A stretch of 36,718 bases of DNA from Bacteroidaceae bacterium (GTDB taxonomy: Bacteria > Bacteroidota > Bacteroidia > Bacteroidales > Bacteroidaceae). This document shows, in pieces, positions 1 through 36,718 of the stretch. Location: NCBI GenBank assembly GCA_017483665.1, contig JAFUVM010000077.1, positions 1 to 36,718 of the forward strand, given 5' to 3'. A program made the translations under genes and the position numbers. The notes under the pieces were generated by a model. The model saw nothing but the letters and a program-made list of their open reading frames with translations, was not told the DNA's origin and did not search any database. Every line of letters starts with the position of its first letter. Positions within the stretch are counted from its first letter, which is position 1.

Positions 1-1434
1 ATAAGGATTGGCGAAGAGGTCTTCGTATTCCTTCTGCTTCTCGGCCATGTAAGCCTTAGCCTCGTCCACCTTGCCCTCGTCCTTGAGAGCCTTGGCTTCC
101 TTGGCGTAGAGCACGCTGGCAGCACCGCTGGCACCCATGACGGCGATTTCGCTTGAGGGCCAAGCGTAGTTCAGGTCGCCACGAAGCTGCTTGCAGCTCA
201 TCACGATGTGACTGCCGCCGTAGCTCTTGCGCAGGGTGACGGTCACTTTGGGAATGGTGGCCTCGCCGTAAGCGTACAGCAACTTGGCGCCATGCAGGAT
301 GACGGCGTTGTACTCCTGAGCTGTGCCAGGCAGGAATCCGGGAACGTCGACGAGCGTCACGATGGGGATGTTGAAGGCATCACAGAAGCGGACGAAGCGG
401 GCGCCCTTGCGGCTGCTGTTGCAGTCGAGCACGCCTGCCAGCTGCTTCGGCTGGTTGGCTACGATGCCGACGCTCTGGCCGTTGAAGCGGGCAAAGCCGA
501 TGATGATGTTCTTGGCAAAGTTGGGCTGAACCTCGAAGAACTCGCCGTTGTCGACGATGCCGGCAATCACCTGATACATGTCGTAAGGCATGTTGGGGTT
601 GTCGGGAATGATGTCGTTCAGGTAGTCCTCCATGCGGTCGATGGGATCGGTGCAGGTGATGCGCGGTGTCTTCTCGAGGTTGTTCTGCGGGATGTACGAG
701 AAGAGCTGCTTGATCATGGCGATGCACTCCTCTTCGTTCTTGGCCGTGAAGTGTGTCACACCGCTCTTTGTGGCGTGAACGCTTGCGCCGCCCAGCTGTT
801 CCTGCGTAACGACTTCGCCCAGCACAGCCTTGACGGGGCCGGGACCTGTGAGGAACATGTAGCTGCTTCCCTCTACCATGAAGGTGAAGTCGGTCAGCGC
901 GGGACTATAGACAGCACCGCCTGCGCAGGGACCCATGATGGCGCTGATCTGAGGAATCACGCCGGAGGACATGATGTTGCGCTGGAAGATTTCGGCATAG
1001 CCAGCCAGGGCGTTGATGCCCTCCTGCAGACGTGCGCCGCCGGAGTCGTTGAGACCGATGACGGGAGCGCCCACCTTCATGGCGATGTCCATCACTTTGC
1101 AAATTTTGCTGGCAAGCATCTCGGAGAGAGAACCTGCGGAGACGGTGAAGTCCTGCGCGAAGACATAAACAAGGCGACCGCCTATGGTGCCGCTACCCGT
1201 CACTACGCCGTCGCCCAGATACTGCTTCTTCTCCATTCCGAAGTTAGTGCAGCGGTGCTTCACGAACATGTCCAACTCTTCGAAACTGCCTTCATCGAGC
1301 AGCATGTTGATGCGTTCGCGAGCCGTGAACTTGCCTTTCTCGTGCTGCTTGTCGATGGCTTTTTCGCCGCCGCCCATGCGGGCCTTGGCGCGGAGCTCCA
1401 TCAGCTCCTTGATCTTTTCTGTCTGTGTGCTCAT
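1..1434 (-). CDS. mmdA: Acyl-CoA carboxylase carboxyltransferase subunit (methylmalonyl-CoA decarboxylase alpha / propionyl-CoA carboxylase beta), C-terminus cut by window edge
   Basis: The minus strand reads open from an ATG at 1434 to the window edge, giving 478 residues starting [20 protein letters not shown]. Family members run to roughly 510-520 residues, so only a short C-terminal part is missing. The crotonase-fold carboxyltransferase core is clear: a glycine-rich stretch around [16 protein letters not shown], then the conserved [13 protein letters not shown] and [17 protein letters not shown]. In Bacteroidales this subunit moves CO2 between a biotin carrier and methylmalonyl- or propionyl-CoA in the succinate-propionate pathway. 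Whether it serves the sodium-pumping decarboxylase or a cytosolic carboxylase depends on downstream genes outside the window. A -7 box lies about 80 bases upstream, and a GC-rich palindrome sits in the leader. Confidence 0.93.
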
Positions 1435-1477
1435 CTTTGTGATTTACTATTTAAAGATTTACCATTTACGATTTATT

Positions 1478-1503
1478 CCCCCTGAAGGGGGTTAGGGAGT
1501 CTT
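1478..1503 (-). repeat. GC-rich palindromic element, copy in the mmdA leader
   Basis: On the minus strand this reads AAGACTCCCTAACC followed by CCCCTTCAGGGGG. It has the same layout as the copies at 13653-13680 and in htpG: a lead AAGACYCCC, two pyrimidine-purine bases, then a C5-T-n2-A-G5 palindrome. It lies between the mmdA promoter and start codon, so it would be transcribed and could form a hairpin in the 5' leader. Confidence 0.7.
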
Positions 1504-1514
1504 AAATTTTCGTG

Positions 1515-1522
1515 CAAAGGTA
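1515..1522 (-). promoter_or_regulatory. Bacteroidetes -7 promoter box for mmdA
   Basis: CAAAGGTA on the plus strand reads TACCTTTG on the minus strand, a perfect TAnnTTTG, about 80 bases upstream of the mmdA start. No clear TTTG was seen at the -33 position. Confidence 0.6.
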
Positions 1523-1642
1523 ATAAATTTTACGTTAAGTTGTTCTCCGAAAGCCGTATTTTTTCCACTACATACACATATTTATATATATAAGGACCGG
1601 CAGGGGCAAATAAAAGATGCCGCGGCGAGACAGAAAGCCCCA

Positions 1643-1752
1643 CGCGCTTATTCCGGAAGCGCCTCGCGCTTATTTCAGAAACGCCTCGCGCTTATTTCGG
1701 AAGCGCAAGGCGCTTATTTTGGAAGCGCACGCCGTGTCAGGGATAAGCGCAC
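1643..1752. repeat. Five-unit 22-base tandem array (array 1)
   Basis: Five contiguous 22-base units lie in the spacer between the GH127 stop and the mmdA promoter. The first three are near-identical and built on GCGCTTATTCCGGAAGCGC, which has complementary arms GCGCTT/AAGCGC. The fourth differs slightly and the fifth is diverged (GTGTCAGGGATAAGCGCAC). The spacing stays exactly 22. The same unit, in reverse orientation, makes up the array at 19922. The rest of the 336-base spacer holds the mmdA promoter, the palindromic element and an AT run at 1578-1593. Confidence 0.85.
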
Positions 1753-1770
1753 GCGGTTGTTCCCGGAGCC

Positions 1771-3780
1771 TCACTTTGTCAGGGACTGAGCGCCGCCGGG
1801 AGTCCGGCCTTCCGCTTCGGGCAACCAGACGCGCATCCTGCCGGCGCCACGGTGACACCAAGCATAGTACGGGATGAGCGTCAAGGGCTGGTCCTCTGCG
1901 ATGAGCGTCGCTACGGGTGTGCCTGCTATCTCTGTCCGTCCGAAGCTAAACTTCGTGTGAGGACTGACACAAGCCTCTTCCACATTCATATTGCCGGCGG
2001 AATGTTCCGCACAATATACGAGCGGACCACATTCCACACAGAGCATCCCGCGGTCGGCCTCAACCTTGTCGTTGGCACGGACGACGCGGGGCTCCATCCA
2101 GAAATTGACATCCACCTCGTCGCCCGTCTTCCACTTGCGGTCGATGGTCAGGTAGCCGTCCTCCCCGATCGGATTGTCGGAAGACAGAATCGTCATGATT
2201 TGCTTGCCTTTGTTCTTGATGACAACGGAATAACCCGACTGCTTGCCATCAACATACTGATAGAGGTCGGAAGGCACCGGCCTGTCCTTTGCCCATCCCG
2301 GTATGCGAATCTTCATGGCGAAGCGGCCTGCCCTGTTCTTATCGATGCGCAGGGTGATGTCCGAACAGAACGGATTGTCCGCTCTGCCCCAAGGATAGTT
2401 TGTCGTCTGGCTCAAGCGGACGTCCTTGCCTCCGACCTTCAGTTCGGCACTATTGGAAAGGAAGAGGTTGACGTAGAGACTGCGGTCCTTGACGGCATAG
2501 ACGTAGCCCGGCAGCGAGGGGATGAAGCGGCAGATGTTGCTGGGGCAGCAGGCACAGCCGAACCACGGCTTTCGCTCATACCCGCCTGCCGACTCGAGGG
2601 GATTGGGATAGAAGAAGCCGTTGCCTTCGAGGGAAACGCCGCTGAGGAGGCCGTTGTAGAGGGTCCGCTCCAAGACATCGTAGTATTTCGACGCGCCATG
2701 AAGCAGGAAGAGACGATGATTGACGTAGACGTTCCCTATCGCGGCACACGTCTCGCAATAGGCCGACATGTTGGGCAACTCGTAGTTCCCCGCGAAGGCC
2801 TCGCCATTGGCGGTCGCTCCGATGCCGCCCGTGATGTAGAGCTTCTTGGAGACGATATTGTCCCAAATGGCATCGACGGCCTTGACGTAAGCCTGGTCGC
2901 CCGTCAGTGCCGCCACATCCGCCATGCCGGCATACATATAGGCGGCGCGGACGGCGTGTCCCACAGCCTCGTCCTGCTCCACGACGGGCTTGTGAGCCTG
3001 CGAATACTCGTGCTTGATGGTGGTCTTGCCGCGGTAGTCGAGGAAGAACTTGGCTTCGTCGAGATACTTCCGGTCGCCCGTCGCGAGGTAAAGCTTCGCC
3101 AGAGCCATCTCGGCAATCTGATGGCCGGGAACGACACAAGCCTGACCGGGATTAGGACCTACCTCCTTGCAGACGAGGTCTGCATAGCGGATGGCAATGT
3201 CGAGGAACTTGCGGCTTCCCGTTGCCTGAAAGTGGGCAATCGCAGCTTCGACCATGTGCCCCAGGTTGTAAAGCTCGTGGCTTCCCTGCTCTTCCGCACT
3301 CCATCGCTTCGGTCCGGCCCAGCCGTGAGGGTGTTCGGGGTTTTGTGTTCTGCCTGTAAAGAGATAGCCGTCAGGCTCTTGGGCTGAGGCAATCACGTCC
3401 AGGACCGAGTCGATATAGGCCTCCAGAGCCTTGTCCGGATAGGTTTGCAAAATGTAGCTCGCGCCCTCGATGGTCTTGTAGGGGTCGGTATCGTCGAAGG
3501 GAAAAGTGCCTTCCTTTATGTCGAAGACACGCGAAGGGTTCTGCAGATGCTCCGCCGCATTGGAGAAGTTCGTGTAGCGGCCTGTTTCCTCGCATTTCGA
3601 GAAAGCAAGGGGAACGGTCACTTTGCGGCTCGCCTCCAGGCGTTGTCCCCAGAAAGTGCCGGGAACCACCTTGACGGAAGTGAAGGGAACAGGCGTGATG
3701 GGATAGCCTTTCGGCGTTTGCGAACCGGCTGGCAGCAGGCAACATGTGAGTGCGGCAATCGAAGTGAGAAGTGATTTCAT
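1771..3780 (-). CDS. GH127 family beta-L-arabinofuranosidase, secreted
   Basis: Length is 669 residues from the ATG at 3780. The longer open frame to 3849 only runs into the upstream gene, and the ATG at 3780 begins a good signal peptide (MKSLLTSIAALTCCLLPAGS). The GH127 core fits the known cysteine mechanism. Glu327 in GEAF lies 16 residues before Glu343 of CETC, the same spacing as acid/base Glu322 and ligand Glu338 in Bifidobacterium HypBA1. Cys345, Cys411 and Cys412 (CACCPSN) complete the zinc site, with Cys411 matching the nucleophile. The family removes beta-L-arabinofuranose from plant arabinan side chains or hydroxyproline-linked arabinosides. The start lies 10 bases after the preceding gene's stop, so the two are probably co-transcribed. 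Substrate is inferred from family only. Confidence 0.93.
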   Translation of the reverse strand: MKSLLTSIAALTCCLLPAGSQTPKGYPITPVPFTSVKVVPGTFWGQRLEASRKVTVPLAFSKCEETGRYTNFSNAAEHLQNPSRVFDIKEGTFPFDDTDPYKTIEGASYILQTYPDKALEAYIDSVLDVIASAQEPDGYLFTGRTQNPEHPHGWAGPKRWSAEEQGSHELYNLGHMVEAAIAHFQATGSRKFLDIAIRYADLVCKEVGPNPGQACVVPGHQIAEMALAKLYLATGDRKYLDEAKFFLDYRGKTTIKHEYSQAHKPVVEQDEAVGHAVRAAYMYAGMADVAALTGDQAYVKAVDAIWDNIVSKKLYITGGIGATANGEAFAGNYELPNMSAYCETCAAIGNVYVNHRLFLLHGASKYYDVLERTLYNGLLSGVSLEGNGFFYPNPLESAGGYERKPWFGCACCPSNICRFIPSLPGYVYAVKDRSLYVNLFLSNSAELKVGGKDVRLSQTTNYPWGRADNPFCSDITLRIDKNRAGRFAMKIRIPGWAKDRPVPSDLYQYVDGKQSGYSVVIKNKGKQIMTILSSDNPIGEDGYLTIDRKWKTGDEVDVNFWMEPRVVRANDKVEADRGMLCVECGPLVYCAEHSAGNMNVEEACVSPHTKFSFGRTEIAGTPVATLIAEDQPLTLIPYYAWCHRGAGRMRVWLPEAEGRTPGGAQSLTK

Positions 3781-3790
3781 ATCGGGATGA

Positions 3791-6676
3791 TTAAGGTTTG
3801 TGTTGATTGTTCCAAAGCAGAGTGCCGTCGGGGGTCTGTCCCTCGGCATCGACGGAGAGCACGGAGGTGCGGCAGTTGTTGTAGAAAGTCACCATGGCCT
3901 CGCCGTTCGCGTCCAGTTGGAGGTCGGGATTCCAATAGAGTGTGCGGCGGTAGTCGGACGCCGCGGCTCCCGTCGGGGGAAGCGTTGTGTTGCTGTAATC
4001 CGGCGAATAGAACTCGGCGGGATAGGCAAAGCCGGGGATGACATAGCGGCGGTCGCGGTAGGTCATACGGCGGGAGCCGTCGGGGAAGGGATAGCGGACG
4101 AGCTTCGTCTTGGGCTCTTGGCTGCCGTAATACATGCTGTTGCCATACTGCCGCGGGCTGTAGTCGGAGTAGAAGACGTACGTGTCCCACACCCCATTGC
4201 CTTTGTATTCCATCGCTTCGCCAGGCGACATGTCGAAGTTAAGCGTTGACATGAGGTACTTCCTTGCATAGAGGGAATCGGGAGGAACCTTGATGCCCCG
4301 CATGCTGAGCAGCATTCTGCGCGTTCGTCCTACGCCGTCGCGAATCTGGAAGGTCCCTTCCTGTCCCTCCGCCACCTTCCTCTCTATCACGCCAACGCCG
4401 AAGTCTGCCGTCATGACCTGCATGAAGCCCAAGCCCACATCCTGCACGATGTTGTTTGCTTCATCGGCATCGATGGAGAAGACGGGCCAGGTGTCGTCGA
4501 ACTTATTCAGGCCGCGTCGCTTGGACTTCACCGTCACTTCGCTCATGATGGTCTCGTCATTCTGCTTTATCCACGCTCCGTCTGCCCCTTCCTGCTGCGG
4601 TATGGGCGCAAGATGACTCTGATAGAACGAGTAGGGATTCACGAACCTCGGGTAGGGCCAACTGATGCGGGCGAGGTAATCGGGATGTTCCACCAGTATC
4701 TTTCGCCTGAGCTTCCTGCTCGCAGGCAAGTACATGTAGTCCGTCTCGATGTCGTCCGGTGCTGCCTGAACCCAGGTGTAGGGCTTTTTCTTCTTCCACT
4801 TTGTGGTGTCGGCCACGCTGACAAAGACGACCGCCGACCCGTAGTAGGGAGGCAACTGGATGCGGAAACCTTTCCTGTAGGTCTCGCTTTCGCCGACGAA
4901 GGGGGCTTTCACATCGAGCGGAACTATCTCGGCATGAACCTTGAGCTCCTTGCCGTTCTTCCGATTCTTCTTGTTGACGGCTTTGTCGTACGCCCTTTCT
5001 TCCCGCGACTTGCTCCTTCCTTTGGAGAAGAGGTCGGGCAGGTCCATCGGTCTGGTCGCATAGCCTCCGCCCTCGTTAGGGTTCCTTCCGTCTTCGCTGA
5101 AAGCATCTTCCTCGTCGTTCTCCGACACACTGTTTACCTTGTCGGCATCAACGAAATCGGCAAGGACATTCTTGTAGGTGTTGCCAATCAGTATGGGAGT
5201 CCGCTCGGCAGGCTGCGTAATGTCCCACGTCCCCGCCACCGCCATGCTCCGCCAGTCAAAGCGACGCCAGCCCTGAGTCAGCATCAGGAGGTCGAGGGCG
5301 GCACGGTGAAGGGAGTCATCCGCCTCGAAGTACCAGCCGGGTTGGGGCACGAAGCCGCGTATCTCGCTCGAGAGAAGCATCTCAGTCAGGATGTTGGAGT
5401 CGTCGTAGAGGAAGTCTCTGTGATTGTCATCTCTGACCGTAATTGATATGTCTGAAGGGCCGCCGGAAGCTTTCAGGGTGAGGTTGACTGGTTCGTAGGG
5501 CTGGTATTCCTCCTTCAGACCCTCGATGCTGAGGGTGGGCTTCAAGTCGTTTTCGTTTCTGTTAAAGAAGATTCTGTCGGCAAAGACGCGGCCCTGAGAG
5601 TCGAAGACGGTCAGCTGGTAGATGCCAGAACAAGCCTCTCCCCGACCCTCTCCCAAGGAGAGGGAGAAAGAGCCGCTCGATTCCCCCCTCCTTCGGAGGG
5701 GCAGGGGGAGGCTTTTCCCCTCACACATCAGGCTCACGCCCAAGCTGTCGGCGGGCAGGTCGGCTGTATGTCTTATCTGCGCCACCCAGCCGCTGTCGGT
5801 CTGTTCCACTTTCAGGGAGACGCCCGTCGGCTCGGGTTTCGGCAACAGGGCCGTGGCGGTCTTGCCGTCTTTGCTCACGAAGAAGACTTCCTTTTCCTGT
5901 CCATTCTGCGGAACGACCTCGAAGAGTCCGCGGCCACGATGCTGCGTCCCGACCGAATCTCCCTGGTAATGGAGCCAGCCTTCCGCCCACTCTCCATCGT
6001 CGAAACAGGCCTCGAAAGCCACCCGGCAAGGCAGTCCCTCCACGAGGTTGCCGCCTTCGGGATAGAGGGAAAGCTTCAGCTGGCGGTTCTCTGCCGGATT
6101 GGGATAGAGGCGCCGCATGGCCCGCAGGGTCATGTCGTGGGTGTATTCGCCAGGCTCAAGGGGTTTGTCGTAGACGGGGAACACGCGGCTGTAGAGCTTC
6201 TCATAGTCGCGGAAGTACTCCCACTCCTGCCGTTTGCTCGGGAACCACTCTTTTATCTTTTCGGTATGCCGTCGCTCGAAGCGTCCCCAGTTGAGCTGCC
6301 ATCGGGTGTAGGCCCTGAGTTCGTAGAAGCCGGCATACTGGATTTGTCTGCTCAGGGCGAAGAATCCCTGGCCGCGACCCTCTTTCATCTGGATGAGTTT
6401 GCGCTCTATCATGTACCCCTCCTGCCCGAAAAGCTCCACATAGAGCACGCCGCTCACGTCGGAAGGACGGCCCGTATCGGTGCGGCGCAGGTAGGCCGAG
6501 AACCAGATTGTATCGCCGAGCTGGTAGCTGGTGTTGTCCATGTGGACGAAGACCTTCTCCTGCGGAATGGTCCGGCCAAAGGCAGACTGCCTCTGGGCAA
6601 GCTTGTCGAGCCCCGACTCCTGAGCGAGAGCCAGGATGGGCAGCAGGCAGAGAAGGAGAAAAGCTTTCGTGTTCAT
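3791..6676 (-). CDS. Bacteroidetes-type secreted MG2/TonB-plug-like protein, 961 residues
   Basis: This begins with a signal peptide (MNTKAFLLLCLLPILALAQ). It continues with EKVFVHMDNTSYQLGDTIWF, typical of the macroglobulin-like MG2 segment in large Bacteroidetes envelope proteins. The C-terminal third carries a plug-like region (DVGLGFMQVMTADFGVGVIE) and a segment of the type YWNPDLQLDANGEAMVTFYN found at the end of this family. No enzymatic motif was seen; such proteins are usually left unnamed and are thought to act at the outer membrane or periplasm. It has its own promoter at 6739-6770 and leads an apparent operon with the GH127 gene. Residues about 321-349 are encoded by an 83-base double palindromic element inserted without breaking the frame. 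The Gly/Arg/Glu/Leu/Ser-rich translation there is unlike the rest of the protein. Confidence 0.8.
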   Translation of the reverse strand: MNTKAFLLLCLLPILALAQESGLDKLAQRQSAFGRTIPQEKVFVHMDNTSYQLGDTIWFSAYLRRTDTGRPSDVSGVLYVELFGQEGYMIERKLIQMKEGRGQGFFALSRQIQYAGFYELRAYTRWQLNWGRFERRHTEKIKEWFPSKRQEWEYFRDYEKLYSRVFPVYDKPLEPGEYTHDMTLRAMRRLYPNPAENRQLKLSLYPEGGNLVEGLPCRVAFEACFDDGEWAEGWLHYQGDSVGTQHRGRGLFEVVPQNGQEKEVFFVSKDGKTATALLPKPEPTGVSLKVEQTDSGWVAQIRHTADLPADSLGVSLMCEGKSLPLPLRRRGESSGSFSLSLGEGRGEACSGIYQLTVFDSQGRVFADRIFFNRNENDLKPTLSIEGLKEEYQPYEPVNLTLKASGGPSDISITVRDDNHRDFLYDDSNILTEMLLSSEIRGFVPQPGWYFEADDSLHRAALDLLMLTQGWRRFDWRSMAVAGTWDITQPAERTPILIGNTYKNVLADFVDADKVNSVSENDEEDAFSEDGRNPNEGGGYATRPMDLPDLFSKGRSKSREERAYDKAVNKKNRKNGKELKVHAEIVPLDVKAPFVGESETYRKGFRIQLPPYYGSAVVFVSVADTTKWKKKKPYTWVQAAPDDIETDYMYLPASRKLRRKILVEHPDYLARISWPYPRFVNPYSFYQSHLAPIPQQEGADGAWIKQNDETIMSEVTVKSKRRGLNKFDDTWPVFSIDADEANNIVQDVGLGFMQVMTADFGVGVIERKVAEGQEGTFQIRDGVGRTRRMLLSMRGIKVPPDSLYARKYLMSTLNFDMSPGEAMEYKGNGVWDTYVFYSDYSPRQYGNSMYYGSQEPKTKLVRYPFPDGSRRMTYRDRRYVIPGFAYPAEFYSPDYSNTTLPPTGAAASDYRRTLYWNPDLQLDANGEAMVTFYNNCRTSVLSVDAEGQTPDGTLLWNNQHKP
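5632..5714. repeat. Double GC-rich palindromic element inserted in frame in the 961-residue protein gene
   Basis: Two copies face each other. Copy one (5632-5666) begins AAGCCTCTCCCCGACC and contains CTCTCCCAAGGAGAG. Copy two (5681-5714) is its near reverse complement, containing CCCTCCTTCGGAGGG and ending GGGGGAGGCTT. Each copy can form its own hairpin and the pair forms a larger one. The layout (lead AAG, C-rich run, two spacer bases, palindrome) matches the elements at 1478, 13653 and in htpG, but this is a distinct sequence subtype. Confidence 0.75.
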
Positions 6677-6738
6677 TCTTGTCGTGCCGTCTGTTGTTTA
6701 CAATGCCAAAAGCCTCGTTTTGCAACAGAAAGACGCCA

Positions 6739-6770
6739 CAAAGTTACGAAGAAACCATGAAAGTTGCAAA
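6739..6770 (-). promoter_or_regulatory. Promoter of the 961-residue protein / GH127 operon
   Basis: On the minus strand the -7 box TAACTTTG (6739-6746) has a TTTG (6767-6770) 20 bases upstream, matching the Bacteroidetes TTTG-n19-TAnnTTTG pattern. It lies about 63 bases before the start codon at 6676. Confidence 0.65.
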
Positions 6771-6776
6771 CTTCAC

Positions 6777-6832
6777 ACGTTAAGTTTGCCGACTAAGCAC
6801 GCTAAGTTTGCCGACTAAGCACGCTTATTTTA
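6777..6832. repeat. Short 22-base tandem array (array 2) between divergent promoters
   Basis: Two near-identical 22-base units (6777-6798, 6799-6820) are built on TAAGTTTGCCGACTAAGCAC. A third partial copy (ACGCTTATTTTA) follows. The array sits between the divergent promoters of the 961-residue protein and the MATE gene. Confidence 0.75.
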
Positions 6833-6864
6833 CACATTATGCCTGTTAACTCAACTTTTTTTCG

Positions 6865-6872
6865 TAATTTTG
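6865..6872 (+). promoter_or_regulatory. -7 promoter box for the MATE gene
   Basis: TAATTTTG matches TAnnTTTG and lies 67 bases before the ATG at 6940. A T-rich stretch precedes it, and no perfect -33 TTTG was seen. Confidence 0.55.
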
Positions 6873-6939
6873 CAGCCGCAAAGTGAGAGCAGAACGTCTC
6901 GACCTGAAGAATCGTGAATCGAAAACAGTCAAACAGTAA

Positions 6940-8301
6940 ATGACCCAGCACGTCCCTACGGAACTCGGCACAAAGCCCATCGGCAGCCTCCTCTGGCAGT
7001 ACAGCCTGCCCGCCATCATCGCGATGGTGGCTTCCTCTATATATAATATAGTGGACAGCATCTTTGTTGGGCAGGGCCTGGGCGACGCGGCTATCAGCGG
7101 CATGGCGGTGGCAAGTCCGTTCATGAACCTGTCGGCTGCCTTCGGAGCTATGGTGGGAGTGGGTGCAAGCACGGTCATCAGCGTCCGTCTGGGCCAGGGG
7201 AAATACGAGGAGGCTCAGCACATACTGGGCAACACGATTAGCCTGAACATCCTGCTCGGCATACTGTTCACGCTGGCTTGCCTGCCTTTCCTGGACGACA
7301 TCCTGTACATCTTCGGGGCGAGCGACGTGACCCTTCCCTATGCCCGCGAGTATATGACTATCATCCTGCTCGGCAATGTGGTGACGCATCTCTACTTCGG
7401 TTCGAACGCCATCCTGCGGAGTGCCGGCCATCCGCGCTCGGCGATGGGCTGCACGTTCCTCGCCATCATCGTCAACTGCGTGCTCGACCCGCTCTTCATC
7501 TTCGTGTTCCGATGGGGCATCCAGGGCGTTGCGTGGGCCACCATCATAGCCCAGGCCATCGCCTTCTGCTGGCAGCTGAGGCTCTTCAGCCGTCCGTCGG
7601 AACTGCTCCACCTCAGGCGCGGCATCTACCGGCTCAGGCTCGACATCGTCCGCCAATGCCTTGCCATCGGTCTCAGCCCGTTCCTCATGAACAGCTGCGC
7701 CTGCCTGGTCGTGCTCATCTGCAACAACCGTCTGCTCCAGTACGGCGGCGACATGGCAATAGGCGCCTATGGTATCGTCAACAGAGTCGTCTTTCTGTTC
7801 GCCACCATCGTGTTCGGTCTGGTGCAAGGCATGCAGCCCATCATCGGCTACAACTGGGGAGCGCGGCAGAACGACCGCGTCTTCCGCGTGCTTCGCTACG
7901 GCATCATCGGGGCGACAGGCATCACGGTGGCTGCCTTCCTGACGGGCGAACTCATCCCGGCTCCCGTGATACACATCTTCGGGGCAGGTCCCGAACTGAC
8001 CGAAAAAGCCGTCCGCGCCTTCCACTTCGTCGTGGCAGCCTTCCCGCTGGTGGGCGCACAGATGGTCATCGGCAACTTCTTCCAGAGCATAGGTCACGCA
8101 GGCAAGAGCATCTTCCTGAGCTTGACGCGGCAGATGCTTTTCCTCATTCCCATGCTTGCCCTCTTGCCGCAATGGTGGGGACTGGACGGCGTCTGGATGG
8201 CTATGCCTGCAAGCGACGCACTCAGCTTCGTGGCAGCTGCCGCGATGCTCACGTATATGATTCGGAAAATCAAAAGGAATGAAACGCATCGGACTGCTTA
8301 G
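6940..8301 (+). CDS. MATE family multidrug/sodium antiporter
   Basis: The 453-residue product is almost entirely hydrophobic, with about twelve membrane segments arranged as two similar halves. This is the architecture and length of MATE exporters of the NorM/MepA/DinF type. Diagnostic stretches are SIYNIVDSIFVGQGLGDAAI in the first helices and IGYNWGARQNDRVFRVLRY after helix seven. Such proteins sit in the inner membrane and exchange cationic compounds for sodium ions or protons; the substrate cannot be read from sequence. The gene has its own promoter. Its last 23 bases overlap the phosphodiesterase gene, so the two are probably translationally coupled. Codons at 7038-7050 form an unusual all-AT run in an otherwise GC-rich gene. 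Confidence 0.92.
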   Translation: MTQHVPTELGTKPIGSLLWQYSLPAIIAMVASSIYNIVDSIFVGQGLGDAAISGMAVASPFMNLSAAFGAMVGVGASTVISVRLGQGKYEEAQHILGNTISLNILLGILFTLACLPFLDDILYIFGASDVTLPYAREYMTIILLGNVVTHLYFGSNAILRSAGHPRSAMGCTFLAIIVNCVLDPLFIFVFRWGIQGVAWATIIAQAIAFCWQLRLFSRPSELLHLRRGIYRLRLDIVRQCLAIGLSPFLMNSCACLVVLICNNRLLQYGGDMAIGAYGIVNRVVFLFATIVFGLVQGMQPIIGYNWGARQNDRVFRVLRYGIIGATGITVAAFLTGELIPAPVIHIFGAGPELTEKAVRAFHFVVAAFPLVGAQMVIGNFFQSIGHAGKSIFLSLTRQMLFLIPMLALLPQWWGLDGVWMAMPASDALSFVAAAAMLTYMIRKIKRNETHRTA

Positions 8302-8770
8302 CGACACCCACGCTTATTGGGACGACCGCTACCTGCAACACTTCGAGCCTTGCGACGAGATATGGCACGCCGGCGACATCGGCTCGCTGGAGGTGGCGAT
8401 GCGGCTCCAGGAGTTCCGCCCCCTGAAAGCCGTCTTCGGCAACTGCGACGGCGGCGACCTGCGCCGGCTCTACACCGAGAAGCTCCGCTGGACGTGCGAA
8501 GGTGCCGACATCCTCATGACCCACATAGGCGGTTACCCGGGCAACTACGACCCGCGCATCAGGCAGCAAATCTTCGCCCGGCCGCCCAAGCTCTTCATCT
8601 CGGGGCACAGCCACATCCTGAAGGTCATGTTCGACAAGCGCCTGGGCCTGCTGCACATCAACCCCGGAGCCGCAGGTCTGCAAGGATGGCACACGGTACG
8701 CACCCTCGTACGCTTCACCGTCGACGACGGAAACTTCAGCGACCTCGAGGTCATCGAAATGCCACGTTAG
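8279..8770 (+). CDS. YfcE/MJ0936-type metallophosphoesterase
   Basis: The 163-residue protein has the complete small calcineurin-like phosphoesterase set. This comprises Asp9 and His11 in SDTH, Asp33 in HAGD, Asn55 and Asp57 in GNCD, His82, and GHSH at 109-112. These residues bind the two catalytic metals. Members hydrolyse phosphodiesters in vitro; the cellular substrate is mostly unknown. There is no signal peptide, so it is probably cytosolic. The ATG lies inside the end of the MATE gene, shifted in frame, and no other start fits the conserved N-terminus. Confidence 0.92.
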   Translation: MKRIGLLSDTHAYWDDRYLQHFEPCDEIWHAGDIGSLEVAMRLQEFRPLKAVFGNCDGGDLRRLYTEKLRWTCEGADILMTHIGGYPGNYDPRIRQQIFARPPKLFISGHSHILKVMFDKRLGLLHINPGAAGLQGWHTVRTLVRFTVDDGNFSDLEVIEMPR

Positions 8771-8856
8771 ACGGAAGCATATTGTGTCAAAAAGCATGTT
8801 CTACGACATAAATACGATACTTTTTCGCGCATTTTAGCGTTTTTTTACGCGAAAAG

Positions 8857-8888
8857 CTTGCGGGAATAGTGGAAAAAGCCTAACTTTG
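8857..8888 (+). promoter_or_regulatory. Promoter of the small secreted protein gene
   Basis: A -7 box TAACTTTG (8881-8888) has CTTG (8857-8860) 20 bases upstream. The start codon follows 18 bases after the box, so the leader would be only about 10 bases. Confidence 0.6.
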
Positions 8889-8906
8889 CAACGAATTCTA
8901 TAGAGA

Positions 8907-9209
8907 ATGAAGAAGATTTTCATCATAGCACTCACTTTGACGATGGCCTGCGCGCCCGTCTCCATGCTGGCACAGAGCGACCGTGACGGCATCGAGGTCA
9001 GCATGTCGGGCATCACCCTCAGCATCAACGGCGGCAATGTACACATTGTCGGCGCCAACGGAGAGGTCATGGAAGTCTTCAACCTGACAGGCACAAAGGT
9101 ATCGTCCGTCCGCATCGATTCGGCCGACAAGACCTTTGCCCTGAACCTTCCGAAAGGCTGCTACCTGATAAAGGTAGGCAAGATAGTCCGGAAAATCTCA
9201 GTTCAGTAG
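8907..9209 (+). CDS. Small secreted protein resembling an isolated T9SS type A sorting domain
   Basis: The product is 100 residues: a signal peptide (MKKIFIIALTLTMACAPVSMLAQ), about 25 linker residues, then VEVFNLTG-like and LNLPKGCYLIKVGKIVRKI-like segments. These last resemble the C-terminal sorting domain of type IX secretion cargo (pattern VYNLxGxxV ... GxYxVKV). There is no room for a cargo domain. Short signal-plus-tail proteins occur in Prevotella and Bacteroides, but their role is not known to me. The gene stands alone between its promoter and a hairpin at 9307-9371. The sorting-domain assignment is by pattern only. Confidence 0.72.
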   Translation: MKKIFIIALTLTMACAPVSMLAQSDRDGIEVSMSGITLSINGGNVHIVGANGEVMEVFNLTGTKVSSVRIDSADKTFALNLPKGCYLIKVGKIVRKISVQ

Positions 9210-9306
9210 GGGATAGAGATTAGGGATTAGAGAATAGAGATTAGGGATTAGGGATTAGAGAATAGGGGATTAGAGATTAGAGAATAGGGATTAGAGATTA
9301 GAGATA
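9210..9306. repeat. Degenerate GATTAG-type intergenic repeat
   Basis: About 95 bases consist of imperfect GATTAGGGATTAGAGAATAG-like 7-8 base units starting right after the stop codon. A related TTAGAG-rich stretch lies at 13024-13077 before another ECF gene. No coding or promoter signal was seen inside. Confidence 0.75.
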
Positions 9307-9371
9307 AAGGATTAAAGTTTGAGGCTGAAGGGGAGTTTCACCGGACGCCAAACTTTAATCCTTATTTTTTT
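9307..9371 (+). terminator. Perfect 15-base stem followed by a T run
   Basis: AAGGATTAAAGTTTG (9307-9321) and its exact reverse complement CAAACTTTAATCCTT (9349-9363) enclose a 27-base loop. A run of T (9365-9371) follows. It ends the small secreted protein transcript; the AT-rich stem is unusual for an intrinsic terminator. Confidence 0.6.
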
Positions 9372-9434
9372 GCCCGCAATGTTTCCCGACGCACCCGTTA
9401 AACCTTATTATATTAGAGTTGTCTAAAGAGTATC

Positions 9435-9974
9435 ATGATAGACGAGAAAGCACTCATCCGACAGCTGTCCGACGCATCCACAAAGGAGGCCGCCTTCACA
9501 CACCTTGTGCGTGAGTACCAGGAGCCCCTGTACTGGCAGATCCGACGCATGGTGCTTTCCCACGACGACGCCGACGACGTCCTGCAGAACACCTTCATCA
9601 AGGCATGGGAAGCCATCGGCAGCTTCCGGCAGGAATCACGCATACAGACCTGGCTCTTCCGCATCGCCATCAACGAGTCGCTCAACCATCTGGCACGCAA
9701 GAAGCAGTCCGTCAGCCTGGAACAAAAGGAAGGAGCCCTGGCCGCCACGCTTGCCGCCGACAGCTACTTCGACGGCGACGAGACCCAGCAACACTTCCAG
9801 GAGGCCATCAGCACACTCCCCGAAAAGCAGAGGCTCGTGTTCAACCTGAAGTACTTCGACGAGATGAAGTACGAAGACATGAGCGACATGCTCGGCACAA
9901 GCGTGGGAGCACTGAAAGCATCCTACCATCACGCAGTCAGGAAAATAACAGACTTTTTCAAGAACATCGATTAA
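9435..9974 (+). CDS. ECF-family RNA polymerase sigma factor (first of three)
   Basis: This 179-residue protein has sigma-70 region 2 (DDADDVLQNTFIKAWEAI, about residues 36-53) and region 2.4 (RIQTWLFRIAINESLNHLAR). Region 4 is a helix-turn-helix from about residue 125 (LPEKQRLVFNLKYFDEMKYE). There is no region 3, as expected for ECF sigma factors. It should direct polymerase to a small regulon, usually for envelope stress. The next two genes encode a short single-span membrane protein and a Spy-like periplasmic protein in the same direction, a typical sigma/anti-sigma/effector arrangement. No TAnnTTTG box was found directly upstream, so it may use an autoregulated promoter. Confidence 0.93.
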   Translation: MIDEKALIRQLSDASTKEAAFTHLVREYQEPLYWQIRRMVLSHDDADDVLQNTFIKAWEAIGSFRQESRIQTWLFRIAINESLNHLARKKQSVSLEQKEGALAATLAADSYFDGDETQQHFQEAISTLPEKQRLVFNLKYFDEMKYEDMSDMLGTSVGALKASYHHAVRKITDFFKNID

Positions 9975-10006
9975 ACCTTCCACGGGAAAAGACATCAAAG
10001 AAGTAT

Positions 10007-10342
10007 ATGAAGACAACAGACCTTAACACAGAAGCACTGGAAGCCAAGCTCCGCCAACGCTTCGGGACGGAGAATCCCTTCGCCACCCCAGCCGGATACT
10101 TCGAGGCTATGCCCTCGCGCGTCATGGGCCGCATAGCACAGCGACGCCGCAGGCGAACCCTCTGGCGATGGACCGCAGCAGCCATCCTCGCGGGAGCAGT
10201 CGTGGCAGGAGGCGTTCTCTTCGAAAGCAAGCAGAGCCAGCAGATGGCCGAGGCCGAGAACATCCAGTACATCGAGGACGCGCTGAACTACTCCATGATA
10301 GACAACATGAGCATCGCATCCTACCTGACCGAGGCGGAATAA
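10007..10342 (+). CDS. Small single-span membrane protein, candidate anti-sigma factor
   Basis: I chose the ATG at 10007, 33 bases after the sigma factor stop. The longer open frame upstream overlaps the sigma gene in another frame. The 111-residue product has a soluble N-terminus (NPFATPAGYFEAMPSRVMGR), an Arg cluster, one hydrophobic segment (WTAAAILAGAVVAGGVLF, about residues 54-71), and an acidic tail. The motif NPFxTPxGYFE is common in short Bacteroidetes proteins next to ECF genes. An anti-sigma role is inferred from position and topology only; no zinc-binding anti-sigma motif is present. Confidence 0.75.
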   Translation: MKTTDLNTEALEAKLRQRFGTENPFATPAGYFEAMPSRVMGRIAQRRRRRTLWRWTAAAILAGAVVAGGVLFESKQSQQMAEAENIQYIEDALNYSMIDNMSIASYLTEAE

Positions 10343-10382
10343 GCAGAGAAAACAGTAAACAACATACTTAGCACACGAAACG

Positions 10383-10856
10383 ATGAAACAGACAATACTA
10401 CTCATCTGTGCCCTCGCCCTGAGCGCAGCCCTGGCAGCACAGCCTCATCGGGGCAAGTTCAACCCCGAGGAGTTCAAGGCAAAACTGGAGAACTTCATCA
10501 CCGCAGAGACCGGCTTCACGCCCGCAGAGGCACAAGCCTTCTACCCTATCTACCACGAGATGAAGGAGAAACAGCGCAACCTGCAACGCGAGATATTCCG
10601 ACTGAAAAAGGATGCTCCGGACAGCAACGCCAGCGACAAGGACTTTGCCCTCGTCATCCAGAAGATAAAAGACCTGGGCGCAGAGATGGCCGGACTGGAG
10701 GTCACCTACTACAAGAAAATGTGCAAGGCCGTATCGCCGCGCAAAGTCTATGCCGCCATGCAAGCCGAGGACAAGTTCCACCGACAGATGCTGGAGGAGT
10801 TCGGCCACAACAACCCGCATGCCAAAGGCCACGGACAGAGACACAAGAACGAGTAG
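10383..10856 (+). CDS. Spy/CpxP-like periplasmic helical protein
   Basis: The 157-residue product has a signal peptide (MKQTILLICALALSAALAAQ) and an otherwise charged, helical body. It includes ETGFTPAEAQAFYPIYHEM and a long Lys/Glu/Arg helix, resembling Spy-like envelope chaperone/sensor proteins found behind ECF genes in Bacteroidetes. The His-rich tail (HNNPHAKGHGQRHKNE) could bind metal. It is the third gene of the sigma operon and ends before a good terminator. Assignment is by general architecture, as no strict LTxxQ motif was seen. Confidence 0.7.
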   Translation: MKQTILLICALALSAALAAQPHRGKFNPEEFKAKLENFITAETGFTPAEAQAFYPIYHEMKEKQRNLQREIFRLKKDAPDSNASDKDFALVIQKIKDLGAEMAGLEVTYYKKMCKAVSPRKVYAAMQAEDKFHRQMLEEFGHNNPHAKGHGQRHKNE

Positions 10857-10893
10857 AACGAGACCGTAAGGTATTAGATTGTTTTAGTAGGAG

Positions 10894-10930
10894 AAGGGAT
10901 GTGCCCGTTTCAGGACACGTCCCTTTTTTT
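10894..10930 (+). terminator. Rho-independent terminator of the first ECF operon
   Basis: AAGGGATGTG (10894-10903) pairs with CACGTCCCTT (10916-10925), ten pairs with one G-T wobble, followed by T to 10930. Confidence 0.8.
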
Positions 10931-11218
10931 GTAGCCACGAGAGATAAACTTCTTCGCCACGGGTCATAAACCTCTTCGCCACGAGAAATAAACTTCTTAT
11001 CTTCGAGAAACAAAATTCTTATCCACGAGAAACAAAATTCTTATCCACGAGAAACAAACATCTTCACCCCGCGGGATAAAATTATTTCAGTGGTTCGGAA
11101 ATATATTTCAAAGGCTTGGAAATAGATTTCAAAGCCACGGAAATATATTTCCAAGCCACGGAAAAAGTTTTATCGCGGGCGGCGGGAAAGTTTGTTGCGG
11201 GCGGCGGGAAAGTTTTCT
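10931..11218. repeat. Long degenerate 22-base array (array 3) in a convergent spacer
   Basis: About thirteen units fill the whole space between the terminator and the mazG stop codon. The core CCACGAGAAA/CACGGGTCA recurs 22 bases apart: the A of CACG falls at 10937, 10959, 10981, 11025 and 11047, with a diverged unit (TTCGAG) at 11003. The filler drifts from ATAAACTTCTT through ACAAAATTCTTAT to GAAATATATTTC, ending as GCGGGCGGCGGGAAAG twice. One step is off by a base or two near 11090-11160. No coding or promoter signal was seen. Confidence 0.8.
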
Positions 11219-11225
11219 CCCCCCG

Positions 11226-12011
11226 TTATTCGGCTTTCTTGGCTTCGTTCCAGAGGATATCCATCTGCGCCAGGGTCATGTCCTTCAGCTGGAGTCCCTG
11301 CTCTTTGGCTTTTTGCTCGACGTAGTTGAAGCGGCGTGTGAACTTCTGGTTCGTGTGCTCCAAGGCGTTGTCGGGATTGATGTGGTAGAGGCGGGCGGCG
11401 TTGATGAGCGAGAAGAGGAAGTCGCCGTACTCGGCAGTCTGCCGCTCGATGTTGTCCTCCTGCCGCAGTTCGGCCTCCAGCTCGCCGAGCTCTTCGCGCA
11501 CTTTGTCCCAGACGTCCTCCTTCTTGTCCCAGTCGAAGCCGACGGCCCGCGCTTTGTCCTGGATGCGATAGGCTTTGATGAGCGACGGCAGCGACTTCGG
11601 TACGCCTCCGAGCACCGTTTTGTTGCCGTCCTTTTCCTTCTGTTTGATCTGTTCCCAGGCGTTTACGACGTCGCCGGCTGTCTTGGCAACTGCGTCGCCA
11701 TAGACGTGGGGATGGCGGAAGATGAGCTTGTCGCAGAGCTTGTTGCAAACGTCGGCAATGTCGAACTGCCCTTTCTCGCTGCCTATCTTGGCGTAGAAGA
11801 CGATGTGGAGGAGCACGTCGCCCAGCTCTTTCTGTATGTTGGGGACGTCGTCGTTAAGCAGGGCATCGCAGAGCTCGAACGTTTCCTCTATGGTGTTGGG
11901 GCGCAGGCTCTCGTTGGTCTGCTTGTGGTCCCAGGGGCATTTCTCGCGGAGTTCGTCCATCACGTCGAGCAGGCGCCCGAAGGCCTGCAGCTTTTCTTCT
12001 TTCGTATGCAT
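11226..12011 (-). CDS. mazG: Nucleoside triphosphate pyrophosphohydrolase MazG
   Basis: At 261 residues this matches E. coli MazG in length and duplicated layout. The N-terminal domain has CPWDHKQT (25-32), the metal-binding EExxE at 42-46 (EETFE) and the KELGDVLLHIVFYAK helix. The C-terminal domain repeats it (REELGELEAEL ... YGDFLFSLINAARL). The enzyme hydrolyses NTPs and dNTPs to monophosphates and pyrophosphate, cleaning the nucleotide pool. It is a single minus-strand gene with its own promoter, which overlaps an inverted repeat at 12056-12081. The 3' end meets a 22-base repeat array. Confidence 0.96.
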   Translation of the reverse strand: MHTKEEKLQAFGRLLDVMDELREKCPWDHKQTNESLRPNTIEETFELCDALLNDDVPNIQKELGDVLLHIVFYAKIGSEKGQFDIADVCNKLCDKLIFRHPHVYGDAVAKTAGDVVNAWEQIKQKEKDGNKTVLGGVPKSLPSLIKAYRIQDKARAVGFDWDKKEDVWDKVREELGELEAELRQEDNIERQTAEYGDFLFSLINAARLYHINPDNALEHTNQKFTRRFNYVEQKAKEQGLQLKDMTLAQMDILWNEAKKAE

Positions 12012-12055
12012 AGTTCAGAAGTTTAGTCTTTTTAGTGTTATCTTGGTTCAAAATT

Positions 12056-12081
12056 TGCACAAAGGTACATCTTTTTGTGCA
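12056..12081 (-). promoter_or_regulatory. mazG promoter overlapping an inverted repeat (possible operator)
   Basis: The minus-strand -7 box TACCTTTG covers 12060-12067, about 50 bases before the start codon. It overlaps the left arm of the perfect inverted repeat TGCACAAA (12056-12063) / TTTGTGCA (12074-12081), which has a 10-base spacer. A dimeric regulator could bind there. Confidence 0.5.
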
Positions 12082-12139
12082 GAAAACAGGTCCGAAGCAC
12101 AGATAAATCGCCGCCGAGGGCCAAATAATTTAAGAAATG

Positions 12140-12171
12140 TTTGCATATGTGGGGAAAAAACTCGTACTTTG
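12140..12171 (+). promoter_or_regulatory. Promoter of the second ECF sigma factor gene
   Basis: TTTG (12140-12143) is followed 21 bases later by TACTTTG (12165-12171), one base short of TAnnTTTG. The leader to the ATG at 12251 is about 75 bases. Confidence 0.5.
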
Positions 12172-12250
12172 CCTCGTCAAACAAGTATTAACGCACTAAA
12201 ACCGATTGCCTATCGAAGAACATTACTCCAAAACATCACTTTGAGACGTA

Positions 12251-12841
12251 ATGAATACATTATCTGCAATGACCGACCATGAGTTGGCCAGATTGTACGA
12301 GGAAGGCAACGACAGTGCGTTCGACATTCTGCTCGACCGCCACAAGGATTATATCTACTCCTACATCCTGTTCCTGGTGAAGGACAGCGATGAGGCCAAC
12401 GATTTCTTTCAGGAAACCTTCTCACGCGCCATTACAGCCATCCGCTCGCACCGTTATCAGACGAACGGCAAGTTCAGCGCCTGGCTCACCCGCATCGCGC
12501 ACAACCTCGTCATAGACAAGAGCCGCGACAGCGAGTCGACGAAGACCGTACGCGAGAACCTCGTGAAGCCCAAGACCCTGAACAGCCTCAGCCTGAGCGA
12601 ATCCACGCACGAGGACAAGATCATCGACCGCCAGACCCGTCGCGAAATACGTCGCATACTCGACTATCTGCCCGAGCCTCAGCGCGAAGTCATCCTGCTG
12701 CGTTTCTACGACGACCTCTCCTTCAAGGAGATTGCCGAGCAGACCGGCGTCAGCATCAACACGGCGCTCGGCCGCATGCGCTACGCGCTCATCAACCTCC
12801 GCAAGCTCATCGGGCAGAAGCAGTTCAGCCTCGTAGGATAG
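12251..12841 (+). CDS. ECF-family RNA polymerase sigma factor (second of three)
   Basis: The protein is 196 residues. Region 2 is DSDEANDFFQETFSRAITAI followed by FSAWLTRIAHNLVIDKSR. A linker rich in Ser and Glu leads to region 4, with LPEPQREVILLRFYDDLSFK and the helix-turn-helix EIAEQTGVSINTALGRMRYA. The region 4 fit is excellent. Unlike its two neighbours it has no partner gene directly downstream; only about 240 bases with a repeat array separate it from the third sigma gene. This may mean it is controlled by something other than an adjacent anti-sigma factor. Confidence 0.95.
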   Translation: MNTLSAMTDHELARLYEEGNDSAFDILLDRHKDYIYSYILFLVKDSDEANDFFQETFSRAITAIRSHRYQTNGKFSAWLTRIAHNLVIDKSRDSESTKTVRENLVKPKTLNSLSLSESTHEDKIIDRQTRREIRRILDYLPEPQREVILLRFYDDLSFKEIAEQTGVSINTALGRMRYALINLRKLIGQKQFSLVG

Positions 12842-12867
12842 ACATCCCATACATTATTATATTATAT

Positions 12868-12905
12868 AACGTGCTGCGCCGACCGACGTGGCACGTTTCG
12901 TTTGC
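12868..12905 (+). terminator. Possible terminator hairpin after the second ECF gene
   Basis: AACGTGC (12868-12874) pairs with GCACGTT (12891-12897) around a 16-base loop, followed by TTCGTTT. The T run is interrupted, so the call is weak. The downstream CACG at 12892-12895 is also in phase with the following 22-base array. Confidence 0.4.
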
Positions 12906-12907
12906 AG

Positions 12908-12995
12908 ACTTCACACGCGAAAACAGAGAACTTCACACGCATAGTCGGACTTTTTCACCCGTGTTGTTATACATTTTCGCCCGTTCGGGTAATAT
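12908..12995. repeat. Four-unit 22-base array (array 4) before the third ECF gene
   Basis: CTTCACACGC occurs at 22-base spacing (the CACG A at 12915 and 12937). Two diverged units follow at the same phase (TTTTCACCCGTG, then TTTTCGCCCGTTCGGG). Only the 10-base core is kept; the remaining 12 bases of each unit differ. TATACTTG at 12993-13000 just after it is a weak promoter-like box. Confidence 0.7.
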
Positions 12996-13077
12996 ACTTG
13001 TAGAGAAGAGAAGCAAAAGTTGAGGGTTGAGAGTTTAGAGTTGAGAGTTTAGAGAAATGGGGTTAGAGCTTAGAGAA

Positions 13078-13665
13078 ATGGTCAGTCAGCAGGCATTCAT
13101 GGACGACGCGACGCTCGTTGAGCGTATTCTGGACGGGCAGACGCAGCTGTTCCGGCTCGTGGCGGAGCGCTACGCCGAGCACCTGATGCGGATGGTCCGC
13201 CGCATGGTGCCCTCGAGGGAAGACGCCGAGGAGGTGACGCAGGACGCCCTCGTGGAGGCCTTTCGCAGCCTCGCCCGCTTCGACAGGCAGCAGGCAAGCC
13301 TCCAGACATGGCTCATGCGCATCGCCTATCACATGGCCTTGAAGCACTACAGACAGAGCCTGAAGTCGGTTCCCCTCGCGGACATCGGGCAGGAATGGCT
13401 CGACAAGCAAAGCTCGACGTTAGTCAACTTGTCCGACGACGAAGCCGACGCCCTCCTCTCCGACACGTCGGCCGACCGCATCGCGCAGCTCGAGCGAGCC
13501 ATCGACCTGCTGAAACCCGACGACCGGATGCTGCTCGGCTTCTACTACTACGACGACTGTTCCATCAAAGAGATACAGGAAATCACCGGTCGCGACGGGG
13601 GCTATCTGCGCTCGCGGCTGCAATGGATAAGGAAGAAACTGGCAAAGGAAATAAGGACCCCCTAA
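13078..13665 (+). CDS. ECF-family RNA polymerase sigma factor (third of three)
   Basis: Region 2 is clear (SREDAEEVTQDALVEAFRSL, then SLQTWLMRIAYHMALKHYR), as is region 4 (LKPDDRMLLGFYYYDDCSIK with IQEITGRDGGYLRSRLQW). Three in-frame ATGs (13057, 13078, 13099) are possible. I rejected 13057 because it lies in a TTAGAG-type repeat running to about 13077; 13099 (MDDATLVERILDG) also fits family N-termini. The last residues (RTP) and the stop codon come from a GC-rich palindromic element at 13653-13680, so the original C-terminus was probably altered. The gene leads a short operon with a membrane protein and a lipoprotein. Confidence 0.9.
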   Translation: MVSQQAFMDDATLVERILDGQTQLFRLVAERYAEHLMRMVRRMVPSREDAEEVTQDALVEAFRSLARFDRQQASLQTWLMRIAYHMALKHYRQSLKSVPLADIGQEWLDKQSSTLVNLSDDEADALLSDTSADRIAQLERAIDLLKPDDRMLLGFYYYDDCSIKEIQEITGRDGGYLRSRLQWIRKKLAKEIRTP

Positions 13666-13680
13666 CCCCCTTTAGGGGGA
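13653..13680 (+). repeat. GC-rich palindromic element supplying a stop codon
   Basis: AAGGACCCCCTAACC is followed by the palindrome CCCCCTTTAGGGGG and A. The TAA inside the element is the stop codon of the third ECF gene. Same subtype as the copies at 1478-1503 and in htpG. Confidence 0.75.
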
Positions 13681-13713
13681 ACCAATACCAAGAATGGCAA
13701 ATGACCAAGAAAC

Positions 13714-14112
13714 ATGAAAGAGAACAACACACATAAAGACGAAGCCTTGCGCATCGCCATCGGTCGCAAGATTGAAGCTTCCGGGCAACCGGGCCTTTCG
13801 GACGGCTTCGCAGACCGCCTGATGCAACGCATCGAAGCTGAGGAAGAGGCAGCGAAGAGGCAGCCGACAGACTGGTGGCAAAACGCCGTGAGCGTCATTT
13901 CGACGATTGCCGCTGTGCTGGTCGTCGTGTCCTTCATCAGGCTGCAACTGCCTTCGTCCGCAGAAAAGGAACGTACCTATACATATTATAATATAGGCCG
14001 TCTGCCCAAGAGCAGCACCCTCGAGCAAGTGTACACAAGCCGCTCGGAGCAGAAGAAAAGCCATCAACTCAGTTACACACACTTCAAACGCATGATTTAT
14101 GAAAACAAGTAA
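13714..14112 (+). CDS. Single-span membrane protein, candidate anti-sigma factor of the third ECF gene
   Basis: The 132-residue product has a soluble N-terminal half with LSDGFADRLMQRIEAEEEAA, one hydrophobic segment (AVSVISTIAAVLVVVSFIRL, about residues 58-77), and a basic tail outside. The pattern 'short helical domain, one membrane span, directly after an ECF gene' is common for Bacteroidetes anti-sigma-like proteins, but no defining motif is seen. It starts 48 bases after the sigma stop and overlaps the next gene by 14 bases. Codons at 13983-13995 form an all-AT run. Confidence 0.75.
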   Translation: MKENNTHKDEALRIAIGRKIEASGQPGLSDGFADRLMQRIEAEEEAAKRQPTDWWQNAVSVISTIAAVLVVVSFIRLQLPSSAEKERTYTYYNIGRLPKSSTLEQVYTSRSEQKKSHQLSYTHFKRMIYENK

Positions 14113-15193
14113 ACTCCTCGGGATAGCCCTCGCGGGCACTCTCCTACTGGCCTCCTGCTATCAGCCGGACGTCGTGATGCACACCACCATTAACCAAAAC
14201 CCCTGGCGACCCTGCGAGCGCGAGATAACTTACAGCAATGTAATGTCCCAACAGATGCGCGACTCTTTGTGGGGCAAGGGAAACATTAAATGGTCGCAGC
14301 CTTTGCCGGAATGCCTCAACACAGACGCTTTCGTGGGTACTCGTACGGAAATCGGCAAGGATGATACCGTCAGCACAACTTTCTCGATGCCGTTCAAGTC
14401 GACAGAGGAAATGAGCCAGCAGACCCCTCTGCAGCTCAACGGCACCCGTCTCCGCTCGCAGGCCAGCCTCAAGAAGCAGTTCCGATGGTTCTACACGAAC
14501 TACGTCTTCAGCGAAACCTTCTTTTGCGTGGGCGACACATTCCAGCTTGCCGACACACTTTATGCCGACAAAGACCTCGTCAGCTACTGGTTCACAGGGG
14601 AGCCGAACCTCGTGAAGGGACTGAGCGGAGCCGAGGCCTCGCAGAAACTCAGCGAGATAGAACCCGCCATCAACCGCTGGCTGAACGACAATCTCCTGAA
14701 GGTCGGCTTCGACTACATCGTGGACCACTATGACTCCATCCCTGCGCCGCCGGTCAGCAAGGAACGCTTCGTCGAGCTCCACGACTCGCTCGTCCAGTTC
14801 ATCACGGCTGGTGCCGATAACTTCCTCTCCATTATGCCCGAGGAGAGAGTCCGCGACTTCTTCCATTCCGATGCCTACGACGATTTCTTCAACGACGAGA
14901 CAACTCTGGGCAAAGGACTGACTGGTGAGCTCAGCAAGCAGTTGAACATCTTCTGGTTCAACGTGCCCTACACGCTCACGATGCCAGGCAAAGTCATCGA
15001 AACGGGGAACGGCATCCTCCAACCCGACGGCACCATCCGCTACACTTTCACAGGCGAGCGGCTCATCCCGAAGGACTACACCATCACGGCCACCTCGCGT
15101 GTGACGAACATCTGGGCTTACGTCGTTACCCTCATCGCCTGCATTATTGTGGCTATTATCGCGAGAAAACGAAAAAAGAAGGGCGCGAAGTGA
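14099..15193 (+). CDS. Lipoprotein with C-terminal membrane anchor, unknown function
   Basis: At 364 residues it has a lipoprotein signal (LLLASC, lipid-carrying Cys20) and a large soluble domain with no motif I recognise. A C-terminal hydrophobic helix (IWAYVVTLIACIIVAIIARK) and a basic end KRKKKGAK follow. A lipid anchor at one end and a membrane helix with a cytoplasmic-looking tail at the other suggests an inner-membrane protein with a periplasmic domain. Translation is probably coupled to the candidate anti-sigma gene by the 14-base overlap, so it likely belongs to the same envelope-stress circuit. Confidence 0.75.
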   Translation: MKTSKLLGIALAGTLLLASCYQPDVVMHTTINQNPWRPCEREITYSNVMSQQMRDSLWGKGNIKWSQPLPECLNTDAFVGTRTEIGKDDTVSTTFSMPFKSTEEMSQQTPLQLNGTRLRSQASLKKQFRWFYTNYVFSETFFCVGDTFQLADTLYADKDLVSYWFTGEPNLVKGLSGAEASQKLSEIEPAINRWLNDNLLKVGFDYIVDHYDSIPAPPVSKERFVELHDSLVQFITAGADNFLSIMPEERVRDFFHSDAYDDFFNDETTLGKGLTGELSKQLNIFWFNVPYTLTMPGKVIETGNGILQPDGTIRYTFTGERLIPKDYTITATSRVTNIWAYVVTLIACIIVAIIARKRKKKGAK

Positions 15194-15214
15194 CCATTCT
15201 TCGCAGGAATTTCG

Positions 15215-15222
15215 TAACTTTG
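15215..15222 (+). promoter_or_regulatory. -7 promoter box for the epimerase-like gene
   Basis: TAACTTTG, a perfect TAnnTTTG, 39 bases before the ATG at 15261. It supports that start over the longer open frame beginning at 15147. Confidence 0.6.
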
Positions 15223-15260
15223 CATCGAAACTAAACACTTCGCGACACAAAGACATTATT

Positions 15261-16154
15261 ATGAAACGCAGAACATTCCTCCGCAGCACATTGGCAGGCG
15301 CAGCCATTCTCGCCTCCCCTACCCTGGCCTTGGCAAAGGCTGAAGAGGCCGGCAAGCCGCAGAAAAAGAACTCTACCATCAAGCCGACTGCCGGCGAAGA
15401 CCTCTTCCACCTGGGCATGGCGGGCTATACTTTCAACAAGTTCGACCTGGACCGTACGCTCGCATTCATGAAGAAAATCGACGTACACTACCTTTGCATC
15501 AAGGACTTCCACCTGCCGCTCGACGCGGACGAGGCGCAGATAGCAGCCTTCAAGCAGAAGCTTGCCGACGCGGACGTCGTGGGCTATGGCGTCGGACCTA
15601 TCTATATGAAGGACGTCGCAGCCGTGGACCGCGCCTTTGCCTACGCACAGCGAGTAGGCGTCAAGCTCGTCGTGGGCGTGCCCGGCGTATGGGGCGACAC
15701 GGCTCCGAACTACGAGGTTCTGAACCGCATGGAACAGAAAGTGCGCGAGACGGACATTCGTCTGGCTATCCATCTGCACGGCCCCGACCTGTCGCTCTAC
15801 CCGGATGCCACCTCCATCTGGCAGGACGTGAAGGACCGCGACGCACGCATGGGCATCTGCCTCGACATCGGTCACAACCTGCGCTACGGCAGCGATTCCA
15901 TCCGCGACCTGAAGCGCTACGCATCGCGCGTCTTCGACATTCACCTCAAGGACGTCACGGCTCCGACGAAGGCAGGGCATGCCATCGAGCTCGGTCGCGG
16001 CATCATCGACTTCCCGGCCTTCATCAAGATGCTCCGGAAGGTGGGCTACAAGGGGTCTGTCAGCCTGGAGTACGAGAAGGACATGACCGATCCGTTCATC
16101 GGCATCGCCGAGAGTGTGGGCTACTTCAAAGCGGTGCAGTACGCCACACGCTAA
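15261..16154 (+). CDS. Secreted sugar phosphate isomerase/epimerase-like TIM barrel (AP endonuclease 2 superfamily)
   Basis: From the ATG at 15261 the product is 297 residues with a twin-arginine-type leader (MKRRTFLRSTLAGAAILASP). The body has the xylose-isomerase-like TIM-barrel signatures. These are LGMAGYTFNKFDLDRTLAFM near the start, LAIHLHGPD, MGICLDIGHNLRYG, RVFDIHLKDV and SVSLEYEKDMTDP. The acidic and histidine residues in these strands normally bind the catalytic metal. Members interconvert or cleave sugars, and the exact reaction is unknown. It is a single gene whose end lies 19 bases from the convergent nucleotidyltransferase gene. Confidence 0.88.
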   Translation: MKRRTFLRSTLAGAAILASPTLALAKAEEAGKPQKKNSTIKPTAGEDLFHLGMAGYTFNKFDLDRTLAFMKKIDVHYLCIKDFHLPLDADEAQIAAFKQKLADADVVGYGVGPIYMKDVAAVDRAFAYAQRVGVKLVVGVPGVWGDTAPNYEVLNRMEQKVRETDIRLAIHLHGPDLSLYPDATSIWQDVKDRDARMGICLDIGHNLRYGSDSIRDLKRYASRVFDIHLKDVTAPTKAGHAIELGRGIIDFPAFIKMLRKVGYKGSVSLEYEKDMTDPFIGIAESVGYFKAVQYATR

Positions 16155-16173
16155 GCTCCGACAGGCAGAACGA

Positions 16174-16503
16174 CTAAAGCTTCACGGGCACCCAACGTCC
16201 GTCGACAAGCTCTTCCAAACCGCCGCTCAGGTCTATCTCCACGCCACCGACGAGGTAGAACGAGCGGCGGCTTCTGTACTTGCCGCTTTCTGCCACCTGC
16301 CGCTCCACGCGATACGGGGCCAGAAGCTGTTCCGCGCGGACGGCTCCCTCGAGCGAAAGCATCACATCCAGGTCGTGCGGCTTGCGCGAAGAACGCCCGT
16401 CGAGCCACGCCGCAGCCGACCCGAAGACCTTCCAGTCCGCGTCGGCCTCGTCCAGGAGGGGCGCGATGATGTCGAGAGCTTGCCGGAGCTGTTTCTTTGT
16501 CAT
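16174..16503 (-). CDS. Small nucleotidyltransferase-fold protein
   Basis: The 109-residue protein matches the minimal nucleotidyltransferase pattern: hydrophobic-Gly-Ser (VFGS, 26-29), Asp44 and Asp46 in HDLDVML, and a third acidic strand residue Asp91 in VEIDLSGG. These three acids bind the metals in the superfamily that includes MNT antitoxins and aminoglycoside nucleotidyltransferases. No HEPN partner or other substrate domain lies beside it, so the role is unknown. The spacer upstream carries three 22-base units before the TPR gene. Confidence 0.65.
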   Translation of the reverse strand: MTKKQLRQALDIIAPLLDEADADWKVFGSAAAWLDGRSSRKPHDLDVMLSLEGAVRAEQLLAPYRVERQVAESGKYRSRRSFYLVGGVEIDLSGGLEELVDGRWVPVKL

Positions 16504-16540
16504 CGTTGGGAAAATTGAAGAACTGAGAGAGATGGATTAA

Positions 16541-16595
16541 GACTGAACGTGGGATGTTTTCTGACTTAACGTGCAAAACATTCGGACTTTCGCTA
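16541..16595. repeat. Short 22-base array (array 5) between the TPR and nucleotidyltransferase genes
   Basis: GACTGAACGTGGG (16541), GACTTAACGTGCA (16563) and GACTTTCGCTA (16585) start exactly 22 bases apart. The last unit runs into the TPR stop codon at 16593. In the reverse sense the core reads CACGTTAAGTC, close to the ACACGTTAAGTTTGCCGAC of array 2. Confidence 0.65.
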
Positions 16596-17474
16596 CTTTT
16601 TGAGATTCAGGAACGGGGCAACCTGCTCTTGTGTTGCGCCCAGACGGATGGCCGTGCGGCAGTCCTGGCGGGCGAGGTCCCTTTTCTTCATGGCGAGATA
16701 GAGCGAGGCACGGGTGATGTAGCAATCAGGATTCTCCGGTTCCAGCTCGATGGCTTTCTTCACGTCCTGCATGGCGCGTTCGTACTCTTTGCGTTTCTCG
16801 TAGAGGCCGCACCTTGCCAGATAGTGGCGGGCGTGCGTGGGAAAGAACAGAATAAGGGAGTTCAACTGCTCCATCGCCTCGTGCGGACGGTTGTCTTTGC
16901 TGTTGAGGATAGCCAGACCCAAACGTGCATCCTCGTGCATCGGATTGATTTCCAACAGCTGTTCGTAGTCGGCGCGGGCCTCTTTGTTGCGTCGCTGACG
17001 GGCGAAGACATAGGCGCGGAAGAAGAGAGCCTCCTCCTGATTGGGCGAAAGAGTGAGCACTTCGCTGTAGTCAGCCAGGGCGCGTGCATCGTCGCCGCGT
17101 TGCAGATAGAGCGAAGCCCTGCTCAGGTAGAGCGCTTCGAGCGAGGACTTCTGTTCGTCCTTCAACGTCGCATGCCGGAGAAGCACGATGCCCGAGTTGT
17201 AGGCATCAAGTGCGCGGTCGTCCTGTCCCTTGCGTTGACGAATCTCCCCCAGGTAGCGGTAGAGGACGGCATTCGACTCTCTTCCGGGGTCGAGCTTGAG
17301 GGTCTGCTGTATCAGGTCCTCGGCCTTCTGCAGCGAGTCGGCTGCCAGGGCATCGATGACGGCGCGGGCATTCTCTTCGTACGTCTGGGCATAAACGCAA
17401 CTGCCTCCGTGCCTTCCCCCGGGAAAGAGGGAAAGCAGGAGGCAGAGAATGAGTATTCTTACTTCAAACGTCAT
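16593..17474 (-). CDS. Secreted tetratricopeptide repeat protein
   Basis: I chose the ATG at 17474 (MTFEVRILILCLLLSLFPGG, a signal peptide) rather than the one six codons upstream. The 293-residue body has at least six tetratricopeptide-like repeats, with recurring W/L-G-Y-A-P positions. Examples are RALADYSEVLTLSPNQEEAL, ARADYEQLLEINPMHEDARL and AMQDVKKAIELEPENPDCYI. Such proteins act as periplasmic scaffolds; no partner is evident. It lies 45 bases after purA and may be the last gene of the fur-purA transcript. Confidence 0.85.
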   Translation of the reverse strand: MTFEVRILILCLLLSLFPGGRHGGSCVYAQTYEENARAVIDALAADSLQKAEDLIQQTLKLDPGRESNAVLYRYLGEIRQRKGQDDRALDAYNSGIVLLRHATLKDEQKSSLEALYLSRASLYLQRGDDARALADYSEVLTLSPNQEEALFFRAYVFARQRRNKEARADYEQLLEINPMHEDARLGLAILNSKDNRPHEAMEQLNSLILFFPTHARHYLARCGLYEKRKEYERAMQDVKKAIELEPENPDCYITRASLYLAMKKRDLARQDCRTAIRLGATQEQVAPFLNLKK

Positions 17475-17519
17475 GGTGCGTAGCTGTGGCACGTGCCTTG
17501 GGAAGGGGAGCCCGGAGCC

Positions 17520-18788
<1,269 letters not shown>

Positions 18789-18791
18789 ATT

Positions 18792-19292
18792 CTATGACTT
18801 CTCCTGTTTTCTTGTTTTCTGTTGTTTCTTGATTTGATGGCTCTTTCTTGCCTGACATTTGCGACAGAGTCCGTGGATGTAGACAATGGTGTCCTCGCGA
18901 CTGAAGTAGCGGACGCGCAGGTTCTGCAAGGCGAGCTTGGCCGTGCCCACCGAGACGCGGGTGATGGTGCCGCACTGACGGCAGATGGTGTATGCCTTGG
19001 GATTGGCATCGACGCGCAGTTCGTAGTGTGCGGCGGTGGCCAGCATGTGCTTGATGACGATGCCTGCGTCGGAGAGCATCTCCATCGTGTTGAAGAGCGT
19101 GGCGCGGCTCACCTGGAACTTGGCATGCTCGCGCATAAGTCCGGCCAGCTCGTCGATGGTGAAGATGCCGTCGGCCATTTCCACTACGCGCAGCACTTCG
19201 TAGCGCTCGGGGGTCTTGCGCATGACTCTCTGCTCCATGTAGCGTGTCAGTTGCTCACGTGCGGATAGTACGGGCTCTTGTTTGTTGTTCAT
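18792..19292 (-). CDS. fur: Fur family metal-responsive transcriptional regulator
   Basis: The 166-residue product from the ATG at 19292 has an N-terminal winged helix (TPERYEVLRVVEMADGIFTI, VSRATLFNTMEMLSDAGIV). The C-terminal half has two CxxC pairs (CRQC and CRKC) for structural zinc and YFSREDTIVYIHG in the dimer domain. A promoter box at 19303-19310 rules out the longer frame to 19313 and leaves almost no leader. Which metal it senses is not clear from the residues seen. The Lys/Gln-rich tail after CRKC (QARKSHQIKKQQKTRKQE) is long and basic. Confidence 0.93.
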   Translation of the reverse strand: MNNKQEPVLSAREQLTRYMEQRVMRKTPERYEVLRVVEMADGIFTIDELAGLMREHAKFQVSRATLFNTMEMLSDAGIVIKHMLATAAHYELRVDANPKAYTICRQCGTITRVSVGTAKLALQNLRVRYFSREDTIVYIHGLCRKCQARKSHQIKKQQKTRKQEKS

Positions 19293-19302
19293 AACCAAAG
19301 TG

Positions 19303-19310
19303 CAAAGGTA
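19303..19310 (-). promoter_or_regulatory. -7 promoter box for fur-purA, almost leaderless
   Basis: TACCTTTG on the minus strand ends only 10 bases before the fur ATG, so the transcript should start within a few bases of the start codon. Confidence 0.6.
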
Positions 19311-19346
19311 CAAAAAAAAGGAGAATGAAGCGAGAAGAATGCAGAA

Positions 19347-19886
19347 TTATTTTCTGTTGAGTGCATCTTTGAGCGCAAGGATGGCTTTCCGGAGGTGAAG
19401 ATTGGCGGAAGGCTGCATCTTTGTCAGGCATTCGGCGACGTCTTTTTCCTCTTCGGCTGTGAGTTCCGCTCCGCGCAGAAGCAGGTGGCGCAGGCAGAGG
19501 CAGGCACAAGTGGCCGGCAGGGGCTTTTCCTGCGCAAGCCAGGAAAGGCTGAGGGTCTTTGCATCCGACGTTTCGGGCAGGAGCATCATCGCCATCACCT
19601 GTGCTTCTTCGGCAGTCTTCAAGGTCTCGGCCCAGCGGTTGGCGGTCTCGACGGAGAAGTCTTCCGCAGGCATGAGCATGATGGCAAGCAGGCGGGTCTC
19701 GCGGATGCTCTGCTGCCAGAGCTGCCGGGCGAGGTCGGCATCGCGGGGGAACTCGTCGGCAATACTGCGCAGCCGCGGCAGTTCGGTGCCGAAGATGAGG
19801 TGGAAGGGCATGCCGGCCTCCCTCATTCGGGCGGACAGGATGCCGTTCATGCTGGCGCGTAGTTCCTTTTTTATCTCGTTGATCAT
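19347..19886 (-). CDS. HEAT-repeat protein of the AlkD-like DNA alkylation repair type
   Basis: I chose the ATG at 19886 (MINEIKKELRASMNGILSAR); the open frame extends further upstream only by reading through a 22-base repeat array. The 179-residue protein is all-helical, with HEAT-like repeats such as ADLARQLWQQSIRETRLLAI and DFSVETANRWAETLKTAEEA. This resembles short AlkD-like proteins of Bacteroidetes. Catalytic residues of AlkD (Trp, Asp, Arg around the lesion) could not be confirmed, so DNA glycosylase activity is uncertain. No neighbour suggests a pathway. Confidence 0.7.
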   Translation of the reverse strand: MINEIKKELRASMNGILSARMREAGMPFHLIFGTELPRLRSIADEFPRDADLARQLWQQSIRETRLLAIMLMPAEDFSVETANRWAETLKTAEEAQVMAMMLLPETSDAKTLSLSWLAQEKPLPATCACLCLRHLLLRGAELTAEEEKDVAECLTKMQPSANLHLRKAILALKDALNRK

Positions 19887-19921
19887 TGACGTTTCGCGTT
19901 TCGTTGTTCTAAGACCTCCGT

Positions 19922-20110
19922 GCGCTTCCGGAATAAGCGCGAGGCGCTTCTGAAATAAGCACGAGGCGCTTCCGAAATAAGCACGAGGCGCTTCCGGAAT
20001 AAGCGCGAGGCGCTTCTGGAATAGGCACGTGTCGCCGGGACTTTTATCACGCGTTGCTATGACTTCAGGCACGTGTCGCAGAGACTTTTACCACGTGTGT
20101 CTGTTCACGG
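19922..20110. repeat. Composite 22-base array (array 6), reverse-oriented relative of array 1
   Basis: Eight full 22-base units plus part of a ninth. Units 1-5 (19922-20031) are GCGCTTCCGGAATAAGCGC type, the reverse complement of array 1. Units 6-8 (20032-20097) switch to TCGCAGAGACTTTTACCACG type. Each unit ends in CGAG, CACGAG, CACGTG or CACGCG at the same phase, so the switch of filler sequence did not disturb the 22-base register. The array fills the spacer between the DPP III stop and the HEAT gene start. Confidence 0.88.
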
Positions 20111-20133
20111 AGACCTTAGTTTTTGTTCCTCAG

Positions 20134-22107
20134 TCAGAGTGCTTTCAGTCCGTTATACTGTCGGCTGTAGCGGAGCATCTGTTCGTCGTACGCCTCGTCG
20201 TAGCTGATGCTGACGTCCGTAACGGAGCCCGCCGCATCGCGAACCAGCGTGTAGCGGGGATTGACGAACCCCTTGTAGAGGGCAATATCGAGCTTGCGAT
20301 AGCGCTGGCGTATCTCGCTGTGCAGCTGTGCATCGAGCTTGATGCCGTACTGTTCCACGAGCTGCCGGGCGGCTTCGTAGTCGCCTTCGCTCTTGATGCG
20401 CTGCACCTCGGCCAGCAGTTCGCCGAATGCCTGCCGCAGCCGGGCATAGTCGTACACGGCTACGTAGTGCTTCCCGTCCCGCTCCACGATGCCGACCGCC
20501 TCGGGGTAATGGGCGAGCGTCCACCTGGAGATAAGGGCGCGGTTGCGCATGTGCGCTTCCTCTATCTGGTCTCCCTCCTCGATGCGGACCATCTGCGTCA
20601 GCAGTCCGTTGAGCAAGTAGCTGTAGTATTGCGACTTGTAGGCCTCATCATCGGGCAGCAGACCCAACTCGACGAGCTTCGGGTCGGCGATGTAATAGAG
20701 TCCGAAGAGGTCGGCACGCGCCTCTTCTATCGTGCTTCCGTAGGCACGAAGGACATCGGCATCCACGCCCGGCAGGAGCTGTCCGCTGCCGTGGCCGAGG
20801 CATTCGTGCAGGTCGGTGTGCAGGTCGTCGCACAGGTCGCCATACGTATCGAGCAGCTGGCACGTTGCTTCGTCGATGACGAACTCCTGCCGCATGCCGC
20901 TCCCTCGGGCAGCCTCGTTGTAGGCACGCGTCAGGTTGGCTATGGTCACGCTCTTGCTTCCGTGCTCTGCCCTAATCCAGTTGCTGTTGGGCAGGTTAAT
21001 GCCGATGGCGCTGGCAGGATAGAGGTCGCCGCCCAGCATCGCGGCACTAATCACCTTGGCGCTCACGCCGCGGCACTCCTTCTTGCGGAAGCGGGGGTCG
21101 ACGGGCGAGTGGTCCTCGAACCATTGGGCGTTGTCGCTCAACGCCTTGGCACGTCGGGTGGCCTCGTGGTCGACGATGTTGACGTAGCCTTCCCAACTGG
21201 CCTTCAGCCCGAGCGGGTCGCCATAGACCTCGATGAAGCCGTTGGTGAAGTCCACCTCGCCCTCGGTCTCCTGTACCCAAAGGATGCAGTATTCGTCGAA
21301 CGTCCGCAGGTCGCCGCTGCGATAGAACGAGACGAGCGCGTCGATGACGGCTTGCTGCCGCTCGTTCTCGGCATAGGGCCGGGCCTGAAGGAGGGCGTCG
21401 CAGATGCGGTCGATGGCCTCGCCGTAGAGTCCGCCGCTGCGCCACACGTTCTCGCAGAGAGTGCCGTCGGCGGCTCGTTCCAATCGGCTGTTCATGCCCA
21501 GCATGGGCGGACGGCAAGGGTCGGACTTTTGCTTCAGGTCGGCATAGAAGGCCTCAGCTTCGGCCTGCGTGATGTCTTCGGCGTAATAATTGCACGAGGA
21601 GGTGAGCAAGAGGTCCTCGCCGTCGGCAGTATTCACGCGCCGCGGCATCACTTCGGGACGGAAGATGACGTCCGCCAGCCGCTCGGCAAGCAGCTTCGGC
21701 GTCTCGTCCGGACGGAGCGGAAGCAGGGAGGCATCGAGCTTCCCGACTTCGCGAAGGAAGAACGCGCGGCTGAACTCCGGCACGAACTTCAGGCAGCTGT
21801 AGTGATGGTGAATGCCGCTGGAGAACCAGACACGCTTCATGTAGACAGAAAAGGCCTGCCAGTCGGCACAATCCTTCGGGCCGTCGTAGTTCACATAGAC
21901 TGCCTCCAGCGTTTGCCGAAGTTGAAGTCCACAGGGACAGTTCTGCTGCCACAGGATGTCGCGCCCCCACAGAGCGGCCTCGGCCAGATAGAAAATCAGA
22001 AGCTTCTGCCTGAGGGGCAGGCTCTCAAAGCCCGGCACCCCGTAGCGAAGCAGCTGCAGGTCCGCAAAGCGCTCCTGCAGCACAGAGGAAGGGTAAGCCT
22101 GGGTCAT
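20134..22107 (-). CDS. Dipeptidyl-peptidase III (peptidase family M49)
   Basis: Length is 657 residues. The zinc motif HECLGH at 434-439 (His434, Glu435, His439) and EEARAD from 461 (Glu462 as third ligand) are the M49 signatures, with GSGQLLPGVDADV following. The enzyme removes dipeptides from the N-terminus of short peptides. Unlike many Bacteroides members it has no signal peptide or lipobox (start MTQAYPSSVLQERFADLQLL), so it is probably cytosolic. The ATG overlaps the stop codon of the upstream AraC-type gene (ATGA overlap), indicating coupled translation. Confidence 0.95.
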   Translation of the reverse strand: MTQAYPSSVLQERFADLQLLRYGVPGFESLPLRQKLLIFYLAEAALWGRDILWQQNCPCGLQLRQTLEAVYVNYDGPKDCADWQAFSVYMKRVWFSSGIHHHYSCLKFVPEFSRAFFLREVGKLDASLLPLRPDETPKLLAERLADVIFRPEVMPRRVNTADGEDLLLTSSCNYYAEDITQAEAEAFYADLKQKSDPCRPPMLGMNSRLERAADGTLCENVWRSGGLYGEAIDRICDALLQARPYAENERQQAVIDALVSFYRSGDLRTFDEYCILWVQETEGEVDFTNGFIEVYGDPLGLKASWEGYVNIVDHEATRRAKALSDNAQWFEDHSPVDPRFRKKECRGVSAKVISAAMLGGDLYPASAIGINLPNSNWIRAEHGSKSVTIANLTRAYNEAARGSGMRQEFVIDEATCQLLDTYGDLCDDLHTDLHECLGHGSGQLLPGVDADVLRAYGSTIEEARADLFGLYYIADPKLVELGLLPDDEAYKSQYYSYLLNGLLTQMVRIEEGDQIEEAHMRNRALISRWTLAHYPEAVGIVERDGKHYVAVYDYARLRQAFGELLAEVQRIKSEGDYEAARQLVEQYGIKLDAQLHSEIRQRYRKLDIALYKGFVNPRYTLVRDAAGSVTDVSISYDEAYDEQMLRYSRQYNGLKAL

Positions 22108-22562
22108 TCCTCTTCCTCAACCTCGGCCATTTCCTTTCGGCGTGCGACTCGATACTCACGCGGAGTCATTCCGGTGATCCGGTTGAAGTCGGCATAGAAG
22201 CTTTGGCGTGTGGTGTACCCCACATTGATGGCAATATCCTCCATCGTCATGTCGTCGAAGTGACTGTCCGTGAGCATGTACATTGCCTCGTGGACACGCA
22301 TGTCGCTGACCAGCTTCGAATAGTTCTGCTGGAAACGCATTCCCACGACGGCACTGATCTGACGCGGGTTGACATTCAGCTCCTCGGCCAGACGCTTTGC
22401 AGAGTAATTCGGGTCGCGGTACTTCTTCTCAATCATGAGCTTCATGATGACCTGCCTGCTGACTTCCTCCACGAATTCCGGGCTCACCCAGCTACGGTAG
22501 GATACCTTGCGAGGCTTTTTCTCCTTCGCAGCTTTCTTCCTTGGTTTGTTCTGCTTGTTCAT
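22104..22562 (-). CDS. AraC-type helix-turn-helix protein without sensor domain
   Basis: The 152-residue protein has a Lys/Arg-rich N-terminus, then an AraC/XylS DNA-binding domain. The first helix-turn-helix is in RLAEELNVNPRQISAVVGMR. The second contains DIAINVGYTTRQSFYADFNR and ends with TGMTPREYR, the family hallmark. No ligand-binding domain is present, as in many stand-alone Bacteroidetes regulators. It overlaps DPP III by four bases, so it may govern or be governed with that peptidase. The acidic tail (EMAEVEEEE) is odd for a DNA-binding protein. Confidence 0.88.
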   Translation of the reverse strand: MNKQNKPRKKAAKEKKPRKVSYRSWVSPEFVEEVSRQVIMKLMIEKKYRDPNYSAKRLAEELNVNPRQISAVVGMRFQQNYSKLVSDMRVHEAMYMLTDSHFDDMTMEDIAINVGYTTRQSFYADFNRITGMTPREYRVARRKEMAEVEEEE

Positions 22563-22605
22563 GTCGATAGTGTTCTTGTTGTTCCCGGAATCGGGTTCCA
22601 GGGAG

Positions 22606-23367
22606 TCATTTGTTTATAATATTAATAAGTAAGTCGGGGTCATTAGTCGTTATGATGTCTATGCCGGGCATTTGTGCAAAGCGCTTGAGGCCCTCTTCTC
22701 CGTCCACGGTCCACACGTTGACCTCCAAGCCGAGCTTCTTGGCTTCCTCGGGCCACTCGGGATGCTTGCCGAAGGCATCCACGCTGTAGTCGATGCCCGT
22801 CCAGCCCTTTTCCTTCACCTCGGCAGGCGTCAGGTCGCCCGACAGATAGGCGACGTGGGCATCAGGCACCAGTTGGTGAATCTTCGCGCAGGCGTTCTTA
22901 CTGAATGAGATATAGTCGGTACGCCCCTCGAGGCCCAGCATCTTGACCAGCTCGACGGAAAGTTCCGAAATCCGTGCATCGCGCTTCGCATCGCGATGGG
23001 GCTTGACCTCCAGCACCAGCCTGCAGTCCGGCCAGCGGGCCGCCTCGGAGAGATACTGTTGCAACGTGGGGATGAACTCGCCGTTCTTCAGCCTTTTGTT
23101 CATGAGCACAGCATAGGTTGTGTCCTCTATGCGTATGCCATCCAACGTTGCATCGTGAAAGACGACGGGCACACCGTCGGCCGTCACCCATACATCAAAC
23201 TCGCTGCCCCAACATCCTATGGCAGCAGCCGCACGAAACGACGCGATGGAGTTCTGGGCACTGCCTTCCGTGCGCCAATAACCGCGGTGCGCCACCACCT
23301 TGGGCTGAGCCATGCAGACAAGCGAGCAGAAGGCAAATATTAACAATTGTATGTGTTTCTTTATCAT
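22606..23367 (-). CDS. Secreted glycerophosphodiester phosphodiesterase
   Basis: From the ATG at 23367 (a TTG one codon earlier is less likely) the 253-residue product has a signal peptide (MIKKHIQLLIFAFCSLVCMAQ) and the GDPD active site. This comprises HRG at 27-29, Glu56 and Asp58 in GSEFDVW, His71 in VVFHD, and LEVKPH in the third strand. The barrel ends in GIDIITTNDPDLL. The enzyme splits glycerophosphodiesters to glycerol-3-phosphate and alcohol in the periplasm, using a divalent metal. A promoter lies upstream, divergent from the TIR-like operon. The last codons form an all-AT run. Confidence 0.93.
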   Translation of the reverse strand: MIKKHIQLLIFAFCSLVCMAQPKVVAHRGYWRTEGSAQNSIASFRAAAAIGCWGSEFDVWVTADGVPVVFHDATLDGIRIEDTTYAVLMNKRLKNGEFIPTLQQYLSEAARWPDCRLVLEVKPHRDAKRDARISELSVELVKMLGLEGRTDYISFSKNACAKIHQLVPDAHVAYLSGDLTPAEVKEKGWTGIDYSVDAFGKHPEWPEEAKKLGLEVNVWTVDGEEGLKRFAQMPGIDIITTNDPDLLINIINK

Positions 23368-23397
23368 CAACTAAGCGTTTTATTGCGTTTACCGCCG

Positions 23398-23428
23398 CAA
23401 AGTTACAAAAAAAACAAAAAGTTACAAA
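23398..23428 (-). promoter_or_regulatory. Promoter of the glycerophosphodiesterase gene
   Basis: Minus-strand TAACTTTG (23398-23405) with TTTG (23425-23428) 19 bases upstream, the canonical spacing. Confidence 0.65.
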
Positions 23429-23462
23429 ATAAACAATAAAAAAATGATTCTTTCGGACTTTT

Positions 23463-23495
23463 CTTGCATTATTTGCAAAATAAATCGTAACTTTG
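23463..23495 (+). promoter_or_regulatory. Promoter of the TIR-like / ATPase / DUF4435 operon
   Basis: TAACTTTG (23488-23495) has CTTG (23463-23466) 21 bases upstream. The leader to the first ATG is about 35 bases. No operator-like inverted repeat was seen beside it. Confidence 0.6.
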
Positions 23496-23536
23496 TCCCT
23501 TACGAGAGCGTTTGAACACACCAAAAAGAACACACC

Positions 23537-24064
23537 ATGAACACAAACAAGACTTACGTTGCATATGATGCCACAGGAGTCCTCGACCACATCAACAGCA
23601 ACTTGCAGACGTTCCAAGAGCTGAAGGCGTGGCAACGTATGAACCCAAACCGCTTCCACTTCCTCAACATGGACGAGATCATCTTCTCCTCCGAGCACGA
23701 TGATTTGGTGGACAGCACCGTCAAGACACACCTGCTGCGACTGATGGCAAAGGCAGACAACCTGTTGGTTCTCGTCTCCAATGTCACAAACGTCGAGAGC
23801 CCCATCCTGAACTGGCAAATCAGTAAGGCCGTGAACCGCTACCATCTGCCCGTCATCATCGCCTACGTGGGCAAAAACCAGCTGGGCGACACCAGCATAG
23901 AGGACAACTGGCACCGGCTGCCCAACAAGATACGCAAGTACATCGGCCGCGACAGCGCCCGCATGGCACACATTCCCCTGACGCAAGACAAGCTGGAACG
24001 TGCACTGGGCACCTTCTCGGTCGGTGCTGCATCCTACCCTTGGAACTCCCAAACCATCTTCTGA
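23537..24064 (+). CDS. TIR-like (DUF1863/ThsB-type) protein, first gene of a three-gene defence-like operon
   Basis: The 175-residue protein starts with a hydrophobic strand ending in aspartate (TYVAYD). It has an acidic loop after FHFLNMDEIIF, then ADNLLVLVSNVTNVESPILN and WQISKAV, and a third strand LPVIIAYVGKN. This order of strands and loops is that of TIR-like domains of the MTH538/ThsB (DUF1863) group. The position where NAD-cleaving TIR domains have Glu (WExxxA) holds Gln94, so catalysis is doubtful. It stands six bases before the ATPase gene. A deoxyribosyltransferase-like Rossmann fold is an alternative. Assignment is by pattern only. Confidence 0.6.
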   Translation: MNTNKTYVAYDATGVLDHINSNLQTFQELKAWQRMNPNRFHFLNMDEIIFSSEHDDLVDSTVKTHLLRLMAKADNLLVLVSNVTNVESPILNWQISKAVNRYHLPVIIAYVGKNQLGDTSIEDNWHRLPNKIRKYIGRDSARMAHIPLTQDKLERALGTFSVGAASYPWNSQTIF

Positions 24065-24070
24065 AGAGAC

Positions 24071-24886
24071 ATGAACGGACAGTACATCGAACGCATTGAG
24101 ATAGATGCGCTCTGGAACGGGCACAAGCACATCTGCTGGAACCTGCAGCCCGGCGTGAACATCCTGAGCGGCGTGAACGGCGTAGGAAAGAGCACCATCC
24201 TGAACCACGTCATCATGCATCTGCTGGACATCAACAAGGAGACGCGCCGCAACGACGGCGTGCACCTCACCTTCTTCCCGCACGAGGCCAAGAATGTCGA
24301 CTTCGACGTCATCCGCTCGTTCGACCGTCCCATCCTCTCCAGCGAGTTCCTGAACAAAGTCACCGACGCACAGCTGCACACCGAGCTCGACCTGCACATC
24401 TACCAGCTGCAGCGCAGATGGCTCGACTATCAGGTGAACCTCTCCAACCGCATGGTGGAGCTCCTGACCAGCCAGGACCCGCAGGCCGCCGCAAAGGTGC
24501 AGGAGCTGGCTCGCGAGAAAGCACACTTCCAGGACATCATCGACGACCTCTTCATCGACACAGGCAAGACCATCCGCCGCGACCGCAACGAGATATACTT
24601 CGACTCCTACGGCGAAATCATCTCGCCCTACAAGCTTTCGAGCGGCGAGAAACAGATGCTCATCATTCTGCTCACGGTGCTCGTGCAGGACAGGAAGCCC
24701 TTTGTCCTCTTCATGGACGAGCCCGAGGTCAGCCTCCACGTGGAGTGGCAGCAGAAACTGCTCGACCTGCTGCTCGACCTCAACCCCAACGTCCAGATTA
24801 TCCTCACGACGCACAGCCCTGCCGTCATCATGAAGGGATGGGGCGACCAGGTGACGGACGTCGAGGACATTGTCGTCAATGAATGA
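24071..24886 (+). CDS. Small ABC/AAA-type ATPase (OLD/AAA_21-like)
   Basis: At 271 residues this ATPase has all catalytic motifs. These are Walker A GVNGVGKST (34-42), signature LSSGEKQ (189-195), Walker B with Asp216 and catalytic Glu217 in VLFMDEPEVSLH, and the H-loop TTHSPA with His248. A helical region (LHTELDLHIYQLQRRW to FQDIIDDLFID) fills the middle. It resembles the ATPase half of OLD-family nucleases and AriA of the PARIS defence system, but it is much shorter than AriA. It is nine bases from the DUF4435 gene, so the two proteins probably act together, as in OLD proteins where the ATPase and TOPRIM domains are fused. Confidence 0.85.
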   Translation: MNGQYIERIEIDALWNGHKHICWNLQPGVNILSGVNGVGKSTILNHVIMHLLDINKETRRNDGVHLTFFPHEAKNVDFDVIRSFDRPILSSEFLNKVTDAQLHTELDLHIYQLQRRWLDYQVNLSNRMVELLTSQDPQAAAKVQELAREKAHFQDIIDDLFIDTGKTIRRDRNEIYFDSYGEIISPYKLSSGEKQMLIILLTVLVQDRKPFVLFMDEPEVSLHVEWQQKLLDLLLDLNPNVQIILTTHSPAVIMKGWGDQVTDVEDIVVNE

Positions 24887-24895
24887 TAGAAGGAA

Positions 24896-25933
24896 ATGGC
24901 TAAGCGGCTGCAGGATAACCTCAACTCAACATACTTTGAACTTGCTTCGCGTTTGCGCCCACGCAATGCGAGGAAGAAGATTGTGGCGTACGTCGAGAGC
25001 TACGACGACGTGTTCTTCTGGCGCTCCGTCCTGCAGGACTTCGAGGACGAGCAAGTGCAGTTCGAGGTGATGCTCCCTTCGCGCCGCAACTTGAGCAAGG
25101 GCAAGAAGGCTGCCATGATGAACCATCTCGGTCCCTCGCTGGGCGACTTCATGATAGCTTGCGTGGATGCCGACTACGACTACCTCATGCAGGGAAGCAC
25201 GGAGGTGAGCCGCACGCTCATCTCCTCGCCGTACATCATACACACCTACGTCTATGCCATCGAGAACTACCAGTGCTATGCTCCGGCGTTGCACACGGCT
25301 TGTGTGATGAGCACGCTGAACGACCGGACGCTCTTCTCGCTGCAGGGATTCATGGAGGAGTACAGCCTTATCATCTGGCCGCTCTTCGCCTGGAGCGTCT
25401 GGGCACATCGCTACGGGCACGCCAACACTTATTGCCAAGCCGACTTCACGAGGACCGTGACCTTCCACGAGATAAACCCCTGGCACCCGGAGAATGCGCT
25501 GGAAGCCCTGCGCGAACGTGTCAACAAACAAATCGGCTGGCTGCAACACAAGTTCCCCAAAGCGAAGAAGACCTACCTGGAACTCCGCACGAACCTGAAG
25601 GAGCAACTTGGCATCGCTCCGTCCGACACATATTTATATATACAGGGGCACGCGCTGATGGAGGGCGTGGTGCTGCCTTTGCTCAATCCGCTCTGCACGA
25701 TACTGCGGCGCGAGCGGGAGAAGGAAATCACACAGCTTGCCGTCCACGGGACACAGAAGCAGAACGAGCTCTCCAGCTACCAGCACAGTCAGTCGCCCAT
25801 CGACTTGATGCTGCGCAAGAGCATCGCCTTCAAGCAGAGCGCACCCTACCAGAAGTTGCGGGCCGACCTGCTGCGTCTCACCGCAAGAGTCCGAAGCAAA
25901 GCTGCTGCTCCGGCGTCTAATCCTGCCCAATAG
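24896..25933 (+). CDS. DUF4435 protein (TOPRIM-like), third gene of the operon
   Basis: At 345 residues the N-terminal half has the DUF4435 features: Glu34 in YVESYDDVFFW, Asp91/Asp93/Asp95 in CVDADYDYL, and Glu123-Asn124 in YAIENYQC. Glu34 and the DxD pair match TOPRIM metal-binding residues of OLD and AriB nucleases. The C-terminal half is helical and basic with no known domain. AriB of PARIS is a DUF4435 nuclease that is freed from its ATPase partner when a phage trigger is sensed; the same logic is possible here. The last 17 bases overlap the 3' end of the convergent GH92 gene. A 13-base AT run lies at 25630-25642. Confidence 0.8.
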   Translation: MAKRLQDNLNSTYFELASRLRPRNARKKIVAYVESYDDVFFWRSVLQDFEDEQVQFEVMLPSRRNLSKGKKAAMMNHLGPSLGDFMIACVDADYDYLMQGSTEVSRTLISSPYIIHTYVYAIENYQCYAPALHTACVMSTLNDRTLFSLQGFMEEYSLIIWPLFAWSVWAHRYGHANTYCQADFTRTVTFHEINPWHPENALEALRERVNKQIGWLQHKFPKAKKTYLELRTNLKEQLGIAPSDTYLYIQGHALMEGVVLPLLNPLCTILRREREKEITQLAVHGTQKQNELSSYQHSQSPIDLMLRKSIAFKQSAPYQKLRADLLRLTARVRSKAAAPASNPAQ

Positions 25934-28145
25934 AATCTGTCCCCGATGGCGGAGCGGCCTCGGGTGCTGCTCCCCAAGTCTTGTTTGGCTGGCGTCCCAT
26001 CGTCAGCTCCAGCTCTCCGCCTGCCACGAGCTGTTCGTGGGTGAACCAGGGTTTGTCGAGAGGCTTGCCGTTCAGACGTGCGCTCTGGATGAATTTGTTT
26101 TCAGCCGAAATGTTCTTGGCCCGGACGGTAAACGTCTTGCCGCCAGGCAGACGGAGCGTTGTCTTCTCGAAGAAGGGACTGCCGATGGCGTAGGTCGTAG
26201 TGCCCGGTGTGACGGGGAAGAAACCCATCATGGAGAAGACCACGAAGGCCGACATGCCGCCGCCGTCCTCGTCGCCCGGCATGCCGAGGTAGGAGTCGAT
26301 GAAGTAGGTGTCGATGAGGCTGTGCAGGTACTTCTGCGTCTTCCAGGGCGAACCGACGTAGTCGTAGAGGTAAGGTATGTGGAAGCTGGGTTCGTTGCCC
26401 ATTTGGAACATGCCCATGAGGCCTGTGGCATCGGGCAGAACGTTGTAGAAGCGGAACTTCGCTGTGCCTACGCCCATGTGGAAGAGCTCGTCGAGCTTGG
26501 CCTCAGCCTTCTCGCGTCCGCCCATCAGGGAAATCAGTCCCTTGAGGTCGTGCTTCACGTCCCAGTTGAAGATGTAGGCGTTGTTTTCGGTGAAGTAGGC
26601 GCGTCCGTCGTGCATGGGGTTGAAGGGCTCCACCCATTCGCCGCGTTCGTCCTTGGGCCACATCATGCCGCGTTCGGTGCGGAAGACGTTGCGGTAGAAC
26701 TGCGAGCGCTCGGTGAAGAGACGTTCGTCGTCGGTCTTACCCAGCATGCGGGCAATGCGGGCGATGCACCAGTCGGAGTAGCTGTTAACGGTCGTGATGG
26801 AGACTGCCTGCCTGCGCTCCCACGTGCTTTCCACTTCGGGGACGGTCTCGGGCTCGCCGGGCCGGAGTGCCGGATAGTAGCCGTGGGCGTTGTAGAAGGT
26901 GTCGAGGGGTGTAGCGGGGCCTGTACGCCAGGGGAGCATGGTGCGCTCGAGGGAGTTCTTGCGAAAGCCTTCGTAGGCTGTCTGCATGTCGAAGCGGAGT
27001 CCTTTCTGCCAGGCGTCCAGCATCCAGACGGCTGCGAAGTTGCCCGTCATGGCAGCCCACTCGCCCGAGGTGAGGGCGAAGCGCGGCATCTCTCCGCTCT
27101 CGCGGTACATCTCGATGACGGAGTTTATCTTCTGCTTCTCCATCTCAGGATTGAGGATGGTGTGCAGAGGTTCGAGGGCGATGTGTGTGTCCCACAGCCA
27201 GTTGTCGACGTAGAAGGGTTCGCTGCTCTCGTGCACCTTGCGGTCCCAGGCGCTGAAGAAGCGGCCGTACTCGTTGATGTCGACCATGCGTTCGGAGCAT
27301 CGGTAGAGGGCTGTATAGAAGGTTCGCATGTGTGCTTCGGTGCCGCCGACGGCTTCGATTTGCGCCAGCCTGTCCTCCCAGGTCCGGCGGGCTTCGTCCT
27401 TCACGCGGTCGAAGTCGAAGGCCGGTATCTCGCACTCCATGTTGGCACGTGCCTGTTCAAGGCTGATGTAGGAGATGCCGTAGCGCATGGTCACCTGCCG
27501 GGCTTCGTCGGGAGCCAGGAGCATGAAGTGTCTGACGTCCTGCGGGGAGTGTTGCTGGGCGTGCATGTCGCAGTCGAACTCGGCATAGAGATAGGCGGTC
27601 ATGTTCTCGCGGGTGTCGGGCTTGCCGAACTCGGCCGTTCCGGTCACGACGCGGGGGCCTTCGCTTTTGTAGGCTCCGACGGGGGTGCGGCTGCGGAAGC
27701 GCATGGGGTGCAGTCCTTCGCCGTCGTACTTGATGCGTACGATGCCGCTCTTCTTGACGGGTGCGAACTCGAAGGTGAGGCCGTCCATCTGTGCGCGGTA
27801 GTAGTAGGGATGCGTCTCCTCGTTGTTGCAGATGCCGGGTGCCGTCCAGTGGCTCGCGGGGTCGGCGGTGCAGAAGGGCATGAATCCGAACACCCAGTGC
27901 CGCCGGTGGTCGGGCATCTGGAGGGCGTAGTCGTCTATCCAGTCGTCGAGCATACTGCTTCGCAAAGGCACGAAGCGGAGCATTTCGTTAGGCAGATGTA
28001 TGGTCTGCCGCGTGGTCTCGAGCAGTACGCTCACGCCGCCTATCGTAGGGTCGACGTAGTCTGCCAGCGACTCCCTTGCGACGGCCTGACCGCCGCAAAG
28101 TGCCACACAGACACCAATGCACAAACATTTCAGCTTATAGTTCAT
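25917..28145 (-). CDS. GH92 family alpha-mannosidase, secreted
   Basis: The 742-residue protein has a signal peptide (MNYKLKCLCIGVCVALCGG) and the GH92 layout. The beta-sandwich N-domain begins YVDPTIGG, and the (alpha/alpha)6 barrel holds MGNEPSFHIPYLYDYVGSPW and GMPGDEDGGGMSAFVVFSMM. The acidic residues of the latter motif correspond to the calcium-dependent catalytic base region. GH92 enzymes remove mannose from host or yeast N-glycans by inversion. The N-terminus (TIGGVSVLLETTRQTIHLPN) differs from the common PFIGTGGHGHTFPGA form and points to a distinct subgroup. No SusC/SusD pair is nearby. Its 3' end overlaps the DUF4435 gene. Confidence 0.93.
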   Translation of the reverse strand: MNYKLKCLCIGVCVALCGGQAVARESLADYVDPTIGGVSVLLETTRQTIHLPNEMLRFVPLRSSMLDDWIDDYALQMPDHRRHWVFGFMPFCTADPASHWTAPGICNNEETHPYYYRAQMDGLTFEFAPVKKSGIVRIKYDGEGLHPMRFRSRTPVGAYKSEGPRVVTGTAEFGKPDTRENMTAYLYAEFDCDMHAQQHSPQDVRHFMLLAPDEARQVTMRYGISYISLEQARANMECEIPAFDFDRVKDEARRTWEDRLAQIEAVGGTEAHMRTFYTALYRCSERMVDINEYGRFFSAWDRKVHESSEPFYVDNWLWDTHIALEPLHTILNPEMEKQKINSVIEMYRESGEMPRFALTSGEWAAMTGNFAAVWMLDAWQKGLRFDMQTAYEGFRKNSLERTMLPWRTGPATPLDTFYNAHGYYPALRPGEPETVPEVESTWERRQAVSITTVNSYSDWCIARIARMLGKTDDERLFTERSQFYRNVFRTERGMMWPKDERGEWVEPFNPMHDGRAYFTENNAYIFNWDVKHDLKGLISLMGGREKAEAKLDELFHMGVGTAKFRFYNVLPDATGLMGMFQMGNEPSFHIPYLYDYVGSPWKTQKYLHSLIDTYFIDSYLGMPGDEDGGGMSAFVVFSMMGFFPVTPGTTTYAIGSPFFEKTTLRLPGGKTFTVRAKNISAENKFIQSARLNGKPLDKPWFTHEQLVAGGELELTMGRQPNKTWGAAPEAAPPSGTDSIGQD

Positions 28146-28209
28146 AGTTTCGAAGATTACACATTATTATATTATTCAACTTTCGGAAGTTATAAAATGG
28201 AGTTAAATA

Positions 28210-28332
28210 GGAAGTAATGCGCTACGCGCAGGGAGTAAAGCCAACATGTTGGCTGGACGATAGCTTTGGATGCTGACGGCCTATGTGGTATTGTCCTTTT
28301 ATAAATTCCATGAGCGTAGCGAATTAACTTCC
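28210..28332. repeat. Inverted-repeat element of about 120 bases in the GH92-aldolase spacer
   Basis: The left arm GGAAGTAATGCGCTACGC (28210-28227) is nearly the reverse complement of GCGTAGCGAATTAACTTCC (28314-28332). Inside lies the perfect 16-base palindrome AGCCAACATGTTGGCT (28239-28254). The flank has GAAGTTAAA-type 12-base repeats on the minus strand (28325-28356). It could be a relic of a small mobile element or a structured RNA; no coding frame is present. Confidence 0.6.
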
Positions 28333-28409
28333 ATTTTAACTTCCGCTTTAACTTCAGAAACTTGAGTTATATTATATAGGGCGACGAACCGTACGGGATG
28401 TCTTTTCTA

Positions 28410-28632
28410 CCACGAATTACACGAATTGCACGAATTATTTTTATGTTAGCTCGCTCTGATTTGTTTGCGACTTCTTGGGGTTAAGAATTCTTATGCCGTA
28501 GTCAGTTCGCTAAGCCACGGTTTCGTCTCTTCACGCTTTTAGCGAGTCAATTCGTGTAATTCCTGTAATTCAGGATTGATATCTTCTCGTTTTTTAGCGA
28601 GTCAATTTGTGTAATTCGTGTAATTCGTGGTT
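28410..28632. repeat. CACGAATTA-type 9-base repeats with an inverted partner
   Basis: Three 9-base units CACGAATT(A/G) at 28411-28436 are matched in reverse by AATTCGTGT-type units at 28605-28630. A similar decayed unit lies at 28549-28573, preceded by AGCGAGTCAATT as is the one at 28597. The remainder of the 518-base spacer shows no gene or clear promoter. Confidence 0.6.
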
Positions 28633-28663
28633 AAACACTATAGCTTCAATCCGCAATTCGGGG

Positions 28664-29500
28664 TTACTGAACTCTGCGGTTGCTTTCGAAGAGCCTGATG
28701 TGGTCGGCAACGACCTCGCGCGAGGCATCAATCATCACCTGTTTCAGGGAGATGTAGTCCTCGTCGGGTTTCTGTGCCAGGCGCTCCGTGATGCGTTTCA
28801 TGATGCCCCGCTGGATGGCAGTCGCCACGTTGATCTTGCAGATGCCGCCCCGGATGCAGGCCTTGAAGTCCGCTTCGCTGGTGCCGCTTCCGCCGTGCAG
28901 GACGAGCGGCAGGCGGTTTGCCTCGTGTATCTCGATGAGGCGTGCGATGTTCAACTGCGGGGTGTGTACGTAGTGTCCGTGCAGGTTGCCGATGGCTACG
29001 GCCAGGGCGTCAATGCCCGTCTGCTGCACGAAGCGGACCGACTCGTCGACGTCGGTGAAGACGTCCGCCGTGTCCACTCCCGAGTTGCCCACCTTTCCCA
29101 GCTCGGCCTCGACGTCCACTCCGGCGGCTTTGGCGATGCGTGTCACCAATCCGCTGGCTGCCACGTTCTCCTCAAAAGGCAAGGCCGCCCCGTCGAACAT
29201 CACGGAGGTGAAGCCCAGACGGATGGCGCGGACGCAGGTCTCGACGCTCTGTCCGTGGTCGAGATGCACGCAGACGGGCACCGACGACCGCCGCGCGGCC
29301 TCGAGGTAGAGCGGGGCCATCAGCTCCATCGGCGCTTCGGGGAACTGCACCTCGGCCAGTTGCAGGATGATGGGCGAACGCAGCTCCTCGGCGGCTTCAA
29401 GTGCCCCCATTACGTTCTCCAGACTCAGACAGTTGAATGCGCCCACGGCGTAGTGCCGCTCATTGGCGTCTCGCAGTATTTCACTTAGTGTTACAAGCAT
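28664..29500 (-). CDS. Class II fructose/tagatose-bisphosphate aldolase family protein
   Basis: The 278-residue protein shows all class II aldolase stations: AFNCLSLENVMGALEAAEEL, HLDHG at 79-83 (catalytic Asp81, zinc His82), GFTSVMFDGAALPFEENV, VEAELGKVGN, GNLHGHY, and LVLHGGSG followed by KINVATA. These bind zinc and the phosphate of dihydroxyacetone phosphate. The length suits the GatY/KbaY/short FbaA group. The physiological sugar (fructose- or tagatose-bisphosphate, or another) cannot be told from sequence. It is a single gene with its own promoter at 29530-29560. Confidence 0.93.
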   Translation of the reverse strand: MLVTLSEILRDANERHYAVGAFNCLSLENVMGALEAAEELRSPIILQLAEVQFPEAPMELMAPLYLEAARRSSVPVCVHLDHGQSVETCVRAIRLGFTSVMFDGAALPFEENVAASGLVTRIAKAAGVDVEAELGKVGNSGVDTADVFTDVDESVRFVQQTGIDALAVAIGNLHGHYVHTPQLNIARLIEIHEANRLPLVLHGGSGTSEADFKACIRGGICKINVATAIQRGIMKRITERLAQKPDEDYISLKQVMIDASREVVADHIRLFESNRRVQ

Positions 29501-29529
29501 ATCCGTTCGTTTTTATGGTATTGTCCTTG

Positions 29530-29560
29530 CAAAATTATGAAATCCTTCGCACATAACAAA
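29530..29560 (-). promoter_or_regulatory. Promoter of the aldolase gene
   Basis: Minus-strand TAATTTTG (29530-29537) with TTTG (29557-29560) 19 bases upstream, 30 bases before the ATG. Confidence 0.65.
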
Positions 29561-29622
29561 CTTTTTTCGCTTTTATTTTCTGATACGCTTCCTCTTTGCA
29601 CGGAAAATCAGAGATTGGAATA

Positions 29623-29719
29623 ATTGACCAATGCACGAGCCTTTACAGAAAAAGAGGTTCCAAGGAATGCAGTACAACAACCCCTCGGCCTCACCCCAAA
29701 GCAGATGAGGGAATTGTGA
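29623..29719 (+). pseudogene. 3' remnant of a second Rpn-family gene
   Basis: This stretch (AATGCACGAGCCTTTACAGA to GCAGATGAGGGAATTGTGA) is a decayed copy of the last 95 bases or so of the Rpn-family gene at 29944, matching 30803-30900. Small deletions shift the frame. It indicates that a tandem paralogue once stood directly upstream and lost everything but its end. The 224 bases from here to the intact gene hold short CGGATT-type repeats and the promoter at 29880-29911. Confidence 0.75.
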
Positions 29720-29879
29720 TACTCAACATCCAAGACTTTAACGACAACGGATTGAACGGATTTGACGGATTTTCTGGCAGAAGTGGTAAACTATTTCCTG
29801 CTCAATTTCCGGCAAAGGGCCTTGTTTGGCAGGAATGTGTGCCGTTTCGCACATTTCTTCCGTCTGCCAGACACAAAGA

Positions 29880-29911
29880 TTTGGAGCATAACGATAAAAG
29901 TTGTACCTTTG
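29880..29911 (+). promoter_or_regulatory. Promoter of the Rpn-family gene
   Basis: TTTG (29880-29883), 20 bases, then TACCTTTG (29904-29911). It fixes the start at the ATG 29944 rather than the longer open frame from 29596. Confidence 0.65.
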
Positions 29912-29943
29912 TGGCAGAAACTAATATAAGGGAGGGCGACACT

Positions 29944-30900
29944 ATGGCAAAAGACAAATACGTACGCTTCGACTGGGCTGCCAAGCGCATGCTCCGCAAC
30001 AAGGCCAACTTCGGCGTGCTCGAGGGACTCATCACAGTGCTACTCGGACAGAAGATACAGATTGTCGAAGCCATCGAAATGGAGTCCGTACAACAAATCG
30101 ACATGGTTCGTGATGTACAAGACTATCGGAACCGATCTTTCTTCCTTGCCAAAGATTTACATGGTGAGGTTTTTATGATTGAGTTGCATGTTGTCCGCCT
30201 TCTTTACTATTATGAGCGCATCCTCTATGGCGTAGCGAAATCAATCACCGAGCACATACAGCTCGGCGACAAGTACGACAAGGTAAAGAAGGTCTATAGC
30301 ATCAGCATCCTCTACTTCGACCTCGGCAAGGGTGCTGACTACCTCTACCACGGGCAGACTACCTTCAAGGGCGTACATACCGGCGACACGCTGCAGATTA
30401 CAACAAAGGAGAAAGATGTCATCGAGATGAAGACACCCGAACAAATCTTCCCCGAGTACTTTCTCATCCGCGTAAACGAGTTCAACAAGGTGGCGACGAC
30501 CCCGCTGGAGGAGTGGCTCGACTACCTGCGCTCGGGCCATATCAAGGATGACACTACGGCTCCCGGACTGCAGGAAGCTCGCCGACAGCTACAGTACATG
30601 CAGATGCCGCGCGAGGAACAGATTTCCTACGACCGCCATCTGGATGCCATCATGATTCAGAACGATGTCATCTCCACGGCACAGAAAGAAGGAAGGGCTG
30701 AAGGTCGGGCTGAAGGAAGGGCTGAAGGAAGGGCTGAAGGAAGGGCTGAAGGAAGGGCTGAAGGAAGGGCTGAAGGCATTGCCCAAGGAAGAGCCGAAGA
30801 GAAATTAGCCAATGCACGAGCCTTTATAGAAAGGGGGTTCCCAAGGGATGTCGTACAACAAACCCTCGGCCTCACCGACGAGCAGATGAAGGAGCTGTAG
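29944..30900 (+). CDS. Rpn family recombination-promoting nuclease / PD-(D/E)XK transposase-like protein
   Basis: The 318-residue protein starts MAKDKYVRFDWAAKRMLRNK, the N-terminus of the Bacteroidetes Rpn/transposase_31 group. The PD-(D/E)XK core runs through residues about 60-85, with FMIELHVVRLLYYYERILYG containing the acidic Glu80. The helical middle contains GVHTGDTLQITTKEKDVIEM and PEQIFPEYFLIRVNEF. Near the end are tandem EGRA tetrapeptides from a 12-base DNA repeat, typical of the family, then ARAFIERGFPRDVVQQTLGL. Members promote RecA-independent recombination in E. coli or act as selfish nucleases. A decayed second copy lies just upstream. Confidence 0.88.
   Translation: MAKDKYVRFDWAAKRMLRNKANFGVLEGLITVLLGQKIQIVEAIEMESVQQIDMVRDVQDYRNRSFFLAKDLHGEVFMIELHVVRLLYYYERILYGVAKSITEHIQLGDKYDKVKKVYSISILYFDLGKGADYLYHGQTTFKGVHTGDTLQITTKEKDVIEMKTPEQIFPEYFLIRVNEFNKVATTPLEEWLDYLRSGHIKDDTTAPGLQEARRQLQYMQMPREEQISYDRHLDAIMIQNDVISTAQKEGRAEGRAEGRAEGRAEGRAEGRAEGRAEGIAQGRAEEKLANARAFIERGFPRDVVQQTLGLTDEQMKEL
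30688..30777 (+). repeat. 12-base tandem repeat encoding EGRA
   Basis: GAAGGAAGGGCT is repeated about seven times with few changes (one GGTCGG variant). Its length being a multiple of three allows copy number change without a frameshift. Confidence 0.9.
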
Positions 30901-30930
30901 CACCTTCCTCCACCTCCGCTTCTGAGTACA

Positions 30931-30990
30931 GCAGACAGAAGGCATCCCCTTCGCCCACACCGGGCTACTATGGGATGCCCTTTCTGCTTT
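30931..30990. terminator. Bidirectional terminator-like hairpin
   Basis: GGCATCCC (30941-30948) pairs with GGGATGCC (30972-30979), extended by CAGA/TCTG outside, followed by TGCTTTCTTTT. It sits between the convergent Rpn and HRDC-like genes. Confidence 0.55.
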
Positions 30991-31007
30991 CTTTTGCCGC
31001 ATCGCCA

Positions 31008-31325
31008 CTATGGATGCGGGCGGGACATGTACCTTGTTCTTTCCTTTTGAACTATACCAGGCAAGGCAAGAGCTATAGGGCACTGTGCATGGCCGGCATA
31101 GTCGCCCTCGCATATCTTGCCGAGGTTGATGCCGACTGCCAGTTCCTCATTCGTGAAGACAAGATATGCTGGCAGTGACTCCTGGGTGGCAATGGTGCGA
31201 CGTATGGCTTTCAGCCGCTCGACAGCGGGATAATGAATACTTTTATTTGCATTATCCGCATTCGTACCACCGAACTTGAATAACATATCATATAGTTTTT
31301 GCAGAAACATCTGCAATTCTGTCAT
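31008..31325 (-). pseudogene. HRDC-like domain fragment, probably decayed
   Basis: From the ATG at 31325 the 105-residue frame reads MTELQMFLQKLYDMLFKFGG, then YPAVERLKAIRRTIATQESL and PAYLVFTNEELAVGINL. This resembles the start of an HRDC domain, the nucleic-acid-binding module at the end of RecQ-type helicases. The end departs from the family after LALPGIVQKERTRY, which suggests a truncation or frameshift. No helicase domain is attached. A short stand-alone HRDC protein cannot be excluded. The surroundings (30901-31891) otherwise contain only a terminator, a repeat array and another relic. Confidence 0.5.
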
Positions 31326-31429
31326 AGTGTATACAATCTTCCACAAAATGAATCGCTTACTATATGACAGATGGTGTGACAGATGTGACAGAGAAAGTGA
31401 AAAGATTAAAAAAATAAAAGGTTTTGCTC

Positions 31430-31577
31430 GTTGACTTCGTCGACCTGACGGTTGACTGCGTCAATCTAAAGCTTCCCGGCACGTGGGAACGATGGGTTCG
31501 GCACGTGGGAACGATGGGTTCGGCACGTGGGAACGATGGGTTCGGCACGTGGGAAGCTTTAGCTCGACGAAGTCAAC
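31430..31577. repeat. 22-base array (array 7) framed by inverted repeats
   Basis: Three and a half exact 22-base units (31478-31555) are built on GGCACGTGGGAACGATGGG. They are framed by CTAAAGCTTCCC (31466-31477) / GGGAAGCTTTAG (31551-31562), a perfect 12-base inverted pair. Outside that is GTTGACTTCGTCGACCT (31430-31446) / AGCTCGACGAAGTCAAC (31561-31577), 16 of 17 matching. Unlike other arrays the units are identical, so this one may be recent. Confidence 0.88.
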
Positions 31578-31584
31578 AAAGGAT

Positions 31585-31712
31585 CCTTGATGGCTTTTTC
31601 GGCCGTCTCCGAGAAAGTGAGACCAAACGAGAATCCGATCGCTCAGTTCGAGCAACAGGGCCGTCTTGCCCATACCGCGTTGCCCCAGAAACAGCGTGCA
31701 ACGGTTGCGCCA
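31585..31712 (-). pseudogene. Remnant of an AAA-type ATPase gene (Walker A region)
   Basis: On the minus strand this reads CTLFLGQRGMGKTALLLELS, a clear Walker A (GQRGMGKT) with its flanking helix, then DRILVWSHFLGDG and loss of similarity at the repeat array. No start codon, Walker B or other ATPase motif is present. It looks like a piece of an archaeal-type or mobile ATPase whose remainder is gone. Confidence 0.45.
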
Positions 31713-31891
31713 TTATTGATTTGAAGAACGAATCCTTCAAAAAAACAAGTCGATGCAATTATAAGGTCTGTTTGAGGTCAGGGATTGTATCTGCCAACGG
31801 ATTATCCGGACAAAGGGAACGGTTTGGCACGGCATTTGTAGGACTCTAACAGACAAGCATTAGCGCAACGAAGGTAACAGAAAAGAAAGAC

Positions 31892-34411
31892 ATGACGACA
31901 AACTTCTCACCAGAAACATTCAACATACTGAACTTCAGCAAAGAAGAGGCCAGCCGACTGCATTGCGGCAGCGTGTCGCCCCTGCATCTTCTGCTGGGAA
32001 TACTGCGCCATACGGACAACAAGGCCAAGCAACTGCTGGCTTATTATCTGCCAGATGGCATGACAGCCCTGAAGAGTCAGCTCGAGCAGACCGCACGTCA
32101 GCACCAGGTGCTCATCTCGCCAACGCCTGCCGACATGAACTTCGACACGCAGGCCAACCGCATCATGCGCCTGTGCCGGCTCGAAGCAAGCCTCATGAAG
32201 TCGGACAGCATCGAACCCATACACATGCTCCTCGCCATTCTGAAAGCCAACGACAACGAGGCGAGCGACATCCTGCAGCGACTCGACATCACCTACGAGA
32301 AAGCGAAGGCCGACCCCTCGCAGGAAGGCGGAAGCAGTCCATACGCATCCGGCGAAGGATGGAACGACGATGATGACGACGACGACATGGAGCCCGTTTC
32401 CGCCGGATTAGATGGCAACGTAGTGCCCGTACGCGTACAGAAGAAACAGGACAGCAAGACGCCGGCACTCGACAACTTCGGCACCGACCTGACACAGATT
32501 GCTGCCGACGGACTGCTCGACCCCGTCGTGGGACGCGAGAAGGAGATTGAACGCCTGGCACAGATACTGAACCGTCGCAAGAAGAACAACCCCATCCTCA
32601 TCGGCGAGCCGGGCGTAGGCAAGAGCGCCATCGTGGAGGGCCTGGCACAACGCATCGTGGGCCATCGCATCAGCCGCACCCTCTGGAAGAAACGCCTCGT
32701 GGTGCTCGATCTGGCAAGCGTCGTGGCCGGAACAAAATACCGCGGACAGTTCGAGGAACGTCTGCGTTGCATCATCAAGGAACTGCAGCAGAACCCCGAC
32801 ATCATCGTCTTCATCGACGAGATACACACCCTCATTGGGGCAGGCAACGCAGCAGGCTCGATGGACGCGGCCAACATGCTGAAGCCCGCCATGAGCCGCG
32901 GAGAGTTCCAATGCATCGGCGCCACGACGCTCGACGAGTACCGCAAGAGCATCGAAAAGGACGGCGCCCTGGAACGTCGCTTCCAGAAGATACAGGTGGC
33001 ACCCGCCACGGCCGAGGAGACCCTGCAGATACTCCAGAACCTGCGCGAGCGCTACGAGGAACATCACAACGTGCGCTATACGGACGAAGCACTCGAGGCC
33101 TGTGTCAAGCTGACAGGCCGCTACGTCACCGACCGCAGCTTCCCCGATAAAGCCATAGACGCGCTGGACGAAGCTGGCAGCCGAATGCGCGTTCAGAACA
33201 TCCCCGTGCCGGAGGAAATACTGCGCCTGGAGAGACTCGTCGAAGACCTCGACCGCAGGAAACACGAGGCTGCCGAGCATCAGAACTTCGAGCAGGCCGC
33301 AGACCTGCGCGACAAGTGCCTGAGGGTGCAGCAGCAGCTGGACGAGGCTCAGCAGACGTGGGAGAAAAGCATCGGAGAGGGCGAGCAAAGCGTGGTGGAC
33401 GAACGGGTGGTGGCCGACGTCGTAAGCACGATGACGGGCATTCCCGTGCAGCGCATCGGGCAGGAAGAAAGCCTCCGACTGCGCACGATGAAGGAAACGC
33501 TCTGCCAACGCATCATCGGTCAGGACGAAGCGGTTGCTACCGTGACACGCGCCATCCAGCGCAGTCGCGTCGGACTGAAAGACCCGCAGCGGCCCATCGG
33601 CACCTTCCTCTTCGTCGGACCCACAGGCGTCGGCAAGACGTATCTGGCAAAGTGTCTGGCCGAAGAGCTGTTTGGGAAAGCCGATTCCATCATCCGCATC
33701 GACATGAGCGAATACATGGAGAAACACACAGTGAGCCGCATGGTGGGCGCACCTCCGGGCTACGTCGGCTACGACGAAGGCGGACAGCTCACCGAACAGG
33801 TGCGCCGCAAGCCCTACTCCATCGTCCTTCTCGACGAAATCGAGAAGGCACACTCCGATGTCTTCAACCTCCTGCTGCAAGTGATGGACGAGGGCCGGCT
33901 GACCGACGGCAACGGCAACACCATCGACTTCCGCAACACCGTGGTCATCATGACCAGCAACTGCGGCACAAAGCAGATACGCGACTTCGGGAACGGCATC
34001 GGCTTCGAGAGTCCTTCGAACACGTCGGGCAGCAAACGGCAGAACCGCGACATCGTCAAGAAAGCCTTGCAGAAGCAGTTCGCCCCCGAGTTCCTGAACC
34101 GTCTGGACAACATCGTCTACTTCGACCACCTCAGCCAAGAGGACTTGCAGCGCATAGTTGACATCGAATTGCGTCCTTTGCTCCGCCGCGTCGGCGACAT
34201 GGGACACACCCTCGACGTCACGCCCGAAGCCCGCGAACTCCTCGGCAAGAAGGGCTACGACATGCAGTACGGCGCCCGTCCCCTCAAGCGAGCCATTCAG
34301 GACCTCCTCGAGGATCCGCTCTGCGAAGTGCTCATGGAAGGGCAAACGGAGACTCCGCTACAGCTGAAAGCCATCGTAGATGAAAGCGGAAATGTGACAA
34401 TCGAAAGATAA
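31892..34411 (+). CDS. clpC: ClpC-type AAA+ unfoldase (Clp protease ATP-binding subunit)
   Basis: The 839-residue protein has an N-terminal Clp_N repeat domain and a Gly/Asp-rich linker with a run of seven Asp (near residue 158). A first AAA+ module carries Walker A GEPGVGKS at 238-245 and DEIHTLIGAG. A UVR motif lies at about 454-475 (AAEHQNFEQAADLRDK), and a second module carries GPTGVGKT at 576-583 and LLDEIEKAHSDVFN. The UVR insertion and short middle region identify ClpC rather than ClpB. It unfolds substrates for ClpP and works with adaptors. htpG follows 30 bases later. No TAnnTTTG box was seen upstream, so a stress promoter of another type may be used. Confidence 0.95.
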   Translation: MTTNFSPETFNILNFSKEEASRLHCGSVSPLHLLLGILRHTDNKAKQLLAYYLPDGMTALKSQLEQTARQHQVLISPTPADMNFDTQANRIMRLCRLEASLMKSDSIEPIHMLLAILKANDNEASDILQRLDITYEKAKADPSQEGGSSPYASGEGWNDDDDDDDMEPVSAGLDGNVVPVRVQKKQDSKTPALDNFGTDLTQIAADGLLDPVVGREKEIERLAQILNRRKKNNPILIGEPGVGKSAIVEGLAQRIVGHRISRTLWKKRLVVLDLASVVAGTKYRGQFEERLRCIIKELQQNPDIIVFIDEIHTLIGAGNAAGSMDAANMLKPAMSRGEFQCIGATTLDEYRKSIEKDGALERRFQKIQVAPATAEETLQILQNLRERYEEHHNVRYTDEALEACVKLTGRYVTDRSFPDKAIDALDEAGSRMRVQNIPVPEEILRLERLVEDLDRRKHEAAEHQNFEQAADLRDKCLRVQQQLDEAQQTWEKSIGEGEQSVVDERVVADVVSTMTGIPVQRIGQEESLRLRTMKETLCQRIIGQDEAVATVTRAIQRSRVGLKDPQRPIGTFLFVGPTGVGKTYLAKCLAEELFGKADSIIRIDMSEYMEKHTVSRMVGAPPGYVGYDEGGQLTEQVRRKPYSIVLLDEIEKAHSDVFNLLLQVMDEGRLTDGNGNTIDFRNTVVIMTSNCGTKQIRDFGNGIGFESPSNTSGSKRQNRDIVKKALQKQFAPEFLNRLDNIVYFDHLSQEDLQRIVDIELRPLLRRVGDMGHTLDVTPEARELLGKKGYDMQYGARPLKRAIQDLLEDPLCEVLMEGQTETPLQLKAIVDESGNVTIER

Positions 34412-34445
34412 CTATGAACTATGAACTATGAATTATAAACTATGA
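34411..34445 (+). repeat. 7-base ACTATGA repeat overlapping the htpG start codon
   Basis: Five 7-base units (ACTATGA three times, ATTATAA, ACTATGA) fill the clpC-htpG gap. The htpG ATG is the one in the last unit. Earlier units supply extra ATGs in other frames, or one in frame with an immediate stop. Confidence 0.8.
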
Positions 34446-36502
34446 AAAGCGGTAACATCGGGGTTACGACCGAGAACATCTTCCCCGTCATCAAAAAGTT
34501 TCTCTATAGCGACCACGAAATCTTCATTCGCGAAATCGTGAGCAACGCCGTCGATGCCACGCAGAAGCTCAAGACGCTTGCCGGAAAAGGCGACTTCAAG
34601 GGCGAGATGGGCGAGCTGAAGGTGCGCGTCAGCATCGATAAGGATGCAAAGACCATCACCGTGAGCGACAACGGCATCGGCATGACAGCCGAGGAAATCG
34701 AAAAGTACATCAACCAGATTGCCTTCTCCGGTGCCAACGACTTCCTCGAGAAGTACAAGGACGACGCCAACGCCATCATCGGTCACTTCGGCCTGGGCTT
34801 CTACTCGTCGTTCATGGTGAGCAAGCAGGTAGACATCGTCACGAAGAGCTATCAGGACGCGCCTGCCGTAAAATGGACGTGCGACGGCAGCCCGAGCTAC
34901 ACCCTCGAGGAGACCGAGAAGGCCGAGCGCGGAACGAACATCGTGATGCACATCGACGACGACTGCCAGGAGTTCCTCGAGAAGGACAAGCTGGAGGGAC
35001 TGCTCCGCAAGTACTGTCACTTCCTGCCCGTGCCTGTCTGCTTCGGCAAGAAGACCGAATGGAAGGACGGCAAGCAAGTCGATACCGACGAGGACAACGT
35101 TATTAATAATGTAGAACCCCTGTGGACCAAGAAACCCGCAGACCTCAAGGACGAGGACTACAAAGCGTTCTACCGCCATCTCTTCCCCATGGCCGACGAG
35201 CCGCTCTTCTGGATTCACCTCAACGTGGACTACCCCTTCAACCTGACCGGCATTCTCTACTTCCCGAAGATAAAGAACAACCTCGACATACAGCGCAACA
35301 AGATTCAGCTCTACTGCAACCAGGTCTTCGTCACCGACGCTGTGGAAGGCATCGTGCCCGAGTTCCTGACGCTGCTCCACGGCGTCATCGACTCGCCCGA
35401 CATCCCCCTGAATGTCAGCCGCAGCTACCTCCAGAGCGACGCCAACGTCAAGAAGATAAGCGGCTACATCACCAAGAAGGTGAACGACCGTCTGGCCTCC
35501 ATCTTCAAGAACGAACGCGAGGACTTCGAGAAGAAGTGGGACGACATCAAGATATTCATACACTACGGACTGCTCACCGAAGAGGACTACTTCGACAAGG
35601 CGAAGACGTATTTCCTCCTCAAGGACACCGAAGGCAAGCACTACACCCTCGACGAGTACCAGACACTCATCAAGGATCAGCAGACAAACAAGGACGGACA
35701 GCTCGTCTACCTCTACGCCAACGACCCCGCAGCGCAGTACACATACATCGACGCAGCCAAGCAGAAGGGCTACAACGTCCTGCTCATGGACGGCCAGCTC
35801 GATGCGCCGCTGGTAGGACTGCTGGAGCGCAAGCTGGAGAAGACCACCTTCACCCGTGTCGACGCGGACATCATAGACCGCCTCGTACAGAAGGAAGAAA
35901 AGACCCCCCAACCCCCTTTAGGGGGAGAAGACAAGCTCATCACAGTCTTCCGTTCACAAGCACTCCCCCTAAAGGGGGCCGGGGGGTCTGTTGACTTCAA
36001 CGTCGAGGCACAAGCCCTTGGCGAAGACCAGCTGCCCATCATGATGACACAGAGCGAGTACATGCGTCGCATGAAGGAGATGGCGCGTCTGCAACCCGGA
36101 ATGGCCTTCTACGGCGAGATGCCCGACATGTACAACATCATCCTGAACACCGACTCTCCCCTCATCCGCCAAGTGCTCGAGGACTGCGAACAGCAGACCT
36201 CCGAAGCACTCAAGCCCATCGAGGCCGAGCTCCGCGGACTGGGCGCACGCCAAGCCGTGCTGCGCCAGGAACAGGACAAGAAAAAGCCCGAGGAGATAAC
36301 ACAGGAGGAGAAGGACGACCTGAAGAAGTGCGGCGAAGACATCCGCGCCGAACAGCAGAAGCGCGACGACGTGCTGAAGGGCTATGCCGAAAAGAACGAC
36401 CGCGTGCACCAGCTCATCGACCTTGCACTCCTGCAGAACGGTCTGCTGAAAGGCGAAGCCCTCACTCGCTTCGTCAAGCGCAGCGTGGAGATGATTAAGT
36501 AA
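34442..36502 (+). CDS. htpG: Hsp90-family chaperone HtpG
   Basis: The 686-residue protein has the GHKL ATPase site (Glu31 and Asn35 in FIREIVSNAVDA, then VSDNGIGM and GHFGLGFYSSFMV). The middle domain carries LNVSRSYLQSDANVKKISGY, and a dimerisation domain follows. It is an ATP-driven cytosolic chaperone for late folding clients and stress. Residues about 487-516 are unusual: two inverted copies of a GC-rich palindromic element encode KTPQPPLGGE and LPLKGAGGS on either side of a native-looking segment DKLITVFRSQ. The frame is kept. The site lies in a loop between the middle and C-terminal parts. clpC lies directly upstream; a terminator-like hairpin follows at 36676. Confidence 0.96.
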   Translation: MKSGNIGVTTENIFPVIKKFLYSDHEIFIREIVSNAVDATQKLKTLAGKGDFKGEMGELKVRVSIDKDAKTITVSDNGIGMTAEEIEKYINQIAFSGANDFLEKYKDDANAIIGHFGLGFYSSFMVSKQVDIVTKSYQDAPAVKWTCDGSPSYTLEETEKAERGTNIVMHIDDDCQEFLEKDKLEGLLRKYCHFLPVPVCFGKKTEWKDGKQVDTDEDNVINNVEPLWTKKPADLKDEDYKAFYRHLFPMADEPLFWIHLNVDYPFNLTGILYFPKIKNNLDIQRNKIQLYCNQVFVTDAVEGIVPEFLTLLHGVIDSPDIPLNVSRSYLQSDANVKKISGYITKKVNDRLASIFKNEREDFEKKWDDIKIFIHYGLLTEEDYFDKAKTYFLLKDTEGKHYTLDEYQTLIKDQQTNKDGQLVYLYANDPAAQYTYIDAAKQKGYNVLLMDGQLDAPLVGLLERKLEKTTFTRVDADIIDRLVQKEEKTPQPPLGGEDKLITVFRSQALPLKGAGGSVDFNVEAQALGEDQLPIMMTQSEYMRRMKEMARLQPGMAFYGEMPDMYNIILNTDSPLIRQVLEDCEQQTSEALKPIEAELRGLGARQAVLRQEQDKKKPEEITQEEKDDLKKCGEDIRAEQQKRDDVLKGYAEKNDRVHQLIDLALLQNGLLKGEALTRFVKRSVEMIK
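35900..35926 (+). repeat. GC-rich palindromic element in htpG, first copy
   Basis: AAGACCCCCCAACC followed by CCCTTTAGGGGGA, the same subtype as at 13653 and 1478. It encodes KTPQPPLGG in frame. Confidence 0.8.
35964..35989 (-). repeat. GC-rich palindromic element in htpG, second copy, opposite orientation
   Basis: TCCCCCTAAAGGGGG followed by CCGGGGGGTCT, the reverse complement layout of the first copy. It is 37 bases downstream and encodes LPLKGAGGS in frame. Together the two copies can form one long stem in the mRNA. Confidence 0.8.
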
Positions 36503-36505
36503 ACA

Positions 36506-36675
36506 CCGAAGCCAGCATTATCAGCAGCCAGTGTCGTCTCAATGCCACTGAAATCTGCCAATTCCACATCCACGTCGTCACCAAAAGCCTCTTTCGCCTG
36601 TGTTTCCGACATAGAGAAAGGCATACAGATAGTGCTCCACTGATTGGCAACGATAGTACTGCCACAGAATGACAA
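36506..36675 (-). pseudogene. Fragment of a secreted Bacteroidetes surface protein
   Basis: The minus strand reads STIVANQWSTICMPFSMSET and AKEAFGDDVDVELADFSGIE. This is the 'WxTICLPF' motif repeated in many secreted Prevotella and Bacteroides proteins of unknown function. Only about 55 residues are recognisable, with no signal peptide, and the frame is closed by a stop just upstream (36683-36690 region). It is most likely a gene relic; the remainder could lie beyond the window edge. Confidence 0.5.
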
Positions 36676-36714
36676 CAGCAGCTACAGTCCTATGAGATTG
36701 TAGCTGCTGTCGCT
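36671..36714. terminator. Hairpin downstream of htpG
   Basis: CAGCAGCTACA (36676-36686) and TGTAGCTGCTG (36699-36709) form an 11-base perfect stem with a 12-base loop. No T run is visible before the window ends. Confidence 0.45.
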
Positions 36715-36718
36715 ATAG

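What the first reader, a model, noticed from the sequence alone, without database searches (positions are those of the whole stretch)
1643..31577. Unrelated intergenic repeat arrays share one 22-base period across the window
Seven spacers hold tandem arrays whose unit length is 22 bases (1643-1752, 6777-6832, 10931-11218, 12908-12995, 16541-16595, 19922-20110, 31430-31577). The unit sequences differ from array to array, yet the step is constant and most units keep a CACG-like core at a fixed phase. Constant length with changing sequence argues against simple slippage of one satellite. It points to selection on spacing (about two helical turns, so the same face of DNA is presented) or to an enzyme that copies units of fixed length. 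Arrays occur in tandem, divergent and convergent spacers, so they are not promoters or terminators in the usual sense.
Basis: partly seen in the sequence, partly recalled or inferred. Interest (0 to 1): 0.82.

Follow-up and report, generated by a model that had tools for sequence, protein, structure and literature searches.

The report
Intergenic 22-base repeat arrays, period conserved
A group of rumen bacteria carries many short head-to-tail DNA repeats between its genes; their sequence changes from species to species but their step length stays at 22 bases, which suggests that the spacing, more than the sequence, is what is being kept.

Summary
All seven intervals show a lag-22 signal that 0 of 500 shuffles reach. 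In 1.8 Mb of stretches from 51 genomes of the genus, 97 of 131 arrays left after removing microsatellites have period 22, 17 have 21 (15 of one palindromic type) and 2 have 23. Nearly all are intergenic; in tandem spacers 41 of 55 lie nearer the upstream stop codon. They are not all unrelated: two families hold 58 of the 97, and the window arrays at 1643 and 19922 are one family in opposite orientation. Against a sister species arrays differ by exactly 44 and 66 bp and units are homogenised. Off-step units are rarer than the local indel rate predicts: 4 seen, about 23 expected. One unit per family, there is a tendency to dyad symmetry. I read them as intergenic minisatellites whose two-turn register is constrained, probably by something that recognises repeated symmetric DNA; that factor is inferred. 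Closest known: BrickBuilt of Porphyromonas gingivalis (23 nt), whose shared leader and tail are not seen here. New variant of a known kind.

The parts
1635..1757 (+). 22-bp array, family A (4-5 good units plus degenerate ones), tandem spacer; the lag-22 run ends 11 bp from the upstream stop codon
   Evidence: TRF period 22; lag-22 38/44; distance; sister has a longer array of a different homogenised variant, with an assembly gap inside
6774..6839 (+). 22-bp array, family B (3 units), divergent spacer
   Evidence: TRF; the sister is shorter by exactly 44 bp here
10926..11080 (+). 22-bp array (7 units), left of the 21-bp element, convergent spacer
   Evidence: TRF; lag-22 41/44; fewer units in the sister
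11077..11175 (.). 21-bp palindromic element: end half-core, three full GAAATATATTTC-like cores, four 9-bp spacers, end half-core
   Evidence: same plan in 10 of 10 distinct copies found (7 own sample, 3 sister); core-9-core pattern at 159 places in the own genome
11164..11216 (+). short 22-bp array right of the 21-bp element
   Evidence: TRF, 2.3 copies, 6% indels
12884..12996 (+). degenerate 22-bp array (4-5 units), tandem spacer, 3' of an ECF sigma-factor gene (12293-12841)
   Evidence: lag-22 27/44; 1 mismatch in 159 bp (12842-13000) to the sister; the same spacer holds 22-bp arrays of other sequence in relatives
16541..16595 (-). degenerate 22-bp array (2.5 units), tandem spacer
   Evidence: lag-22 27/44; the sister spacer does not align
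19922..20110 (-). 22-bp array: 5 family-A units followed in the same register by 3 units of another, B-like sequence; tandem spacer
   Evidence: TRF rows 19922-20029 and 20026-20098; the sister is shorter by exactly 66 bp
31477..31555 (+). 22-bp array, 3.6 identical units, tandem spacer
   Evidence: TRF 100%; the unit recurs on other contigs with 1-3 mismatches
31430..31443 (+). left inverted arm of the 31477 array (14 bp)
   Evidence: arms of 14 or more also occur in 7 of 702 control pairs
31564..31577 (-). right inverted arm of the 31477 array (14 bp)

Best explanation
These are dispersed intergenic minisatellites of a Bacteroidaceae lineage. Shown: the arrays sit between genes, in tandem spacers mostly nearer the upstream stop codon; they gain and lose whole 22-bp units; units inside an array are homogenised; unit sequence turns over between species while the step stays 22; one-base shifts between neighbouring units are several times rarer than the indel rate of nearby spacers predicts; counted one per family, units tend to be self-complementary. 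Inferred: the step is kept because something reads the array as a row of symmetric sites two helical turns apart (22 bp is two turns at about 11 bp per turn, the value I recall for negatively supercoiled DNA), most likely a dimeric DNA-binding protein of the nucleoid or of gene ends, acting between the end of one gene and the promoter of the next. The lack of orientation bias fits a symmetric DNA site better than a stranded RNA signal. The binder is not identified.
For: Period: 97 of 131 filtered arrays at lag 22 in 51 genomes of the genus; spacing of family-A neighbours 22 in 46 of 46 (own) and 17 of 17 (sister) (no place counted twice). Register: 300 steps of 22, 4 of 21, 0 of 23, one each of 18 and 28, with 1457 differences in 6600 sites; a simulation with the local ratio of small indels to substitutions (11 to 189) predicts about 23 steps of 21 or 23 per 300. 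Whole-unit change: 44 and 66 bp. Homogenisation. Position kept, sequence changed: the spacer 3' of the ECF sigma gene shows lag 22 (27 or more of 44) in 14 of 22 loci with at least 75% protein identity. 3' bias: 41 of 55, medians 59 bp to the stop and 187 bp to the start, binomial p 0.0004; divergent spacers with an array 17 against 153, others 75 against 404, p 0.04. Dyad symmetry: 13.1 of 22 against 11.0 on 36 family representatives, z 8.0; 13.9 against 11.4 on 20 arrays of other genera, z 6.8. Orientation: A 12 opposite and 6 same, B 5 and 4.
Against: No protein, footprint or expression data. In the own genome the 22-bp units do not exceed permuted units in stem length (5.19 against 4.94, 27 arrays) and only 24% of all 34 own arrays have dyad p below 0.05. 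CACG is not general. W/S composition has no 11-bp sub-period. The neutral indel rate rests on 11 small indels, and an indel can affect two steps. 3' placement may only be avoidance of promoters. Outside the genus the regime is thin: 3 arrays of period 22 in 352 kb of 20 other genera and 0 in 323 kb of 18 wider stretches, 0 in 257 kb of the 73-82% PurA group; in Prevotella-like genera 21 and 23 occur too (7 and 3 beside 13 at 22).
Confidence: 0.4

Rival explanations
1. Neutral minisatellites: the arrays descend from a few ancestral 22-bp arrays and spread and drift by slippage, unequal exchange and gene conversion; the period is simply inherited because out-of-step units are not recombined onward.
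For: Whole-unit differences, homogenised centres and degenerate edges, two unit sequences in one register in an array (L010, L028, window 19922), ECF-locus arrays that by eye are mostly family-B variants, no general core.
Against: Fewer off-step units than the substitution level predicts; 34 further unit families with the same step; one array with 1 difference in 159 bp, though picked after the fact. Homogenisation that needs register could by itself produce the deficit.
Confidence: 0.35
2. RNA-level element: the arrays are transcribed 3' ends whose repeats fold into long imperfect hairpins (22 bp is two turns of A-form helix, recalled) that protect or end transcripts.
For: 3' bias; dyad tendency; predicted RNA energy of three consensus units is below that of permuted units in all six 22-bp groups, e.g. 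-20.3 against -15.2 and -22.1 against -14.3; [quoted passage not shown]
Against: No orientation bias; own and close-clade units fold only slightly better than permuted ones (-20.5 against -18.7; -12.8 against -11.1); no Rfam family at gathering score in the window.
Confidence: 0.15
3. BrickBuilt-like MITEs: mobile elements with terminal inverted repeats that carry a minisatellite.
For: Tandem 22-23 nt units, intergenic, same order of bacteria; the 31477 array has 14-bp inverted arms and lies in a stretch that does not align with the sister loci fetched.
Against: 120-bp flanks of 34 own arrays (those under 60 bp left out) share nothing except parts of the 21-bp element, overlaps of neighbouring rows and one pair of 77.5% over 80 bp; inverted arms equal the control in mean length (6.85 both, 27 arrays of period 22).
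Confidence: 0.07
4. An enzyme that writes units of fixed length (template-copying polymerase).
For: Fixed step with many sequences.
Against: Neighbouring units differ at 22% of sites; arrays are shared by descent with the sister.
Confidence: 0.03

Closest known systems
BrickBuilt minisatellite/MITE of Porphyromonas gingivalis (PMC4596501; abstract, section 5, section 7 part 1 of 2 and section 8 read)
   Same: Tandem units of similar length (23 nt) without spacers, intergenic, imperfect units, unit number differs between strains, same order Bacteroidales
   Different: One unit family in 19 places with leader, tail and terminal inverted repeats; here 36 unit clusters in the genus, more places, no shared leader or tail seen, step 22, sequence turnover at a kept position
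22-, 23- and 41-nt tandem direct repeats of P. gingivalis W83 (mentioned in PMC4596501 section 7; the original paper was not seen)
   Same: 22-nt tandem repeats in a Bacteroidales genome
   Different: Only their existence is mentioned there; no positions and no period constraint
REP / REPIN elements (PMC3733652, PMC3116915: search listing with the start of the abstract only)
   Same: Short, dispersed, extragenic, high copy, partly palindromic
   Different: Described as single or paired palindromes, moved by a RAYT transposase (recalled); here head-to-tail arrays of fixed step
CRISPR arrays (recalled)
   Same: Regular repeats in intergenic DNA
   Different: Here repeats abut without unique spacers

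Membership tests
BrickBuilt-type minisatellite MITE | Head-to-tail units of about 23 nt without spacers, intergenic | tested here: met
   22 rather than 23; 29 lag-22 runs intergenic and 0 coding in the own sample; 1 of 97 genus arrays in a called gene
BrickBuilt-type minisatellite MITE | Leader and tail shared between copies | tested here: not met
   Flank comparison of 34 own arrays; sample of 12% of the genome
BrickBuilt-type minisatellite MITE | Terminal inverted repeats | tested here: not met
   Mean arm 6.85 as in the control; one array of 27 has 14-bp arms, while 7 of 702 control pairs reach 14
REP/REPIN | Palindromic extragenic repeat in high copy | tested here: inconclusive
   High copy (397 family-A units at up to 2 mismatches); dyad symmetry as a class but not in own 22-bp units by stem length
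REP/REPIN | Cognate RAYT (Y1 transposase) in genomes that hold the repeats | tested here: inconclusive
   One partial Y1_Tnp match over the cut-off in G000, G053 and G066; none in G052, G012, G020, G016 and G112, the first four of which have arrays; genomes are incomplete
CRISPR | Repeats separated by unique spacers | tested here: not met
   Units abut at 22 bp
CRISPR | Adjacent cas genes | not tested
   No cas search was made
Bacterial minisatellite (VNTR) | Unit-number change and homogenisation at orthologous loci | tested here: met
   44 and 66 bp differences to the sister; homogenised variants; between species, not strains

The most novel reading that the evidence does not exclude
A lineage-wide class of register-selected DNA: intergenic arrays in which base sequence is nearly free but a two-turn, dyad-symmetric spacing is under selection, read by a so far unknown symmetric DNA-binding factor that tolerates fast sequence change, or co-evolves with it, at the 3' ends of genes.
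Probability: 0.2. Interest if true: 0.85.

Novelty: new variant of a known kind. Interest (0 to 1): 0.6.

Why it matters
If the step is selected, DNA can be under strong constraint on spacing while its letters are almost free, which alignment-based conservation scans cannot see. About 75 arrays of period 22 per Mb in the own-genome sample (27 in 361 kb) would then be an unrecognised layer of gene-end or chromosome organisation in rumen Bacteroidaceae. If it is neutral, it is still an unusually clean natural test of how minisatellites keep their period while their sequence turns over.

Tried and rejected
Palindrome as a rule for every array: not borne out for the own 22-bp arrays (one search gives p below 0.05 in 24-50% of arrays in five of six larger groups and in 2 of 2 of the smallest, so a tendency), then found as a class tendency with one unit per family. 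Hairpin RNA as the main cause: weak. The miRNA-like Rfam scores over the 21-bp element are far below gathering score and I take them as an effect of an AT-rich palindrome. CACG as common core. 11-bp W/S sub-period: none. MITE with shared ends: not seen. RAYT: inconclusive. Phage carriage: 0 exact matches of the family-A pattern in viral contigs. The plasmid search used purA only, not an array. Consensus promoter and terminator scan of 10800-13100: 0 and 3 found, 1.2 and 2.6 expected. A and B as one family: 11 of 22 in the CACG register, p 0.10. Paper searches for intergenic tandem repeats of this kind gave BrickBuilt as the only relative; the library holds open-licence papers only. Passages of PMC5771137 mention BrickBuilt twice and no 22-bp repeat.

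Selections that bear on the counts: arrays explained by a period of 12 or less (mostly 7-mers) were removed, and the lag-21 counts include them. L079-L085, members of the genus, were left out of the group counts (they are). The 17 close-clade and 23 distant stretches were chosen around the ECF sigma gene, so 11 of the 30 close-clade arrays are that one locus, and density there (30 in 300 kb) is inflated. The four G053 stretches and one G013 stretch were taken from contigs with family-A hits. One family-level stretch (G128) was taken at a family-B pattern hit. The arrays were found by a gapless test, so arrays broken by indels are under-counted; the simulation passes through the same test, with 1-base indels, equal base composition and independent units. 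In one search the spacers that hold an array were not restricted to 120 bp or more, while the totals were.
Full report
What was asked.

Setting. The window is a whole contig (G000:C10) of a 3.06-Mb genome in 150 contigs, 78% complete. Its PurA is 98% identical to that of Prevotellaceae bacterium UBA4336 (contig DGTM01000037.1); the next relatives are Bacteroidaceae/Prevotellaceae MAGs, many from the rumen and gut. That record and G053:C50 have the same length, 60,289 bases, so I treat G053 as the sister species.

Check of the observation. All seven intervals have 22 as best lag; 0 of 500 shuffles reach the score at any lag 15-30. TRF reports five of the seven. In the own-genome sample (window plus 20 stretches, 361 kb) lag 22 gives 29 runs, all intergenic, none in called genes. 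With microsatellites (period 12 or less) removed and one lag per array, the own sample gives 22:27, 21:7 and one each at 18, 27 and 39. The seven at 21 are one palindromic family.

Breadth. Ten further genomes of the genus (706 kb): 22:33, 21:6, six others. Seventeen of the close clade (300 kb, stretches chosen around one gene, 11 of the 30 arrays at that locus): 22:30, 21:3, three others. Twenty-three more distant ones (440 kb): 22:7, 23:2, 21:1, three others. In sum 97 of 131 are at 22. Loci around purA in other lineages: 22:7 with three others (173 kb, 83-86% PurA identity); no 22 in 257 kb of the 73-82% group; 22:13, 21:7, 23:3 and eight others in 840 kb of Prevotella-like and other genera. 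Twenty other genera of the family (352 kb): 22:3, 21:3, nine others; 18 stretches of the wider phylum (323 kb): 22:0, 21:1, three others. So the strict regime belongs to this genus, with a thinner echo in relatives. These are stretches, not whole genomes; density is 75 per Mb in the own sample and 47 per Mb in the ten other genomes.

Relatedness of units. The 97 genus arrays fall into 36 clusters at 16 of 22 identical bases in any rotation and strand; shuffled pairs never reached 16 in 3000 trials. Family A (31 arrays, like GCGCTTATTTCGGAAGCGCCTC) has 397 copies in the own genome and 169 in G053 at up to two mismatches, six in G013, one each in G020 and G055 and none in the other 56 of 61 genomes; the reversed control pattern gives 0 in the own genome and one hit each in G008 and G041, so single hits are at chance level. 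Family B (27 arrays, like AACACGTTAAGTTTGCCAACTT) is common in the close clade. The window arrays at 1643 and 19922 are family A on opposite strands. Some arrays hold two unit sequences in one register (L010, L028, window 19922). A and B agree at 11 of 22 positions in the CACG register, not significant (p 0.10). CACG occurs in 11 of 36 family representatives against 5.7 expected; GGAA, CGGC and GCAA are as enriched.

Dynamics. Against the sister, the 6774 array is longer by exactly 44 bp and the 19922 array by exactly 66 bp. Central units are homogenised to different variants while outer flanks are conserved. The sister assembly has a run of N inside the 1635 array. The spacer 3' of the ECF sigma-factor gene (12293-12841; Pfam sigma regions 2 and 4) shows lag 22 at 27 or more of 44 in 14 of 22 loci with at least 75% protein identity, with very different units; in the other eight the downstream DNA looks unrelated by eye; the next eight loci (63-66% identity) have none. 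In own genome and sister this array is degenerate but almost frozen: one difference in 159 bp, where spacers outside arrays differ at 10%. This spacer was picked after the fact; of three others counted, 22563-22605 is identical over 43 bp, 12012-12292 has 21 differences in 281 and 23368-23536 has 15 in 165.

Is the period constrained or only inherited? Between neighbouring units of the 97 genus arrays the best step is 22 in 300 cases, 21 in 4, 23 in 0, with one each at 18 and 28; neighbours differ at 1457 of 6600 sites. Spacers outside arrays differ from the sister by 189 substitutions and 13 indels, 11 of them of 3 bp or less, in 1882 sites. A simulation with that ratio and the same detection gives 108 steps of 21 or 23 beside 1389 of 22, hence about 23 expected for 300; at higher divergence it gives 113 beside 1172. 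The deficit is about sixfold; it rests on 11 indels, and an indel can touch two steps. Homogenisation that requires register could cause the same pattern, so selection is not proven.

Symmetry. By stem length the own 22-bp units do not exceed permuted units (5.19 against 4.94, 27 arrays); the 21-bp family does (12.3 against 5.2, 7 of 7). With one unit per family, self-complementarity exceeds the null in the genus (13.1 against 11.0, z 8.0, 36 families) and in 20 arrays of other genera (13.9 against 11.4, z 6.8). Some species have perfect palindromes, for example L039.

Position. In tandem spacers 41 of 55 arrays lie nearer the upstream stop; medians 59 bp to the stop and 187 bp to the start (p 0.0004). 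Spacers that hold an array (21 or 22) against spacers of at least 120 bp: divergent 17 of 153, tandem 57 of 335, convergent 18 of 69; divergent against the rest p 0.04. Genes were called with a simple hexamer model, not a standard gene finder. Of the 97, one fell in a called gene and 12 had no flanking pair of called genes. Orientation relative to transcription is not biased.

The 21-bp element. All 10 distinct copies found (at least three cores with up to 3 mismatches were required) have the same plan: half-core, four 9-bp spacers, three full cores, half-core. The core-spacer-core pattern occurs at 159 places in the own genome, several per element, so several dozen copies. Similar 21-bp palindromes occur in G013, G086 and G090. 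It is often joined to 22-bp arrays on one or both sides. Its fixed unit number contrasts with the 22-bp arrays.

Mechanism. The data support minisatellite dynamics plus a length constraint. The most economical reading of the constraint is a symmetric DNA site repeated every two turns; this is inference. The 11-bp-per-turn argument and the general behaviour of REP elements are recalled, not taken from a call.

Known relatives. BrickBuilt of P. gingivalis (PMC4596501; abstract, section 5, part 1 of section 7 and section 8 read) is the nearest; it differs by its leader, tail and inverted ends, which the 34 own arrays compared do not share. No paper on a conserved 22-bp period was found in the searches named under Tried and rejected.

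Noticed in passing
window 9210-9314, 13018-13054; many own-genome stretches: 7-bp microsatellites (TTAGAGA, CATAGTT and similar) are frequent in spacers and give lag 14 and 21 peaks; both window ones differ in length from the sister.
   Followed up: partly
window 11077-11175; 159 core-pair places in the own genome: A 21-bp palindromic element with exactly four spacers in 10 of 10 copies found, often joined to 22-bp arrays; it may be a separate functional element.
   Followed up: partly
window 28146-31800: Stretch largely without alignment to the sister loci fetched; holds 9-bp repeats, a PD-(D/E)XK nuclease-transposase gene and the array with 14-bp inverted arms.
   Followed up: partly
window 30688-30776: 12-bp repeat (GAAGGAAGGGCT, 7.4 copies) inside the PD-(D/E)XK gene 29944-30900.
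   Followed up: no
36 genus unit families: Purine/pyrimidine class is anti-correlated at positions 11 bp apart in the unit (8.8 same of 22 against 10.9, z -3.8; weaker in other genera, z -1.7); it was the strongest of 33 lag tests on these units.
   Followed up: partly
   Followed up: no
L268 (sister), 1635 array: The sister assembly has a run of N inside this array, so short-read assemblies may break or misjudge such arrays.
   Followed up: no
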